Origin: Prevotella sp.
GTDB taxonomy: Bacteria; Bacteroidota; Bacteroidia; Bacteroidales; Bacteroidaceae
Assembly (NCBI GenBank): GCA_017847725.1
Contig: JAGAXW010000009.1
Coordinates: 32,618-96,617 of the forward strand
Direction: 5' to 3'
DNA: 64,000 bases
The notes beneath the pieces were generated by a model. The model saw nothing but the letters and a program-made list of their open reading frames with translations. It was not told the origin of the DNA and did not search any database. Positions 1 to 64,000 of this stretch are shown in pieces. Made by a program: the position numbers and the translations under genes. How positions within the stretch are numbered: position 1 is the stretch's first letter; the number at the start of each line of letters is the position of its first letter.

Positions 1-420
1 CTTCCCCAGTCCGCCTTGCCCTTCCACAAAGCCGTGCAGTGCATCAGGCATCTTCATATAGATATCCAGTACCCTGTTCATGCCGACAGAACCCTTCGCC
101 ACGCCCGTATTGTCACAAACCTGTACGCGGTCGATATCCTTGGCTTTCATCTGGCCGATAACCAGCCTGTTATCCCCGTTTATCGGACAGTTGTCAATGC
201 GGAGGCTATAGCCGGAGATGACATCCTCATACCCCGCAATCATCAGACTTGGCATCATCTGCAGGATATCCATGAGCGTTTCTTCCCCCGTCAGTTCCAT
301 CCGCTGAGGATAAATCACCGTCCTGTCTGCCTTCACCTCGATGATGGGCAAACTGCTTTCTGCAGATATCGGGACTGATAAGAGCAAAAGGGTGATACAA
401 ATATGAATACGCCGAAGCAT
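1..420 (-). CDS. TonB-dependent receptor plug-like outer membrane protein, 3' end outside the window
   Basis: An open frame runs from ATG at 420 to the window edge, giving the first 140 residues of a longer protein. It starts with a signal peptide (MLRRIHICITLLLLSVPISA). A plug-like stretch follows: a short segment resembling the start of a receptor (VKADRTVIYP), LTGEETLMDILQMMPSL, then residues around 70-115 reading LRIDNCPINGDNRL and IDRVQVCDNTG, the usual pattern of a small plug domain in Bacteroidetes barrel proteins. The start lies 17 bases after the dcuB stop, so the two are probably co-transcribed. The substrate cannot be told. It could equally be an outer membrane barrel protein with a plug-like domain and no transport role. 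Confidence 0.6.
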   Translation of the reverse strand, partial: MLRRIHICITLLLLSVPISAESSLPIIEVKADRTVIYPQRMELTGEETLMDILQMMPSLMIAGYEDVISGYSLRIDNCPINGDNRLVIGQMKAKDIDRVQVCDNTGVAKGSVGMNRVLDIYMKMPDALHGFVEGQGGLGK

Positions 421-436
421 TGACAAGCAGGTGGTT

Positions 437-1759
437 CTAATAGAGGAACGTAATGATGAGGTAGCCCACACCGATGCTGACAAAGGTGGTGATGAAGCCC
501 GCCAGCTGGAACGAGTGGTTGACCACATACCGGCCTATGCGGGTGGTGCCAGTGCGGTCGAAGCCGATGGCGGCCACCTCGGTGGGATAGTTGGGCAGGA
601 AGAAATAGCCGTTGACAGCGGGGAACAGCACCAACAGCATCTGCGGCGGCACGCCCAGAGCCAGTCCTACAGGATACAGCGTACGGGCGGTGGCGGCCTG
701 CGAGAAGAGCATGATGCTGAACAGGAACAGCGGTATGGCGAAGAGCAGCGGATAAGAGGCGAACACGCCCTCCACACTGCCGAGAATGGCATCGTGATGA
801 CCCATGAAGAACGTGCTGCCCATCCAGGCTACACCGAAGATGGAGACCATCGCGTTCATGCCCGATGCGAACACGTTGCCCCTTGCGGCCACGCGCACAT
901 CGACCTTGCCCACCAGCAGTATCAGGGCGGCGGTGCTCATCATCACCACCTCGATGGTGGTGGTCATGCTCAGCGGCGCGCCATTGAAGGCGGGGCGCAA
1001 AGCCGGGAAGACAGCAAGCAGCACCACCAGCAGCACGCCAAGCAGGAAGGCCAGCACAGCCCAGCGGGCGCGCGAATTGTGCACCTCCGATTCCGCTGTC
1101 GTCTCTGTCTCGTCCAACAGTCCTTCGCTGAGGCGGCGCAGATATTCCGGATCCTTCTCCAAGGGCTTGCCCACATAGTTCTGAACCAGCGAGGCCACCA
1201 GGATGGCAATGAGCGCGGCGGGTATGGTGACCATCATCACGTCCCGCATCCCGATACCCTTGCTGCCTAATATCTCTTCTGACAGGATGGCGGCTGTGGC
1301 GGCCGATACGGGCGACCCCGTGCAGCCCAGCGACGCAGCGATGGTGGCCACGCTGAGCGGACGCTCGGGGCGCACCTTCTCCTTGCGGGCTATCTCGGAG
1401 ATGATGGGCAACAGCGCATAGCAGGTGTGTGCCGTTCCTGCCACGATGCAGAAGAGCCACGTGACGAGGGGGCCGAGGAAGGTGATGCGGCTGGGGTGCT
1501 TCTTCAGGAAGCGCACCGCCACGTTCACCATATAGTCCAGTCCGCCTGCCGCCTCCAGCGTAGCCGAGGCGGTGATGACGCTGACGATGATAAGCATCAC
1601 GTCGATGGGGATGGCGCCCGGCTCCAGTCTGAAGACGAACACGAGGAGGAACACACCTACCATGCCGTAGATGCCCAGGGCGATACCCCCTTTTCTGGCT
1701 CCGATGAGAATCATCGCCAAAACAATTAGCAGTTGTAGAATCAGTAGCATTGTTGCCAT
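437..1759 (-). CDS. dcuB: Anaerobic C4-dicarboxylate transporter, DcuA/DcuB family
   Basis: A 440-residue integral inner-membrane protein, the usual size for DcuA/DcuB. It is built almost wholly from hydrophobic segments, beginning MLLILQLLIVLAMILIGARKGG. The conserved central stretch SLGCTGSPVSAATAAI and the segment GTAHTCYALLPIISEIARKEKVRPERPLS are typical of the family. These carriers exchange fumarate, malate or aspartate for succinate, which fits fumarate respiration in a succinate-producing Bacteroidales. The start at 1759 leaves a short leader behind a clear -7 element at 1794-1802. The choice between DcuA and DcuB is not certain from sequence. Confidence 0.9.
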   Translation of the reverse strand: MATMLLILQLLIVLAMILIGARKGGIALGIYGMVGVFLLVFVFRLEPGAIPIDVMLIIVSVITASATLEAAGGLDYMVNVAVRFLKKHPSRITFLGPLVTWLFCIVAGTAHTCYALLPIISEIARKEKVRPERPLSVATIAASLGCTGSPVSAATAAILSEEILGSKGIGMRDVMMVTIPAALIAILVASLVQNYVGKPLEKDPEYLRRLSEGLLDETETTAESEVHNSRARWAVLAFLLGVLLVVLLAVFPALRPAFNGAPLSMTTTIEVVMMSTAALILLVGKVDVRVAARGNVFASGMNAMVSIFGVAWMGSTFFMGHHDAILGSVEGVFASYPLLFAIPLFLFSIMLFSQAATARTLYPVGLALGVPPQMLLVLFPAVNGYFFLPNYPTEVAAIGFDRTGTTRIGRYVVNHSFQLAGFITTFVSIGVGYLIITFLY

Positions 1760-1793
1760 AGTGCGTATCGTTAATGGTTATCTGTTTCAAAAC

Positions 1794-1802
1794 GCAAAGT
1801 TA
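1794..1802 (-). promoter_or_regulatory. Bacteroidetes housekeeping promoter -7 element for dcuB
   Basis: On the minus strand this reads TAACTTTGC, matching the Bacteroidetes primary-sigma -7 consensus TAnnTTTGC. It lies about 35 bases upstream of the dcuB start. Confidence 0.65.
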
Positions 1803-1862
1803 GGCATTTTTTGCTAATGAAAGAACAAAAACTTTAAAAATTCAACAGTCCTGCTTCACCTT

Positions 1863-4625
1863 TCACTTATTTCGTTTCAACTGGATGTTCAACTCCTGTA
1901 CCGCAGATTTATATTGGCCGTCGCCGTCAGCCTCTACGCAGAGGGTAATGCCCGACCACAACCGCTTGCTGTCGCGCCCGAAGTAGTCGGGGTCGATGCG
2001 GAATGTGTATGCTCCCGTCTGTATGGCAGGCCCGGAAAGAACGACAATACGAGGGCGAACCCTTGCGTGACGGTCGCTGAGGGCGGTATGTGTACTGTCC
2101 ACAAAGACCGGCTCTATCGTTATTTCGCCAATATTCTCGGGCACAGAGCAATTTAGCTTGATGTGGCTGTCGGGGTTATACGGAATCAGCGCTCCGTTCA
2201 TTTTCGCCGAGACATATTGCATCGCCTTACCACGACTATGCTCATAGCGGGCTTTGGTCAGTCCTACCATCTCTTCGTCCTGATACCAGAACTGCTCGTG
2301 CGGGTCGGCCGTTTCTATTCCGTCAGCCTGCCAGCGGCTGTAGCCAAGCCCGTCTGTAGGACGCGGATTGGCCAAAGCCTTACCGATGAAGCGGGCCATA
2401 TAGTCCTGTGTCTCCTCGCAGAGGTCAAAGTGGCCCTTCTCTGCATCGCAAAGCATAGAGATGCGACTGTCGGGATACATCATGCGGAAAGCCAAGGCCG
2501 GGCGGACACGGTCTTCCGACCATTCATATTCGCCCTCAATCATCAGTCCCGGGATGTAGTCAATGTTTCGGGTGCGCCCCCACTCCACGTTGGCTCCGCC
2601 ATAGCCACACATATTGGTGCGCGGTGCATCGCCATGGAAAGAGATGATGCAGAGGGTGCGCTCCGGATTCCATGCTGCAAAGTTCCAGGGAAAAGTAGCC
2701 TGTGCCGAGTGACCGAAAGGTATGACGCGACAGGTGGCCAGCTCGGGATGTTCTGTCTGTCTGGCAAATTCTTGCATAAGTTGCTCGAAACGCTGCTGAC
2801 ACGTTTGTCCGTCAGCGTTCTTCACCGTTACGTCCCAGTTCATCGAGCCTTTCTGGATGAAAGCCATGGCTACGCCGAGTGAGTCCATCTTCCGACAGAA
2901 CGCCGCACTGCGGAAGAGCACTTCTTCTGTCATGTTCTGGTGACAATAGAGCACTGCCTTCACCTCCCGTTTGCCACGCGGCAGCCGCAGGTAGGCACGG
3001 TTGTCTGGTTGGCCGAGCACGCAGTCCCACGTGACACGCTTCTGCTGCAGTGCCACACGATGGCGGATATAGTCTGTCAACTGACGGACAGAATCTGCGT
3101 TAGCATGCAGCCGGTCGAAGCGAGTGCCGAAGGGGCCCATGGTCAGCGGACGTTCATCACGGTCTTGGTGCGCCACGCAGTGCAGGACAAAGAAGTTCAC
3201 CCCCGCATCGCATACCTTGTTGATATCGTCACGAAAGTTGCTCAGTGTGGCCGGTATATCCGCATCGCCAGGATAGGCCGTTCCAAATTCGCAACCGATG
3301 ACGTCTCTTCCCGCTGTATGTCCATAGCGGGATACGAAGTAGGGCCGTTCGATAGAACCATAGTGGCAGCGTGCCCAATATTCGCTCATGGGCAGGTCGA
3401 GCGCCAACCCATACTCTTTACGGTCGAAGTCGCCATTGCCGTATGGCTCACCGGCCAAGAGCAGGCCATAGCTGTGCAGTTTCTCTTTCAAGGGTAGCAG
3501 GAACTCCTGCATGAAGAGCCGCTGCTTGGCAGGAGTGACACGACCGATACCACCCGTCAGGAAGTCGCGGCCTTCACCGGTTGTAATATAGTCAGCACCC
3601 AGCGACTCCGTCCAGTCCTGTCCGCCGGCCTCCCAACTGTCTAAGAGTATCCAGCGTAGGGTGGTGCCACAGTAGGGGCGCAATTCGTCGAGCAGCGGAC
3701 CGAGGAAGCGCTGCCAATGGGCCTCCAGACCCTGCCGCGACAGTTTGTCACACTCCAGTCCCAAGCCACTTTCCGACGCAGCCGTCACCTGCTGGCCATT
3801 GGTGGTATAGCCCACACGGCGATAGGTCGTGCCGGAGCCTGGGGCGGTTAGCACCTCGATGCGATCCAGGTTGGTACCACGATTGCTCGTCAGTCGCACG
3901 TAGCGGGACGGTACGGGCTCCGTCTTATAATAGATAGGTATGTCGCGGGCCTTCAACTGCGAACCGCCAACCGTACCCAGGCGCTTCCATTTTTTCCCGT
4001 CGGCACTCACCTCTATGGTTAGCTGCGGGGCGTAGTCACGCGGTCCGTCAAAAGCATCCAGCGGCTTCTCTCGCGCTCCCCTCCAGAGGTTAAAACCCAC
4101 AAAAGGTTTCTCTTTCTGTAAGGTTATTGTCACCGACTCGTCTTTCTCCAGTCGCCTGCCTATGTCGTGCATTTCATCAGCACACGTAGTATGAAAAATC
4201 CTGATATCGCGATAGAAGCCCAGCTTATGCTTGGGCACTGGAGGGTTCTTCTTTGAAGAGACGCTCCACGTCAGTTCCTTCATCGACTCTTCGGGCCGTA
4301 TCCACGGACCACCCATAGCCGTATAGCCTGGCGAATTGTGCAGTCCCAGCGTGATGCCCAGTCGCTGTGCCTCCTTGCAGGCATGCTTCACACAGTCGCG
4401 CCATTCTGCCGAGCCATAGTCTACCGGTCCCCGCTCCACGCCTATCCAAGTGTCGAAGATGAAGGCCGCCTCGATGCCAGCCCGTTTCATATACTCTAAA
4501 TCCTTGGTAATGCCCGCCTTGGAGACATTACCGTTCATCCATTCCCAATAACAACCTGTCACGGGCTGTGCCGTTGCCATCCATGACATGCAGCACAAAG
4601 ACCATGTTAATAAAAACTTCCTCAT
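1863..4625 (-). CDS. GH106-family alpha-L-rhamnosidase-like glycoside hydrolase, secreted
   Basis: A 920-residue protein with a signal peptide ending near WMATAQ. The N-terminus contains WEWMNGNVSKAGITKDLEYM followed by KRAGIEAAFIFDTW, a signature of GH106 enzymes, which remove terminal alpha-L-rhamnose from pectic glycans. Further (beta/alpha) barrel features include LGLHNSPGYTAMGGPWI and LRWILLDSWEAGGQDWT. A discoid/CBM-like insertion occurs near residues 185-265 (LTIEVSADGKKWKRLGTVGG, RYVRLTSNRG). It is somewhat shorter than the ~1,100-residue characterised members. It is monocistronic, and its promoter (4646-4671) matches the ECF-type element found throughout the locus. Substrate specificity within GH106 is inferred only. 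Confidence 0.78.
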   Translation of the reverse strand: MRKFLLTWSLCCMSWMATAQPVTGCYWEWMNGNVSKAGITKDLEYMKRAGIEAAFIFDTWIGVERGPVDYGSAEWRDCVKHACKEAQRLGITLGLHNSPGYTAMGGPWIRPEESMKELTWSVSSKKNPPVPKHKLGFYRDIRIFHTTCADEMHDIGRRLEKDESVTITLQKEKPFVGFNLWRGAREKPLDAFDGPRDYAPQLTIEVSADGKKWKRLGTVGGSQLKARDIPIYYKTEPVPSRYVRLTSNRGTNLDRIEVLTAPGSGTTYRRVGYTTNGQQVTAASESGLGLECDKLSRQGLEAHWQRFLGPLLDELRPYCGTTLRWILLDSWEAGGQDWTESLGADYITTGEGRDFLTGGIGRVTPAKQRLFMQEFLLPLKEKLHSYGLLLAGEPYGNGDFDRKEYGLALDLPMSEYWARCHYGSIERPYFVSRYGHTAGRDVIGCEFGTAYPGDADIPATLSNFRDDINKVCDAGVNFFVLHCVAHQDRDERPLTMGPFGTRFDRLHANADSVRQLTDYIRHRVALQQKRVTWDCVLGQPDNRAYLRLPRGKREVKAVLYCHQNMTEEVLFRSAAFCRKMDSLGVAMAFIQKGSMNWDVTVKNADGQTCQQRFEQLMQEFARQTEHPELATCRVIPFGHSAQATFPWNFAAWNPERTLCIISFHGDAPRTNMCGYGGANVEWGRTRNIDYIPGLMIEGEYEWSEDRVRPALAFRMMYPDSRISMLCDAEKGHFDLCEETQDYMARFIGKALANPRPTDGLGYSRWQADGIETADPHEQFWYQDEEMVGLTKARYEHSRGKAMQYVSAKMNGALIPYNPDSHIKLNCSVPENIGEITIEPVFVDSTHTALSDRHARVRPRIVVLSGPAIQTGAYTFRIDPDYFGRDSKRLWSGITLCVEADGDGQYKSAVQELNIQLKRNK

Positions 4626-4645
4626 ATCGCTTTTTTATGAAAAAA

Positions 4646-4671
4646 ACGAATGGAATCATCATGGTACGTAA
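4646..4671 (-). promoter_or_regulatory. ECF-type promoter of the GH106 gene
   Basis: On the minus strand: TTACGTA, 16 bases, then CGT. The -35 half matches the locus consensus TTAMGTA exactly. The -10 half keeps only CGT of CGTAA. It sits about 20 bases before the GH106 start codon and is one of seven elements with the same 16-base spacing. Confidence 0.6.
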
Positions 4672-4712
4672 AAAAAAAGACATAAAACAGAAGCACTTTC
4701 GTTTTTTTTTCG

Positions 4713-4721
4713 TACATTTGC
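4713..4721 (+). promoter_or_regulatory. Housekeeping -7 element for the propeller-AraC regulator
   Basis: TACATTTGC, matching TAnnTTTGC, 35 bases before the start at 4757. The regulator is therefore probably made constitutively by the primary sigma factor, unlike the enzymes it stands beside. Confidence 0.65.
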
Positions 4722-4756
4722 CTCCCGAACAGATAAAGATCAAAGCTGACTAAACC

Positions 4757-7549
4757 ATGCGAACCACTATCCTTATTCTTTCCTGGCTATGTCTGGTTCT
4801 CCATATCGGCGCCATGCACTTCCCTCAACCCGGAAGTACATTTCGCAACCTGACCTATCGCGACGGTCTGTCAGGGACATCGGTGACCGACATCATGACC
4901 GACCATAATGGAGAGATATGGTTAGCTACCAGCAATGGTGTCAACACCTATAACGGCAAGCGGCTGGTATCCTTCCGCTTCGGCGACGGTGCGCGTCACA
5001 ACTTTGTATACCACATCTATGAGGACGACAGCCACCACATCTTTGCTACCTCCCGACAAGGAATCTACTGCATAGGCTATGGCGACAAGCAGTTTCAGCG
5101 CATCGTCCCCGAGATTCAATCTGCCGAGGCGCTGTTGCCGTGGACTGGCGACACGCTCTTCATAGGCAACCGTGACGGTCTGCATATCTATGACGGAAAG
5201 AAGCTGAAGACCATCCTCATAGCCGAGACTCCCATGGACTTAGCCAATTCCGTACGCGACATCCGACGAGGCACTGACGGCCGCGTCTGGTTTGTAAGCA
5301 AACTGGCCCTAAACGTGCTCACCCCTCAAACCGGAAAAGTGGAGAGCTGGCCATTGGCTGACAAGATGCCTGTCAGTGCGTCGCTGAGCCGTATGGCCAT
5401 CAGCAAGAACAAATGCTATATCGGCACCAAGAACGACGGCCTCTATGTCTGTGACCTGACCAGTAAGCAGGTGAAGGCAATTCCCGAGGTGGGCTACGTC
5501 GTGACATCACTGAAGATTGACAAGCAGGGGAAGCTCTGCGTGGGTACCGACGGTTCGGGTGCGTACCTTATTAATATGGCCAACGACAGCATCGAGCGAC
5601 ACTTCAGGACCGACGCCAACGAGCACGACCGCATTATTTCCAACGCCGTCTACTGCTATTATCGCGACGACCATGGTGTTGACTGGTACGGCTATTTCCG
5701 CTATGGCCTTACCCACACCTTCCACCTTGAGCAGCTGTTTCGCCCCTACCGTTACAAGTCCTTCACCACCGAGGGTATGTCGGTGCGCTGCTACAGCGTA
5801 GACAAGGACTACATCATGATAGGCACTACCGACGGATGCTATTTCATAGACCCCCGGCGTGACATCGTACACCACATCACCCCCAGCCAACTGGCGGGCG
5901 GCCACATTGTCACCAGCGTCATACGCTATGGCGACTATTATTACATCGCCACCTATGACGGCGGACTGAGACGCTTCAATCCCCAGACAATGGCCGTCAG
6001 CAAGGTGCCAGTCGATCAGGACTTCGACCACATCACGGTGACGCAGCTCGTGATTAATCCCTCGTGGAACTCGTTAGGCATTGCCACAAGCCAAGGACTC
6101 TTCGTGCTCAGGCCGGACGGTACGCTGGTGCATTTTGACGAGAGCAACTCCAAACTGGGCAGGGGCACAGTCAGCAATATCTCATTCGATGCCAAAGGCA
6201 ACGGCTGGTTGTCCAGCGAACCGGGACTGACACGCTATGACATCAAGGCACAACAGTTTCAGCAAGAAGGATTCCCCGCAGGTTTCTTCAATGACGTCAA
6301 AGGACTAAGGGGCGCGCAAGGCCACGACGGTCTGCAGTTCTTCTACAACTCGGACGACATCTATTATACCGACACCCGCCTGCAGCATTTTGGCCGCCTT
6401 GAGTTTTCCCATCTCTTAGACAAGGAACTCAGGCTCTCCTTTGTCGACGACATGCAGGGACACTACTGGGTGAGCAACGAGCGCGGACTGTTCCGTATAG
6501 ACTATGATTTGAAGCACCTGCAATATTTCGGTGAGGGCGAAGGCATCATGTGCCAGTTTATCACCGACGGTTCACTGCACATAGACCATCAGCAACAGCT
6601 TTGGATGGGCACGTCCAACGGCTTGCTGCATGCCAACCTCAAGGATATTGAGAAATGGCAGAAGAGAGTAAAGCACAACATCCTGCTCTACCAAATACGG
6701 GTGGGAGGTGAACTGCTCACCGAAATCGAAGAGGCCATGATCAGCGACCAGAAACGACTGACACTAACCTGGAACTTCACCTCAGAAGCGCTACAGGCAT
6801 TACCCGTTGTCACGGACTACAGCCGTAGTGCAGGGCGCATCTTTGAGTACCGCATCGACCACAAGGGCAAATGGGTGGCTATCAACGACGAGCAGCCTCT
6901 CGAGGTGCGCGGTCTCATGCTGGGACGCCACCTGTTATCCATCCGCGTCTCCGGATTGCAGAATACGGCCAAGGACTATGAACTCTACGTGGTACCCTCC
7001 TGGACAGCAGTTGTTGAACTTATTCTGCTGCTCGTCGCTATTGGCTTGTTCGTCTGGTGGCGCAGCTACCGACGCAACACGAAGATGCTGCTCAGCGAAC
7101 GTGACTCCATAGAGGAAGCCCTTGTAGAAATGGAGCAAGCCCACGAAATGACCGAACAGGACCAGGAACGTCAGAAGTACGAACGTGTCAGAATGAACGA
7201 GGCGGAGTGTGAGAAGATTCTGTGCCACATCCACAAATACATGGAGACACAGAAGCCGTACCAAAATCCCGAACTGAAAATGGCAGACGTGGCCGAAGTG
7301 CTACAAGTATCCCCCAGCAAACTCTCGCAGGTATTCAATCTTTACCTCAACGAAAGCTACTATGAATTCATCAATAATTACCGACTGGAGGAGTTCAAGC
7401 GCAGGGTAGATGCCGGTGACAACGAGCGCTTCACGCTACTTGCTCTTAGTGAGCAGTGTGGCTTTAAGAAATCGTCTTTCTTTGCTACATTCCGTCGGGT
7501 AGAAGGCATGACTCCGACCGAATATTTGAAGAAAAAACACAAGCTTTAA
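4757..7549 (+). CDS. Membrane-spanning beta-propeller / AraC transcriptional regulator without a kinase
   Basis: 930 residues. Order of parts: signal segment (1-18); periplasmic two-component-type propeller repeats (about 25-640, with repeated patterns such as NGEIWLATSNGVNTYNGK, DGRVWFVSK and QQLWMGTSNGLLH); a Y_Y_Y-like beta domain (about 670-745); one transmembrane helix (about 750-770, ELILLLVAIGLFVWW); a short coiled coil; and a C-terminal AraC-type double helix-turn-helix (about 835-930, MADVAEVLQVSPSKLSQVF and LSEQCGFKKSSFFATFRRVEGMTPTEYL). No histidine kinase, phospho-acceptor or receiver domain lies between the membrane helix and the DNA-binding domain, so this is not a normal hybrid two-component system. 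It would bind DNA from the membrane. It lies between the GH106 gene and the ECF sigma gene and is the best candidate for the glycan sensor of this PUL. Confidence 0.85.
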   Translation: MRTTILILSWLCLVLHIGAMHFPQPGSTFRNLTYRDGLSGTSVTDIMTDHNGEIWLATSNGVNTYNGKRLVSFRFGDGARHNFVYHIYEDDSHHIFATSRQGIYCIGYGDKQFQRIVPEIQSAEALLPWTGDTLFIGNRDGLHIYDGKKLKTILIAETPMDLANSVRDIRRGTDGRVWFVSKLALNVLTPQTGKVESWPLADKMPVSASLSRMAISKNKCYIGTKNDGLYVCDLTSKQVKAIPEVGYVVTSLKIDKQGKLCVGTDGSGAYLINMANDSIERHFRTDANEHDRIISNAVYCYYRDDHGVDWYGYFRYGLTHTFHLEQLFRPYRYKSFTTEGMSVRCYSVDKDYIMIGTTDGCYFIDPRRDIVHHITPSQLAGGHIVTSVIRYGDYYYIATYDGGLRRFNPQTMAVSKVPVDQDFDHITVTQLVINPSWNSLGIATSQGLFVLRPDGTLVHFDESNSKLGRGTVSNISFDAKGNGWLSSEPGLTRYDIKAQQFQQEGFPAGFFNDVKGLRGAQGHDGLQFFYNSDDIYYTDTRLQHFGRLEFSHLLDKELRLSFVDDMQGHYWVSNERGLFRIDYDLKHLQYFGEGEGIMCQFITDGSLHIDHQQQLWMGTSNGLLHANLKDIEKWQKRVKHNILLYQIRVGGELLTEIEEAMISDQKRLTLTWNFTSEALQALPVVTDYSRSAGRIFEYRIDHKGKWVAINDEQPLEVRGLMLGRHLLSIRVSGLQNTAKDYELYVVPSWTAVVELILLLVAIGLFVWWRSYRRNTKMLLSERDSIEEALVEMEQAHEMTEQDQERQKYERVRMNEAECEKILCHIHKYMETQKPYQNPELKMADVAEVLQVSPSKLSQVFNLYLNESYYEFINNYRLEEFKRRVDAGDNERFTLLALSEQCGFKKSSFFATFRRVEGMTPTEYLKKKHKL

Positions 7550-7678
7550 GTTTGTCTATTTTAGACAGAATTTCACAAACTACACTGATTATCAGCAACA
7601 TAATTCAGACAAACCTAAAAACAAAAGCAGTTGGAATCATCAGAGCCTCGAAACCTTTGAATGTAAAGAAATAGCCTG

Positions 7679-7687
7679 TACATTTGC
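7679..7687 (+). promoter_or_regulatory. Housekeeping -7 element for the ECF sigma operon
   Basis: TACATTTGC, 31 bases before the sigma-factor start. It overlaps the left arm of the inverted repeat at 7682-7717, so anything bound to that repeat would cover the promoter. Confidence 0.6.
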
Positions 7688-7717
7688 GGTAGAAATAACT
7701 AAAACTCTACCGCAAAT
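7682..7717. promoter_or_regulatory. Perfect 12-bp inverted repeat against the ECF sigma start codon
   Basis: Left arm ATTTGCGGTAGA (7682-7693), a 12-base spacer, right arm TCTACCGCAAAT (7706-7717), which ends on the base before the ATG at 7718. It may be an operator, since it overlaps the promoter -7 box. If the transcript starts early enough, it may instead be a leader hairpin that limits ribosome access. Both readings are inferred. Confidence 0.7.
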
Positions 7718-8236
7718 ATGGAAACGAGCAAGACAACAACCGTCAATCAGCAGGTCGCAAAACTGTATGAAAAGTACGCACACGAGCTGCACCTCTACTT
7801 CCTTAGTTACACGCACGACAACATGACTGCCGACGACATGGTACAGGATGTCTTCATCAAAGTGCTTCGCCTCGACATTATCGAAGAGGTGTCTGCCAAG
7901 CACCTGCTGTTCTGCGCAGCACGCCGCATCATGCTCGACGATGCACGCCACAAGAAGTATGTGTGTGAGGCACGCCAATACTTCCGCAACAACCTCAGCG
8001 AGGTACAGAACTGCACTATCTATGACGAACTCGAGACCCGCCAGTTCATTGAGTTCGAAGAGCGCCATCTGCTTAGCATGCCAGCCAAGCGTGCACAGGT
8101 TTATCGTCTCTGGCGTTCTGGCGAGTTTTCGTTTAAGGAAATCGGTCAGCAACTATCCATCAGCCAGCGCACTGCCGAGGCTCATGTGTATTTAGCTGTC
8201 AAGGAGTTGAAGGAGTATTTCCGCAAGGTTATCTAA
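7718..8236 (+). CDS. RNA polymerase ECF-type sigma-70 factor
   Basis: 172 residues, the normal ECF length. Sigma region 2 is at about 15-80 (LYEKYAHELHLYFLSYTHD, ADDMVQDVFIKVL, AARRIMLDDARH). Region 4 is at about 115-170 (MPAKRAQVYRLWRSGEFSFK, EIGQQLSISQRTAEAHVYLA). It is the only sigma gene in the window. No FecR/anti-sigma gene is adjacent, and neither SusC in the locus appears to carry an N-terminal signalling domain, so control is more likely at transcription than by a membrane anti-sigma factor. Its stop is 10 bases before the next gene, making an operon with the enzyme genes 8247-14631. It is the likely reader of the TTAMGTA-N16-CGTAA promoters. Confidence 0.88.
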   Translation: METSKTTTVNQQVAKLYEKYAHELHLYFLSYTHDNMTADDMVQDVFIKVLRLDIIEEVSAKHLLFCAARRIMLDDARHKKYVCEARQYFRNNLSEVQNCTIYDELETRQFIEFEERHLLSMPAKRAQVYRLWRSGEFSFKEIGQQLSISQRTAEAHVYLAVKELKEYFRKVI

Positions 8237-8246
8237 TGAGGTGCTC

Positions 8247-10532
8247 ATGAAGAAGATTTACTTCATCTGCTTGCTGACTTTATTAAATATAGCAGAAAGC
8301 ATGGCTGCCGACATGCTGGTTTTTGGTCAGCCGTCCAGCGAACGCAAGCATCAGTTTACGGCATCCTTTTCCGAGATTTATGACGGTGCATCTGGCGAAA
8401 CGGCCCGCCGTTTGCTTCCCCGAAAGGGAGATGACTGGCAAGGCGGTAGTATGGCCTTCACCATGGCGGTCGACCCTGTAGCACAGAACTATTTCAGCGT
8501 TCGTCTCAATGGTTCGGAAGCCGACGACTGCGTAGTGATGCTTTTTGCCGAGGGAAAACAGGTGGGCTATCGCCACTTAGGCGACTATGACCTGCTGCAC
8601 CGTGGCAACAAGGGAGAACCCTGCCTCGGCAAGTTCTACTATGTAACGCTACCGCTTCCCAAGTCTATGACGACAGGGAAGAAGCAAATCCATCTCGAGC
8701 TGCGAGGCTATGGCAACACGTGGGACTACGGTGCCACCTTCGACCGCTATCAACATGCTATGAAGACGCCCACCATTGGCTTCTATCGGGCCTACACCCA
8801 CACCGAGAAATTCTTCCGGCCCGACAAGCGTGAGCGCCAAGGCGAAGACCTGTTGGCGAAGGCTCCACTTAGGACCAATCCCGGCCGTGAGATTCTTGAC
8901 GACATCAAGCAGAAGTTGTCTGAACGCATCAACGGTCTGTTAAGGCGTCAGGGAAATCTTGGCCAACAGGACGTGTGGTTACTGGCCGATGCCTACGGTG
9001 TCAGCTGGACACCGGCCTACCGGAATCCTCTGGTCGTAAGAAAGATTGTTGCCGCTATCGATGCCTTCTGCGACAGATATGCCCAGCAACCCGACATCAT
9101 ATATAAGGATGGCAGCGTCTACAACAGCGACTGGATGACCACAGCACTATTGGCCCGTAGCGTCCGCGCACTATGGAATGAACTGGCAGACAGTCTAAGC
9201 AACACTGAGCGGCATAAAAGGTGGGTGAAACTGATGAGGGCTTCGGTAGAGTATGGTGTCACCCACCGCCGCCAGTACACCAACCAGAGCATGATTATTG
9301 ACATGGCCTCCTATGAAAACAACCGTGCCCTCATGCTTTTCGCACCTGCCGACGCTTGGCCTGAATACCAGTTGTTACAGTATCTCTACGAGTCGCTTGG
9401 CATGGCGCCCTGGTCGGGTGCTGCCCAATCCGACGGCACACAGAAGTGGCCCTTGGGACACAACTACTGGCAGCTCACGGCACGCGGACTGACCAAAGAG
9501 CTGGGCTATGTCGGCTATTATGGTGAGGTGACCGACTGGGTGTGCCACATCTACAAGGCGACCTGTCTGCCTGGTATTCCCTCGTCGGGTGATGCCAAGA
9601 TTCGCCAGCAGTTGCTCCACATCGCTGCTGCCCGCTATCCGTTCCGCTATCCCGCTATAGACGGTGACGGCTATCGCTGTATGCGCGCCGAGACACTGGT
9701 GGGCTGGCGCGACGGCAACCACTATCCCGGCGACATCATGTATGGCGACCGCGGCACGGCGTGGGACTCGAATCCCATCATGACTGCTACTCTCACCGCC
9801 GACCCGCAGGCCATCGCCATTGCCCGCCAGTCCGTCGACGACGGGCAGATATGGAACATCCTCGCCATCAAGATGCGCGAGATGGGCAACATCCGCGTGG
9901 CGCAGAGCCTGCTGCATGTGCCCGACGACTACAAAGCCCTCATGCTCGGCGACAACACTGCCGATGTGCCTGGGCTCCCCATGGCCACCAATGCCCCAGA
10001 CTACCTGTTTGCCGACGAAGAAGACGGCGTGGTAGCCCTCAAACATGGCGACGAGCGCCTTTATGTCTCGCTCTACTGGCGGGCTCGCATGGGCATCAAC
10101 AGGCTCTGCAAAATCCACCATATCACCCCGACCATGGAGCGCGTGGCCAATGTCTTTGTCGACGACGTGCGGTTTTCGCCCAGCGGCATGACCTACACCC
10201 GGCCCGACCGCAACAACATGGAGTTTGTACACTACCGTGAATTCTATCCCGACGTCCGCTCTGCCCATGCCGGCGAACAACTGCCTATCGCCAAGATTCC
10301 CGAGGGCATCAGTTTCAAGCCCGGCCAGGAGAATGTATACGCCGGCAAGGCCGACTACTACCGGCTGGACTATGGTCCGTACATCCTCTGCATGAACTGC
10401 GCAGCCGACAAGCCTGTCGACGTCAGCATCCCCAAGGGCTACATCCCGCTGGCCACGACAGCACAGCAGGGTCTCACCGCTGCCGGGCACACGCTACCAC
10501 CGAGAAGCACCATTGTATTTGTAAAACGATAA
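8247..10532 (+). CDS. Large secreted protein of unrecognised family, paralogue of the N-terminal module of 19821-24041
   Basis: 761 residues with a signal peptide ([21 protein letters not shown]). I chose ATG 8247; a GTG at 8241 would add two residues. The first ~180 residues look beta-rich. Residues about 210-560 are helical with many Trp, His and Tyr, as in alpha/alpha-toroid lyases and hydrolases. The C-terminal part is again beta-rich ([19 protein letters not shown]). It shares clear blocks with the 1406-residue protein: [11 protein letters not shown] against DGIVAVKHGDE, TNQSM against [15 protein letters not shown] against EALGLEEWTG. It sits between the sigma gene and GH95 in one operon, so a catalytic role on the same glycan is likely. 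I cannot name the reaction. Confidence 0.6.
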
Positions 10533-10542
10533 AGCCATTTGT

Positions 10543-12999
10543 ATGAAACGATTCCTTATTCTCATGTCAGTCCTTGGCTCCCTTGTCGGAGCCAAGGCTG
10601 ACAACGCTTTAAAGCTATGGTATGCCCAACCAGCCCGGGTATGGGTCGAAGCACTGCCCTTAGGCAACGGTCGACTGGGCGTCATGACCTATGGCGGTAC
10701 GGCCTCCGAAGAGCTACAGCTGAACGAAGAGACCTTCTGGGGCGGTGGGCCACACCGCAACGACAGCCCTACGGCCTTGGAGAATCTGCCGAAGGTACGT
10801 GAGCTGATTTTTGCCGGAAAGAACCGTGATGCGCAGAACCTCATCAACAAGACCTTCCTGACCCGCACCTGGGGCATGCCCTACCAGACCATCGGTTCGT
10901 TGATGCTCCGCTTCCCCGGTCACGACGCCGCTGCCGGCTACCGTCGTGAACTCGACCTGCAACGTGCCATAGCCACTACAACTTACAAGGTAGGCGATGT
11001 GCAGTACAGGCGTGAGACCTTTGCCTCGTTCGCCGACGATGTCATCATCGTCCGTATGACTGCCGACAAGCCCGCAGCCATTTCGTTCACCGCCCAGTAC
11101 CGGTCGCCCATGGCTATCACCACCCGCAAAAGTGGCAAGTCGCTCGTACTCTGTGGGCATGGTCAGGACCATGAGGGTGTCAAGGGTGTCGTACGCCTGC
11201 AGACCCACACACAGGCCAAGACCGAGGGTGGCCGCACCACGCTGACCGACTCCACACTCACTGTCACCGGTGCCGATGCCGTGACACTGTATATCTCTGT
11301 CGGCACCAACTTCGAAAACTACCTTGCCACCGGTGCTGACGAACAGAAGCGCGCTGCCAGCACTTTAAGGCAAGCCATGCGCCGTCCCTATGCCGAGGCT
11401 GTCGACCAGCATACGGCGAAGTATGCCACGTTCTTCAACCGCGTCAAGTTCGAACTGCCCTATACCAAGGCCTCCGAAGAGCAGACCCACCTCCGTGTAC
11501 AGCACTTCAACGACGGCAACGACCCACAACTGGCGGCACTCATGTTCCAGTACGGCCGCTACCTGCTCATCTCGTCGTCGCAGCCCGGTGGCCAGCCGGC
11601 CAATCTACAGGGCATCTGGAACAAGGATGTGCTGGCACCGTGGGACGGCAAGTACACCATCAATATCAATTGCGAGATGAACTACTGGCCGGCTGAGCGT
11701 GCCAACCTCACCGAGATGGGCGAACCGCTGTTCCGGATGGTCGAGGAACTGAGCCAGAGCGGCCAGCAGACAGCCCGCACCATGTACGATTGCCGTGGCT
11801 GGATGGCCCATCACAACACCGACATCTGGCGCTGCACCGGTATGATCGACGGCGCTTTCTGGGGCGGCTGGCCCAATGGTGGCGGCTGGCTCTCGACTCA
11901 CCTGTGGGAGCACTACCTCTACCAGGGTGACCGGGACTTCCTGCGCCGTGTCTATCCCGTCCTGAAGGGCGCAGCCGACTTCTACCTCGACTATCTCGTA
12001 CCCCATCCGCAGAAAGGCTGGCTGGTCACCGTACCTTCCACATCGCCAGAGCACGGTCCCGGTGCCGAAAATGCCTCCGGTGTCAGCATCACGGCTGGAT
12101 CGGCCATGGACACCCAGATTGTCTTCGACGTCTTCACCCAGTGTCGTGAGGCCGCCCGCGTACTGGGTATTGACGCAGCCTATCAGGACACCCTCCGCCA
12201 AGCACTCGACCGACTGGCACCGATGCAGATAGGCCGTTACAACCAGTTGCAGGAGTGGCTCGACGACCTTGACGACCCCAACGACCACCACCGCCACGTC
12301 AGCCACATGTACGGTCTGTTCCCGTCGTCACAGATATCTCCCGTTGACAATCCCTTGCTCTTCCAGGCCGCCCGCAATTCCCTGTTGCAGCGTGGTGACG
12401 AGGCTACCGGATGGAGCATCGGCTGGAAGATAAACCTCTGGGCCCGACTGCTCGACGGCAACCACGCCTATAAGATTCTCTCCAACATGCTCAAGCTGCT
12501 GCCCAGCGACGCTCATGCCAGTAAAGTCAAGGACGGCCGCACCTTCCCCAACCTGTTCGATGCCCATCCGCCATTCCAGATTGACGGCAACTTCGGCATG
12601 ACCAGCGGTGTGTGCGAAATGCTGTTGCAGAGTCATGACGGTTGTGTGCAACTACTTCCCGCCCTGCCCGAGGCCTGGCCCGAAGGTAAGATGAAGGGCC
12701 TGCTGGCCCGTGGCGGTTTCGAAGTAGACCAAGAGTGGAATGGTGGTCAACTGAAGTGTGCCAACATCCTGTCCCGTCTGGGCGGTCAGTTGCGCCTGCG
12801 TTCCTACGTGCCCTTGAAGGGCAAGGGACTACGTGCCGCCAAGGGTGCCAACCAGAACCCTCTGTTCTTTAAGCCCCAGCTCAAGCAGCCCTTGGTTTTC
12901 AAGGAGATTCATCCACAGTATCCCGAGCTGAAACGTGTCTACGAGTATGACATCGACACCGAGGCCGGAAAAACCTATTACATAGAAAGAGGTATATAA
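10543..12999 (+). CDS. GH95-family alpha-L-fucosidase / alpha-L-galactosidase
   Basis: 818 residues, normal for GH95, with a signal peptide ([19 protein letters not shown]). The family opening is clear ([45 protein letters not shown]). Expected catalytic residues of this inverting family are present: the NIN pair (Asn374, Asn376) in [12 protein letters not shown], the general acid Glu503 in [10 protein letters not shown], and Asp681 in [13 protein letters not shown]95 enzymes remove alpha-linked L-fucose or L-galactose. The L-galactose-type catabolic trio at 55267-58126 makes the second possibility worth considering. It lies ten bases after the preceding gene, in the ECF operon. Confidence 0.9.
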
Positions 13000-13002
13000 G
13001 TT

Positions 13003-14631
13003 ATGAAACGTACAACACTATTAGTCCTGGCGGCGGTGGCTCTCTGGACAGCCACCGCACAAACCATCGATGTAACGAGTAAGAAAGCGCAGCCGCTGAC
13101 CCACACGTGGAGCGTCGGCACCTGTGCCGGCCGCGTCAATGAGGGGTTGCGCACCTCATGGGTCGAGCAGCTCCGGCTGAGCAAGGAGCAATGCGGCTTC
13201 CAGTACCTGCGCATGCACGACCTGTTCAACGACGACATGAACATCTATTTCGAGAAGGGCGGCGGCCGCGTCGTCTACAACTGGCAGTACGTCGACGAGG
13301 TCTACGACCGCATGCTCGACATCGGTGTGCGCCCCTTCGTCGAACTCTCGTTCTTCCCCAAGGGCATCGACAAGGACGGCGGCAAGCTGCAGATGTGGTA
13401 TCGCAACCGCGTCACCTACGACGAGTCGAAGATGCCCAAGTGGAGTGCCCTCATCAAGGCCTTCTGCCAGCACGTCATCGACCGCTACGGCATCGACGAG
13501 GTGCGCCAGTGGTATTTTGAGGTGTGGAACGAGCCCAACCTCGACTTCGGTTTCTTCGACGGCACCAAGAGCCAGTATTTTAATCTCTACAAGGTGACTG
13601 CAGAGGCCGTGAAGTCGGTCGACAGCCAGCTGCGCGTCGGCGGCCCCGCCACCAGCAACTTCATTGCCGACGCCCGCCACGACGGTGAGCGCACCGACAA
13701 CAAACGCTCCGTGTTCTATCCGCAGGAAGTCATCAACAAGCAGCAGTGGAAGGGTGTCTGGATAGAAGAGTTCCTCGACTACTGCACCAAGAACAAGGTG
13801 CCCGTCGACTTCATCTCCTGCCACGCCTACCCCACCGACTATGCCCTCGACCCCGTCAGCAAGCACGGCAAGGATGCCATCCGCTATGTCCACTCCCTGC
13901 GCGACGACCTCCAGTGGGCCCGCAACGTCATCAGGCAGTCGGCCTACCCCCATGCCGAGCTGCACATCACCGAGTGGAGCACCAGTCCCAACAGCCGCGA
14001 CCGCATGCACGACCTGCTGCCACCGGCAGCCTATATCATCAAGGCAAATCTGGAGAACATCGGTGCCGCCAACAGCATCATGTACTGGACCTTCACCGAC
14101 ATTTTCGAAGAGAAGGGCGGCGGCGAGGAGATTTTCCACGGCGGCTTCGGCATGATCAACTTCCAGGGCATCGTCAAACCCTCGTTCCATGCCTACCGTA
14201 TGCTCAACCAGCTGGGCGACCTGCAGGTCTATAATCAAGACCCGCTCATCGTCAGCCGCTGTTCCAAGAGCGGCCGTGTGTCGGCCCTGGCCTACAACTA
14301 TCCCAAGGAGTACGAGAATGCCGTGCCCTCCATGCGCAACCTCGGCAACTACATGCAGGCCTCGGCCAAGGACCTCAATGTCACACTGAAAGGACTGAAG
14401 CCCAATCAAGCCTTTGTCCTCGAGACGCTCGACAAGGAACATGGCAATGCCTTCGATGCCTGGCAGCAGATAGGCGCCCCCCACTCGCCCACCCGTGAGC
14501 AGACCGCCGAGCTGAAGGAAAAAGGCTGGGCCACCCACATGGAAGTGGTGCGTGCCGACAGCAAGGGACGCCTCACCGTGAAGCGCACCCTGCAGCCCTG
14601 GACCTGCCTGCTCATCACCGAGCAGCAGTAG
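13003..14631 (+). CDS. GH39-family glycoside hydrolase
   Basis: 542 residues with a signal peptide ending at TATAQ. It has the retaining clan GH-A pattern: acid/base Glu177 in YFEVWNEPNLDFGFF and nucleophile Glu324 in ELHITEWSTSPNSRD. The substrate-pocket segment FQYLRMHDLFNDDM is typical of GH39. Known activities include beta-xylosidase, alpha-iduronidase and arabinofuranosidase-like activities, so the sugar released here is open. It starts three bases after the GH95 stop and is the last gene of the sigma-enzyme operon. Its 3' end overlaps the convergent GH51 gene by 17 bases. Confidence 0.85.
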   Translation: MKRTTLLVLAAVALWTATAQTIDVTSKKAQPLTHTWSVGTCAGRVNEGLRTSWVEQLRLSKEQCGFQYLRMHDLFNDDMNIYFEKGGGRVVYNWQYVDEVYDRMLDIGVRPFVELSFFPKGIDKDGGKLQMWYRNRVTYDESKMPKWSALIKAFCQHVIDRYGIDEVRQWYFEVWNEPNLDFGFFDGTKSQYFNLYKVTAEAVKSVDSQLRVGGPATSNFIADARHDGERTDNKRSVFYPQEVINKQQWKGVWIEEFLDYCTKNKVPVDFISCHAYPTDYALDPVSKHGKDAIRYVHSLRDDLQWARNVIRQSAYPHAELHITEWSTSPNSRDRMHDLLPPAAYIIKANLENIGAANSIMYWTFTDIFEEKGGGEEIFHGGFGMINFQGIVKPSFHAYRMLNQLGDLQVYNQDPLIVSRCSKSGRVSALAYNYPKEYENAVPSMRNLGNYMQASAKDLNVTLKGLKPNQAFVLETLDKEHGNAFDAWQQIGAPHSPTREQTAELKEKGWATHMEVVRADSKGRLTVKRTLQPWTCLLITEQQ

Positions 14632-17041
14632 TCCAGGACAAGACTGAGGCCGAATAGGCTGGAATGTTGATAAGGATATCTTGCCCGTCGTAACTGACGG
14701 GCATTTTTTCTGCCCGGATGCGGAGGGGCTGCTCCATGCTGTTGGCATCTTTCAGACCACCGCTGACCACCTCCCATAGGGCATTGCCCAGCGAACGACC
14801 ATTCTTAATGCGCAGCCGGACACCATCAGCCCCGGCATTGACCACCTTCAGACACATCTCCCTGCCGTCGTCGCTGGTGGTGGCCACCATATTCAACGGA
14901 CTGCCGTCGCCACGGATGGCCACCCGACGTGGCAGATAGTGGTCGCGCCACAGTCGGAACACGACGTAGTTGGGCGCGGCAAACCAGCGGTCCTGGTCGA
15001 AGTTGATAAAGCTGTTGTTCCAGCCCGGTGCCGAGATGTGCCGCAACAGCAGGGCGGGGGCTGCCATCTCCACGGCGGGTGTACGCTCCAGCCGGTTCAA
15101 GAAGCCACCGGCAAACAGTCCGGTGCGCATATCCACGCCGTCAAGGTTCCATTCCGAGAGGTATATCTTCATCTGCGGATTCTCCGAGTTGGCTATCCAC
15201 GCGGCCAGTTTGTCCAGATAGCGGCCATACTCCTCCACGCCATCATCACCGTATTTGTCGATCGTTTGGTAGTAGTGCGGACTGATGTAGTCGAAGTGGC
15301 GACCGGCATCACTGATGAGGATGGAGTCCAGGCCGGCGCCTTCCACACCCAGTCGGCCGCAACCGCAGCCGACAATCTTGATGCCAGGGTCTTTCTGCTT
15401 CATCGCCATCGAGAACTGGCGAGCAATCCCGACATATAGCCTCGGTTCCATCTTCCACACCTCGTTGTCTATCTCCCAGTATTTGACGCCGTAGGGTTCT
15501 GGGTGACCGTTCCGGGCACGCTGCCGGCCCCACGTCGTCGTAGTGTCTCCATTACAGTATTCCAGCCAGTCCAAGGCACGCTGGAGCCAGTCGGTGGTGC
15601 CCGGTGGAAGACCGGCTGGAGCAGCGGCGGCACGGTCGTGGGCGGTGAGCACGCTGTCGGGAGCATAGCCGGCGTAGTTGTGATAGCCGATGGGGACGAC
15701 GATGACGGGCTCGGCACCCACCCTACGGCAGAACGCGATGAACTCGTCGGTACCGAACGACAGCGGGTCGAAGTCGTCCCACCGCAGAATTCCCCTGCGC
15801 CGATGTTGCGGTCCGATGCCATATTCAAAGCGGTAATGTTCCGAAAAGCTGCCGCCCGGCCAGCGCAGCGACACGGGTCGCAGACTGCCGACAGCTTGCG
15901 CCAGTTCTGGCCGGTAGCCACCGTTGGCGACCGACGAGCGGTGCATCAAGCTCAGCTGGTCTACCCAGAACGTGCCCCTGCCTTCGCAGACGATGTGCAG
16001 CGTGGCGTCGTGGCAGTCGACAGCAGATGCCAGCACGAGCGAATACTCCTGCCACCGGTCAGTCAGCGGCCCGACGGTCTGTTCGCCCACCACCTGACGG
16101 CCACTCACCAGTTGCACCTTTATCTGCTTGGCGTCGCCCTTGAGGAACAGCGATCCCTCCAGCGGGTCGTTCCGCCGCAGATAATACTTACCGTCCTGTG
16201 CGATGCCAACTCGTCGTCCCTGGCCGACGACGCGGAGCGCCACGTCTTGGTTGAGCGGTGTGTCGTAGTCAGTTGACGTCTTTCCCTGTCCTATGAGGTG
16301 CCAGTGGCGCGACAGGTTCAGGTTCGCGGCCACCTCTTTCCCTGTCTCGTCAGTCATGCGGATGTGGCGGAACGCCACGTCACACTGCACAGCCCCCAGT
16401 GTGACGGCACCGTCCTTCGGACAGTCGGCTATCTCCCGGTCTACGAGCAGTTGCCCGCCCACGCGGACGCTGATGCGGTTGTCCTGCAGGACAATCTCCA
16501 CCGGTGTCCAGCAGGACGACCGACTGACGGCTTGCGGCAGGGCGTGACGGGTCACCTTGGCCACAGGCGTATGCCATATCCAGCCCGTGCCGCTCTCTAT
16601 GCTCCGGTCGTTTTTGCCCAATCGCAGGAAGACGCGGTTGGTGAGCATCTGTTCGCGATGCTGGTCACGCACGCCGATGATGATGTCGCCGTCGCCCCCG
16701 GTGCGCCTGACGTCGAGCCGCAGCACACCGTTGCGCAGCTTGCCGATACGAAACAGCCGCAAGGATTCGCCACGTGCCGTCAGCGTCAGTTCTCCTTCGG
16801 TGTTGCAGGTCCAGCGGCCCTGGGCTTGCAGTTCCTCAAAGCTGCGGTTCCACACACACTCACCCCACAGTCCGTTGCTCACCGAGTGGTACAGGTGTTC
16901 CAGCAGGAATCCGTAGACTCCCTCGCTGATGCGCCCCACCTCGTTTTGCCTGTCAATGCTGACAACGGTCTCGTGGCCTGCCTGTGCCGTCAGCAGGGCG
17001 GCTGCCGCCCATGCAGTCAATAGTATTTTCTTCATCGCCAT
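14615..17041 (-). CDS. GH51-family alpha-L-arabinofuranosidase
   Basis: 808 residues from ATG 17041 (MAMKKILLTAWAAAALLTAQA, a signal peptide). An in-frame ATG at 17203 was not used because it lies inside the divergent gene and upstream of the promoter. An N-terminal CBM4-like/laminin-like region (about 90-390) precedes the barrel. Acid/base Glu527 lies in KYWEIDNEVW and nucleophile Glu630 in IYLSEWNLDG. Also typical are RWPGGSFSEHYRFEYGIGP and WNNSFINFDQDRWF. The protein is longer than the ~500-residue intracellular GH51 enzymes and resembles the large secreted type. It has its own ECF-type promoter and is divergent from 17178-19742. Confidence 0.88.
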   Translation of the reverse strand: MAMKKILLTAWAAAALLTAQAGHETVVSIDRQNEVGRISEGVYGFLLEHLYHSVSNGLWGECVWNRSFEELQAQGRWTCNTEGELTLTARGESLRLFRIGKLRNGVLRLDVRRTGGDGDIIIGVRDQHREQMLTNRVFLRLGKNDRSIESGTGWIWHTPVAKVTRHALPQAVSRSSCWTPVEIVLQDNRISVRVGGQLLVDREIADCPKDGAVTLGAVQCDVAFRHIRMTDETGKEVAANLNLSRHWHLIGQGKTSTDYDTPLNQDVALRVVGQGRRVGIAQDGKYYLRRNDPLEGSLFLKGDAKQIKVQLVSGRQVVGEQTVGPLTDRWQEYSLVLASAVDCHDATLHIVCEGRGTFWVDQLSLMHRSSVANGGYRPELAQAVGSLRPVSLRWPGGSFSEHYRFEYGIGPQHRRRGILRWDDFDPLSFGTDEFIAFCRRVGAEPVIVVPIGYHNYAGYAPDSVLTAHDRAAAAPAGLPPGTTDWLQRALDWLEYCNGDTTTTWGRQRARNGHPEPYGVKYWEIDNEVWKMEPRLYVGIARQFSMAMKQKDPGIKIVGCGCGRLGVEGAGLDSILISDAGRHFDYISPHYYQTIDKYGDDGVEEYGRYLDKLAAWIANSENPQMKIYLSEWNLDGVDMRTGLFAGGFLNRLERTPAVEMAAPALLLRHISAPGWNNSFINFDQDRWFAAPNYVVFRLWRDHYLPRRVAIRGDGSPLNMVATTSDDGREMCLKVVNAGADGVRLRIKNGRSLGNALWEVVSGGLKDANSMEQPLRIRAEKMPVSYDGQDILINIPAYSASVLSWTTAAR

Positions 17042-17067
17042 ACCTTGTCTATAATATATATGATACT

Positions 17068-17095
17068 TTACGTCAGAAGTGATATTTCTACGTAG
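17068..17095 (-). promoter_or_regulatory. ECF-type promoter of the GH51 gene
   Basis: On the minus strand: CTACGTA, 16 bases, CGTAA, ending 27 bases before the GH51 start. It is back to back with the plus-strand copy at 17106-17133; only 10 bases separate the two. Confidence 0.7.
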
Positions 17096-17105
17096 CGCAC
17101 CACTT

Positions 17106-17133
17106 TTAAGTACAGTTGTCGGCTGGAGCGTAA
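17106..17133 (+). promoter_or_regulatory. ECF-type promoter of the 854-residue secreted protein gene
   Basis: TTAAGTA (17106-17112), 16 bases, CGTAA (17129-17133), ending 44 bases before the start codon. It matches the elements at 19758 and 27655 at nearly every fixed position. Confidence 0.75.
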
Positions 17134-17177
17134 CTTGGTAAACATTCAAATTATTTAACCCTAAAAAAATACAGCTT

Positions 17178-19742
17178 ATGAAAAGAAGGAATCTACTTCT
17201 CACATTGTTGCTTGGCCTATGTGGCGGAGCAATGGCACAGGATGCTGTGCACGGTGTGGATGGCTACTACAACTGGACACCGACACAGCTGAAGGCCGAC
17301 GGCGTGCTCAACATCGGCGGCAACGGCAAGAAGTTTGCCAACTGGTGGCCGGAGTATGCCTACACCGACGACATGCAGTATGTAAAATACTACTTCGGCA
17401 TCAATGGCAACCGCGACACCAACCGTGGCGGAGGCTTCGACATGCGCTCGGCCTGGGGCATCAAGGAGCTGACCACGGGCGAGGGCGTGATGACCATGAC
17501 ATCGGCCTACCCCGTCATCGCCTTCAAGTTCTCTATTCCGCTGAACAATGAGTCGACGGCTCCCGGTGTCGACGCCTACATGGAACCGGAGTTCTCGTGG
17601 TACAATCCCGAGAGTGAGGACGGCACCAACCCCGGCCAGACCAGCGGCAACAAAAACCGCATCCTACTACCCGGTCTCGACAACAACGGCCGCTATCGCT
17701 TTGTACAGTTCAGCCACATGCTAAAGGACGCCTTCGAGCGCGACTCTGCTCAGCTGAACCGTGGCAACAATGGCTACGACGTTTACAGCAAGGGCAAGAA
17801 TACAGACCTTAGCCCCGACGAGGAGGTGCGCTGGCATATCGTGCGCCTAAATCCCGGCTGCGACGACCATGCCGACTTTGTGCTGGCCCTGAATCTCTAT
17901 ACCATTCCGTCTACGGTAGACCCCACCAAGCGCATGCTCGATCTCCACAACGTGAAGATCAGGGATATCAATTTCGGTACGCTGAACGTGCGTGCCGACA
18001 CGGCCGTCTGGAATGGCGACTACGACGTGGCCGAGAACTATGTGCGCACCAAGTCGCGCGAAGAGATGCCCTACGTCTACATCAAGTGGATCAAGACCTT
18101 CGAATCCATCGAGGCCTTCGACGCCAGCCTGACCGCGGAGAACAACTGGGGCGACGGTCCTGCTGTCGACCCCAACAAGGCTGTGCTCAACTCAGCCCTT
18201 TACCAAATGCAGCTCCTCATGCGCAACTACCAGTTCAGTGACCAGATTACTACTCTGCAGAATGCCTATAATACCGCTGTAGCCGTCTACAACAACAGTG
18301 CATCGACGTCGGCCGACTATGCCGCCCAGGTAGAAGCCATGCAGACCGCCCAGCAGCAGTTTATGGCCGCCATCGCCTTTGCCGAAGGCAGTGGCATGAC
18401 GCAGTTCTACTCGCTGACCGGCTTCGCACTGGGACTCTCGTCGCAGGACGTCACCGTCGGCAAATACACGGGCAAGGCCTTAGACTTGGTTGAATCCAAC
18501 AATGCCGTAGACTTCCTGCTCACGGAGAGCGGTACGGTGAACGGCCAGAAATGCTATACCGTGAAGACCGCCAACGGCTCGATGGTTCAGGCCAGCGACG
18601 GCACACTGCTCTTTGTCAACCCCAACCAGCTGACCACCAGCGACAAGCTGGCCAACCTCGTGCTGAGCAACCGCGGCACGGTCGACGACCCGGCCTACGA
18701 CTTCAAGGTGGGCATGCAGTATTACTATTACGACGAAGACAACGGCTTCACCCAGACAACAGAGTTCCCCGACGCCGAAGACATCAACGACTTGGCCTAC
18801 TACCTCTTCGCACCGCAGGCTGCCGAGGCTTACGACCCCAGCGACCACGACAACACGAAGTATCCGATGAGTGCTGGCGAGGGCAGTGCCTTCGAGTTCA
18901 ACGAGGCTGCCACCACCATGCTCGAGCCGGCCTACGAGGCTTCCTTTGATATGTACGAGTGGGATGCCGCTGCCAAGGCTACTGCCACGCAGCGTGCCAC
19001 ACAGCCCAGCGTGGAAGGCTGGACGCGCAACGGCTGGAGCCAGCGCTCCGACGTTGGTACCGCCACACTGCCCACCGGCGAGAAGTGTCTGGTGGCCCGC
19101 ATCCGCGCCAGCTACGACGACATCCATGCCGACTCTGTCAACGTGGCGATGGTCAACACCGACTTCTCTGAGACGGGTCAGCAGACCGTCAGCATCATGC
19201 GCGAGCACGGCAAGTACAACTCAGCCCTGAACCGCGCCCCCATCAACAACCAGCAGTGCGACTCGCTGTACTACAACATCTATCTGAACTCAGGTATCAA
19301 CCGCTACTTCGCCATCAAGTGGAGGGGCACCAGCGAGAGCATCAAGTTCAACGGCATCGTCTTCTTCGTCAAGAAGAGCGTCGAGGAGCCCAATGCCACC
19401 ACACCGGTAGAGCAGCGCGGCGACGTCTACGTCTTCGACCTGCTGGAGGCCGGCCTGCCCTACGGCGACCGCATAGCCTGTGCCCAGTATACCAGTTGGA
19501 CGGGACTGACCTCAGCCAACGAGGCCGTCTACTGCGACTGGATGCGCTTCTATGAGAACCTGGCCGACGTGCCCACCGAGACCATGACCGTACCCACCGG
19601 CATAGAGAACGTCCGCACCCAGCAGGACATCAACGTAACCCGCCAGTATTTCGACCTCAGCGGCCGTGCCGTCAGCACCCCGCAGAAAGGTGTCTACGTG
19701 GTCAAGTTCGGTAACGAGACCAAGAAGGTTGTCATCAAGTAA
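17178..19742 (+). CDS. Secreted multidomain protein with C-terminal sorting tail, function unknown
   Basis: 854 residues with a signal peptide (MKRRNLLLTLLLGLCGGAMA). Two beta-rich regions, about 25-300 and 580-790, resemble the DUF4979-type modules of Bacteroidales glycan-associated proteins (KYYFGINGNRD, RYFAIKWRGTSESIKFNG). Between them is a helical FIVAR-like linker (about 335-395, LQNAYNTAVAVYNNSAS). The last ~30 residues (YFDLSGRAVSTPQKGVYVVK, ending KKVVIK) are a short type IX/Por-like sorting tail shared with three other proteins here. No catalytic motif was recognised. A surface glycan-binding role is the best guess. It is transcribed alone from the ECF-type promoter at 17106. Confidence 0.6.
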   Translation: MKRRNLLLTLLLGLCGGAMAQDAVHGVDGYYNWTPTQLKADGVLNIGGNGKKFANWWPEYAYTDDMQYVKYYFGINGNRDTNRGGGFDMRSAWGIKELTTGEGVMTMTSAYPVIAFKFSIPLNNESTAPGVDAYMEPEFSWYNPESEDGTNPGQTSGNKNRILLPGLDNNGRYRFVQFSHMLKDAFERDSAQLNRGNNGYDVYSKGKNTDLSPDEEVRWHIVRLNPGCDDHADFVLALNLYTIPSTVDPTKRMLDLHNVKIRDINFGTLNVRADTAVWNGDYDVAENYVRTKSREEMPYVYIKWIKTFESIEAFDASLTAENNWGDGPAVDPNKAVLNSALYQMQLLMRNYQFSDQITTLQNAYNTAVAVYNNSASTSADYAAQVEAMQTAQQQFMAAIAFAEGSGMTQFYSLTGFALGLSSQDVTVGKYTGKALDLVESNNAVDFLLTESGTVNGQKCYTVKTANGSMVQASDGTLLFVNPNQLTTSDKLANLVLSNRGTVDDPAYDFKVGMQYYYYDEDNGFTQTTEFPDAEDINDLAYYLFAPQAAEAYDPSDHDNTKYPMSAGEGSAFEFNEAATTMLEPAYEASFDMYEWDAAAKATATQRATQPSVEGWTRNGWSQRSDVGTATLPTGEKCLVARIRASYDDIHADSVNVAMVNTDFSETGQQTVSIMREHGKYNSALNRAPINNQQCDSLYYNIYLNSGINRYFAIKWRGTSESIKFNGIVFFVKKSVEEPNATTPVEQRGDVYVFDLLEAGLPYGDRIACAQYTSWTGLTSANEAVYCDWMRFYENLADVPTETMTVPTGIENVRTQQDINVTRQYFDLSGRAVSTPQKGVYVVKFGNETKKVVIK

Positions 19743-19757
19743 AGCATCATAAGTCTA

Positions 19758-19785
19758 TTAAGTAGCAAGTGCTCTTCGCTCGTAA
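19758..19785 (+). promoter_or_regulatory. ECF-type promoter of the 1406-residue protein gene
   Basis: TTAAGTA (19758-19764), 16 bases, CGTAA (19781-19785), followed by CTTGG as in the 17106 copy. It lies 35 bases before the start codon, in a 78-base gap after the previous gene. Confidence 0.75.
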
Positions 19786-19820
19786 CTTGGGTAGGCAAAA
19801 AAAACAAAACCTACACAAGT

Positions 19821-22800
19821 ATGAAGCGAAGAGCATTTCTTTTTTTCCTGGCAAGCCTCTCTGCGGCAGCACTCCAGGCACAGGTCATCGACCGCATCAC
19901 CTTAGGCAACGCCGAGAGCGAGGCGCTCCACGGACTGACCACCTACTGTCCTGACTATACCAAAACCATCACCAACGGACTGAAGGGGCTGACGGGGCGC
20001 AACTGCCTGCAGTTCGACCAGAACCCCTTCTGCGGCAGCTATGCCGGCATCTACGGCGGCGAATACTGTTTTGTACTGGCGGTCGACGGCACCCGGCAGA
20101 ACTACCTGACACTGAAGACCAACGGCGGCGACGGTGTGAACGACTACGAGCGCTACCGCATCCAGGTGGACAACAAGGACCTGCAGGACTACCAGCGCGA
20201 CGCCGTCAGTTTCTCCACCGAGAAGGCACCGGGCGGCTTTGCCTATTCCACCCTGGTATTGCCCCGCAAGGCCACCGACGGCAAGACGGCCGTCGTCATC
20301 CGCGTGCGCAGCGTGGGCCACTACTATGCCTACGGCACACCAACCCAGTTCAACACCTACCAGTATGCCATGACGGGCAACATGCCCCCCATCTATGCTG
20401 CCTACACCTCGACGAACCCCAGCGTGCAGCTGTCCGACGAGCCGCAGGGCCAGCTGGCCAGCTACAACACGGCCACGGCCAGCCCGCTCGGCATGACGCT
20501 GGCCGCGCTGAAGACCAAAATCAACACCAAGCTCAGCGATGCCATCAAGAGTCAGATAGCAGGCGGCGACTTCAAGCCCGCCTACCAGAACAACAACTTC
20601 AACATCATCGAGGCCATGGGTGTGGCCTACCAGAAGGGCGTCTATGGCACCACGGCCAATGCGCTGGCCGCCAAGATACGTGTGGCGCTGGACTCGATGG
20701 TCTATATCAACAACCTCTGCAAGGGCGGTGCCAACATCACAGTCAGTGCCATAGGCAACACCGCCACCAAGCAGATTGCCTCCGAGGGCTGGGGCGGACT
20801 GTTCGGCAATCAGGGCTATGGCTTCTACCTGCTCTGGAAGGCCGGCAAGGTGACCACCCTCTGGCTCAACTCACAGGTGGACCTGGGCAACGGCAAGCTG
20901 AAGCGCCGCGACCAGTACATAGAAGCCTTCAAGGAGAGCTTCGACGCCGGCTGCACGCTGAGCGGCCGACGCCACATCACCAACCAGGCCATGGAGGCCT
21001 CGTACAGCGTCTACGGTGCTGCGCTGGCGCTCTATGCGCTCGACCCCGACACCTATCACAATGCACCTAAGCTGGCCCACCGCTTCATCCGCGAGGCACT
21101 GGGACTGGAGGAGTGGACGGGCGTGCCCAAGAATGTCACGTTCGACGGCACACTGAAGGATGACGACGGCTATCCCACCTACGAACTGGGCGACGCCACG
21201 TCGCACTCGACCAGCGAGAACTTCTGGGGCGAGCACTTCCACATGATGACCGAAAAGGGCAACGGCCGCGAAGAAGGCTGGACGTGCACCTCGTGCTACG
21301 GCAACATGGGACAGCGCATCTGCGACATGTACCTGATCTCTACCTGGGACCCCTACCTGGGCAGCAAGGGCGACGAGGACATCCTCAAGATGGCCGTGCA
21401 GAACGAGAAGAACCAGGCCTACTTTGCCTACCCGCGTGCCGACCTGAACGGGCACCGCGTCATCAGCGGCGAGAGCGCCACCTGCTGGCGCAACCGCTAC
21501 GACCCGGGCCGACCTTATTATAATAACCTCATCGTGGCAGCACTGAGCGACGACGAAGAGCTGATGGGCCACGTCTGGCAGGGCTATCTCGAGGGGCACG
21601 TGGCCTGCGCTGACGATGCCGACTACCGCCTGTTCCCCTACTACCAGCATAGCTACTATCTGCCCGAGGCCATCGACAAGCTGATAGCCTACGGCAACAA
21701 CCATGCTAGCAGCTATACCCCCATGCCAGCCACGCCGGGTCAGCCCGACTATGCCGTGGGCGACGCCCAGGACGGCATCGTGGCCGTGAAGCATGGCGAC
21801 GAGTACCTCTTCGTCAACTTCTACAGCGAGATGTCGCTCGGCTCCAGCGGCAAGGCACATCTCATCACGCCCAACGAGGTACGCCTGATGTCGTTCGTCC
21901 CTGAGGTGATGAAATATACTGTCTCCGGCCAGACCACCACGGCACCTGATGAGTATGTCAACTCGAACCACCGCATCACCTATCCCGACCATCCGCAGAT
22001 GGCCAACGGCGGCACCGTCTACGACCTGCCGGCCTACGACGCAGAGGGCAACTACAACGCCAGCCGACAGATATGCGACTACTACCAGCAGCAGCTGGGC
22101 CGCTACCTGATAGCCCAGAACACCACGGCCGACCGCTCCTACACGCTCGTCCTCAGCGGCACCGACGCCGAGAACCAGCAGGCCCTCGACATCGCCACTG
22201 GCGAGACGGTGACCCTCACCGAGGCCATCGCCGTCGACCCCCGCACCACCAAGGTCTACTACCTCACTACCAAGGTCTCCACCTCCACCACTCCCATTGG
22301 TTCTCCGTCGGGCATCACCACCAGCCTCGCCACTCGCGTCAGCGAACTGACGACCTTCGCCCAGCAGGCCGCAACCATACTCAGCGAAGACGACCGCCCG
22401 GGCTACTACAAGACGACGGCCTTCATGCCCTTCTTCCACGTGCTGACCATGTCGGCCTACGTGGCCCAGACGGGCGACGAGACTGCGCAGACCGCTCAAC
22501 TGACAGCACTGGAGGAGGCCTACCAGACCTTCGTCGGCACGCAGTTTGCCTACAATGCCTGCGCCGTGCCAGGCGACATGGACTATACCAAGAAGGCATC
22601 TACCAGCGGTTCCGTACAGAACACGAAGACGTCCATGAGCAGCGCCAAGACCGGTGCGGCCCTCTACCTGCCCATCATGGCCAGCGAGACGGGCGACTAT
22701 ACCGTCAAGGTCAAGGCCAAGGGCCACGTGGCCGACAGCTACCAGCCGTCGCTGAACCTGACGCTGCTGTCGCAGGAGCAATACTACAACGGACAGACCG

Positions 22801-24041
22801 ACAGCGACCCGCTGCAGACCCAGCTGATAGCCTACAGCCAGTTCGACTACGCCACCTACACCTGGAGCATCCACCTGGATGCCGGCAAGGTGATGGTGCT
22901 GAAATACTTGTTCGGCGGCACGTCGACAGGCTTCGTAGTAGACGTCGGCAAGACGACCATTGCGGCACAGACTGCCTACGAAAGGCTGCAGGCCGAAATA
23001 CTGACAGCCACCAACCTGCTGGCCCAGTATGCCGACGACGAGGCCGTCTCTGACGCCAGCCGACAGGCCCTGCAGACCGCCATCGACGTGGCGAAGGCCG
23101 TCAGCGACAGCGCCCCTGATGCCGACATCGAGGCAGCCATCGAAGCCCTCCAGCAGGCCGAGCGCTTGTTCCTGGCCAACGTAGCCACGTGGCAGTACCC
23201 GTCGGCCGACCAGGCTTTCGTCAAGGGCAACACCAGCCAGAGCGGCAAGGGCGGCAGCTTCGAGATACGCAACGCCACGGGCACCGACCATGCCTACGTG
23301 GCTGCCATCAAGTTTGACATCAGCAAACTGCTCAGCGACGACGTCGAGGTAGAGTCGGCCACGCTGCGCCTGGTGACGGTAGAGAACGGCGGCGACGTCA
23401 ATGTGCACCCCTTCACCGCCAACTTCGGCGAGGCCGGCGGCACCACCGACTGCTATGCCGCCAAGGAGACCTTCATCGACCAGGCCATCGCCCAAGACCC
23501 CATCTTCACCTTCAAGGTACGGCTGGGCGGCGGCAAGAAGATATTCGAGTGGGTGCCCAGCGCCACGACGACCTACACCATTGCCGACTGGACGGTGACC
23601 AACGACATCACCAACCACCTGAAGCAGTGCATCAGCGACGGCAGCGAGGCGCTGTCCGTCCTGCTGGCTCCGGCATCGAGCAGCACCACGCGCTCGACAG
23701 TGCTCTCGAAGGATGCCGACGCAAACACCTTCGGCACAGGCACCACCGACGAATACTACCTCTCGGGTGACAACATCGGCCAGAAGACGGGCAACAAGGT
23801 GAGCCGCTGGTCGCGACTGCTCGAGGTGCTGGCCAACGACGGCTCGCCCCTCTCGTCGCTCTACCCCAAACTCTCGGTGACCCTCACCGTCAAGGATGCC
23901 ACAGGCATCGCACAGACCAAGACGGTGGACATCATGCCCGCAGCCGACGTCATCTTCGACCTGCAGGGGCGTCGTCTGACCAAGGAACAGATGAAGAGCG
24001 GCATCTACATCGTAAACGGCAAAAAGATATTCGTGCGCTGA
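19821..24041 (+). CDS. Giant secreted enzyme-like protein with binding modules and sorting tail
   Basis: 1406 residues with a signal peptide (MKRRAFLFFLASLSAAALQA). Residues about 20-800 are homologous to the 8247-10532 product (shared blocks NYLTLKTNG, TNQAM, EALGLEEWTG, DGIVAVKHGDE), with many His, Trp and Tyr in a helical core, as in alpha/alpha-toroid enzymes. After this come a beta-rich module (about 905-1043), a FIVAR-like helical repeat (about 1050-1115), a DNRLRE/CBM96-like beta-sandwich (about 1123-1360, YVAAIKFDISKLLSDDVEVE, SATLRLVTVENGG) and a sorting tail (FDLQGRRLTKEQMKSGIYIV, NGKKIFVR). Probably a surface-attached lyase or hydrolase, but no family can be named. A rho-independent terminator follows at 24135. 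Confidence 0.6.
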   Translation: MKRRAFLFFLASLSAAALQAQVIDRITLGNAESEALHGLTTYCPDYTKTITNGLKGLTGRNCLQFDQNPFCGSYAGIYGGEYCFVLAVDGTRQNYLTLKTNGGDGVNDYERYRIQVDNKDLQDYQRDAVSFSTEKAPGGFAYSTLVLPRKATDGKTAVVIRVRSVGHYYAYGTPTQFNTYQYAMTGNMPPIYAAYTSTNPSVQLSDEPQGQLASYNTATASPLGMTLAALKTKINTKLSDAIKSQIAGGDFKPAYQNNNFNIIEAMGVAYQKGVYGTTANALAAKIRVALDSMVYINNLCKGGANITVSAIGNTATKQIASEGWGGLFGNQGYGFYLLWKAGKVTTLWLNSQVDLGNGKLKRRDQYIEAFKESFDAGCTLSGRRHITNQAMEASYSVYGAALALYALDPDTYHNAPKLAHRFIREALGLEEWTGVPKNVTFDGTLKDDDGYPTYELGDATSHSTSENFWGEHFHMMTEKGNGREEGWTCTSCYGNMGQRICDMYLISTWDPYLGSKGDEDILKMAVQNEKNQAYFAYPRADLNGHRVISGESATCWRNRYDPGRPYYNNLIVAALSDDEELMGHVWQGYLEGHVACADDADYRLFPYYQHSYYLPEAIDKLIAYGNNHASSYTPMPATPGQPDYAVGDAQDGIVAVKHGDEYLFVNFYSEMSLGSSGKAHLITPNEVRLMSFVPEVMKYTVSGQTTTAPDEYVNSNHRITYPDHPQMANGGTVYDLPAYDAEGNYNASRQICDYYQQQLGRYLIAQNTTADRSYTLVLSGTDAENQQALDIATGETVTLTEAIAVDPRTTKVYYLTTKVSTSTTPIGSPSGITTSLATRVSELTTFAQQAATILSEDDRPGYYKTTAFMPFFHVLTMSAYVAQTGDETAQTAQLTALEEAYQTFVGTQFAYNACAVPGDMDYTKKASTSGSVQNTKTSMSSAKTGAALYLPIMASETGDYTVKVKAKGHVADSYQPSLNLTLLSQEQYYNGQTDSDPLQTQLIAYSQFDYATYTWSIHLDAGKVMVLKYLFGGTSTGFVVDVGKTTIAAQTAYERLQAEILTATNLLAQYADDEAVSDASRQALQTAIDVAKAVSDSAPDADIEAAIEALQQAERLFLANVATWQYPSADQAFVKGNTSQSGKGGSFEIRNATGTDHAYVAAIKFDISKLLSDDVEVESATLRLVTVENGGDVNVHPFTANFGEAGGTTDCYAAKETFIDQAIAQDPIFTFKVRLGGGKKIFEWVPSATTTYTIADWTVTNDITNHLKQCISDGSEALSVLLAPASSSTTRSTVLSKDADANTFGTGTTDEYYLSGDNIGQKTGNKVSRWSRLLEVLANDGSPLSSLYPKLSVTLTVKDATGIAQTKTVDIMPAADVIFDLQGRRLTKEQMKSGIYIVNGKKIFVR

Positions 24042-24134
24042 ATAAGTAGCACAACAGACAGAGACGTATAATGTGTGTAGTTTTGTTAGTAGTTATTTGT
24101 TAGTAAGATTATTCTTGTAAATTTATGTTGGGAA

Positions 24135-24170
24135 CGGGGGGATGCGTGATGCATTCTCCCGCTCTTTTTT
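24135..24170 (+). terminator. Rho-independent terminator
   Basis: An 11-bp stem (24135-24145 with 24151-24161, two G-T pairs) with a 5-base loop, followed by CTCTTTTTT. It ends the 1406-residue gene and separates it from the promoter at 24267. The 300-base gap 24042-24341 holds only these two sites. Confidence 0.75.
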
Positions 24171-24266
24171 GGAATCTTTCCTAAAACTCGCTTGCAGACA
24201 ATTCTGCCTGCTATTTTCCTTTGGCGGTAAAAAAAGTAGCTTATAAACAAGGTTTGCAGTCTGGTT

Positions 24267-24294
24267 TTACGTACATTCCTCTCGTCGGTCGTAA
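24267..24294 (+). promoter_or_regulatory. ECF-type promoter of the 578-residue protein / small peptide operon
   Basis: TTACGTA (24267-24273), 16 bases, CGTAA (24290-24294). It lies 47 bases before the start at 24342. Confidence 0.72.
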
Positions 24295-24341
24295 TTATAG
24301 TTAAGATTACGATTTTTAACAACTAAAAAAGTTTATTTAGT

Positions 24342-26078
24342 ATGAAAGAATTTACACTATCACGACGGCTCTGCGCCGTCACAATGGGTCTCCTGCTCAG
24401 CGTAGGCGGAGCATGGGCAGACGGTGTTAACTTGCTGCAGTACATTACTGCTGAAAAAGCTGCTGCAAATGACACGTATCATATGGTGGAGACAGGAAAT
24501 AAAACCTATCCCACTGTTACAAAAAATGGTGAAGCAATAGAATTTACAACCCATGAGACTTACCTTAAACTCAATCTGACTGATATTGACGTGACATTAG
24601 GCAACGGACAAGTCTATTTAGCAGTGGAGATGAGTAATGCATACAATCCTGGAGATTCTGAAAATAGCGGCGTACCTAACAGAGGTACAAATTATAGAAA
24701 GGTGAATCTTACTGTTAACGGAACGGCGACAGGTAACATAGAAAGATCAAAAGGTAATTTGAGAATACAAGGCTTAGGCACTTATGGCAGTACAGGCACC
24801 ACCAAGGATAATATTATGGCGATAGTGTGCGCCTTAGCAGATGACAACACCACTCTTTATAATATGTATCTGAGTGGTGAGCCTATCAAACTTACCTCCT
24901 TTACTATGGAGTTTACTGTCCCTGATGCAATAGACATGACTATCAAGCGCTTAGGATTCTACACGCTCGGAGAATTAGCCAACCTCTATTCTGATTTAAC
25001 TAGTTCAAGATTTACTTTCAATCCAGGAAAGTTAGATCTTAATAAATGGAATGGACAAACAAGCAGTGGTTCAAATACCATAAAGCTTGACAAAAATACT
25101 GATGAAGCTGAGACTGATGACAGTGAGACAATTTTTAATCTCATGCAGATGCGTCTGCGTGCCATTGGTAATATGCCCACAGCAGCTGGTGGAACATGGA
25201 CTATCGATCTTTGTAGAGGCTCAATCGGTAGCGGAACCGTTATGAATTATGGAGGTGCATCCCCCGTAACTGAAGATCTTTTTCAGACAAAAACAGGTGT
25301 GATATATGAAATCATGCGTGGTTCGCATAAGTTACTGCCAACCCCGACTCAGGGTATTGTGCGCATGGCCTACTGGTCGCACTACGACTGCAAAGATGGT
25401 TCAACTCCCAATGGTTTAAAACCTACAGGCACTCAGTCACGCAGTCTCTATGACTACACCCGCGACTTTAAGGAGGGTTACAATTCTTGTATTGTTCCGT
25501 TTGCATTTAATGTTAGCGACCTGCCCTCTGCTCTAACAGCTTATATCTTCACTTCTGCTGATGGCAATGGAAAAGTGACATTTACAAAAGCAACGGGTAG
25601 TGTAGCCGCCAATACTCCAATGATTATCAAGTGTTCAGCTGCCGGATTGTATGTCATTCCTGGCAAAGACACTACAGGTGATAACAATACACCTTTATCT
25701 GTTGAAAACTACTACGAGACCGATGTAAACGGCATCAAGTTTGTAGGCTCTTACGTCCAGAAAAATCCTTGTACAGACGACTACACGGACACGGATTACG
25801 ACTGCTACGGTATCTCAGCTGATGGCACGAGTCTGGTGAAGATGGCTGGTGCGCAGACAAGCTACTACCGCGCATTCCTGGCCGTTAAAAAGAATAATGC
25901 AGGTTCGCGTTCGCTCTCCATCGGCTTCGACGACGACAATGAGCCCACTGGCATCAAGGCTGTCAATAACATCGACACCAACGCCGACGGCATCTATTAT
26001 AACTTGAGTGGTCAGCGCGTTGCCCAGCCCACAAAGGGACTATATATTGTTAATGGTAAGAAAGTAATCATGAAATAA
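24342..26078 (+). CDS. Secreted protein with C-terminal sorting tail, function unknown
   Basis: 578 residues with a signal peptide (cleavage near GGAWA). The body is beta-rich and polar, without recognised catalytic motifs. The last ~30 residues (YYNLSGQRVAQPTKGLYIVN, GKKVIMK) are the same sorting tail as in three neighbours. The second half (ARDFKEGYNSCIVPF-like region, then TAYIFTSADGNGKVTFTK) resembles the repetitive beta modules common near the C-terminus of such Prevotella exoproteins. Base composition is visibly more AT-rich than in the flanking genes, suggesting a different history. It is followed 18 bases later by a 59-residue peptide gene. Confidence 0.6.
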   Translation: MKEFTLSRRLCAVTMGLLLSVGGAWADGVNLLQYITAEKAAANDTYHMVETGNKTYPTVTKNGEAIEFTTHETYLKLNLTDIDVTLGNGQVYLAVEMSNAYNPGDSENSGVPNRGTNYRKVNLTVNGTATGNIERSKGNLRIQGLGTYGSTGTTKDNIMAIVCALADDNTTLYNMYLSGEPIKLTSFTMEFTVPDAIDMTIKRLGFYTLGELANLYSDLTSSRFTFNPGKLDLNKWNGQTSSGSNTIKLDKNTDEAETDDSETIFNLMQMRLRAIGNMPTAAGGTWTIDLCRGSIGSGTVMNYGGASPVTEDLFQTKTGVIYEIMRGSHKLLPTPTQGIVRMAYWSHYDCKDGSTPNGLKPTGTQSRSLYDYTRDFKEGYNSCIVPFAFNVSDLPSALTAYIFTSADGNGKVTFTKATGSVAANTPMIIKCSAAGLYVIPGKDTTGDNNTPLSVENYYETDVNGIKFVGSYVQKNPCTDDYTDTDYDCYGISADGTSLVKMAGAQTSYYRAFLAVKKNNAGSRSLSIGFDDDNEPTGIKAVNNIDTNADGIYYNLSGQRVAQPTKGLYIVNGKKVIMK

Positions 26079-26096
26079 GAAAAGGAGGATAGCTAT

Positions 26097-26276
26097 ATGA
26101 AAAAGACATATCAGAAACCTGAGATGCAGGTATTTGCCATCAACAACAAACAGCCCCTCATGGCAGGCAGTATTAACCAAGATGGAGATAATTTGAATAT
26201 CAATGTTGGCGGAGACGACATGGGTAGTGGTACTATCAACGCTCGCGGCTACGACTGGGGCGACGAAGACGAGTAA
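26097..26276 (+). CDS. Small KPE-type peptide, 59 residues
   Basis: ATG at 26097 follows a strong Shine-Dalgarno (AAAGGAGG, unusual for this phylum) and ends at TAA 26274-26276. The peptide begins MKKTYQKPEMQVFAINNKQP and continues LMAGSINQDGD, with an acidic, Gly- and Asp-rich tail ending YDWGDEDE. Peptides starting MKKxYxKPxxxV with an (L/M)AGS motif near residue 25 are common and mostly unnamed in Bacteroidales. The conserved head with a variable tail recalls leader/core precursor peptides, but no modifying enzyme is adjacent. It is in one operon with the 578-residue protein, so it should be expressed when the ECF regulon is on. Confidence 0.75.
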   Translation: MKKTYQKPEMQVFAINNKQPLMAGSINQDGDNLNINVGGDDMGSGTINARGYDWGDEDE

Positions 26277-26313
26277 CCCGAAAGCGACGAGAGAAACGTA
26301 CTGAATACTGAAA

Positions 26314-26370
26314 GTGTGCCCCCTGCTTGCCATCGATGCAAGCAGGGGGCACACGCTTGTTTATCTTTTC
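26314..26370 (+). terminator. Strong rho-independent terminator after the small peptide gene
   Basis: A perfect 17-bp stem (26314-26330 with 26338-26354) and a 7-base loop, followed by a T-rich run (TTTATCTTTTC). Confidence 0.88.
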
Positions 26371-26382
26371 ACTATACAGTCG

Positions 26383-26416
26383 TTATTCTGGGGCAGTCTG
26401 AAAACACGCGGATTAA
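26383..26416. repeat. Left boundary repeat of the GNAT module
   Basis: Positions 26383-26404 are the inverted copy (21 of 22 bases) of 27587-27608. Overlapping that, 26394-26416 is a direct copy (21 of 23 bases) of 27636-27658. The copies flank the GNAT/antitoxin genes and the orphan tail, suggesting an inserted cassette or a duplicated boundary. Confidence 0.65.
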
Positions 26417-26511
26417 TAATGGTGGGAGCAAGTTTTCCTTGCGATGAAGAAGGCGGTGCCCCCACCACGTTATCAGCGTTTTATGCTATCGGCTTTTGTC
26501 AAGTAGGAACC

Positions 26512-26626
26512 TTATTTCTTGATGATTACCTTCTTGACGTTCTTGCCTTCGGCCGAACGGATGATATACATGCCGTTCTGACGAACCTTATCCATCTTCT
26601 GGCCATTCAGGCTGTATAATGCATCA
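26512..26626 (-). pseudogene. Orphan C-terminal sorting-tail fragment of a lost secreted protein
   Basis: Reading the minus strand into the stop at 26512-26514 gives DALYSLNGQKMDKVRQNGMY, then IIRSAEGKNVKKVIIKK. This is a complete sorting tail of the kind that ends four large proteins in this locus, but there is no protein body: upstream in frame it runs directly into the GNAT gene. I read it as the 3' stump of a gene whose body was replaced by the GNAT module. Confidence 0.7.
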
Positions 26627-27244
26627 CTTATTTGATTTTATTGTCATGAGGTCACAAACCATCAGGCGTGTTTCTCGAAACACCTCAACATTATCCACCT
26701 GTTCAGACTTTGACATATAAGCCATTTCTTCCTCATCCGATGAGAAGATAAAATCAAAGCCGTTATCTTTATAGAACTCCAACACTTTTGGATTGTTTAC
26801 TGCATCCACTATAACATATCTACAGCCCGTTTTGTTCAATGGATCAATAAACCACGACTTGATAAAATCCAATACTTCCTTACCGAGAGCTTTCCCGCTA
26901 AAGCCATCAAATACTGCAAGTTGAGCTACCAGAACTGCTGGATATTGGGAGCGCTGCTTAGAGAATGGAATCTTTCTGTTAAGTTTGTTTCGCTTAGACT
27001 TGGGCATATTGTCAACCCTGACAGAAGAGTTGGCCAAGGTAAAGGCAGCAACCATATTATGCGCTTCGCGCGTAATGAAACAATACGATTTCCCCAGCAT
27101 CTGGTAATCATAGTCTGCAAACTCCTCCCGGAAGAACTTGTCTATTTGCTTATCCTTCAAGCACGAGAAAGGCTTGCAGCGAGCTACAAGACCTTCTGTC
27201 ATTCTCCAAAACTCACATTCAGAGTCTAAAAATGAATTTACCAT
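26624..27244 (-). CDS. GNAT-family acetyltransferase, probable toxin of a toxin-antitoxin-like pair
   Basis: 206 residues. The GNAT fold is suggested by AVLVAQLAVFDGFSGKALGK (strand beta-4 and the acetyl-CoA loop; a variant of the usual QxxGxG/A) and CRYVIVDAVNNPKVLEFYKDNGF (late strand-helix and C-terminal element). The start overlaps the stop of the small upstream gene by 7 bases (ATGGTAA), implying translational coupling. A two-gene unit of a small acidic protein and a GNAT enzyme is the usual layout of acetyltransferase toxin modules that modify aminoacyl-tRNA. That function is inferred from layout. The genes are more AT-rich than the PUL around them. Confidence 0.7.
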   Translation of the reverse strand: MVNSFLDSECEFWRMTEGLVARCKPFSCLKDKQIDKFFREEFADYDYQMLGKSYCFITREAHNMVAAFTLANSSVRVDNMPKSKRNKLNRKIPFSKQRSQYPAVLVAQLAVFDGFSGKALGKEVLDFIKSWFIDPLNKTGCRYVIVDAVNNPKVLEFYKDNGFDFIFSSDEEEMAYMSKSEQVDNVEVFRETRLMVCDLMTIKSNK

Positions 27245-27402
27245 TCGTCCAGATGTGCTTTTGACAAAATAGAACGAGCAATCTCCACCTGTTCAGTGAA
27301 GTCAATAGAACCGCGATTGGCTTCTGCCTCGGCAGCTCTTTCGTTGAATCGTTGTGCCACATCACCTGTAAGAGTCGGGATGGGTTTAATATAATATGCC
27401 AT
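27238..27402 (-). CDS. Small antitoxin-like partner of the GNAT enzyme
   Basis: 54 residues from ATG 27402, beginning MAYYIKPIPTLTGDVAQRFN and ending AHLDEW. A longer in-frame start at 27459 would lie upstream of the promoter -7 box, so I reject it. The pattern (a short extended head ending PTLTG, then a charged helix) fits a small toxin-neutralising protein, though no named DNA-binding fold is evident. Its stop codon overlaps the GNAT start. Confidence 0.62.
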   Translation of the reverse strand: MAYYIKPIPTLTGDVAQRFNERAAEAEANRGSIDFTEQVEIARSILSKAHLDEW

Positions 27403-27420
27403 AGCCCTTATAATTCCGGT

Positions 27421-27429
27421 GCAAAGATA
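27421..27429 (-). promoter_or_regulatory. Housekeeping -7 element for the GNAT module
   Basis: On the minus strand TATCTTTGC, 19 bases before the small gene's start. The module is driven by the primary sigma factor and not by the ECF-type element of its neighbours. The rest of the gap 27430-27737 holds the boundary repeats, a short hairpin (CCTCCC-loop-GGGAGG near 27541-27558) and the promoter at 27655. Confidence 0.65.
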
Positions 27430-27586
27430 ACTATTTTTTTTAATTCTACAAACTTTCAAATAACAAAAAAGTGGGAGGGTGTGTCAAAAAGACTGGGGTG
27501 CAGACATAACTCCAGTTGCAGACAAGGCGGTAACCGCTCACCTCCCATGTAGGGGAGGGAAGCAGCTGCGCCAACAGTCAACCATG

Positions 27587-27608
27587 TTTTCAGACTGACC
27601 CAGAATAA
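27587..27608. repeat. Right boundary inverted repeat of the GNAT module
   Basis: 22 bases, inverted copy of 26383-26404 with one mismatch. Confidence 0.65.
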
Positions 27609-27635
27609 ACGGATTCGGAAGCCCCTCTGTCGGCT

Positions 27636-27658
27636 CAGTCCGAAAACACGCGAATTAA
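27636..27658. repeat. Direct repeat of 26394-26416 running into the ECF promoter
   Basis: 23 bases with two mismatches to the left copy. Here the repeat continues into the -35 box TTAAGTA (27655-27661). In the left copy the same place reads ATTAATAA, a ruined box. This suggests the left copy once preceded a regulon member. Confidence 0.6.
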
Positions 27659-27682
27659 GTAGTGGCAGGCAGTGGCTCGTAA
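27655..27682 (+). promoter_or_regulatory. ECF-type promoter of the 750-residue protein gene
   Basis: TTAAGTA (27655-27661), 16 bases, CGTAA (27678-27682), then TTTG. It lies 55 bases before the start codon. Confidence 0.75.
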
Positions 27683-27737
27683 TTTGAGAAGAGGAAAAAC
27701 AATACTTCTTTAATTATTAACTAAATGTATTAAGCGT

Positions 27738-29990
27738 ATGAAAAATTTTATCACTCTAAAACACATGGTGCTTATGATTGCACTATTGGCTGCTGTCCCG
27801 CAGGTAATCCGTGCGGAACAGAACAGTATCCCCTGTACGGCAGCCGACTTTAACTTCTCGCTCTACGATGCCATCGACGGCAAGATAGAGAGCGGCTACA
27901 ACGGCCTCGGCTCGTTTAAGAACGGCTACACCGTCACCTACACCATCAACAACACGGCGAAGCAGGCCTACACCGTGAAATTCGCCTATAAGGGCGGATC
28001 GAACCCGACAACCATCGACTTCACCTTCACCGACCAGGACCACAACGAGGTGAAAGCCTCAAAGACCGTACAGGTGGTCAGCGACTGGGCCTACACAGAG
28101 GTGGACGTCGACGAACTGCCCGAAGGAGACGTCAAGATGGTGATGAAGTTCACCGTCAGCGGCGCATGGGCCTGCAACATGAAGGAGATGTCGTTCTCGG
28201 CACAGTCGAGCGAGAAGTATGTCGAGTTGCCCACGCAGTCGTTTGACCTGACGCGCTATACGGAGAACCAGACACAGCAGGCCGAAGAGCAGCGCACCAG
28301 CACGGCGCTGACCAGCTTCAAGAACGGCGGCTACGTGACCTATCTGCTGAACAACACGATGGAGAAGAAATACCTCGTCGCCTTTGAGGCCGGCACCAAC
28401 CGCGACGATGCCTCGGTGGACGTCATCATCACTAATAAGGAGACGGGCGAAGAGTTCTCTACGACCAACGTGCCTGTTGCCAATACGGGCGACTGGAGCG
28501 TGACAAAGCTCTATCTGGTGGAACTGCCCCAGATGGCTGTCGACAAGTATGTGCTGAAGCTGAAGTTCAACTCCAGCGGCACCAACTGGACGGCCAACCT
28601 CTACAACCTGCAGTTCAAGGACGCAGCGGCACTGACGCTGATGGAGGAGGGCACCATCACCCTGGGCTCGCCCTGGAGCACCAAAGGCCAGATTAAGTGC
28701 GCCACCATCATCGACTCGACACGCGACGGCGCACAGGCTGTCTATCTGATGAAGAACTCGACAGCCGGCGCTACCTACAACATGGTGGTGGAGGCCGCTA
28801 CGCCCAATGCCGGCGTGAGCATCGACCTCACCGTGACAGCCCTCGACGGTACGCTGCTGGCTACCCAGACCTACGAGTGTGAGACCTGCACCAGCTGGAC
28901 AGACTACAAACAGCTGAAGCTCAACATTCCCGCCGTACCCGAAGGCTTCTGCCTGCTGACCATCGACATTCATAAGAGTGACGGGCAGTGGTGCACCAAC
29001 ATCGGCAGCATCACCATGACCCAGGAGGGTGTCGCTGTCTACGTAGACCTGCCCACCGACAACTTCGACCTGACCAAGTATACGGAGAACCAGACGCAGC
29101 AGGCTGAAGAGCAGCGCACCGCCACTAAGCTCGAGAGCTTCAAGAACGGCGCTTACGTGACCTACCTGATCAACAACACAGAGGAGAAGGCCTACGTGAG
29201 CTACTTCGAGGCATCGACCGACCGCGACGACGCCGCTGTCAATATCACCATCAAGAACCTGGCCGACGAGTCGGTGCTGGTAGACAAGGACGTCACCATC
29301 AGCAATACGGGGTCTTGGAACACATGGAAAAGCTATATGAACGTGCTGCCTACGATGGCCGTGGGACAGTATGAGTTGAAGATTACCTTCAAGTCGAGCG
29401 GAACGAACTGGACGGCCAACCTGCAGAACCCACGCTTTGCAGACAGCGCTATCATCAACGAGGTGGCCGACGGCAACACCATCACCCTGGGCTCGCCCTG
29501 GAAGACCAGCGGTACCATCAAGTGTGCCACCATCATCGACTCTGACCGCAATGGGGCCAAAGCTGTCTATCTCATGAAGAACAGTGACACCGAGACCAAG
29601 TACGACTTCGTGGTGAAGGCAGCCACGCCCAACAGCGGTGTGCAGCTGAAGGTGTCGGCTCTTACGCTTAGCGGCGACACCATAAGTACCAAGACACATG
29701 ACGTGGTGCAAGGTACCGACTGGAACAGCACTCAAGACTACACCTACGAACTGGGGCAGTTGCCCGAAGGCTTCTTCTTCGTGGTGTTAGACATCATTAA
29801 GAACGACAACGCGTGGGCTGTCAACATCCATCAGGCCACCTTCGCTAAGAACACGACAACTGCCATCACTACCGTCAACACGGAAAAGGCAGAAGACGAG
29901 AGCATGAGGTTCAACCTGAGCGGACAACGCATCAGCAAGAACTACAAAGGACTCGTCATCAGCAATGGCAAGAAGGTCGTCGTGAAATAG
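27738..29990 (+). CDS. Secreted protein of repeated beta modules with sorting tail, probable glycan-binding protein
   Basis: 750 residues, signal peptide ending near VIRA. It consists of five related beta-sandwich-like modules: one at about 30-160, then a pair (161-298 and 299-434) repeated as 435-572 and 573-705. Module landmarks are SFKNGxYVTYLxNNT, YTENQTQQAEEQRT, SSGTNWTANL and TITLGSPW.. followed by GAxAVYLMKNS. They resemble carbohydrate-binding modules (CBM6/35-like) but I see no catalytic site. The sorting tail (FNLSGQRISKNYKGLVISNG, KKVVVK) suggests surface display. Likely a multivalent glycan-capture protein; the ligand is unknown. It is monocistronic under the ECF-type promoter and convergent with GH97. 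Confidence 0.65.
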   Translation: MKNFITLKHMVLMIALLAAVPQVIRAEQNSIPCTAADFNFSLYDAIDGKIESGYNGLGSFKNGYTVTYTINNTAKQAYTVKFAYKGGSNPTTIDFTFTDQDHNEVKASKTVQVVSDWAYTEVDVDELPEGDVKMVMKFTVSGAWACNMKEMSFSAQSSEKYVELPTQSFDLTRYTENQTQQAEEQRTSTALTSFKNGGYVTYLLNNTMEKKYLVAFEAGTNRDDASVDVIITNKETGEEFSTTNVPVANTGDWSVTKLYLVELPQMAVDKYVLKLKFNSSGTNWTANLYNLQFKDAAALTLMEEGTITLGSPWSTKGQIKCATIIDSTRDGAQAVYLMKNSTAGATYNMVVEAATPNAGVSIDLTVTALDGTLLATQTYECETCTSWTDYKQLKLNIPAVPEGFCLLTIDIHKSDGQWCTNIGSITMTQEGVAVYVDLPTDNFDLTKYTENQTQQAEEQRTATKLESFKNGAYVTYLINNTEEKAYVSYFEASTDRDDAAVNITIKNLADESVLVDKDVTISNTGSWNTWKSYMNVLPTMAVGQYELKITFKSSGTNWTANLQNPRFADSAIINEVADGNTITLGSPWKTSGTIKCATIIDSDRNGAKAVYLMKNSDTETKYDFVVKAATPNSGVQLKVSALTLSGDTISTKTHDVVQGTDWNSTQDYTYELGQLPEGFFFVVLDIIKNDNAWAVNIHQATFAKNTTTAITTVNTEKAEDESMRFNLSGQRISKNYKGLVISNGKKVVVK
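28218..29861 (+). repeat. Internal tandem duplication, two units of 822 bases
   Basis: Unit one begins at 28218 and unit two at 29040, exactly 274 codons later. At the unit starts the encoded text is nearly the same (YVELPTQSFDLTRYTENQTQ against YVDLPTDNFDLTKYTENQTQ). Similarity continues through both modules of each unit. Confidence 0.85.
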
Positions 29991-30001
29991 TGCAACTTCA
30001 G

Positions 30002-30050
30002 AGCCGTCAAGGGAGTGGGGTCAGTCGAATGACGGCCCCGCCCGACGGCT
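30002..30050. terminator. Possible convergent terminator/cruciform
   Basis: AGCCGTC (30002-30008) pairs with GACGGCT (30044-30050), and an inner GGGG..CCCC pairing is possible. It sits between the convergent 750-residue protein gene and GH97, overlapping the last codons of GH97. There is no U-run, so this is weak. Confidence 0.3.
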
Positions 30051-31878
30051 GAAGATTCAACGTTAAAGGCTTCCGCATGGGAGCCTTTACTTTTTGCTCG
30101 CTGACGGCAATATGGGTTTGGGTATCGACCGTGGCATCGTCGGTATAGAAACGGGCTGCGTAATGGCCAGCGGCCAGAAAATCGAGCGACAGCGTGACGG
30201 TGCGCCTCTCGTCATTGGTCATGACGGCAATATACCAGTCGTTGCCAGAACGGCGTGCCATGGAGACGTATTCGCCTGGAGAACCACCAAGGACACGGCT
30301 CTCGTCCCAAGTGGTGGGCAGGTGGTCGAACCAGTCAAGCTCGGGCTCGCCGTGAGCCATCTCTGGACGGTCGTACCAGAAAATGGTCTGCAGCGGAGAA
30401 TAGAAAACCAGCGAGGCTGCCAGCTGGTGGCCGTGGGTGTTCTTCAGACGACGGTCGTAATAGCAGATGGTGTAGTCGGCGGCACCGTTGATCATACGCG
30501 TAAAAGGCAGTATGGTGTTGTGGGTGGCCGACGGCCATTCCTCGTTGCCGCGGATACCCTCTTGCGTCAGCAGGTTGGGGTAGGTCCGCGAGAAGCCCGA
30601 GGGCCGGTACTCGTCGTGGATATTCATGAGCAAGTGGTTCTCGGCAGCCAGGCGCACAAGGTCGTGCAGCCACGTGGCCCAGCGGTGGGAAGCATATTCC
30701 ACGAAGCCACTCTTGACACCTACAATGCCCCACTCGCGGAGCAGGGGGAACAGCTGGCGGGCCTGCCGCATCAGTGCATGCTGATTGACGTAGAGCCAGA
30801 TGCCGACACCTTTCTGCCGACCATAGGCTACCACGCGCTGTAAGTCGAGTTGGGGTATCGCCTTGGTGGCGTCGCCGTCGTGTGAGGTGCAGGGGACATA
30901 CCACTTCCAGTCGAAGAGCATGTAGGGGATGTTGTGCTCGGCACAGAAGTCGATGCCACGCAGGCCAGCCTCTGTGGTCAGTTCCGTACAGCGCATGATA
31001 GTGCCCGGACGCACCCAGTCGGCAGCATCGGCTATGGCGCATGGCGGATTTAGATTGTCGATAAGATAGCGATGTTCGAGCAATTGGGCGTAGCTGTCGC
31101 CCGTCAGAACGACTTTCCACGGCGTGGCATAGTAGGTAACGATGTCGACGGGCGAATACATCGTAGTCACAAGCGTGTTGGGCTTAACGGAGGACGCAAC
31201 GTTCTTCTCCAGGCACCAGTCGTCGACATCGGCATCAGCCAAGGCACAATAACGGTCGCCAGGAAGGGCTACGGTGACGGCACGCTCGATGGGACTGGTG
31301 ACGGCACCGACTGGCTTCAGCGCATAGGGTGCCTGCGCCCACTCTGCCGCCCACACTCGAGTTCCTGAGGGGAACGTATACTCTGTCAGATCGGCTACTA
31401 CTTTGTGGAATATGGCCAACGGATGCTCAGGGAAGAAGTAGCGGAAAGCCACACCTTCCTCATAGGCCCTCACCTCGATGTCCAACCGATAGTCGCTGCC
31501 ATCGTGTTTAGAAAGGTGGAGCGTACCACTATTGTAGTTGTCGGGGACTTCACTCCGCTCGCCATAGAAGTTGCGGATGACGGCGCGATGTTCGGCATGG
31601 CTGACGGAATCGATGGTGAAGCCGTTCATCCAGCAGGAATACTGCGGATTGCGACGTGCCAAGGCACGCTCCCAGGTGTAGTTGTCGAGATGAAGACCAA
31701 GACGGGAGTCAGAGAGCAACATATAGCCGTCGTGGCTGACGCTGTAGCAGAACTCGTCAGCCTGTTGGCTAACCATGATGCAGTTGCGTTTCTGAGGCGA
31801 CATGACGACAAGCGCAGTGTCGGCACCGGCAGCAACCGTTATGAACAGACCAGAGAGAAACGTTACGGTGCGCTTCAT
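30007..31878 (-). CDS. GH97-family glycoside hydrolase
   Basis: 623 residues from ATG 31878 (MKRTVTFLSGLFITVAAGAD, signal peptide). An earlier in-frame ATG at 32121 is inside the SusD gene and is rejected. The GH97 pattern is clear: beta-sandwich start (VSHDGYMLLSDSRLGL), TPWKVVLTGDSYAQLLE, PGTIMRCTELTTEAGLRGID, YMLFDWKWYVP, then HDEYRPSGFSRTYPNLLTQE and GIRGNEEW. GH97 enzymes hydrolyse alpha-glucosides or alpha-galactosides by inverting or retaining chemistry. The retaining members' nucleophile Asp position here reads VKSGF (Gly391), so an inverting mode is more likely. It is the last gene of the 20-kb minus operon, 13 bases after SusD. Confidence 0.87.
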   Translation of the reverse strand: MKRTVTFLSGLFITVAAGADTALVVMSPQKRNCIMVSQQADEFCYSVSHDGYMLLSDSRLGLHLDNYTWERALARRNPQYSCWMNGFTIDSVSHAEHRAVIRNFYGERSEVPDNYNSGTLHLSKHDGSDYRLDIEVRAYEEGVAFRYFFPEHPLAIFHKVVADLTEYTFPSGTRVWAAEWAQAPYALKPVGAVTSPIERAVTVALPGDRYCALADADVDDWCLEKNVASSVKPNTLVTTMYSPVDIVTYYATPWKVVLTGDSYAQLLEHRYLIDNLNPPCAIADAADWVRPGTIMRCTELTTEAGLRGIDFCAEHNIPYMLFDWKWYVPCTSHDGDATKAIPQLDLQRVVAYGRQKGVGIWLYVNQHALMRQARQLFPLLREWGIVGVKSGFVEYASHRWATWLHDLVRLAAENHLLMNIHDEYRPSGFSRTYPNLLTQEGIRGNEEWPSATHNTILPFTRMINGAADYTICYYDRRLKNTHGHQLAASLVFYSPLQTIFWYDRPEMAHGEPELDWFDHLPTTWDESRVLGGSPGEYVSMARRSGNDWYIAVMTNDERRTVTLSLDFLAAGHYAARFYTDDATVDTQTHIAVSEQKVKAPMRKPLTLNLQPSGGAVIRLTPLP

Positions 31879-31891
31879 AGGACATCGGCTG

Positions 31892-33583
31892 TTAACGGCG
31901 ACTACGCGAAGGCAGATACCAGTTTTCCTTATTCTCCAAATAGGAAGTCCAGCCGGCAACATCGAGAGGAGTACCGCTGACGGTAGCCAGCTTGGCGGCC
32001 ACCTTCTCTGCCAGGTACTTTGGCGACCGACGGTACTGGCTGATACGCATGAGATCATGGAAACGGCCGCCCTCGAAGGCACACTCCAGCACATACTCGT
32101 CCATAATCTTGTTTTCGACATCGGTCAGCGAATCGATACCCGTATTGGTGTCAATGGCAAACGTACTGTTCTTATAGGAGTCTCCACAGCCACGGCTGTG
32201 CAGGGGCTCGTTGCCGTTGAACGTCGAGGCCAGCGTCAGATTGACCTGACCAAAGTCTGTAAAGGGATAGGCCGTATAGTCAGTCTTGCCGACATAGTTG
32301 GTATTGAGCATGGTAGTTGCGTTAAGACCATACTTGAGAACTGCAAAGGCCAGCTGATGGAGGCCCAAGCGGTTGACGGCCTCGGCATAGCGCAGGTAAA
32401 TCTTGGCTGCACGGGCCACTGGCACATAGCTGGATCCGGAAGCCTTCAAGTTGTTGTACTTGACCACATGTGCATCGGTAGGTACCTCGTCGGTAGACTT
32501 GGCTGTACGCATGACATAGCAGCCGTAGTCGGTGGTCAGCGGATAGCCGCGCAGGTCGCCACGGGTGGAGACGACAGTGATGTCGGCGCTGTAGGTCTGC
32601 GACTGAAAGATGGAGTGGCACTGTGTAGAGGCCGACAACTGGAACTCACTGTCAAAGAGCTGAGGCAGACGGGTCTGACCTGACACGAAGTCGCTGCTGA
32701 ACGGTATGACGAACAGCTGGTTGTTGGACGAAAGCGACGAGAACTGGCTGTTCCAGTTGTGGATGTTTATATCAGTGCATTGGCTATTACGCCAACGGTT
32801 GTGCACAAGCGGCGTCGTGAGCTTGCGGTCAAGCATGAGCTGGTAATACAAGCGGGCAGCCTCGGCAAAGTTCTCTTTCCACATGTACAGTTCGGCCAGC
32901 ATATAGCGCACGGGGATAAACAGATAGGACGTGGCATACGAGTTGATGGTGGCGTACTGGCCAGTAGAGAACGGCAAGCGCTCGCTGACACCGTCGGCAG
33001 GCAGATAGGGCAGCAGGTCGGCAATAAGCACGTCTACCAACTGGTCTACGCCTAACTTCTGTACCTCCACCTCGTCATCGTCAGAGAGGACGGGGTCGGT
33101 ATAATAGTAGGCATGACCGTAGTCCAAGGCTAACTGCATGAAAGCCCACGAGCGGATGCACGTGGACTGTGCCACCAGGGTGTCGGCCTTAGCCCCCATA
33201 TAATCGTGGTCGACGGCCGAAATCAGGTAATTACAGTTGTTGACCAGCTCATAGAGCTTGCGTTCAATGAGATAGCTGTTAGTCGAGTCGGCCGAGAAGA
33301 ATTCGATGTCACGCAAATCCTGAGACGAATTGGCGGTCTGCGACACAAGGTCGGAACGCAGTTCGCCAGCTACCACATAGCCGTCGCCAATCTGTTGCAT
33401 CAGCTGCAGGATGCCATTCATCTGGTAGAAGGCATCGCGCTCTTGCTGAATCGTGCGGTTGTCAATGCCGACAACGCCGGTCAGTTCGGGGTCGAAATAG
33501 TCGGAACAAGCACCCAAGGAGAGCACCATAGCACAACTGACGGTGAACGCCGACAGGAGGTATTTTATTTTTTTCATATCCAT
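31892..33583 (-). CDS. SusD/RagB-family outer membrane glycan-binding lipoprotein
   Basis: 563 residues. Lipoprotein signal with lipobox LGAC (Cys26). An alternative start two codons in (MKKIKYLL) is possible. SusD features: early TPR-like helices (ERDAFYQMNGILQLMQQIGD, YELVNNCNYLISAVDH, STCIRSWAFMQLALDYGHAY) and a C-terminal block (LECAFEGGRFHDLMRISQYR). The partner SusC lies immediately upstream (16 bases), so the pair forms a TonB-dependent glycan uptake complex. Confidence 0.92.
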   Translation of the reverse strand: MDMKKIKYLLSAFTVSCAMVLSLGACSDYFDPELTGVVGIDNRTIQQERDAFYQMNGILQLMQQIGDGYVVAGELRSDLVSQTANSSQDLRDIEFFSADSTNSYLIERKLYELVNNCNYLISAVDHDYMGAKADTLVAQSTCIRSWAFMQLALDYGHAYYYTDPVLSDDDEVEVQKLGVDQLVDVLIADLLPYLPADGVSERLPFSTGQYATINSYATSYLFIPVRYMLAELYMWKENFAEAARLYYQLMLDRKLTTPLVHNRWRNSQCTDINIHNWNSQFSSLSSNNQLFVIPFSSDFVSGQTRLPQLFDSEFQLSASTQCHSIFQSQTYSADITVVSTRGDLRGYPLTTDYGCYVMRTAKSTDEVPTDAHVVKYNNLKASGSSYVPVARAAKIYLRYAEAVNRLGLHQLAFAVLKYGLNATTMLNTNYVGKTDYTAYPFTDFGQVNLTLASTFNGNEPLHSRGCGDSYKNSTFAIDTNTGIDSLTDVENKIMDEYVLECAFEGGRFHDLMRISQYRRSPKYLAEKVAAKLATVSGTPLDVAGWTSYLENKENWYLPSRSRR

Positions 33584-33599
33584 AAGGTTGGTAGTGTTT

Positions 33600-36500
33600 T
33601 TAGAGATTCAACTTCAGTCCAATCTGCATATTTCTGGAGAGGGGCGAGACGCCATAGTCGATGCCTTGTGTCAGCGGACTGGTGCCGTAGCTGACTTCAG
33701 GGTCGCTGCCCAGATAGCGGGTCCACGTGCAGAGGTTGCCGACAGATATCCATGCCAAGCCGCCCGATATGAAATGCCATGGCAGCTGGAACTGATAGCT
33801 CAGCCGCACTTCCTTTAGCTTGACATAGCTGGCGCTCTCTATGAAGCGGTCGCTGAAGCGACTGTTGCGCATGGGGTCTCCATAGACAGCACGGGGTATA
33901 CTGGTCTGCTGGCCTTCATACTTCCAGCGGTTAGCGACGGCAGCGCTCTGGTTCTGCAGGTTCGTCATACTCTCAAGCATGTGTCGCTGGTAGTTGTATA
34001 CATCTGCACCAAAGGAGAATGAGAACAGCACGTCGAGCGTAAAGGGACCATAGCTCAGGCGGTTGCCCCACGAACCGGTAATATCCGGATTGGCATTGCC
34101 GATGACGGTGCGGTCGTCCTCGTCGATGATGCTGTTGCCGTCGAGATCGACAAAGTGCACATCGCCGGCATGATAGTCCAGCAACTGGCTCTTGGTTGTG
34201 TTCCAGGTGCGGAGCCCGGAGGCGACGGCTTCTTCTTCGGTAGCGAAGACCGACTCGGTGCGATAGCCGTAGAAAGTGCCTACAGAACTGCCTTCCTGAA
34301 GCAGGATGCTACCGCCTGCAACGTTCAGAATCTGTGAACCGCCAGGCAACGAGGTCAACTTGTTCTTATAGTGCGACAGGCCCAACTCGCTGTTCCACTT
34401 GAGCTTTCTCAGATTGAGCAGGCGGGCATTGACCGAAACCTCGAAGCCGTTGTTGGTCATACTGCCGCCATTGGTCAGGCGACTGCTGATACCCGTCAGC
34501 AGGTCGGCGTCACTCAACATCAGCAGGTCGGTCGTCTTATGATGGAAGTAGTCGAAACTAAGGGAGAGGCGGTCGTTCAGCATAGTAAGGTCGAGGCCGA
34601 CATTGAACTTGGACGTTGTCTCCCACTTCTGCTTCTGGTTGTCAAGATTACCAATCTGCAGACCGTTGGCTACACCGAAATAATTGATGGCCTGCAGGTA
34701 GGAGAAACGGTTCACGGCATTCAGGGCATCGTTGCCGCTCAGGCCATATTCCACCCGGAGTTTCATATCGTCGATAAAGGTCACGGGCTTGAAGAAGCGC
34801 TCGGAGGCAATATTCCAGCTGGCACCAACCGAGGGGAATACACCCCAGACGCCATCGAACATCTTCAGCCCGCCGTCGGCTTTCTTGCCAAAGGTGCTGC
34901 ACGACTCGGCAGTCAGCACACCCCAGACGCTGTACTTGTCGAGATAGTTATAGGAAGCCTGTGCGTAGAGTGCCACATTGTTGACGGTGGTCTTACGCCC
35001 GTCTACCATCTTTCCGTCAAGCGACGCACTGAGGTTGACCACCTTGTCGCTACCCGTATTGTGACCCTCTCCATAATTGCTCTTGTAGACATTCTTCTGC
35101 ATCCGATAGCCTATGGCGGCATCAAGGCCGTGAATGCCACCGAACAGTTTATGGAAGTGCACACGGCCGTCTATGAAGAAGGAACCTTGGTTGATGCTCT
35201 GGTCCTTGACGGTATTCTCCCACACATTGCCGGCAGCGTCGGTCTGTGGGGCAACACCTTCCAACGGACTATAATAATGCTCCTTGACGGCATTCATATT
35301 GTAGGCCAGCCGCAGACTCAGGTCCAGGTTGTCCGTAACTGCCCAGCGCGGCATGATATTGGCACCGAAACGATACTGGGTATATTTGTTGACGACGTCT
35401 GTGAGCAGAGAGGTGGGGTTAGAGATGCCGAACACATCGACATCGGAGAGCTTGGTGGTATACTCACGACCGTCGCGGGTGTACTGATAGGGGGTGAGCA
35501 GCGGCGACTTGATGAGTGCAAGGTAAGGGGCCGAGGTGTACTCATTCACACCGGCATCCACCAACTGGCGTGTGATATAGGTAAAGTCGAAACCGGCTGC
35601 CAGCGTGATGCGCTTGCTCAGCAGGACGTCGGCATTGAAGTGGGTCGACAGTCGGTCATAGTCCGTCTCCTTTATCTGACCTTTACCCATCATATAGCTG
35701 ACGGAGAGCGCATATTTGGCGATGTCGTCGCCGCCCTCGACATTCAGCCCATAATACTGATGGTTGCCCACACGATAGACATCGTCCGTCCAGTCATGAT
35801 TGTTGTGATAGGTATTATAGGATATATTCTTGGAGAGATCAGGCTCGTCGTTGAGAAAACCCTCCGACTTGTCGGCCGCCGCAAGACCGCTTACCGTCCC
35901 CTTCAGCATCTCGCTGGCATAGGAGCGAAACTGGTCTGCACTCAGCATGCGAGGCAGACGGGGCTTGAAGTCGAAGCCGCAACTGATGTTGACATCAATT
36001 TTGGTAGACACGCTCTTGCCTCGCTTCGTCGTGATAATCAGCGCACCGTTGGCTCCCTTCGAACCGTAGATGGCCGTCGCGTTCTTCAGCACGACTACTT
36101 TCTCGATGTCATTGCAGTCTATATTGGACAAGGGATTAATGTAGAAGCCCTGAAATACAGACTCGACGTACTCCGTATTCTGAATAACACCGTCTATCAC
36201 TATCAGCGGCTGACTGTTCAGGTTCAGCGAATGGTAGCCGCGAATAAACAGGTTGGCTCCTACACCTGCCATGTTGCTACGCTGAATCACACGAATATCA
36301 CCACCATAACGGGCGGCCATCCCCTCGTCGAAGGACATGCTGTTCGTCGAAGAGAGCGAACCCTCACCATCCTTCAGCGACTCAAAGGCATTGCTGTAGA
36401 GCACCACGTCAAGGGTCTGACGGCCCTGCAGCGGCGCTTCCCTGCTGACACGTCCTGGATTCGAGAACTGCAGGCGTCCGTCGAAGCTGACTACAGGGAC

Positions 36501-36680
36501 ACGGTAGACACCATTGGAGTCGGTCAGCACCGAGATGCCAGGACCAGAGGCCACACTGACTCCCTGTAAGGGCTGACGGGTCGTCGCATCCGTCACACGA
36601 CCAGTGACATACTCTTGGGCAACAGCGGTTCCCACGGGTATAAAGAGGCAGGATAAGAAGATTGCAATATGTCGTTTCAT
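33600..36680 (-). CDS. SusC/RagA-family TonB-dependent outer membrane transporter
   Basis: 1026 residues. Signal peptide, then a CarboxypepD_reg-like domain (about 22-95, VTGRVTDATTRQPLQGVSVA), plug (about 110-230, LFIRGYHSLNLNSQPLIVID and IYGSKGANGALIITTKRG) and a large beta barrel to the C-terminus (QIGLKLNL). No N-terminal STN signalling domain is seen, so it cannot be the trigger of an anti-sigma pathway. It pairs with the SusD downstream. Confidence 0.95.
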   Translation of the reverse strand: MKRHIAIFLSCLFIPVGTAVAQEYVTGRVTDATTRQPLQGVSVASGPGISVLTDSNGVYRVPVVSFDGRLQFSNPGRVSREAPLQGRQTLDVVLYSNAFESLKDGEGSLSSTNSMSFDEGMAARYGGDIRVIQRSNMAGVGANLFIRGYHSLNLNSQPLIVIDGVIQNTEYVESVFQGFYINPLSNIDCNDIEKVVVLKNATAIYGSKGANGALIITTKRGKSVSTKIDVNISCGFDFKPRLPRMLSADQFRSYASEMLKGTVSGLAAADKSEGFLNDEPDLSKNISYNTYHNNHDWTDDVYRVGNHQYYGLNVEGGDDIAKYALSVSYMMGKGQIKETDYDRLSTHFNADVLLSKRITLAAGFDFTYITRQLVDAGVNEYTSAPYLALIKSPLLTPYQYTRDGREYTTKLSDVDVFGISNPTSLLTDVVNKYTQYRFGANIMPRWAVTDNLDLSLRLAYNMNAVKEHYYSPLEGVAPQTDAAGNVWENTVKDQSINQGSFFIDGRVHFHKLFGGIHGLDAAIGYRMQKNVYKSNYGEGHNTGSDKVVNLSASLDGKMVDGRKTTVNNVALYAQASYNYLDKYSVWGVLTAESCSTFGKKADGGLKMFDGVWGVFPSVGASWNIASERFFKPVTFIDDMKLRVEYGLSGNDALNAVNRFSYLQAINYFGVANGLQIGNLDNQKQKWETTSKFNVGLDLTMLNDRLSLSFDYFHHKTTDLLMLSDADLLTGISSRLTNGGSMTNNGFEVSVNARLLNLRKLKWNSELGLSHYKNKLTSLPGGSQILNVAGGSILLQEGSSVGTFYGYRTESVFATEEEAVASGLRTWNTTKSQLLDYHAGDVHFVDLDGNSIIDEDDRTVIGNANPDITGSWGNRLSYGPFTLDVLFSFSFGADVYNYQRHMLESMTNLQNQSAAVANRWKYEGQQTSIPRAVYGDPMRNSRFSDRFIESASYVKLKEVRLSYQFQLPWHFISGGLAWISVGNLCTWTRYLGSDPEVSYGTSPLTQGIDYGVSPLSRNMQIGLKLNL

Positions 36681-36703
36681 AACCTATGTATTTATATTTC
36701 TAA

Positions 36704-38404
36704 TCAGTCTACGGGTTCCAAAATAATGCAGTCAATACGCATGTCGCGCTCGTACTGGGTCAGCGCTGCTGCCGTCGTCACATTACCCTCGACACGGAGG
36801 AAAGCCGTTATCGGAACGTCCACCTCCGACGACTGGAATATCGAATTCGTGAAGTTGGCAAACGGGAATCGGAAATTGCGGGCTACCAGCATCTTGTTTA
36901 CATTCCTGGCATCTGTGATGAACTCGGGATTCGTGCTGTCTATAGCCTTCGGGGTCTGCGTACCGCCGTAGTCGACTGGCGTCGTAATAGCAGCGTCTTC
37001 CTTCAGCGTACCGTCCTCATGGACATAGCGCAGATAGAAACGCAGGCGCGTGCTGCGCAGGGTCTCCGAATCCACCAGAGCCGTATCAATGGCGGAAGCA
37101 GGAACGGTCACAATATATATATTATATGTGGCAGACAGGGTGTTAGGCAGGCGGAAGCGAACCGTCGGGCGCTGAGACGTAGCCTGCATCGGCTTCACGA
37201 CGAGGAAACCGTTTTCAGACACCTGACCGGCAAACTGAGGATAGTTCACCACCGACTTCGACGACGTCGAACTTACACGCAGGGTGGCATAGTTCGCCGC
37301 ATCCTCAGCCTCCACCCTGATCTCGCGATGCCAGCTGTCATGGGCCTGATGTTTCAGCTCGTCGGTCACAAACAGCTGACCGTTGCTGACGCCACGCTGC
37401 TCGGCATCCGTAAAGAGATACTGCGGGGCGTGGAACACATGGCCGCTCGTAGCTACCAGCGAGTCACCGTCAGGAGCCGCGACGTCGACAACCTTACGGA
37501 ATACCAAGTCTTGCATAATGGCCTCCACCGTATGATTGTGCGTCAGCGAGTCGGCCGTACGGTCGGCCGTCGCCAGCGTACCAGTGACATTGATGCTCGA
37601 CGTCTTAATCTCACCGTCGCCATATGCCTTGAAGTAGCTGCGCAGCTTGTCATAGTGTTTGTCCCACGCCTTATTCGTCGGCACAAGCATCGTGTAGACA
37701 CTGTCCTCCAGATGGATGCTTCCGTAGTGGTCTATCCACTCGTTGCGGAAATTGAACACCGAGTCATAAACTGTCTCGCCCTTGTCATTCGTACCGACAA
37801 CCGTACTCTTGTCTGGCAGAAAGGTATATCTGTCGTGCTGACGCAGATACTTACCGATAGAGTCAGTCTCGTTGCCGGTCTTCTTGATTTCCTCGTAGAT
37901 ATTATTATAGAATGGCACTACGCAGTCGATAGTGTTGAGCACACCATTACCTACACCCTGCGAAGACGACACATGTCCCAAATTGCCGAAAAGCAGTCCG
38001 CCGCCGGAGAGCACCAGGTTCTGGTACTTGCCATTGAGCATCTTCACGCGAAGAATGCCGTCGTCTGCCTCCATCACATCACCTTGGGTATAGGTATACC
38101 GGCATACATGATTATAGAGAAACTGCGACAGGGCATCGTCGGTCAGCGCGTATGAAGACAGCGCGTCATTGGTCGGCGCAAAGACAGTAAGTGACTGGGA
38201 CGAGCCTAACAGTGACTCCATTCCATACTGACGGACCACTCCGGCAAAGGCTGACAGGTCCGGGCGGGCATCGATGGCCTCCATCAGTGACTGTCCGGAA
38301 TGGTCGGCCTCGCCATAATAGTTGTCCCACTCGCGTTCTTGACAGGACGTCATTCCGACGGACACACCGCAACAAACAACAAAAGCTATAATATAATTTT
38401 TCAT
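36704..38404 (-). CDS. Fasciclin (FAS1) domain lipoprotein
   Basis: 566 residues with lipobox MTSC (Cys21). A FAS1 domain lies at about 45-160 (DLSAFAGVVRQYGMESLLGS, LTVFAPTNDALSSY, ..VLNTIDCVVPF) and a second, degenerate one at about 185-330 (YTMLVPTNKAWDKHYDKL). The last ~200 residues form a beta-sandwich-like domain (RFRLPNTLSATYNIYIVTVP, TRLRFYLRYVH). It occupies the place where a SusE/SusF-type surface glycan-binding lipoprotein would stand, between SusC and SusD genes of two pairs. Glycan binding is inferred from context. Confidence 0.82.
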   Translation of the reverse strand: MKNYIIAFVVCCGVSVGMTSCQEREWDNYYGEADHSGQSLMEAIDARPDLSAFAGVVRQYGMESLLGSSQSLTVFAPTNDALSSYALTDDALSQFLYNHVCRYTYTQGDVMEADDGILRVKMLNGKYQNLVLSGGGLLFGNLGHVSSSQGVGNGVLNTIDCVVPFYNNIYEEIKKTGNETDSIGKYLRQHDRYTFLPDKSTVVGTNDKGETVYDSVFNFRNEWIDHYGSIHLEDSVYTMLVPTNKAWDKHYDKLRSYFKAYGDGEIKTSSINVTGTLATADRTADSLTHNHTVEAIMQDLVFRKVVDVAAPDGDSLVATSGHVFHAPQYLFTDAEQRGVSNGQLFVTDELKHQAHDSWHREIRVEAEDAANYATLRVSSTSSKSVVNYPQFAGQVSENGFLVVKPMQATSQRPTVRFRLPNTLSATYNIYIVTVPASAIDTALVDSETLRSTRLRFYLRYVHEDGTLKEDAAITTPVDYGGTQTPKAIDSTNPEFITDARNVNKMLVARNFRFPFANFTNSIFQSSEVDVPITAFLRVEGNVTTAAALTQYERDMRIDCIILEPVD

Positions 38405-38450
38405 GCTAGAAAATTTTCTTCTTTGTTAATTCATATCAGGAAACGCAGAC

Positions 38451-40004
38451 TTACTGAGCAGACTCCTGCAGCCGATAATACTCGTTCTGCACGAGGTTCT
38501 TGTTAACGTCCATCTCGTTCTTATAGATGGGCCAGTACCAATAGCCAATGTTCGACAACTTACCCGTAATGCCGTCAGGAGCCGTACCGCTATATTTATT
38601 AGCTACAAGCTGGTTGATGATGGTCTCTGTAGGGCCGCCGGCCCTGCGTACCTGACGCAGCAGGTCGAAGAAGCGCTTCCCCTCGAAGGCGAACTCGCGG
38701 CGACGCTCCTCCATCACCTGCATATAGGCCGAATTCTGATCACTGAACAACGTAGTGCTCAGTTCGGAGGTACCATCGGGATGACTGCGCAGATAGGTCT
38801 TGTTGCACAGTGCCGCCACCTCGGCGAAATCACTCTCTGAAGCAGCAGTCACCGCCAGTGCCTCAGCCTTCATGAGGTAGATGTCAGCCAGGCGGTAGAC
38901 GATCCAATGAGGGGCGGAGCTTTCGTCGCGCCAACTGTAGGTAGAACTTTTGGCATCGGCCTGAGAGTCTGCTGTCGGCGCATACTGACCTACGTACTTG
39001 AAGATGCGGTTATTATTGCTCAGGTTAAAATACTGCATACCACGGATATCAGCATCGTCGTAGATGGACAAGAGATTGGCTGTCGGCAGGAAGTGAGGCG
39101 TTGCCGTCTTGCTGCCATAGAGATTGGCAAAGACCGTCAGATTGTCTGCCGAAGAATTAAGATTGAGTTCGAAGATGCTTTCGACAGCGTTTCCATTATA
39201 GAATACACGTGTAAAGAAACTATTGCGCGGAATGAGTGTCCAGTCATACTGCTCCGTACCGTCAATGTGAACATAGTTGGCCAGCACCTCGTTGCACTCG
39301 GCAATGCACTCGGCATAGCGCCCCGCCCACAGATAGAGGTCTGCCAGAAGTGCTCCACAGGCATTGCGGGTGACGCGACCACAGTTCTTGGCCTGAGTGC
39401 CCCAGGAGTTTACGGCATACGACTTGGCGGTCTGAACATCCGAGATGAGTTGGTCAATGATATCGTCACCCTTGCTTTGGGCGACATTATAGTCGATGGC
39501 ATCGCTGCTGCTGGCCGTGGTCACAAAGGGTACATCACCCCACCCTCTTACCAAATAGAAGTAGCACAGGGAGCGCAAGAACAGCACCTCACTCAATGAA
39601 TGTTGCATATCTGCAGTGCTGTAGTTCTGATCCTGCACCGTACCGGCCTTCTCAATAACATTGTTACAGATATTGATAACCTTATAGAAAGACGACCAGT
39701 CGCACAGGGAGTTATCGCTCAGCAGGTTACCCTCATTGAGCACCGCACGCTCATTGGAACTCGGGCTGCCGGCCTGCAAGTTGTCGGAGCGCATCTCGCC
39801 TAAATAGACAAGACGCTGCAGCACGTTGTTGTCCAACATATAACGATAGGCTCCGCTGACCATCATATCGACATCGTCAGCAGATGTCCAGAACTCGTCT
39901 TCGATAATCTCGTCCTCTGGATAGAGTTCCAGCCACTTGCTGCAAGAAGCAGACAAGAGCATGGTGCAAACTACCAGGATAATATTGATGCTTTTGTTAA
40001 TCAT
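38451..40004 (-). CDS. SusD/RagB-family outer membrane glycan-binding lipoprotein
   Basis: 517 residues with lipobox SASC (Cys21), followed by the classical SusD start CSKWLELYPEDEIIEDEFWT and SADDVDMMVSGAYRYM. The C-terminal block EERRREFAFEGKRFFDLLRQ and the close WYWPIYKNEMDVNKNLVQN are typical. It pairs with the SusC at 40036-43314, 31 bases upstream. It is closer to the canonical SusD length and motifs than the other SusD of this operon. Confidence 0.95.
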   Translation of the reverse strand: MINKSINIILVVCTMLLSASCSKWLELYPEDEIIEDEFWTSADDVDMMVSGAYRYMLDNNVLQRLVYLGEMRSDNLQAGSPSSNERAVLNEGNLLSDNSLCDWSSFYKVINICNNVIEKAGTVQDQNYSTADMQHSLSEVLFLRSLCYFYLVRGWGDVPFVTTASSSDAIDYNVAQSKGDDIIDQLISDVQTAKSYAVNSWGTQAKNCGRVTRNACGALLADLYLWAGRYAECIAECNEVLANYVHIDGTEQYDWTLIPRNSFFTRVFYNGNAVESIFELNLNSSADNLTVFANLYGSKTATPHFLPTANLLSIYDDADIRGMQYFNLSNNNRIFKYVGQYAPTADSQADAKSSTYSWRDESSAPHWIVYRLADIYLMKAEALAVTAASESDFAEVAALCNKTYLRSHPDGTSELSTTLFSDQNSAYMQVMEERRREFAFEGKRFFDLLRQVRRAGGPTETIINQLVANKYSGTAPDGITGKLSNIGYWYWPIYKNEMDVNKNLVQNEYYRLQESAQ

Positions 40005-40035
40005 AACTTATCTCTTTTCACTTATCACTATTCAC

Positions 40036-43000
40036 TTAGAACGACACTTGAACGCCCAACATCCAGTCTTTTGAACGAGGAGTCGACGAGTTGTCGATAC
40101 ACATACCAAAGTCACCTATGCTCACTTCCGGATCCACACCAGAATACTTGGTTATACAGAACAGGTTGTTGAGAGTCAGATAAAGACTGGCCGATGTCAG
40201 GCCCAGAGGTTTGATGAGTTTCTTGTCAAATGAGTAGCGCAGATTGATGTATTTCAGGCGGAGGAACGAGCCGTCCTCCACATAGCGGTCACTGGGCAGC
40301 GAGTTGTAAGCCTCCTGATAGACGGCACGAGGCACCTCCGTAACATCGCCTTCCTTACGCCAGCGCCAGTTGACACTGGTCGACTGGTTATAGCCGGCAT
40401 ACATATTCTCTAACGAGCGGCGGGCTTCATTGATAATCTTATTGCCATAGCGGAAGTTACAGAAGGCTGTAAGATAGAAGTTGGCATAGTGCAGGTTGAG
40501 GCTGAAACCGCCCGTCAGTTTGGGGTTACAGTTGCCCAGATAGACCACGTCATACTCGTCGATGGAACCGTCGTGATTGACATCTTCATAGATGGCATCG
40601 CCACCCTGGAACTGATAAGCCGTAGTCTTATAATAATAGTACATGCGCTTGGGCTTGCCTTCATAGTCCTTGACGACATTCCCATTGGCATCACGGGCTA
40701 CAGGGCTGCTTTTACCTTCTGCCTCGGCATTCTCATAGTTGTCGTAGCTGTAGCTGTAGACACCCTTGTAACGGAAGCCATAGATGGAGCCGATGGAGTT
40801 ATTAAGCTGCAGACGCGTGGGATAACTGGATGTGTTGTTGAAGACACTGACATTGTTGTATTTGTCGAGCACCACCTGGTCCATCTCCTTAATGGTGTTC
40901 TTGTTACTGGCAAAGTTGACGGAGAAGGACACGTCGAACTTCTTAGTCTTGATAAACTTGTTCAACGACAGTGACAGCTCCCAGCCGTCGTTGTCCATCA
41001 CGCCGACATTCTTATAGTTCAGCGTAGAGAAGCCCGACGTGCTGGCAATGGATAAAGAAGGGAACAGCATGTCGTTGGTTCGCTTATGATAGATATCAAA
41101 GGTTGCGGTGAACAGACCGTTCCACAACTCCAAATCAATACCGAAGTTAGTCGACGTGATACGTTCCCACTTGAGGTCGGTGAGTCGGATGTTGGAAGGG
41201 CTGACGGCCGAAGTTCCCATATAGCCATAGGAGTCAATTGCCAATCGGTTGAAGTACAGATAGTTGCTGCTCGGCTGGCGTCCGGCCACGCCCCAGCTGG
41301 GACGGATGGCAAACAAAGAGAGCACGGGGCGAATCTTATTGAACAAAGGTTCGTCAGAGATAATCCACTTGGCTGACAGACCGGGGAACCAGCCATAACG
41401 GTTGTCGTCGCCAAACTTGGTACTTCCGTCCATACGGATGTTGGCATCGAGGATGTAACGCCCCTTAAATCCGTAGTGTACGCGTCCGACCATAGATACC
41501 GAACGGGAAGAACTGTTTGAATTCTTGATTTCCTGAAGTGTTGCCGTTGACGAGGCATCGGTCAGCGAAGAACTCGGATGTCCGTACGACACCGTATACT
41601 GACTGGTGGAAGTCGAATGACTGGTATTCCAGGAGGCCATGGCCTGCAGGTCGTGGTTTCTGTTGGCAAACGTGCTGCGCCAGGTCAGTTTGTTCTCCGT
41701 CATAATGGTCAGTGCCTCGGAATTCTGGTCTGAAGAGTTATTGACACTGGTGCTCGACCAGTCGCTATTCGTTGCTTCGCTGGGCAAGTAGCGCTCACGG
41801 TGATTGTTATTCATATCGAGGGCCACATAACCGTTGTAGCGCAGGAATATCTTCTGCGGGTCGAAGAAATCATACTGCAGACGAATGGTAGGCAACACGC
41901 GGTAGGACTTGGTATTGTCCTTGGCCAAATTGCCCAGTGCCACAGGATTTTTCAGGTTCTTCTGCTGGCTGCTCAGACTTGAAGAACTGAGAATGTTGTA
42001 ATACTCGCCGGTATCCAGTCCGTCGGCTGTCTGCTTATAGATGCTCAGGTTTGGCATTTTCTTATAGGCGATATTCAGCAGCGACTCGTAGTTCTGGTCG
42101 TTGTTGCCATAGGTGAACTGGAACTCCGTGCGGACCATCATACGGTCACTGACGTGATAGTCCAGCTGAGCACGCGTACTGTAGCGGTCGTAGCGCTGTC
42201 CTATCTGGGTACCCGTACGGGTATAGTAGCCACCCGACAGATAGAACGTTGCACGCTCACCACCACCCTGTACGGTAAGATAATGGTCATGCGTCCAACC
42301 CTTCTGTGTGACGGCATCCACCCAGTCTGTATTGTTGTTATACATTTGATACTCCGAGAAGTTGGGGTCGTATTGGAACTCCTTGAAGTCGTAGTCTGAG
42401 TGAGAGCTGTTACCCGAGAGCTGCGTCATGCCAAAGTAGGCCTGTTTCATCATCATCGAGAAGTCGTCGCCGTTAAGCAGACTGTATCCCTTCGGCAACG
42501 TAGCCCCTGTGAGTTTATAACTGTAGCTGACCTTTGTCTTACCCATAGAGCCGCGTTTGGTCTTAATCTGGATAACGCCATTGGCACCACGCGAACCCCA
42601 CAGGGCCGTAGAGGCCGCATCCTTGAGGACGGTTATCTCCAAGATATCGTCGACGTTGACGTTGAGCAGGTCGGCATATTGTTCGTCGGTGGCCGAATCG
42701 AAATTAAAATTGCTCAGTTCTGTACTTTCAAAAGGGATATCGTTGACTACGACCAAAGGTTCGGCATTGCCCAAGATAGTAGACGTGCCTCGGACACGCA
42801 TCTGCCCTCCCTGTCCCGGGGCACCTCCACCCACGATGTCCAAACCAGCAATACGTCCCTGCAGGGCATCGTCGGCAGAAGTGAACGATGTTCCCTCGAC
42901 CTCAATCAGATTGAAGGTGGTCTGAGCCTGCGAGACCTCACGCTGTGCTATACTGAATGTCTCGTCACTGGAGCGTCGCTTACCGGTGACGACTGTCTCT

Positions 43001-43314
43001 TGCAGAAGGTTACTGTCGTCGTCCAGCTTTACCTTGAATACCGTGCGGTTTCCGATATTCAAGGTCTGTGGCTTATATCCGATATAGGTTATGCGCAGTC
43101 GGTGTTTGGTGTTCTTTACTGTCAGCGCAAAGGCACCCTCCATATTGGTGGTTGTACCGCCTACGACACGGTTGCCATTATCTATCTCGACTACCGAAGC
43201 TCCTATCACAGCACCCAGTTCATCAGTCACCATACCCGTCACCATTTTCTGTGCGAGTGCCAATGAGACCTGTCCCACCAAGACAGCCAATAACAAGGAA
43301 TATCTATATTTCAT
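40036..43314 (-). CDS. SusC/RagA-family TonB-dependent outer membrane transporter
   Basis: 1092 residues. Signal peptide ending SLALA, CarboxypepD_reg-like domain (about 22-100, VTGMVTDELGAVIGASVVEI), plug (about 125-260, GQMRVRGTSTILGNAEPLVV and ALWGSRGANGVIQIKTKRGS) and a barrel with terminal DWMLGVQVSF. No STN domain. The two SusC proteins of the operon differ clearly along their length, so they probably import different fragments of one glycan. Confidence 0.95.
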   Translation of the reverse strand: MKYRYSLLLAVLVGQVSLALAQKMVTGMVTDELGAVIGASVVEIDNGNRVVGGTTTNMEGAFALTVKNTKHRLRITYIGYKPQTLNIGNRTVFKVKLDDDSNLLQETVVTGKRRSSDETFSIAQREVSQAQTTFNLIEVEGTSFTSADDALQGRIAGLDIVGGGAPGQGGQMRVRGTSTILGNAEPLVVVNDIPFESTELSNFNFDSATDEQYADLLNVNVDDILEITVLKDAASTALWGSRGANGVIQIKTKRGSMGKTKVSYSYKLTGATLPKGYSLLNGDDFSMMMKQAYFGMTQLSGNSSHSDYDFKEFQYDPNFSEYQMYNNNTDWVDAVTQKGWTHDHYLTVQGGGERATFYLSGGYYTRTGTQIGQRYDRYSTRAQLDYHVSDRMMVRTEFQFTYGNNDQNYESLLNIAYKKMPNLSIYKQTADGLDTGEYYNILSSSSLSSQQKNLKNPVALGNLAKDNTKSYRVLPTIRLQYDFFDPQKIFLRYNGYVALDMNNNHRERYLPSEATNSDWSSTSVNNSSDQNSEALTIMTENKLTWRSTFANRNHDLQAMASWNTSHSTSTSQYTVSYGHPSSSLTDASSTATLQEIKNSNSSSRSVSMVGRVHYGFKGRYILDANIRMDGSTKFGDDNRYGWFPGLSAKWIISDEPLFNKIRPVLSLFAIRPSWGVAGRQPSSNYLYFNRLAIDSYGYMGTSAVSPSNIRLTDLKWERITSTNFGIDLELWNGLFTATFDIYHKRTNDMLFPSLSIASTSGFSTLNYKNVGVMDNDGWELSLSLNKFIKTKKFDVSFSVNFASNKNTIKEMDQVVLDKYNNVSVFNNTSSYPTRLQLNNSIGSIYGFRYKGVYSYSYDNYENAEAEGKSSPVARDANGNVVKDYEGKPKRMYYYYKTTAYQFQGGDAIYEDVNHDGSIDEYDVVYLGNCNPKLTGGFSLNLHYANFYLTAFCNFRYGNKIINEARRSLENMYAGYNQSTSVNWRWRKEGDVTEVPRAVYQEAYNSLPSDRYVEDGSFLRLKYINLRYSFDKKLIKPLGLTSASLYLTLNNLFCITKYSGVDPEVSIGDFGMCIDNSSTPRSKDWMLGVQVSF

Positions 43315-43334
43315 AATTGTCAGTTTTTCGATGA

Positions 43335-45962
43335 TTAATTCCCTAAATATTCATTCAAGTCCTTATACAAGTCTGTATGCCACTGGGCCGAAGGAGTTTC
43401 GTACCATAAAGGACGGTCTATCTGATGCACCACCGTACACGTATAGTTCTCAATAAGCGTTGAATTCTGGATATCATACTTAGTAGCACTGCCAGAGGCA
43501 TTGTTGAACTTGAGGTCACGGCCTATCAGATTATAGCGGCCGTCAGCGACCTGCACACTCGCCGTATTGCCTATGTTGTCTCTCACACTCAGCGTATTGC
43601 CCGTGTTGGTTACAAAAACAGGATAGAACAGTTGCGTCTTCTCGTTGATGGTTTCCGTCAGATATTCTTTATAACTCTCTTTCTTACCTTTGATGAACAC
43701 GCTATTATCCTGGATGTGGTAACGGATGAAACGACGCAGCTTGCTGAGTGCTATCTGGTAGAGCGAGTCAATATGCGTTTCCAAACCTCCAGCCGACTGG
43801 TTATAGAGGTCCTCAAGCTCTTCCGGAGTCGGTATGTAGTGCTTGCTCTGGGCCTCCTTGAGCTGCTCATTGGTAGGTACGTAGAGGGTATAGTCGTACT
43901 GCTGCAGGAAGGATACATAAGGGTCGCCAGGGATAATGCTCGATGTGGCACTATTGCTGAAGATGTTTGAGGCATTGCACAAGCGAAGGAACTCGTAGAA
44001 GGGACTGCTGGCATTGAGCACGCCAGAATTACTGCTCTGGTTCAGGTTCTGATAGGTAGAAGTCAGCGTGTTCTGCAATATGCCGTCAACAATATAGGAG
44101 ACACCGTTGGTCTTCTCGCTGGCATCATTAATAACCACCTTCGCGGCATTGCCCATACCACTGATCGTACTGCCTGTCGACGCCCCCGTTATACGCAGCG
44201 GCATGTAACCCATCGTGACAAAATACTCCTGCCCATCGGCCACCGCCTGGCGAAACTCCTCGTTCGAATTGACGACGAGGGTGTGGGTGCGCAGAATATC
44301 CTCCAGGCGATTGTTGATAATCTTTGTATTCGTGATGGTTTCTATCAGTTCGTCGTTGTCCAGACGATGCACCTCGGCCTGGATGTCGCCATTAAGTCCT
44401 ATCGAGAAGTTCCAGTAGGCACGGCTCGCAGTCTGCTTGAACATCGACACCGGGTCGACATAATGCGCCATCTTCGCATCCGGAGTGATAAAGAACTGAT
44501 AGCGGCTCAGCAGCGAGCGCAGATAGTACATGAACTGCGTATGGCTGTCGTTCATGCCGATGTTGAAGATTTGGTTCGACAAATCCACCTTCGCAGGCCC
44601 CATCACCGAGCGGTAGTCCAATGGTGGCAACACCTTGTTGATGACAAACACCACACCGTTGCGGGCCACATAGCGGTCTACTATATCACTCTCGCTGACG
44701 TTCATGTCGTAGCCCGCCTCATCCTTCATGATGGAGAAGTCGTGAGGCAGTGAGGATAACAGCGAATACTTCTGATGGTTCTTCACCAGGTCGGCCACGA
44801 TATTGTCGGGCACCTCGTCCCAGTTGCCGCCGAAGCTCTTCCAAATGTCAGCACCTTCACCCGTGGCACTGAAATAGTTCTCAAGAGCCTCATTGGTGGG
44901 CACAAACATGACGCCCATGTCACCTTGGTAAGGCGCTTCCGTCGAGTTGTTCTCCTTGGCCTTGCTCTGATAAGCGTTCCACCCCGGGTCAAAGTACAGA
45001 CACGCATTGCTCTTATCGTTACCCAGCGCGTCAATCTTCAGGGCACCTACTATATTGACGGCCTTGTTGTTCAGGTTCTGCGGGTGCTCGTTGAAATAGC
45101 GCAACGTATATACGAGCGGATTCTGCTGATAGACCACGGGGATGGCAAAGCGGTTCATCAGACTGGCATACCGTGAGGTCGAGGCATTGTTACAGATAAA
45201 TCCGGCCATGGTCTCCGGCGGAGTGATCAGGCCTTCCAGTTCGTGCAGGTAACCGTTCTTACAGGTAATGTCCTGATTGATAATCTTGTTGCCATACAGC
45301 GAGGGAGTCGAACTGGTGGCCTTGCCGTTGGTAATGAAACTGACATCGTCGTTGGTGACATTCAGGTCGCTCAGCACTTTCGGGAAGAACTGCGTCAGCG
45401 TAACGGTCGACGCATCTTGCAGTAGGCGCACCGTGTCTCCCTCCAAGGCTTCAAAGTAGGCATTGCCGGGGAATCGAGCCAGCAGGTCGGCCTTCTTGTA
45501 CAGGGGAATACTGTCTGTCACGCCGAAATAGGTAGAGCGCCTGAGAACGGTACCCTTGATGTCGCCTTCACACAGTCGCTCTATCAGCTGGGCATTGCTG
45601 ATACGTCCCAGACTGATCATCATGTTCTTCTCCGTAGCCGACATTTCCTCGTAAGAGGTCGGACCGCTACCTTTGGCAAGATTGGCAGCAAAGTATTCGT
45701 CGAAGGCATTGTCGCTGGTGAAGAACAAGGTATTCGACCCCGTACGGCGCATCACTTCCGTCAGTCCGCAGTCGTCTATCAGGCGGGTATAATAGTTACA
45801 GTCGCCACGACCCTTCAGATAGTCGTAAATATTCTCGCCCAACCAGTCGGGCTGCTCGTTGTCCAACTTTTCGAAACTGTCTGTACAGGATGTCAGTGTT
45901 GTACCAACTGCCAACAGCCAACAGCTGACTACCAAAAAAATCTGTTTCATGCTTTTATCCAT
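43335..45962 (-). CDS. Multi-FAS1-domain lipoprotein
   Basis: 875 residues, the longest fasciclin-type protein here. The start may be ATG 45962 or the in-frame ATG 45950 (MKQIFLVVSCWLLAVG). Lipobox LTSC. Several FAS1-like units occur along its length: about 55-250 (NTLFFTSDNAFDEYF), about 265-450 (GVMFVPTNEALENYF and VARNGVVFVINKVLPP), a degenerate one (about 460-640), and about 640-830 (YDYTLYVPTNEQLKEAQS). No catalytic motif. Likely surface-exposed; the role in glycan capture or complex assembly is inferred from its SusCD neighbours. Confidence 0.82.
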   Translation of the reverse strand: MDKSMKQIFLVVSCWLLAVGTTLTSCTDSFEKLDNEQPDWLGENIYDYLKGRGDCNYYTRLIDDCGLTEVMRRTGSNTLFFTSDNAFDEYFAANLAKGSGPTSYEEMSATEKNMMISLGRISNAQLIERLCEGDIKGTVLRRSTYFGVTDSIPLYKKADLLARFPGNAYFEALEGDTVRLLQDASTVTLTQFFPKVLSDLNVTNDDVSFITNGKATSSTPSLYGNKIINQDITCKNGYLHELEGLITPPETMAGFICNNASTSRYASLMNRFAIPVVYQQNPLVYTLRYFNEHPQNLNNKAVNIVGALKIDALGNDKSNACLYFDPGWNAYQSKAKENNSTEAPYQGDMGVMFVPTNEALENYFSATGEGADIWKSFGGNWDEVPDNIVADLVKNHQKYSLLSSLPHDFSIMKDEAGYDMNVSESDIVDRYVARNGVVFVINKVLPPLDYRSVMGPAKVDLSNQIFNIGMNDSHTQFMYYLRSLLSRYQFFITPDAKMAHYVDPVSMFKQTASRAYWNFSIGLNGDIQAEVHRLDNDELIETITNTKIINNRLEDILRTHTLVVNSNEEFRQAVADGQEYFVTMGYMPLRITGASTGSTISGMGNAAKVVINDASEKTNGVSYIVDGILQNTLTSTYQNLNQSSNSGVLNASSPFYEFLRLCNASNIFSNSATSSIIPGDPYVSFLQQYDYTLYVPTNEQLKEAQSKHYIPTPEELEDLYNQSAGGLETHIDSLYQIALSKLRRFIRYHIQDNSVFIKGKKESYKEYLTETINEKTQLFYPVFVTNTGNTLSVRDNIGNTASVQVADGRYNLIGRDLKFNNASGSATKYDIQNSTLIENYTCTVVHQIDRPLWYETPSAQWHTDLYKDLNEYLGN

Positions 45963-45977
45963 TACGCTATTCGTTAA

Positions 45978-48038
45978 TTAGTGCTGGTCCTCATCCTCAA
46001 TGAGGTCAGTAGGAATAAACTCAATGTAGTCGAAGTCATAGCTTCCCGGACGCATCGCCACCAGACGCAACTGATGCGTACCGTCGGCCGTCCAGTTGAA
46101 AATGCCCAGGATGCGACGCAGGCGGGTATCCACATTGCGGGCTGTAAGGTTGTCGCCATAGCCCAGATTGTGGTAGTTCCATCCGACAAAACTGTTGGGG
46201 GCCTTCATAAACCCGTGGTTACGCAGGTTCTTGTCGTTCTCCAGTCCGTAAGGGTCTTCTTCGCTTTCACCCTTGTTAGCAAAGGCCATCGACCCCGACT
46301 CCTGAATAGCCAGCCAATCCTGAATCCAGCCCGTATTACCATTGTATGCCGACACGCGGGTGTCGATAGGTATGCCGCAAGGCTGACCGTCGATATAGAC
46401 CTGAACCACGGCGCCGCCGGCATCGGTCGTATAGCCCAGACGCACCTCGTAGTTGCCTTTCGGCAGCGGGCCCACAGTCAGCTTAAAGTCGAAGTTACCA
46501 TGCAGCGTCCATCGGTCGCCCAGAAAGTAGTCGTGCGGAGTACGACCCTCATAGCCTATGTAGGTCGTGCTATTGCTGATGAAGTCTATATTTTTACAGA
46601 ATCCGTCGGGAATGGCAGAATAGAACCAGTTGTAGCCACGGTCGCCATCGTAGAAGCACCCGTTGTTCACAGCCTCACTCATATAGGTACGGATGTCGGT
46701 ACGAATGCGGCGGTGGAACACCTGCGCCTTCACCTCCGCGCTGTACACCAGCATATTACTGATGCCGTGCAGCACACCGTTCTGGCAGTACTGGTCGGCC
46801 TCGCCGTCCACCACGCGTATGATGGGCCATCCATTCAGCTCGTCGGCAACGGCCATCGAGCTGTATTGAGGGTCGTAGGCTGTGTAAGGGCAATTCAGCA
46901 CGGCAACGGTCTTAGACGAGCTCTGGTCGAAATCCACAATATTGGCATTCTGGATATTCAGCAGCATGCCGGGCTGCATCGACACATAATATTGGTCTAC
47001 ACGATAGTTTTCGTCGCAGATGTAGTCGTGCCAGGTAAACCAGTCGTAGGATGACACAAAGCCGCGATTCAGCGCCAGCTTCGACTTGGCCAGCTGCACG
47101 TTGTAGAGATGATAGCCGACAAACTGGTGCAGACTGTTCGCGGGCGAAGTCTCATCGTCGTCAGTGGCATCAGGATAGACCTTCTTGGCATATTGTCGCA
47201 AATCGTCCAATGAGTGTATGTCGGCACAACGTGCCATCACGTCATTACTCTCCGCAAAACAGGTATAGAGAAAACGCTTCTGTTTGGGCCACTCGCTATA
47301 GCGCGTCGCCGTGCTGCCAACGACTTCACCACTGGGCAGCAGCGTACTGGTAGGCATGACATAGCTGGCATCCTCAAAAACCAGCATGGAATCGCGCCAA
47401 CCTGTTGCGAACAACGCCTCACCGAAGATGCTGTACTGGGGGTGCGACGCGACAAAGTCTGCCAGCAGGTCGTTGCTGCCCTCGAGGACTTCGTTGATGA
47501 CATGCGTCACACCGTTTATCATTTCGATATTGGCCGAAGTCAGTGCAGCATAACTATCCCCGTTCTTGATCGACCAGTTACCTGATCCTGTCTGTACGTG
47601 AGCCGTCAGATAGCGGCCCACCATGTTCTGAGCCGGGAAAGAACCTTCCGGGAAATCCTCAGTCTTATAGGCAGAGACCGCCATTGCCTGACCGTCAATC
47701 AGATGATAGAACACCATCTCGCGGAGTGCGGTGGTATCCATCTCAGCCAAGGTCTTACCCTTTCCTGTGAGCCATTGTGTCATGGCGTCGTTGGTCGGGA
47801 CAAACGCAGTATACTTGCCATAGGACTCCAACAACGTAAACGTACCGGAGATGCGCATTGCTTCCGTAAAGAGCGACAACTCGGGCTGTTCGGCCAGATA
47901 GTCGGCAATCATCTGCCCCTCAAAAGTGCGATAGCTGTCGCCCACCTCGTCAGAATCCTTACAAGCCGTTAGCATTGCGGTTCCCGCAAGAACGGCAAGC
48001 AACACGACCCGTGCCTTATTATACCATTTGTTTTGCAT
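45978..48038 (-). CDS. FAS1-domain lipoprotein with C-terminal beta-sandwich
   Basis: 686 residues with lipobox LTAC (Cys26). The first FAS1 domain is at about 50-190 (ELSLFTEAMRISGTFTLLES, YTAFVPTNDAMTQWL, MINGVTHVINEVLEG) and the second, longer and degenerate, at about 190-430. The last ~200 residues look like a carbohydrate-binding beta sandwich (NFDFKLTVGPLPKGNYEVRL, VVQVYIDGQPCGIP, RLVAMRPGSYDFDYIEFIP). It is 15 bases upstream of the next FAS1 gene in the operon. Confidence 0.82.
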   Translation of the reverse strand: MQNKWYNKARVVLLAVLAGTAMLTACKDSDEVGDSYRTFEGQMIADYLAEQPELSLFTEAMRISGTFTLLESYGKYTAFVPTNDAMTQWLTGKGKTLAEMDTTALREMVFYHLIDGQAMAVSAYKTEDFPEGSFPAQNMVGRYLTAHVQTGSGNWSIKNGDSYAALTSANIEMINGVTHVINEVLEGSNDLLADFVASHPQYSIFGEALFATGWRDSMLVFEDASYVMPTSTLLPSGEVVGSTATRYSEWPKQKRFLYTCFAESNDVMARCADIHSLDDLRQYAKKVYPDATDDDETSPANSLHQFVGYHLYNVQLAKSKLALNRGFVSSYDWFTWHDYICDENYRVDQYYVSMQPGMLLNIQNANIVDFDQSSSKTVAVLNCPYTAYDPQYSSMAVADELNGWPIIRVVDGEADQYCQNGVLHGISNMLVYSAEVKAQVFHRRIRTDIRTYMSEAVNNGCFYDGDRGYNWFYSAIPDGFCKNIDFISNSTTYIGYEGRTPHDYFLGDRWTLHGNFDFKLTVGPLPKGNYEVRLGYTTDAGGAVVQVYIDGQPCGIPIDTRVSAYNGNTGWIQDWLAIQESGSMAFANKGESEEDPYGLENDKNLRNHGFMKAPNSFVGWNYHNLGYGDNLTARNVDTRLRRILGIFNWTADGTHQLRLVAMRPGSYDFDYIEFIPTDLIEDEDQH

Positions 48039-48089
48039 TTTTATATTTTTAAAGTTTTTACCACTTTACGCTTGTTTGTTATTAACTAC

Positions 48090-50414
48090 TTAATAGGATA
48101 TCAGCGTCGTGCCATCACGCACCACCGCATAACACGCATTAACCTCCATACCCTGATAGGCCATCCTGGTCTTGACAGGCGCAGAGAAGATATAGTCGGT
48201 CTGTCCGCTCTTTAACTGCACCTTTATGCCCACTGCATCCCGACCTTCCGGCGTAAAGAACGAAACAGCAAGTATCACCGAGTCGCTCTCATGGTCGGTA
48301 GGCTCAAAGACGGCTACGAAAGGATGATCCCAAGCATTGCCATGCTGGCGTGCGACATACGTGAGCACAGGCTGCTGCGCCACGTCATAGGGGTAGAGGC
48401 TTTTATGCCGCTCATACTCCAGGTTGGCAGGCGACAGGGCCCTGAACACCTCGCGGTTCTCGTCGCCGCGCATCCACATCGTCGTCGTAACATGACGGCC
48501 GTCGGCCCACTTCATACGGAACACCGTCTTGACATCAGCTGATGTCACAGTGCTTTTCTTGTCATATATATAGGAATAGGCATACAGATGCCCTCCGGCA
48601 AAAGCCAACTCTTCTGTGGGCTGGAGGGGGAGCGGTATTCCGTCGGCCCTCAGCAGCTCCATCTCCTGCCCGATGTTGTGGTAGAAGTAGTCGTGGAACC
48701 TGTCCTTCCCGTCCTTACGCCTGCTCCTGAAGATGTCCACATAATATCCGCCGCTCTGTGTCTTCACAATCCCGTTAGTGCGCACCTGCTCAGCATGGGT
48801 TTCCGGCTCCAGAAAACCCACCTGACTGCAGGTGGCGTCAGCACTATGTCCACAGAACTGGACTTCGAAGCCATGTTGCGACATCATGACTGGATAACTT
48901 GACATGCCGTCGACACAAACGGTGTTATGTGCAGGAAACTGCGAATAATACTCGCTGTAGTCCAGTCCGCTATAAAGAGAGCGGCCGATGCCTGCGTCTG
49001 GTCCCACGACATAGCCCCTGCCATACAACTCCATCGAGATGCCGTTAGCATGCTGGTGATTCCCCAAAGAGCCGTTTAGCGATATCATCAGGTCATGCCG
49101 GCGGTCCATACCTGTGCGCTGCACCAGCCACGAGACTTTGGGCGAATGAAACGTCGGACTGACATAACGGCCAATCAAATCGGCCGGAGCGTCAGGGTGC
49201 ACAGCCTTCAGCAACGAGTCGGCACGCTGTTCCAGCCGTCCGTCGCCGTGCCGCTGGGCATAGGCTCGGAGCTTCTCTATGGCGTCCCGGCGCAGATACT
49301 CGGGGTGGGTATCGCCAAAGCCACATATCATGCGGTTCGGAAAGAAATACTGAGGCTGCGCAAACACCGCCTCGACAATGGCTGGCACCTCACGAAACAA
49401 ATCTATGCCCGCCTCACGATCCATCCTATCGGCCAGGATAACGAAGTCGGCCACCACACCTACGCTGTATCCAGGCGACTCACACCATATATGCGTCGAC
49501 GGGTCGAACCCATAGGCTGCCAGTTGGCGTACCCCCCACTGGCGTATACTCTGTCGTCTGACGATGTAGTCCAGATAGTAGTCGCGTCCACATCCGTCGG
49601 CATAGCAACTGTCAGCCTGAAGTACCAGGGCAATGCGCATAATGAAGGTGGCTTGTATGAGATTCCAGTTGTTGTGAGGCACACCGTTGGCAATAATGTT
49701 TTCCGCCCATTTCTTCAGTGCTGCGTCATAGATGTGGCGATGCACCCCAAACGAAGGATATGCGGTGAGCAGCGGATACATCTCCGTCAGCTCGTTAATG
49801 GCATCCTCATGAATTACCTCGAAGGTCGTCAGTCCCACAAGCGTCTGCTGATGGCCGTGGTTCAGGTCTATGGGTACATGGCGGCCATAGATACCCTTCA
49901 AGTAGGTGTCGAACACACCGAAAGCCATCCGCCCATAGTCCTCCCCGCAGCCGTCGGCATACAGGCGTGCGGCGTCGCGAGCCACACCCAGTATCTGGCG
50001 GTTCACGGAGCTGATGTTGCAGCCCGTCTTCGAGGGGACGGTACGCTCCATCTTCCCACTCTTCTTGTTGACAAATGTCACGCTGCCGCGCTCGTCGTCA
50101 TCGTAGGGCACAAGCCGCTCCAGTGGCGGCCGGTCATAGTCTGTCGCCATGCTACGCGAACCGTTATACTTCACCGTGGCCCACTGGGCGCGTTCGCCCC
50201 CCAGATGACTGAACGACTCGCCATCCACATAGACATCTGCAGCATGGCTGGCCCAGTACATCTGCAGGCGGCTCAGCAGCCAGTCCGGCTGCCGTCTACA
50301 GCTGTCTAGACAGGCATCCGTCTGCCGCTTCAGCCGCATGCGTTCAGCCACAGAAAGCCCCGCCGAGGTAGACAGGGCCGACAGCAATAAGAATAAAGCA
50401 ACAATACTTCTCAT
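48090..50414 (-). CDS. Heparinase II/III-family protein, probable polysaccharide lyase
   Basis: 774 residues with a signal peptide ending TSAG. An alpha/alpha toroid (about 100-400; DLNHGHQQTLVGLTTFEVIH, NNWNLIQATFIMRIALVLQA, THIWCESPGYSVGVVADF) is followed by the beta-sandwich heparinase II/III domain (about 430-640; GSLGNHQHANGISMELYGRG, YYSQFPAHNTVCVDG). The NHQHANG His and the downstream HNT region match the active-site layout of this superfamily, which cleaves uronic-acid-containing glycans by beta-elimination. It is the first gene of the 20-kb operon under the ECF-type promoter at 50442. Which lyase family and which uronic acid are unknown. Confidence 0.85.
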   Translation of the reverse strand: MRSIVALFLLLSALSTSAGLSVAERMRLKRQTDACLDSCRRQPDWLLSRLQMYWASHAADVYVDGESFSHLGGERAQWATVKYNGSRSMATDYDRPPLERLVPYDDDERGSVTFVNKKSGKMERTVPSKTGCNISSVNRQILGVARDAARLYADGCGEDYGRMAFGVFDTYLKGIYGRHVPIDLNHGHQQTLVGLTTFEVIHEDAINELTEMYPLLTAYPSFGVHRHIYDAALKKWAENIIANGVPHNNWNLIQATFIMRIALVLQADSCYADGCGRDYYLDYIVRRQSIRQWGVRQLAAYGFDPSTHIWCESPGYSVGVVADFVILADRMDREAGIDLFREVPAIVEAVFAQPQYFFPNRMICGFGDTHPEYLRRDAIEKLRAYAQRHGDGRLEQRADSLLKAVHPDAPADLIGRYVSPTFHSPKVSWLVQRTGMDRRHDLMISLNGSLGNHQHANGISMELYGRGYVVGPDAGIGRSLYSGLDYSEYYSQFPAHNTVCVDGMSSYPVMMSQHGFEVQFCGHSADATCSQVGFLEPETHAEQVRTNGIVKTQSGGYYVDIFRSRRKDGKDRFHDYFYHNIGQEMELLRADGIPLPLQPTEELAFAGGHLYAYSYIYDKKSTVTSADVKTVFRMKWADGRHVTTTMWMRGDENREVFRALSPANLEYERHKSLYPYDVAQQPVLTYVARQHGNAWDHPFVAVFEPTDHESDSVILAVSFFTPEGRDAVGIKVQLKSGQTDYIFSAPVKTRMAYQGMEVNACYAVVRDGTTLISY

Positions 50415-50441
50415 GTCGTATCCACTATGATTTTTTATTGA

Positions 50442-50469
50442 TTACGCACATCAGACGGATTCTACCTAT
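50442..50469 (-). promoter_or_regulatory. ECF-type promoter of the heparinase-SusCD-FAS1-GH97 operon
   Basis: On the minus strand: ATAGGTA, 16 bases, CGTAA (50442-50446). The -35 half departs from TTAMGTA at two positions but keeps GTA. Spacing and -10 are exact. It lies 28 bases before the heparinase start. No TAnnTTTGC element is evident in this interval on the minus strand. Confidence 0.6.
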
Positions 50470-50543
50470 TCTTTACTACTCGGCACATGTCCGCGACTAC
50501 GTACCACTGCGCATTCTCATGATGTTATTTTTAAGGCTATGCG

Positions 50544-50574
50544 TAACTTTCGCACAGCCACACCCTATTTTTGC
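50544..50574 (+). promoter_or_regulatory. Two plus-strand -7-like elements facing a decayed region
   Basis: TAACTTTCG (50544-50552) and TATTTTTGC (50566-50574, a full match to TAnnTTTGC). They face right, toward no intact gene, only the fragment at 50750-50866. Confidence 0.4.
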
Positions 50575-50679
50575 ACGGATATTCACAATCTAAATCGTTA
50601 TAGTACACGTGAGTACGATGAAAAAATACAGTTTCACACGTAGACTTATATCATTGATACTTAGAATCCTGTTTTCTTT

Positions 50680-50712
50680 ATAAAGTTTGGTGTTTACATC
50701 AATAAACTTTAT
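50680..50712. repeat. 9-bp inverted repeat in the intergenic region
   Basis: ATAAAGTTT (50680-50688) and AAACTTTAT (50704-50712), 15-base spacer. It could be an operator of a lost gene. Otherwise 50415-50749 holds only the promoters listed. Confidence 0.45.
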
Positions 50713-50749
50713 GCGGAACTACGCGAATTCGTCGAACTCACGTTATAGT

Positions 50750-50866
50750 ATGAAAACAAAACGACTCTTTATGGCCATGGTGATGAACACGAACGCCCAA
50801 GAGCACAAGACCTACTCAGGCGTGTTTGAGAAAGAGAACAGCGCACCGCCCAGACACGCTCGTTGA
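50750..50866 (+). pseudogene. Possible 5' stump of a secreted-protein gene
   Basis: A 38-codon frame whose start MKTKRLFMAMVM..NAQ looks like a shortened signal peptide with cleavage after AQ, followed by EHKTYSGVFEKE and then an abrupt non-protein-like end. It lies downstream of two right-facing promoter-like elements. I read it as a deletion remnant; it may also be chance. Confidence 0.3.
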
Positions 50867-50901
50867 AACGGGTGTCCAGGTCATCGTCGGTCGTGCAGAA
50901 C

Positions 50902-51435
50902 TTATGTCCTTTTCGAAAACCTGGGAGACAGACTTTGGTAGGTCTCCCAGCCTCCTGTATCCGAGGGATAGATGATGGTATCGATGAAATAGAGGTGACC
51001 ATCGCCACCCACTAAGACGTTGCCGTCTACGGCATCAAAGATGTCGTGCTGGCCGTTGGTGTAGTATTCGTCGTTATCTTCTGGACGGAAGCCCAAGCGG
51101 AGAAACTCATCATGGATTTCCTCTTTCGTAGCCAGACGGGCATTTGCAATAAATGGCTGTTCTAATACGGCACAAACCTTACCATCGCGATTCTCTGCAA
51201 AGCCAAGCATATTGTAGGGACACCCATCAAAGTATTTGTTATGTGCTTTGATGCGCTCAAAGAAAGGTGTGAGGTTGTCATCAGAATAGCGAAAATCGTT
51301 CAACTTGATGATTTTCTTTCTATCTACAGACAGATATGTCTCATTCTCAGACCCACGGTCGAAGAAATCTCCGAAAAGGCTACGATCATCAAACCAACAG
51401 CCTTGCTCACTGGCCCATTGGCGCAGTCTTACCAA
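50902..51435 (-). CDS. Polyvalent-protein-type Ser/Thr/Tyr kinase-like protein
   Basis: The frame is open from ATG 51591, but its first ~50 codons coincide with a better small gene in another frame. The kinase-like part starts at [17 protein letters not shown], so I set the start at TTG 51435 (177 residues), which overlaps that small gene's stop (TTGGTAA). Features: RGSENETYLSVDRKKIIKLN (nucleotide loop and Lys), NMLGFAENRDGKVCAVLEQP (hinge region) and DAVDGNVLVGGDGHLYFIDT (catalytic-loop-like). These domains occur in mobile-element polyvalent proteins and as free-standing genes. The partner and target are unknown. GTG at codon 36 of the long frame is an alternative start. Confidence 0.7.
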   Translation of the reverse strand: MVRLRQWASEQGCWFDDRSLFGDFFDRGSENETYLSVDRKKIIKLNDFRYSDDNLTPFFERIKAHNKYFDGCPYNMLGFAENRDGKVCAVLEQPFIANARLATKEEIHDEFLRLGFRPEDNDEYYTNGQHDIFDAVDGNVLVGGDGHLYFIDTIIYPSDTGGWETYQSLSPRFSKRT

Positions 51436-51584
51436 TTGGACTGTCTTGCAAGACGTTGTTCCCGCAAGTTTTTCAATTGCCTTAAGCACTCCTCGCGCGA
51501 AAGCGGATGCTCCATCCAATAAGCTACACTTGCCCTCATCTCGGCATTCACTTTCTTGTGATAGTCGTTCAGTATTACCTCCAT
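51429..51584 (-). CDS. Small helical protein upstream of and overlapping the kinase-like gene
   Basis: 51 residues from ATG 51584, starting [20 protein letters not shown] and ending RQSNW. The composition is protein-like (amphipathic helix, acidic-basic alternation: [20 protein letters not shown]), whereas the kinase frame over the same bases is unconvincing. Its stop overlaps the probable kinase start by a few bases, so the two are coupled. The layout resembles a toxin-antitoxin pair; no function is established. Confidence 0.65.
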
Positions 51585-51609
51585 TTTGCATCTTCTTGTT
51601 CTTGACTGT

Positions 51610-51618
51610 GCAAAGATA
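51610..51618 (-). promoter_or_regulatory. Housekeeping -7 element for the small-gene/kinase pair
   Basis: On the minus strand TATCTTTGC, 26 bases before the start of the 51-residue gene. The placement supports the small gene as the first gene of the unit. Confidence 0.65.
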
Positions 51619-51755
51619 GAAGTTTTTTTTGAATTAGCAATGCAAATCGTTCTTTTTCTTTGTATTTTGCAAACTCCACTTTACATTATGAATTGTTGTT
51701 CGCAAAAAAGTTTTAAATTATCAACTGTCCATTATCAACTGTCAACTAATTTTCG

Positions 51756-51764
51756 TACCTTTGC
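51756..51764 (+). promoter_or_regulatory. Housekeeping -7 element for pgk
   Basis: TACCTTTGC, a full match to TAnnTTTGC, 41 bases before the pgk start. Confidence 0.75.
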
Positions 51765-51804
51765 AGCCGATTTTAGGATACATATTATTAAAACGCATAT
51801 AACT

Positions 51805-53076
51805 ATGACAATCAACGAAATGAATTTTGCCGGTAAGAAGGCAATCGTACGTGTAGACTTCAACGTACCCCTCGATGAGAATGGTAAAATCACCGACGAC
51901 ACCCGCATCCGCGGTGCCCTGCCCACGCTGAAGAAGATTCTGGCCGACGGTGGCGCCGTCATCATCATGTCGCACATGGGCAAGCCCAAAGGTAAGGTGG
52001 ACATGAAGAAGTCGCTGGGCCAGATTCGCGAGGCCGTGGAGAAGGCACTGGGCGTTCCCGTCAGCTTTGCTCCCGACTGTGCCAAGGCTCAGGAGGCTGC
52101 CAAGGCCCTGAAGATGGGCGAGGCCCTGCTGCTGGAGAACCTGCGCTTCTATCCTGAGGAGGAGGGCAAGCCCGTAGGTGTCGAGAAGGGTACTCCCGAA
52201 TACGACGAGGCCAAGAAGGCCATGAAGGCAAGCCAGAAGGAGTTTGCCAAGACACTGGCTTCCTATGCCGACTGCTACGTGATGGATGCCTTCGGCACCG
52301 CTCACCGCAAGCATGCTTCTACGGCCGTCATCGCCGACTACTTCGACGCTGACTCGAAGATGCTGGGCCTGCTGATGGAGAAGGAGGTAACGGCTGTCGA
52401 CAACGTGCTGTCGAACATCAAGCGTCCGTTTGTAGCCATCATGGGTGGCTCGAAGGTGTCTTCCAAGATTGGCATCATCGAGAACCTGCTGGGCAAGGTC
52501 GACAAGCTCATCCTCTGCGGTGGCATGACCTACACCTTCTCAAAGGCTCACGGTGGCGAAATCGGCGAGTCTATCGTCGAGCTCGACAAGCTGGATGTGG
52601 CCCTGGGCGTTGAGGAACTGGCCAAGAAGAACGGCGTACAGCTGGTGCTGGGTACTGACTGCACAGCCACCAACGGCCTCGACTTCGACACCATGACCGT
52701 CAAGCCCGGCAGCGAAATCATCACCTGCCCCGCCAACAAGGTTCCCGCCGGTTTCGAGGGTGTCGACGCCGGTCCTGACAGCCAGAAGGCTTTCGCCGAG
52801 GCCATCAAGGGTGCCAAGACCATTCTGTGGAACGGTCCTGCAGGTGTCTTCGAATGTGACAACTTCACGGCAGGTAGCCGCGCCATTGGCGATGCCATTG
52901 CCGAAGCTACCAAGAACGGTGCCTTCTCGCTGATTGGCGGTGGCGACTCTGTGGCCTGCGTCAACAAGTTCGGACTGGCCGACCAGGTGAGCTACATATC
53001 TACTGGCGGTGGTGCGCTGCTCGAGGCCATCGAAGGCAAGGTGCTGCCCGGCGTAGCTGCAATCAAAGGCGAATAA
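51805..53076 (+). CDS. pgk: Phosphoglycerate kinase
   Basis: 423 residues from ATG 51805. The in-frame extension to 51586 is rejected because it crosses the promoter. It converts 1,3-bisphosphoglycerate and ADP to 3-phosphoglycerate and ATP in glycolysis. Family motifs: [20 protein letters not shown] near the N-terminus, [48 protein letters not shown], and the C-terminal nucleotide site [20 protein letters not shown] and [16 protein letters not shown]. The length is normal. Followed three bases later by a lipoprotein gene. Confidence 0.98.
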
Positions 53077-53079
53077 GCA

Positions 53080-53985
53080 ATGAAGACATTGTATATCACT
53101 ATCATGATGGCCGCCATGCTCACTGCATGCGGCCATCGTGCTTCTAACGGAGAGAGTGCCGACAGCAGCGACTCCGTAGCCGTCGCCACAGCGTTCCAGA
53201 CTGACAGCATCGGGATGGAGCGTGAAGACACAATGGTCAGCGTCAGAGTCAGCGTCGACTGGCCCGTCAGCGGCAGCGACTCGCTGGTGAGCGCCATACG
53301 CCTCTTCGCCTGCGAGCGACTGGCCACCAATCCCATGCAGGAGGGCAAGCCCGAGGTGACTGTTTTTGACGACGGGAAGAAGGCCGTCGAGACCACCGTC
53401 GACACGCTGTACAACCAACTGCTGGCATCGTGGAAAGAGATGACTGCCGAAGGGGTGTCGTTCGACGGCATGCAGTTTTCAGCCTTGCTGCGCATCCGCA
53501 AATTGGAAGAGACCGACCGCTACATCACCTACCTCTCCAACATGGAGGGTTTCCAGGGCGGTGCCCACGGCTATGCCACCTCGACAGGCCAGACCTTCCG
53601 CAAACGCGACGGCATGCGTATCGGCTACCGCACGGAGTTCAACCGCCAGACGGAGAAGTACGAGATGAAGGACCAGACGCTGTTCAGCAATCCACAGTCG
53701 CCCAAGCTGGCCGCACTCATCAAGGAGGGTGTGCGCAGCTATTTCAAGGACTGCGACCAGGACGTCGCCACCGACGAGGCACTCAGCGACCAGTTGCTGA
53801 ACGTCGACGTCAACCACATACCGCTGCCCAGCGATGCGCCCACCTTTTCCAAGAAAGGGCTGTCCTTCGTATACCAGCAGTATGAGATAGCACCCTACGC
53901 AGCAGGCATGGTGAACTTCTTCCTGCCCTATCAGCAGGTGGCACCGCTGCTGACGCCGGCTGCAGCAGAACTGATTGAGGAGTAG
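53080..53985 (+). CDS. Lipoprotein with DUF3298/RsiV-like domain
   Basis: 301 residues with lipobox LTAC (Cys17) and a Ser/Asp-rich linker. The C-terminal domain (about 190-300, LKEGVRSYF-like helix, then FSKKGLSFVYQQYEIAPYAA, GMVNFFLPYQQVAPLL) matches the DUF3298 pattern found in RsiV and PdaC-type proteins, and the middle (about 95-185) fits the accompanying DUF4163-like part. Binding of a cell-envelope ligand is possible, but the role here is unknown. It starts three bases after pgk and is likely co-transcribed. Confidence 0.75.
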   Translation: MKTLYITIMMAAMLTACGHRASNGESADSSDSVAVATAFQTDSIGMEREDTMVSVRVSVDWPVSGSDSLVSAIRLFACERLATNPMQEGKPEVTVFDDGKKAVETTVDTLYNQLLASWKEMTAEGVSFDGMQFSALLRIRKLEETDRYITYLSNMEGFQGGAHGYATSTGQTFRKRDGMRIGYRTEFNRQTEKYEMKDQTLFSNPQSPKLAALIKEGVRSYFKDCDQDVATDEALSDQLLNVDVNHIPLPSDAPTFSKKGLSFVYQQYEIAPYAAGMVNFFLPYQQVAPLLTPAAAELIEE

Positions 53986-54049
53986 CCGTCACGACAACGA
54001 TTACAATAAATTTGTCAACATTTTATTTGGTCGTTTCCTACGGAATCAC

Positions 54050-54058
54050 TATCTTTGC
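54050..54058 (+). promoter_or_regulatory. Housekeeping -7 element for the outer-membrane barrel gene
   Basis: TATCTTTGC, 31 bases before the start at 54089. Confidence 0.7.
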
Positions 54059-54088
54059 AAAATAAAACTGTTACAACAAAGAATCACA

Positions 54089-54976
54089 ATGAAAAAAATC
54101 TTTTTCACACTGACCTTGGCCCTGGTAGGGCTCAATGTCTCTGCACAGAATGACGAATACCAGCTGCCTGACGGCCTGCTGGCTACCGAAATTCAGTTCA
54201 ACCCCTTCAGCAACGACTTCAAGACCTTCAAGATGGCCCAGCTCAAGGCCCGTCTGTTTCTTGACGCACGCAACGTCATCCGCTTCGGCGTGGGTCTCGG
54301 CATCGACAACGACAAGAGCGACAAGAACGACGTAGAGGACACCCGCCCCGTCGACCAGGACAACTACACCATAAAAAGAACCGAGGAGACGACCAAGAAC
54401 AAGCGCAGCGAGTTCAAGATATCACTGGGCTACGAGAACCACTTCGCCAACACCGGGCGCCTCGACTTCTATGCTGGCGCTGAGGCCGGCTACGAGGGCA
54501 AATACTATAGCGGAACGATGACCAGCAACGAGACGTTCAACTCCGTATCGAACGTCACTGGCGAGCGCGTGGAGAGCAGTTCGGTGACAACGAAAGTGAC
54601 AGAGTACGAGAAGATGCTGCCCGACGCCAGCAAGTACAACGAGCACAACTTCTTCGGCAACATCTTCACCGGCGTCGACTTCTACATCTACAAGGGCCTC
54701 TACATCGGCACCGAACTGGGTCTGTCGTTCAAGACGGGCAAGGAGGTGAACGGCACATGGACAGAGAACACCGCCAAGAAGACCATCACGGGTGCAGCCA
54801 CCACGGTCGACTGGGTAGAGACATTCTCCACCAAGACTGGCGTGCGCACACACGTCGACAATCTGGACAATAACAACAATACCACCACGGCACAGCTCGT
54901 CACTGACCGCTCGGCTACCAACACCAAACTGAAAGTCTACGTAGAGCCCGCCATCCGACTCGGTTGGATATTCTAA
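54089..54976 (+). CDS. Outer membrane beta-barrel protein
   Basis: 295 residues from ATG 54089 (MKKIFFTLTLALVGLNVSAQ, signal peptide); an upstream in-frame start at 53975 precedes the promoter and is rejected. Alternating polar/hydrophobic strands throughout (ARLFLDARNVIRFGVGLGID, YENHFANTGRLDFYAGAEAG, GVDFYIYKGLYIGTELGLSF) and a C-terminal strand KVYVEPAIRLGWIF ending in Phe, as barrel proteins do. It resembles the small OmpA/OmpW-size barrels of Bacteroidales without a peptidoglycan-binding domain. Function unknown. Confidence 0.78.
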   Translation: MKKIFFTLTLALVGLNVSAQNDEYQLPDGLLATEIQFNPFSNDFKTFKMAQLKARLFLDARNVIRFGVGLGIDNDKSDKNDVEDTRPVDQDNYTIKRTEETTKNKRSEFKISLGYENHFANTGRLDFYAGAEAGYEGKYYSGTMTSNETFNSVSNVTGERVESSSVTTKVTEYEKMLPDASKYNEHNFFGNIFTGVDFYIYKGLYIGTELGLSFKTGKEVNGTWTENTAKKTITGAATTVDWVETFSTKTGVRTHVDNLDNNNNTTTAQLVTDRSATNTKLKVYVEPAIRLGWIF

Positions 54977-55002
54977 AGAAAATACCACAAAATACTTTTA
55001 CT

Positions 55003-55254
55003 ATGAGCAAGAAATTCATTATCGGAGACCGCACCAAAGACGAGTGGATATCCGTACTCGACACAGAGAACAAGAAACTGGAGTTTACGAATCACATCGC
55101 CACCGCCAAGGAGTTCAAGGGCTTTGACGCTACCAAGGAAGAACTCAAGAAGCTGCAGGAGGAGACAGGCTACTTCCAAGACCTGCAGGTATACATCCTC
55201 GACGAAGACGGAAAGGCGCATCGTCCTGACGAGCGCGACATGATGCCCTGGTAA
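55003..55254 (+). CDS. Small conserved-type cytoplasmic protein, function unknown
   Basis: 83 residues from ATG 55003; an earlier in-frame start overlaps the barrel gene and is not used. It is highly charged with no signal peptide (MSKKFIIGDRTKDEWISVLD, ELKKLQEETGYFQDLQVYIL) and ends RDMMPW. The gap of 26 bases after the barrel gene and 12 bases before the aldo/keto reductase gene suggests one transcript with either. No family recognised. Confidence 0.65.
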   Translation: MSKKFIIGDRTKDEWISVLDTENKKLEFTNHIATAKEFKGFDATKEELKKLQEETGYFQDLQVYILDEDGKAHRPDERDMMPW

Positions 55255-55266
55255 ACGGACATATTT

Positions 55267-56214
55267 ATGAAATACAGAAAATTAGGAAATACAGGAATAG
55301 AGGTGTCGGAGTTAGGCTTCGGCGCCTCTTCTTTGGGTGGTGTGTTCCACTCTTTCGACGAGCATCGTGGCATCGACGCCGTCTTTGCTGCCGTCGACGC
55401 CGGTATCAACATCATCGACGTATCGCCCTACTACGGGCACTACAAGGCCGAGACCGTGCTGGGCAAAGCCCTGAAAGACATCCCTCGCGACAAATTCTAC
55501 CTGTCGACCAAGGTGGGACGCTACGGCAAGGACGGCGTGAACACATGGGACTATTCGGCACAGCGTGCCAAGGAGAGCGTCTACGAGAGCCTGGAGCGCC
55601 TGCACATCGACTACATCGACGTTATCAACGTGCATGACATCGAATTCCAGGGCCGCATGGACGGCGGACTCCAGCGGGTGGTCGACGAGACGCTGCCCGC
55701 CCTGCACGCGCTCAAGGCTGAGGGTGTGGTGCGCCACGTTGGCATCACCGACCTGCAACTGGAGAATCTGCGCTGGGTCATCGAGCACTCAGAGCCAGGC
55801 ACCGTGGAGAGTGTCATGAACTTCTGCCACTACTGCCTGTGCGACGACAAGCTCGTCGACTTCATGGACTTCTTCGAAGAGCGTGGCATCGGCGTCATGA
55901 GTGCCTCCCCCTTCTCCATGGGACTGCTCACCGAGCGCGGCGTACCCGAGTGGCACCCTGCCCCCAAGCCACTGGTGGAAGCATGCCGCCAGGCAGCAGC
56001 ATACTGCAAGGAGAAGGGCTACCCCATCGAGAAGCTGGCCATGCAGTTTGCATGCAGCAACCCGCGCATCGCCACCACCGTCTTCAGCACGACCCGTCCG
56101 GAGGCCATCAAGCGCAATATCGAGTACATCAGCGAGCCCGTCGACGAGCAGCTCGTCAAGGAGGTACGCGCCATCATTGGTGATCAACAGCGAGTATCAT
56201 GGGCCAACACATAA
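55267..56214 (+). CDS. Aldo/keto reductase, probable L-galactose (or L-fucose) dehydrogenase
   Basis: 315 residues. AKR features: start MKYRKLGNTGIEVSELGFGA, DVSPYYGHYKAETVLGKAL carrying the Asp and Tyr of the catalytic tetrad, Lys in FYLSTKVGRYG, and His in INVHDIEF. The C-terminal nucleotide site reads ATTVFSTTRPEAIKRN. The family includes bacterial and plant L-galactose dehydrogenases, which oxidise the sugar at C1 to the lactone. The next two genes supply a matching lactonase and dehydrogenase, which is the main support for substrate. L-fucose is the obvious alternative since it differs only at C6. Its 3' end overlaps the next gene by 16 bases. Confidence 0.82.
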   Translation: MKYRKLGNTGIEVSELGFGASSLGGVFHSFDEHRGIDAVFAAVDAGINIIDVSPYYGHYKAETVLGKALKDIPRDKFYLSTKVGRYGKDGVNTWDYSAQRAKESVYESLERLHIDYIDVINVHDIEFQGRMDGGLQRVVDETLPALHALKAEGVVRHVGITDLQLENLRWVIEHSEPGTVESVMNFCHYCLCDDKLVDFMDFFEERGIGVMSASPFSMGLLTERGVPEWHPAPKPLVEACRQAAAYCKEKGYPIEKLAMQFACSNPRIATTVFSTTRPEAIKRNIEYISEPVDEQLVKEVRAIIGDQQRVSWANT

Positions 56215-57113
56215 TCGACGCACACGCCCACCTGTGGCTGCAGCAGGACACCGTGGTGGACGGGCAGCCCATCCGCCAGCTGGAGCCAAACCGCAGCCGC
56301 AGTCTGTTTTTTGGTGAAGAGCGCCAGATGCTGCCGCCCTACATGACGGACGGGCAGAACACTGCCGAGCGCTTTCTCTCCAACATGGACTACGCCCAGG
56401 TGTCGGCTGCCGTCATTACGCAAGAGTTTATCGACGGCCTGCAGAACGACTACCTGCAACAGGTACAGCAGCGCTACCCTGACCGCTTCTTCACCTTCGG
56501 CATGCCAGAACTGCGCCAGGCAGGTTTCTGCCAGGAGGCCAGACAGCTGATAGCGCGCGGCTTCAAGGGCATCAAGGTACCTGCCGCCCGCCTGCCACAA
56601 CAGTTTCTCAACGACGAGATGATGCAGATGATGCACCTCATGGAGCAGCAAGGCATCATTCTCGGCATCGAGCTGAAAGACGGCGACGCACAGGTAGGCC
56701 AGGTAGAGGACATCGTCAGCGAATGTCCACGGCTGAAGGTGGCCATCGGCCATTTCGGCATGGTGACCCGACCAGGCTGGCTCAGTCAGATTCGTCTGGC
56801 ACGCCATGAGCATGTCTACATAGAGAGCGGTGGCATCACGTGGCTTTTCAACGACGAGTTCTACCCCTTCCCGTCAGCCATCCGCGCCATTCGCGAGGCT
56901 GCCGACGAGGTAGGCTGGCACAAACTGATGTGGGGCTCAGACTATCCGCGCACCATCACAGCCATTACCTACCGCATGTCTTACGACTTCGTCAGCAAGA
57001 GTAGCGAACTGAGCGACGACGAGAAGCGCCTGTTCCTCGCAGACAATGCCAAGCAGTTCTTCGGCTTTGGCGAACTGAAAGAATTACCGTATATAAAGAA
57101 TATGAGCGAATGA
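56199..57113 (+). CDS. Amidohydrolase-superfamily sugar lactonase (COG3618-like)
   Basis: 304 residues. It begins MGQHIIDAHAHLW (Asp7, His9, His11), the metal-site HxH of the superfamily. Later come KVAIGHFGM (His) and LMWGSDYPRTI (catalytic Asp). COG3618 members include lactonases for L-fucono-, L-rhamnono- and L-galactono-1,5-lactone. Next to a sugar dehydrogenase this supports opening of L-galactono- or L-fuconolactone. Overlaps both neighbours, so the three genes form one operon. Confidence 0.8.
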   Translation: MGQHIIDAHAHLWLQQDTVVDGQPIRQLEPNRSRSLFFGEERQMLPPYMTDGQNTAERFLSNMDYAQVSAAVITQEFIDGLQNDYLQQVQQRYPDRFFTFGMPELRQAGFCQEARQLIARGFKGIKVPAARLPQQFLNDEMMQMMHLMEQQGIILGIELKDGDAQVGQVEDIVSECPRLKVAIGHFGMVTRPGWLSQIRLARHEHVYIESGGITWLFNDEFYPFPSAIRAIREAADEVGWHKLMWGSDYPRTITAITYRMSYDFVSKSSELSDDEKRLFLADNAKQFFGFGELKELPYIKNMSE

Positions 57114-58126
57114 AAGCAATTCAGATTCTCGAACCACACGTAATGAAAGTGGTGGAGGTAGACCGCCCCAGTTGCGGCGCCAACGAAGTGTTATTGAAAA
57201 TAGAGTATGTAGGCTTCTGCGGAAGCGACCTGAACACCTATCGCGGCCTGAACACGATGGCCAAGCCACAGGTGATTCCCGGCCATGAGATAGGAGCAGA
57301 GATTGTAGGCATGGGGCCCGACGTTCCTGCCACGCTGCGCAAAGGTATGAAGGTCACCGTAAATCCCTATACCAACTGTGGCGTCTGCTCGGCATGCCGC
57401 AGCCGCCGCTACAATGCCTGCGAGCACAACGAGACGCTGGGCGTACAGCGCGACGGAGCCATGCGCGAGTATATCGCATTGCCCTGGCAGAAGATTATCC
57501 CCGTAGGCGACCTGTCTACCGACCATGCTGCCCTCATTGAGCCGATGAGCGTAGGATTCCACGCCGTCAGTCGTGCTCAGGCTGTAGACACGGATGTCGT
57601 GATGATTATCGGCTGCGGCATGGTAGGCGTAGGTGCTGTCATCCGTTCACTGCTGCGCGGCGCCAAGGTTATCGCCGTCGATGTCGACGACGACAAGTTG
57701 GCCATCGTCAAGCGTCTGGGTGCCGACTTCACCATCAATTCCTCCAAGGAGAATGTACACGAGCGGCTGATGGAGATTACCGACTCGATGGGCCCCAACA
57801 TCGTCATCGAGGCCGTCGGTGCGCCAGCCACCTACCAGATGGCCGTCAACGAGGTTGCCTTCTGCGGCCGCGTCATCTGCATCGGCTATTCCAAGCAGGA
57901 CGTGGAGTTCACCACCAAGTATTTTGTACAGAAAGAGCTCGACATCCGCGGCTCGCGCAATGCCCTGCCCGAGGACTTCGACGGTGTCATCCGCTACCTC
58001 AAGAAGTATAATCCTCCCTACGACGTGCTGACCTCAGGCATTGTAGACCCGGAGCACGCCGAAGAGGCCATGAAGCAGTGGGAAGCAAACACCGGCAAGG
58101 TGTTCCGCATCCTGGTCAAATTCTAA
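57110..58126 (+). CDS. Zinc-dependent medium-chain alcohol dehydrogenase, probable L-galactonate-type 5-dehydrogenase
   Basis: 338 residues. Catalytic zinc site: Cys in VGFCGSDLN and His-Glu in PGHEIGAEIV. Structural zinc cysteines in NPYTNCGVCSACRSRRYNACEH-type spacing. NAD site IIGCGMVGVGAVIRS. It belongs with the threonine/sorbitol dehydrogenase and RspB-like group. If the pathway is L-galactose, it would oxidise L-galactonate at C5 to D-tagaturonate, which joins galacturonate catabolism; if L-fucose, a different step is needed. Overlaps the lactonase stop by four bases. A terminator follows at once. Confidence 0.82.
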   Translation: MKAIQILEPHVMKVVEVDRPSCGANEVLLKIEYVGFCGSDLNTYRGLNTMAKPQVIPGHEIGAEIVGMGPDVPATLRKGMKVTVNPYTNCGVCSACRSRRYNACEHNETLGVQRDGAMREYIALPWQKIIPVGDLSTDHAALIEPMSVGFHAVSRAQAVDTDVVMIIGCGMVGVGAVIRSLLRGAKVIAVDVDDDKLAIVKRLGADFTINSSKENVHERLMEITDSMGPNIVIEAVGAPATYQMAVNEVAFCGRVICIGYSKQDVEFTTKYFVQKELDIRGSRNALPEDFDGVIRYLKKYNPPYDVLTSGIVDPEHAEEAMKQWEANTGKVFRILVKF

Positions 58127-58143
58127 GGTTTCGCAAAGCACGA

Positions 58144-58184
58144 AAAAAAGAACCTGCCCACATATATAGGCAGGTTTCTTTTTT
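58144..58184. terminator. Bidirectional rho-independent terminator
   Basis: AACCTGCC (58151-58158) pairs with GGCAGGTT (58169-58176), loop of 10 bases, flanked by an A-run on the left and a T-run on the right, so it works for both convergent genes (dehydrogenase and EF-G2). Confidence 0.88.
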
Positions 58185-58199
58185 TCATCATTGTTATAG

Positions 58200-60359
58200 T
58201 TAGTCTTCGTCTTTCTCTTCAGCCTCATGCTCCTTGATAAGAGCCTGCTGGATGTCGTTCGGTACGAGTTCGTAGCTGCTGAACTGGGTTGAGAACGAGG
58301 CACGGCCACCCGTCAGCGAACTGAGGGCGATAGAATAGCTGGCCAGCTCCTTGAGAGGAATCTTGGCAGTCAGTTTCTGATAGCCGTTCTCCGAATCCAT
58401 ACCCATGATGATGGCGCGACGGCCCTGCAGGTCGCTCATCACGTCGCCCATATAGTCGGCGGGCACCAGCACCTCCAGGTCGTAGATAGGCTCCAGCACC
58501 TTAGGACCGGCCTCCTTGAAGGCAGCCGAGAAGGCGTTGCGGGCAGCCAGCATGAAGGAGAGCTCGTTAGAGTCGACGGGGTGCATCTTACCATCGTAGA
58601 CGATGACACGGACGTCACGGGCATAAGAACCCGTCAGCGGGCCACGCTCCATACGCTCCATGACACCCTTCAGGATGGCAGGCATGAATCGCATGTCAAT
58701 GGCGCCACCAACCACCGAGTTGATGAATACCAGCTTGCCGCCCCACTCCAGGTCTTTCTCTTCCTTCGACTTGATGTTCATCTTGAACTCCTGTCCGTTG
58801 ATGGTGAACGACGTAGGATCGGGCATACCCTCGGCATAAGGCTCGACAATCAGGTGCACCTCACCAAACTGGCCGGCACCACCCGACTGCTTCTTATGGC
58901 GATAGTCAGCACGGGCCATCTTCGTAATGGTCTCGCGATAAGGAATCTTTGGCTCCTGGTATTCCACCTGAATCTTCTCGTTGTTCTCCATACGCCACTT
59001 CAGCGTACGCAGGTGGAACTCACCCTGGCCATGTACGATAATCTGGCGCAGCTCCTTAGACTGCTCGACAACCCATGTCGGGTCTTCCTGACGCATCTTC
59101 TGCAGGGCGGCCATCATCTTCTCCGTCTCAGCCTCGTTGACGGCTTTGATGGCACGAGAGAACTTGGAGTTGGGATATTTGATGAAGTCAAACCTGTTCT
59201 CTACATCCTTTGTGTTCAGCGTATTACCAGTCTTGACATCCTTCAGCTTCACGGTACAGCCGATATCGCCAGCCACCAGCTGGTCTACCTGGATACGGTT
59301 GGCGCCGGCACAGGCATACAGGGTTCCGATGCGCTCCTTGGAGCCACGGTCGGCGTTGGTCAGGTCGTCGCCGCTCTTCACCACACCGCTCATCACCTTG
59401 AAATACTGTACTTCGCCAATATGCGGCTCAACACCCGTCTTGAAGAAGTAAAGCGATGTGGGTGCAGAAGCATCGGCAGGAACGTCGTTGCCGGCAGCAT
59501 TCTTGATAACCGGCATCTCCGACACGAAGGGAACGACATTGCCAAGGAACTCCATCAGACGGCGGACGCCCATGTCCCTGCCTGCGCAGACGCAGAATAC
59601 GGGATAGATAGAGCGCGTCACCAGACCCTTACGGATACCCTCACGCATCTCGTCCTCGCTGAGGTCCTCGCTCTCAAAGAACTTCTCCATCAGCGTGTCG
59701 TCGCCAGCGGCAGCAGCCTCCACGAGGGCAGCCTTCCACTCCTTGGCCTTCTCCAGCTGGTCGGCAGGAATATCCTCGATGATAGGAGCACCACCCTCGG
59801 GTTTCCATGAGTATTTCTTCATCAACAGCACGTCAATGACGCTGTTGAAGCCGGCACCAGTAGAGATAGGATACTGAACGGGGACACAGTTGTTGCCATA
59901 CACCTCGCGCAACTGACCGAGAATGGCGTCGAAGTCGCAGTTGTCACGATCCAGCTGGTTGATGAGGAAGATGACGGGCTTCTTCAGCTTCTCCGTATTA
60001 CGGAAGGCATTCATCGTGCCCACCTCGGGGCCGTACTGTCCGTTGACGAGGATGACAGCTTGGTCGGTCACGTTCAGCGCCGTGATGGCGCCACCCACGA
60101 AGTCATCAGAACCCGGGCAGTCGATAATATTCAACTTCTTGTTGTTCCACTCTACATGGAAGACAGTAGAGAACACCGAGTAGCCATACTCCTGCTCCAC
60201 GGGGAAGTAGTCGCTCATGGTGTTCTTACCCTCTATGGTGCCGCGGCGCTTGGTGATGCCAGCCTCGTATACCATTGACTCGGCAAGAGTAGTCTTGCCG
60301 CTACCCGCACTGCCAATGAGTGCAATGTTTTTAATCTCGTTAGTCTGATAAACTTTCAT
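58200..60359 (-). CDS. Elongation factor G-like protein of the EF-G2 type
   Basis: 719 residues with the full EF-G domain order: G domain, domain II, III, IV (RHKKQSGGAGQFGEVHLIVE) and V (PIYDLEVLVPADYMGDVMSD, LQGRRAIIMGM). The P-loop is GSAGSGKT (16-23). Switch II reads DCPGSDDF (80-87): the catalytic His of DTPGHxDF is Ser84. The guanine motif NKxD is NQLD (134-137). Bacteroides EF-G2 has been described as a second EF-G that works without GTP hydrolysis and matters under starvation; the substitutions here fit that type. The C-terminal tail is acidic (EHEAEEKDED). Divergent from hemW. Confidence 0.9.
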   Translation of the reverse strand: MKVYQTNEIKNIALIGSAGSGKTTLAESMVYEAGITKRRGTIEGKNTMSDYFPVEQEYGYSVFSTVFHVEWNNKKLNIIDCPGSDDFVGGAITALNVTDQAVILVNGQYGPEVGTMNAFRNTEKLKKPVIFLINQLDRDNCDFDAILGQLREVYGNNCVPVQYPISTGAGFNSVIDVLLMKKYSWKPEGGAPIIEDIPADQLEKAKEWKAALVEAAAAGDDTLMEKFFESEDLSEDEMREGIRKGLVTRSIYPVFCVCAGRDMGVRRLMEFLGNVVPFVSEMPVIKNAAGNDVPADASAPTSLYFFKTGVEPHIGEVQYFKVMSGVVKSGDDLTNADRGSKERIGTLYACAGANRIQVDQLVAGDIGCTVKLKDVKTGNTLNTKDVENRFDFIKYPNSKFSRAIKAVNEAETEKMMAALQKMRQEDPTWVVEQSKELRQIIVHGQGEFHLRTLKWRMENNEKIQVEYQEPKIPYRETITKMARADYRHKKQSGGAGQFGEVHLIVEPYAEGMPDPTSFTINGQEFKMNIKSKEEKDLEWGGKLVFINSVVGGAIDMRFMPAILKGVMERMERGPLTGSYARDVRVIVYDGKMHPVDSNELSFMLAARNAFSAAFKEAGPKVLEPIYDLEVLVPADYMGDVMSDLQGRRAIIMGMDSENGYQKLTAKIPLKELASYSIALSSLTGGRASFSTQFSSYELVPNDIQQALIKEHEAEEKDED

Positions 60360-60400
60360 ACTATAATTGTTTTAGGTTCATTTTTTTGCATTAAGCGACG

Positions 60401-60409
60401 CTAAAGTTA
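60401..60409 (-). promoter_or_regulatory. Probable -7 element for the EF-G2 gene
   Basis: On the minus strand TAACTTTAG, one base off the consensus, 42 bases before the start. A weaker TAATTTCG on the plus strand near 60461 may serve hemW. Confidence 0.45.
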
Positions 60410-60478
60410 GCTATTTTCAAGCGAAAAACCATCAAATGCTTTCAAATATTAAATTTTATTAGTAATTTCGCCGCTGTT

Positions 60479-61564
60479 ATGGCAGGCATCTACATCCACG
60501 TCCCATTTTGCATGAGTCGCTGCATCTACTGCGGCTTCTACTCCACCACAGCCCTGAGCCTGCGGCAGCGATACATCGATGCCGTCTGCAGAGAGTGGGA
60601 GATGCGGAGACACGAGCTGGCCGAGCCTGTCGACACCATATATTTAGGTGGAGGAACGCCCAGCCAGCTGGCCGCCGAACAACTGGCACAACTCTTTTCC
60701 ATACTGCCCGCCACAGCCAGCGAGGTGACCATCGAGTGCAATCCCGACGACGTCACCGCCGAATATGCCGGCGCGCTCGCCCTGCTGCCCGTCAACCGCG
60801 TCAGCATGGGTGTACAGACCTTTGACGACCGTCGGCTGCAGTTTCTGAATCGCAGACACACGGCCGCCCAGGTGCAGCAGGCCGTCGACAACCTGCGCAG
60901 GACAGGCATTACCAACATCAGTGCCGACCTGATGTATGGCTTTCCCGACGAAAGCCTCGAAGCGTGGCAGGACGACATCAGGCAGATGCTCGCACTCGAC
61001 GTAGCGCACCTCTCAGCCTATTGTCTGATGGTCGAAGAAGGTACTGCGCTCCAGCGCATGGGTGTTTCCCCTTGCGACGAGGAGACGGAGCGCCAGATGT
61101 ACGACACGCTCATCGACCAGCTGACGGCAGCCGGCTATGAGCACTACGAAATCTCCAACTTTGCCCGTCGGGGCTATCGCTCGCGCCATAACTCCAGCTA
61201 CTGGCACGACATCCCCTATATCGGACTGGGGGCCGCGGCACACTCTTACATCGGAAGCCATCGCCAATGGAACACCAGCGACATCCACCAGTACATCGCC
61301 GCCATCGAACAAGGCCGCAGGTGCTTTGAGCAGGAACTAATCGACGAGGACACACACTATAACGACTGCATCACCGTCGCCCTGCGCACCAGCGACGGCC
61401 TCGACCTTTCCGCCCTTCCCCCACGCTATCAGGACTACTGCAAGCGAGAAGCCCGCCGCTTTCTCTCCGACGGACTGCTGCAACTGAACGGGCAGCGGCT
61501 CTCACTGACACGCAAAGGGCTTTTCATCAGCGACTACATCATGTCGTCGCTCATCATCGCCTGA
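60479..61564 (+). CDS. hemW: Radical SAM heme chaperone HemW (coproporphyrinogen III oxidase-like)
   Basis: 361 residues, normal for HemW. The [4Fe-4S] SAM motif is CMSRCIYC (Cys11, Cys15, Cys18) in IYIHVPFCMSRCIYCGF. Other HemW features: IYLGGGTPSQL, VTIECNPDDV, NRVSMGVQTFDDRRLQFLNR and the C-terminal HemN_C-like domain. The missing third CxxxCxxC-C cysteine of true HemN supports HemW, which inserts heme. The enzyme is cytoplasmic or membrane-peripheral. Confidence 0.9.
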   Translation: MAGIYIHVPFCMSRCIYCGFYSTTALSLRQRYIDAVCREWEMRRHELAEPVDTIYLGGGTPSQLAAEQLAQLFSILPATASEVTIECNPDDVTAEYAGALALLPVNRVSMGVQTFDDRRLQFLNRRHTAAQVQQAVDNLRRTGITNISADLMYGFPDESLEAWQDDIRQMLALDVAHLSAYCLMVEEGTALQRMGVSPCDEETERQMYDTLIDQLTAAGYEHYEISNFARRGYRSRHNSSYWHDIPYIGLGAAAHSYIGSHRQWNTSDIHQYIAAIEQGRRCFEQELIDEDTHYNDCITVALRTSDGLDLSALPPRYQDYCKREARRFLSDGLLQLNGQRLSLTRKGLFISDYIMSSLIIA

Positions 61565-61636
61565 CAAAACTTTATTCTTGGCAACATCTCTGTTTACTTT
61601 TTTGTAAATAAATTTGCAGAATTGAAAAGAAAATCG

Positions 61637-61645
61637 TATTTTTGC
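61637..61645 (+). promoter_or_regulatory. Housekeeping -7 element for higBA
   Basis: TATTTTTGC, 24 bases before the higB start. Confidence 0.65.
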
Positions 61646-61668
61646 AGCGTTGTATTAATAAGAAGGAT

Positions 61669-61819
61669 ATGATAATCGCCAACAAGGAGCTTCTGGACGA
61701 TTTTGTCCAGTCACATGTTCCGTGTGGTTGCAGTAGTTGTCTTTATTGGCGATGTGATGTATATCCGATTTGTAGGCACACATGCCGAATACGACAAGAT
61801 AGACAGTACAACGATATAA
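61669..61819 (+). pseudogene. HigB-type toxin gene with internal deletion
   Basis: 151 bases from ATG to TAA, not a multiple of three. The first ~17 codons read MIIANKELLDDFVQSHV, a HigB-like start. The last ~30 codons, in another frame, read FRVVAVVVFIGDVMYIRFVG then THAEYDKIDSTTI, the typical HigB end. The middle (about 45-50 codons, judged from the usual ~95-residue length) is missing at about 61717-61722. The toxin is therefore dead, with promoter and downstream higA retained. Confidence 0.8.
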
Positions 61820-61835
61820 TATTAGGAGGCAAGGT

Positions 61836-62228
61836 ATGGAGAAGTTAACAACACGCAAACAGTATGATGCTGCAAAGGCAAAGGTAGAGCAACTTATTGC
61901 CGAGGCAACAGAAAAAGGCATGCTCGGACCAGACATGGATAATAAGTACACTCAAGAGATATCCCGTCTGAGCAAGCAGATGGCAGCCTATGAGGATGAT
62001 TACCTGAATGTCTTGCCCCTGCGTAAAAAATCGCCGCTCATTTCATGTATTGAAGACTATTTCTATGTACATGGCATGAAGCAGAAAGACGGAGCCAAGT
62101 TACTTGGTGTCAACGAGTCCCAGTTCTCTCAGATTATGAGTGGCCGACGCCGCATCTCTATGTCGTTTGCCAAGCGCCTATATTCCCAGCTCGGTATTAA
62201 TGCTGAATTGATATTAGAGAATGCCTAA
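61836..62228 (+). CDS. higA: HigA-type helix-turn-helix antitoxin, now an orphan
   Basis: 130 residues after a good Shine-Dalgarno (AGGAGG, 61824-61829). The N-terminal half is a helical region (MEKLTTRKQYDAAKAKVEQL). The C-terminal half is an XRE-like helix-turn-helix (about 85-128: MKQKDGAKLLGVNESQFSQI, MSGRRRISMSFAKRLYSQLG). It normally neutralises HigB and represses the operon. Since higB is broken, what remains is a possible autorepressor or a decoy against related toxins. Confidence 0.82.
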   Translation: MEKLTTRKQYDAAKAKVEQLIAEATEKGMLGPDMDNKYTQEISRLSKQMAAYEDDYLNVLPLRKKSPLISCIEDYFYVHGMKQKDGAKLLGVNESQFSQIMSGRRRISMSFAKRLYSQLGINAELILENA

Positions 62229-62369
62229 TTGTTTCTGTGAAAAATCTGACATGGCCAAATCCTGAGCCGCTCGGCTTTGCCGCTTCGCGCGTCGAAGAAC
62301 TTTTTGTTGCTCAGGTACTTATAAAGAAAGTTAAATTAAAGTGCTGCGGAATTTAGGTAATAATAGAAA

Positions 62370-64000
62370 ATGTACGTGCGAACCTTATTTGTTTTATTAA
62401 TCCTGATGCTCGCCTCGGGTGCTAAGGCACAGCAACAGACTGCTGCCTCCAAATCCTGTACCGTGAAGAAGGTGCAGGTGGAGCGGCTGCCCGACCTTAA
62501 CATCCCACGTAGTGGAGGAAGCACGCTGGTCATTAATGGCATCCCATACGTCATGGGAGGTCATACTTCGGGGTTCATACCCACGCCCACCGCCGAGTAT
62601 TTCGAGAACGGTGAGTGGCATGTGCTGCCTATGGCCTATACCCACGACCACGGCCTGTGCCAGCCACTTCCATCGGGCAAAGTGCTACTGGCTGCTGGTC
62701 ATGAGAAAGCCTTAGGCATAGGACAGACTTTTACCGTGGAACTTTTTGATCCTGAGACACGCACTTTTGAGGGCTACGGCTGTATGGAGAAGAAACGCTT
62801 CTTCCCTTCATCGGCCCTGCTGGCAGACGGACGTGTGCTCATCAGTGGCAACTCTTACGAGGAAGACTGCATGGAGGTGTTCGATGGTTCGCGACAGAAC
62901 AAGTTCGTCAAGGCGGTGTCGGTCTTCCGGGCTTCTCCTTTCATCTTCCCGATAGCTTCAGACGATGCCCTCGTCATAGGATGCATGGACGGACACATGG
63001 CTCTCAACTCCGATACAGTAGTTGTGGATCGCTTGAAAGGCGATGCTCCGCAGATGCCGCTGTTCAACGAGTGGTATCCCATATCCGTGCTGCTTCCCAA
63101 ACCGGCCGAAGCCAGTCGTATCAGTCGGGATTCGTGCCAGTACGCCTATCTGCTCTTGGTGCTTAACAAAAAGAGCCAAGAGGCGGCTATTGCCAAACTG
63201 GAGGGCACCGACCTTCAATTGCTGCCTACCGATTGCAGCATCCCCATGAGCGTTGAGGCAGGAGGACGCTTGGAGTGGTTCACGTCTGTCATAGTCGATC
63301 GTACTATCCACCGAGGCTATGTCGTGGGGCGTGACGAGAGATTCCATCTGTATGTCCTTGCTGTGGAGTACGACAAGCAGCCCGCTCGCCTTACTCTCTA
63401 TGAGACGGAACTACAGGATTCCCTGCCTTTCTCTACTCCTGTTCTTCTGCCCGATGGCAATTTGCTGATGACAGGCGGCGTTACCGACAATAATTTCACT
63501 CCTTTTGCCACTGCGTATCGATTCCACCTTGGTACCACCGACGATATTGAAGCAGAGGCTGGTAACGGCTGGCTCTGGCTGTCGCTACTCTTCATTGCCG
63601 TATTGACGGGCGGTGCCGCCGCTTTATGGCTCCTCAGAAGAAAACGGAAACCACAGTCTGTTGCTGTGCCTGACGACTCTACTCTGCCCGACAATCTGTT
63701 GTTGGCGCGTATCTGCGACCTGATGGAGAATGAGAAACCCTATCTGAATAGTGAGTTGAAGGTGGCCGATGTAGCCGAGATGGCAGGTACAAACAGCCGT
63801 TACGTGTCAGATTGTATCAAGGCAGCACGTGGCTGTTCCTTCTCGCAGTTCGTCAACACCTACCGTATTGGCTACGCCAAGCAGTTGCTTGTCAGTGAGC
63901 CAGACATCAAGGTGGCAGCCGTTGCGCTGCAATCGGGCTTCGCCAACGAAATGTCGTTCTTCCGCGCCTTCAAGGCCATTACCAGTATGACACCTAAGGA
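62370..64000 (+). CDS. Membrane-spanning kelch-propeller / AraC regulator, 3' end outside the window
   Basis: Open from ATG 62370 to the window edge (543 codons). Signal peptide (MYVRTLFVLLILMLASGAKA), then a periplasmic kelch-like propeller (about 40-390: TLVINGIPYVMGGHTSGFIP, KVLLAAGHEKALGIGQ, DGRVLISGNSYEED, VLLPDGNLLMTGGVTDNNF), one transmembrane helix (about 400-425, WLWLSLLFIAVLTGGAAALW), a short linker and an AraC helix-turn-helix (about 455-543: DVAEMAGTNSRYVSDCIKAA, VAAVALQSGFANEMSFFRAF). There is no kinase. Architecture and the pre-HTH text (MENEKPYLNSELKVADVAEM) parallel the regulator at 4757-7549 (METQKPYQNPELKMADVAEV). The 141 bases before it show no clear promoter. Confidence 0.8.
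   Translation, partial: MYVRTLFVLLILMLASGAKAQQQTAASKSCTVKKVQVERLPDLNIPRSGGSTLVINGIPYVMGGHTSGFIPTPTAEYFENGEWHVLPMAYTHDHGLCQPLPSGKVLLAAGHEKALGIGQTFTVELFDPETRTFEGYGCMEKKRFFPSSALLADGRVLISGNSYEEDCMEVFDGSRQNKFVKAVSVFRASPFIFPIASDDALVIGCMDGHMALNSDTVVVDRLKGDAPQMPLFNEWYPISVLLPKPAEASRISRDSCQYAYLLLVLNKKSQEAAIAKLEGTDLQLLPTDCSIPMSVEAGGRLEWFTSVIVDRTIHRGYVVGRDERFHLYVLAVEYDKQPARLTLYETELQDSLPFSTPVLLPDGNLLMTGGVTDNNFTPFATAYRFHLGTTDDIEAEAGNGWLWLSLLFIAVLTGGAAALWLLRRKRKPQSVAVPDDSTLPDNLLLARICDLMENEKPYLNSELKVADVAEMAGTNSRYVSDCIKAARGCSFSQFVNTYRIGYAKQLLVSEPDIKVAAVALQSGFANEMSFFRAFKAITSMTPK

Follow-up and report, generated by a model that had tools for sequence, protein, structure and literature searches.

Which regulator switches on the scattered transcription units of a Prevotella PUL, and can its promoters be recognised in the DNA? 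A 2013 survey describes SusR, HTCS and sigma/anti-sigma systems as types of PUL control and calls the prediction of ECF promoters challenging (Ravcheev 2013, PMC3878776). As stated in 2020, a recognition motif was known for B. fragilis EcfO but for no ECF sigma of B. thetaiotaomicron (Ryan 2020, PMC7366714). For two ECF sigmas of B. thetaiotaomicron, one of which goes with a PUL, a 2025 paper points to a -10 of a non-canonical TGTT type (PMC12596196). The window analysed here, a stretch of 64,000 nt from a Prevotella sp. contig, holds such a locus, and an initial annotation proposed that seven of its transcription units share the ECF-type promoter TTAMGTA-N16-CGTAA, read by the sigma factor encoded at 7718-8236 (+). 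A PUL-borne ECF promoter that is legible from sequence by its fixed spacing matters because regulons could then be listed, and tested, genome by genome.

The element and its sites in the window

The element is present at all seven positions named by the initial annotation, and the gap from GTA to CGT is exactly 16 bases at every one of them, as had been claimed. On the minus strand, TTACGTA-N16-CGTTT (4671-4644) lies 18 nt before the ATG of the GH106 gene (1863-4625, -; Pfam), and CTACGTA-N16-CGTAA (17095-17068) is followed, after 26 nt, by the start codon at 17041 of the GH51-type arabinofuranosidase gene (14615-17041, -; Pfam). The latter stands back to back with TTAAGTA-N16-CGTAA on the plus strand (17106-17133), 44 nt upstream of the ATG of the gene for the 854-aa secreted protein. 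Three further plus-strand sites, at 19758-19785, 24267-24294 and 27655-27682, precede the start codons of the 1406-aa secreted, 578-aa secreted and 750-aa CBM6 protein genes by 35, 47 and 55 nt, respectively; the four secreted-looking protein genes together span 17178-29990 (+). The seventh site, ATAGGTA-N16-CGTAA (50469-50442, -), is 27 nt from the first ATG of the heparinase-SusCD operon (31892-50414, -), which comprises heparinase-like, three fasciclin-domain, two SusC and two SusD genes. An eighth, perfect copy, TTAAGTA-N16-CGTAA at 48093-48066 (-), had been overlooked; it lies within this operon, 27 nt before the ATG of a 686-aa fasciclin-domain gene, and the heparinase gene ends within it, its stop codon sharing bases with the -35. 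All of these genes would be members of one regulon. A possible weaker copy, ATAAGTA-N16-CGTAT (24042-24069, +), is doubtful; it lies just past the 1406-aa gene and approximately 270 nt before the 578-aa gene.

CGTAA is intact at six of the seven annotated sites, the GH106 site being the exception, and at 7/8 with the added copy. The TTAMGTA half is complete at five of the seven, with the GH51 and heparinase sites departing from it. Across the eight sites the gap from element to ATG is 18-55 nt, and no TAnnTTTG occurs in that gap at any of them.

Chance would give 1.02 matches of the loose form GTA-N16-CGTAA in the window; eight were counted, a number reached by none of 100 shuffles, and among spacings of 4-39 every one other than 16 gave at most four matches. 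One loose match, at 25774 (-) inside an ORF, looks like chance. Genome-wide the loose form has 33 matches, 25 of them outside the window; the surroundings of 30 were examined, seven in the window and 23 outside. Of these 23, 15 are inside ORFs and eight are not (a following start codon was sought for plus-strand matches only). One of the latter eight, on contig C15 (L006), has its end 30 nt upstream of an ORF of 438 aa and may be either another site or a chance match. The strict TTAMGTA form has six matches in the genome, five of them in the window and the sixth inside a 184-aa ORF on the opposite strand. Among 199 other genomes of the genus, none had more than two strict matches. When a de novo two-block search was run locus by locus, the motif ranked first in the window and in the top five in one relative (G149); it was not prominent in the remaining loci, and the enrichment became clear only after pooling or adding the held-out genomes described below.

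The membrane sensor, the sigma factor and the DNA between them

The circuit of the initial annotation had no input, as it left out a membrane sensor gene at 4757-7549 (+), which has its own vegetative-type -7 box, TACATTTGC, at 4713-4721 (+). Pfam, PDB relatives, hydropathy and orthologs together outline a protein with a signal-peptide-like start, propeller repeats, one strong hydrophobic segment (one TM helix) and a C-terminal HTH_18 domain of AraC type. Its propeller resembles HTCS sensor structures (PDB 4a2l, 3v9f and 3ott), and Pfam (E<=0.001) finds no histidine kinase or receiver domain in it and none in its ortholog in G626. The sensor is present in 24 of 398 genomes of the genus (~6%), and a sigma of the window kind lies within the sensor locus in 19 of these 24; hence, if the circuit proposed below is true, every copy should have its own readable regulon. 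Such a sigma was found in the examined sensor locus of 10/12 genomes in a first set, and directly adjoining the sensor in 9/12 held-out genomes, which were picked by the sensor gene alone.

The sigma factor itself (172 aa; supported by Pfam, NCBIfam and relatives) has the ECF architecture, with only sigma-70 regions 2 and 4 in Pfam and a length of ~170 aa. Among the best 25 of 31 NCBIfam models, the superfamily model TIGR02937 is the only one above cut-off. A scan of contigs for relatives of the sigma gave one distant Lentisphaerae match, which was left unused. In a tree, a branch with support of 77/59 separates 12 sigmas of the paired kind from 18 others; for one of the 12 (G336) the sensor is not visible. 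No anti-sigma gene was recognised by Pfam beside the sigma gene in the window among ORFs of at least 110 aa, and a very small one may exist. The next gene encodes a 761-aa secreted-looking protein of no family and is followed by GH95 and GH39 genes (8247-14631, +), which are probably co-transcribed with the sigma gene. Among the 12 loci of the paired kind, seven have an ORF of SusC size (1043-1105 aa) as the next one on the same strand, judged by size and start among ORFs of at least 110 aa.

The DNA in front of the sigma gene is conserved. A vegetative-type -7 box, again TACATTTGC, stands at 7679-7687 (+), and an operator-like element, GTCTATTTTAGAC, at 7554-7566 (+), 123 bp before it and with one mismatch to the consensus of relatives. 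In 16 of 20 related sigma promoters, TAnnTTTG is accompanied by CTAAWTTAGA 121-123 bp upstream, and in two more the distance is 132 bp. Nine of the 20 are held-out loci, all of which carry CTAAWTTAGA within one mismatch (8/9 at 121-123 bp); it was found at the same tolerance before none of the 18 other sigma genes, from 17 control loci, that were used in the tree and in the element control. The G014 sigma gene lacks CTAAWTTAGA, that of G306 has it with two mismatches, and no TAnnTTTG was found in G729. Internal repeats upstream of the sigma gene in 17 sequences have top offsets of 44 and 21 bp when scored without a null model, with 48 bp nearly equal to 21; the repeats are clear in the relatives and less regular in the window. 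For the AraC domains of HTCS, the 2013 survey predicts binding to direct repeats with a mean tandem distance of ~21 bp (Ravcheev 2013, PMC3878776). In one group a dyad, CTGCAAACAAG...CTTGTTTGCAG, overlaps the sigma promoter; it may be just the terminator of the sensor gene.

Recurrence in relatives and what reads the element

Upstream of 274 ORFs (those below 150 aa excluded) in the 12 held-out genomes, GTA-Nk-CGTA has 39 matches at k=16, with at least one in each genome, against a mean of 1.95 over 19 other spacings (Poisson P=1.4e-36, a rough value, as some sites are orthologous copies, for example those of G692 and G599). Conservation extends beyond the bases searched for: CGTA is followed by T in 37/39, T stands at -3 in 35/39, and A is frequent at 8, 9 and 10 nt past the -10 (33, 33 and 30 of 39). 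The element in relatives is about TTRMGTA-N16-CGTAT, its -10 ending in T where the window has CGTAA. At 15 loci that carry the sensor or a close sigma, 207 regions upstream of ORFs of at least 150 aa contain seven matches to TAMGTA-N16-CGT, and at most one at other spacings, whereas TAMGTA with CGT at any spacing of 8-27 is absent from 260 such regions at 20 loci of other ECF sigmas. All 20 control loci supply these regions, including three in which no sigma was found by HMM and one (G153) with a weak partial sensor match (E 1.7e-7). Genome-wide, the strict CGTAT pattern occurs in 4/12 genomes with the sensor and 8/188 without it (Fisher 0.003). No spacing-16 site was found within the examined stretch of six sensor or sigma loci (G306, G052, G014, G054, G193 and G083).

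The best-supported reading, and the one put forward by the initial annotation, is an ECF-type promoter that the 7718-8236 sigma would bind. It is supported by the fixed 16-nt spacing, the unequal halves, the short distance to the ATG and the A's at a fixed distance downstream, together with the recurrence of the element in loci with sensor and sigma and its absence near the 20 loci of other ECF sigmas. The two blocks, the spacing of ~16 and the CGT-type -10 are features of ECF promoters, and the position allows transcription to start between element and ATG. An AAC in the -35 is typical of many ECF promoters, common though not universal, and the consensus here, TTAMGTA or TTRMGTA, is without it; to call the pattern a hallmark of ECF promoters, as the initial annotation did, was therefore too strong. 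Bacillus SigW promoters, TGAAAC-N16-CGTA, share the 16-nt spacer and the CGTA -10, with TGAAAC in place of TTAMGTA.

A serious rival for such a pattern is a tandem AraC-type operator of the 4757-7549 sensor, with GTA half-sites 20 bp apart and a vegetative promoter downstream. The offset is close to the ~21 bp predicted for HTCS direct repeats (PMC3878776), the element is found in loci with the sensor, and one genome rated 98% complete (G692) lacks such a sigma while retaining the sensor, the element upstream of the sigma gene and three sites. In the contig of this genome the sigma promoter is followed directly by coding DNA that precedes susD, which may reflect a deletion or a false join. Position speaks against an operator: the held-out sites end 10-82 nt from the ATG, 18/39 of them within 25 nt, which is too near for an activator operator, leaves no space for a downstream promoter and fits a -35/-10 promoter. 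At the eight window sites no TAnnTTTG follows the element, an absence that supports the promoter reading only within the window, since in the held-out relatives the box is equally frequent before genes with a site (9/39) and without (54/235). The halves are unlike, one being TTAMGTA and the other CGTAW, and the conserved bases that flank them differ; like half-sites ~21 bp apart before a vegetative promoter, as in an HTCS-type operator, were not seen at the PUL promoters; the separate repeat region at the sigma promoter would fit an AraC-type domain better. Hence, we regard the operator explanation as unlikely.

The element could also be an ECF promoter read by another sigma of the genome. ECF sigmas can be numerous in a Bacteroidota genome, with 50 in B. 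thetaiotaomicron (PMC12596196), and the sites in G692 persist without a sigma of the window type, but the sites cluster with the sensor-sigma pair, the TAMGTA form is absent from the 20 other-ECF loci, and the window genome has just one match to the 7718 sigma at E<=1e-8, which makes another reader very unlikely. A conserved post-transcriptional 5' leader feature (a signal for translation, for instance) or a mere chance pattern would agree with the nearness to start codons, but is highly improbable, given that the internal spacing is constant although the ATG follows at anything from 10 to 82 nt, and that the sites track the regulator module and not ECF-bearing loci generally; a chance origin was set aside on the shuffle, spacing, genome-wide and held-out counts.

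A proposed circuit and known systems

With the ECF promoter reading, the locus probably works as a cascade in which the sensor activates the sigma gene and the sigma then reads the eight PUL promoters. The periplasmic propeller of the sensor would detect an oligosaccharide, and its AraC-type domain would activate the vegetative promoter of the sigma gene via the operator-like stretch whose start lies ~122 bp ahead of the -7 box. The sigma level would thus be set by transcription, and RNA polymerase carrying this sigma would recognise TTAMGTA-N16-CGTAA as -35/-10 and switch on eight scattered promoters.

Because the sigma is paired with a kinase-less sensor, the circuit may lie beyond the three types of PUL control described in 2013. 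It is probably a fourth mode, in which an HTCS-type sensor without a kinase does not touch the PUL genes and turns on an anti-sigma-free ECF sigma that drives at least eight promoters via TTAMGTA-N16-CGTAW. The sensor-sigma-PUL circuit was not found in the literature searched by full text, as far as the sources were available, although an ECF group that matches the sigma may already be described. The circuit could also be tried in gut Bacteroidota as a compact expression system that responds to a sugar.

The FecI/FecR-type PUL systems of Bacteroides likewise have an ECF sigma within the PUL and a regulon of SusCD and enzymes. However, no anti-sigma gene was recognised beside the window sigma, neither SusC of the window has an STN domain (Pfam, E<=0.001), and the partner is a DNA-binding sensor. 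HTCS share the propeller and the C-terminal AraC-type domain, and a 21-bp repeat offset may recur at the sigma promoter, but no kinase or receiver domain was found in the window sensor and its likely target is the sigma gene rather than the PUL promoters. SusR-like regulators, as described in the survey, are one-component membrane sensors with a cytoplasmic DNA-binding end; the SusR domain is unlike any other known, whereas that of the window is of AraC type (PMC3878776). The window circuit would moreover act via a sigma, and the best offsets of its putative repeats, 44 and 21 bp, differ from 67 or 77 bp. For B. thetaiotaomicron SigW-1 and PUL59, an ECF sigma has also been proposed to act at PUL gene promoters; according to that paper, its promoter is a non-canonical -30/-10 type with TGTT at about -10, a motif that was not statistically significant there (PMC12596196), as opposed to the CGTA-type -10 and fixed N16 of the window. 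A similar logic is seen in the activation of HrpL by HrpRS and of SigE by CseBC, cascades in which an ECF gene without an anti-sigma is switched on by a different signal system (PMC8999054); here the cascade would serve a carbohydrate PUL of Bacteroidota, and its first step would be a single membrane AraC-type sensor.

A bipartite element at fixed spacing

The genome (2.39 Mb) is rated 81% complete, and the window is positions 32618-96617 of one of its contigs (96.6 kb). It holds eight matches to GTA-N16-CGTAA where 1.02 are expected, and no alternative spacing between 4 and 39 gives more than four. All seven positions that the initial annotation had listed for this element are confirmed, with a GTA-CGT gap of 16 bases in each, and an eighth perfect copy (48093-48066) precedes the gene of a 686-aa fasciclin-domain protein. 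At 17068-17133 the GH51 gene and an 854-aa gene have back-to-back sigma-type promoters, with -35 blocks approximately 10 bp apart.

The same annotation had proposed a whole-genome search to test for enrichment of the motif before genes of the polysaccharide utilization locus (PUL). Of the six matches to the strict form TTAMGTA-N16-CGTAA, five lie in the PUL and the sixth falls within an opposite-strand ORF. More than two strict matches were found in none of 199 other genomes, and the reversed pattern does not occur in the own genome. The loose form GTA-N16-CGTAA has 33 matches, 8 in the window (7 of them before genes) and 25 outside. We fetched 23 of the latter, seeking following start codons on the plus strand only: 15 are inside ORFs and 8 are not. 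One of these 8 (contig C15:22096-22119; 1501-1524 of fetched locus L006) stops 30 nt short of a 438-aa ORF and is possibly a regulon member elsewhere, or chance.

The ECF sigma gene (7718-8236, plus) encodes regions 2 and 4 by Pfam; of the 25 NCBIfam models shown, that of the general ECF superfamily is the only one whose cut-off its product exceeds. Before it lies a sensor gene (4757-7549, plus), absent from the initial annotation, whose 930-aa product combines Reg_prop repeats with a C-terminal HTH_18 (AraC-type) domain; Pfam found no kinase or receiver domain. The periplasmic part matches the solved HTCS sensor structures 4a2l, 3v9f and 3ott, and in the hydropathy profile the N terminus is hydrophobic and resembles a signal peptide, with one strong hydrophobic segment at residues 748-766. 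Neither gene has the element; each has a TACATTTGC box instead. Directly after the sigma gene, a 761-aa protein (8247-10532) has no Pfam or NCBIfam family match at E<=0.001. A second AraC-type domain, similar to that of the sensor (BLAST 35% over 101 aa), is encoded at 62370-63998 (plus) in an ORF open at the window end.

Conservation in genomes with the sensor

Close relatives of the sigma factor are few: G108 (43%) and G160 (38%) among 200 genus genomes, and G306 (37%) and G336 (32%) among 399 family genomes. Sensor orthologs (E<=1e-60) occur in 12 of the 200 genus genomes, own genome counted, and in 10 of these a window-like sigma lies within the same fetched locus; G193 and G123 show none there, the G123 locus being at a contig end. 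The G160 sensor gene (contig C51; L097, L098) is split into two matches, the second containing one stop codon, and hence looks broken or mis-sequenced. In the sigma tree, 12 sigmas of the paired kind, including that of G336, whose contig shows no sensor, fall on one side of a weakly supported branch (77/59) versus 18 others. TAMGTA-N16-CGT matches seven times in the 207 upstream regions of 15 loci that carry the sensor or a close sigma, where no other spacing from 8 to 27 matches more than once; 20 loci of more distant ECF sigmas (260 upstream regions) give no match at any of these spacings. The fetched stretches of G306, G052, G014, G193, G054 and G083 have no site at spacing 16; G083 has one copy at 15.

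In a larger sample of 398 genus genomes, 24 contained the sensor (E<=1e-100), of which 12 were new and, picked by the sensor alone, form the held-out set. GTA-N16-CGTA matches 39 times in their 274 upstream regions, at least once in every genome, against an average of 1.95 for the other 19 spacings (Poisson P=1.4e-36, a rough value because some sites share descent, for example in G692 and G599). Requiring A or C before GTA leaves 39 matches at 16 and 0-3 at other spacings. Outside the search pattern, T follows CGTA in 37 of the 39 sites and stands three bases before GTA in 35. A occurs 8-10 nt past the -10 in 33, 33 and 30 sites, and given that this distance is fixed while that from element to ATG ranges between 10 and 82 nt, the conserved A's suggest the transcription start.

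The sigma gene adjoins the sensor in 9 of the 12 held-out genomes. The G618 sensor gene is truncated at a contig end, and a sigma with 40% identity is encoded on another contig; no such sigma was found in G741 (rated 76% complete) or G692 (98%), where the only match is distant (E 2e-7). G692 keeps the sensor, candidate operator element and sites, and on its contig C37 (~22620-23760, L169) the sequence passes from the sigma promoter into coding DNA before susD, the usual susC-sized gene being missing.

In the held-out loci, the vegetative box TAnnTTTG is found no more than 100 nt from the ATG as often with a site (9/39) as without one (54/235), so its lack does not mark the sites in these loci. 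In 200 whole genomes the strict CGTAT pattern is found in 4 of 12 with the sensor versus 8 of 188 without (Fisher 0.003), and is thus enriched but not exclusive. Near-identical copies of TTTAAGTATTAATCAAACTTAAAACGTAT, another conserved feature fitting this pattern, occur in G149, G162, G167 and G035, three of the four without the sensor.

Promoter or operator

The sensor's own AraC-type domain might read the element as a tandem operator, given that HTCS AraC domains are predicted to bind direct repeats approximately 21 bp apart (PMC3878776) and the two GTAs of the element are 20 bp apart. However, an activator site needs a promoter between itself and the start, and at 18 of 39 held-out sites the gap from element to ATG is no more than 25 nt (nearest 10 nt; window sites 18-55 nt). 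The halves, TTAMGTA and CGTAW, are also unequal and differ in their flanks, and a better candidate operator, CTAAWTTAGA, stands upstream of the sigma genes. We favour the element as a sigma-type promoter.

Of 20 sigma loci, 16 have CTAAWTTAGA 121-123 bp upstream of the TAnnTTTG box, and two more have it at 132 bp, roughly one helical turn further. The G014 sigma gene lacks it, that of G306 has it with two mismatches, and no TAnnTTTG was found before that of G729; 18 other sigma genes contain no copy with up to one mismatch. It was first recognised in first-set loci, and the nine held-out sigma genes all have it, eight at 121-123 bp. In G108, 7 kb separate the sensor from the sigma gene, and the element stays with the latter. 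Internal repeats in 17 sequences anchored on it, scored without a null model, have best offsets of 44 and 21 bp, with 48 close behind; 21 bp is the HTCS repeat spacing given in PMC3878776. In G095, G083, G086, G149, G054, G768, G591 and G769, the sigma promoter is overlapped by a dyad resembling CTGCAAACAAG...CTTGTTTGCAG with a T run behind it; this dyad may be a terminator, attenuator or operator.

Putative circuit, substrate and known systems

We infer each arrow of the following circuit from sequence. The sensor, under its own vegetative promoter, would detect a sugar, bind upstream of the sigma gene and activate it, and the sigma factor would direct polymerase to the eight PUL promoters; no anti-sigma was recognised. 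The -10 is CGTAA in seven of the eight window sites versus CGTAT in relatives and the window sigma sits on a long branch (1.05), which, as a single case, would fit sigma-promoter co-divergence.

The PUL encodes GH106, GH95, GH39, GH51, a heparinase-like protein, CBM6, two SusCD pairs and three fasciclin-domain proteins (PF02469; 36704-38404, 43335-45962 and 45978-48038, minus), the last within one SusCD operon and seemingly unusual company for a PUL. Seven enzyme or transporter genes from G768 and G599, scanned by Pfam, encode an alginate-lyase-like protein, GH97, GH127, DUF4861, an SDR enzyme, an MFS transporter and a PfkB kinase, with the element directly upstream of three (alginate-lyase-like, SDR and PfkB). 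From this gene content, our guess for the target is a branched glycan containing uronate.

ECF sigmas carried in PULs are known, the sensor resembles HTCS sensors, the repeats near the sigma promoter, with 21 bp among the best offsets, may correspond to the direct repeats of HTCS AraC-type domains, and transcriptional control of an ECF gene has parallels in HrpL and SigE (PMC8999054). The sensor-sigma-promoter combination was not found in the literature searched, which covered titles, abstract openings and text passages and reached few subscription papers. Each component thus has a known counterpart and, so far as that literature goes, it is the combination that is new.
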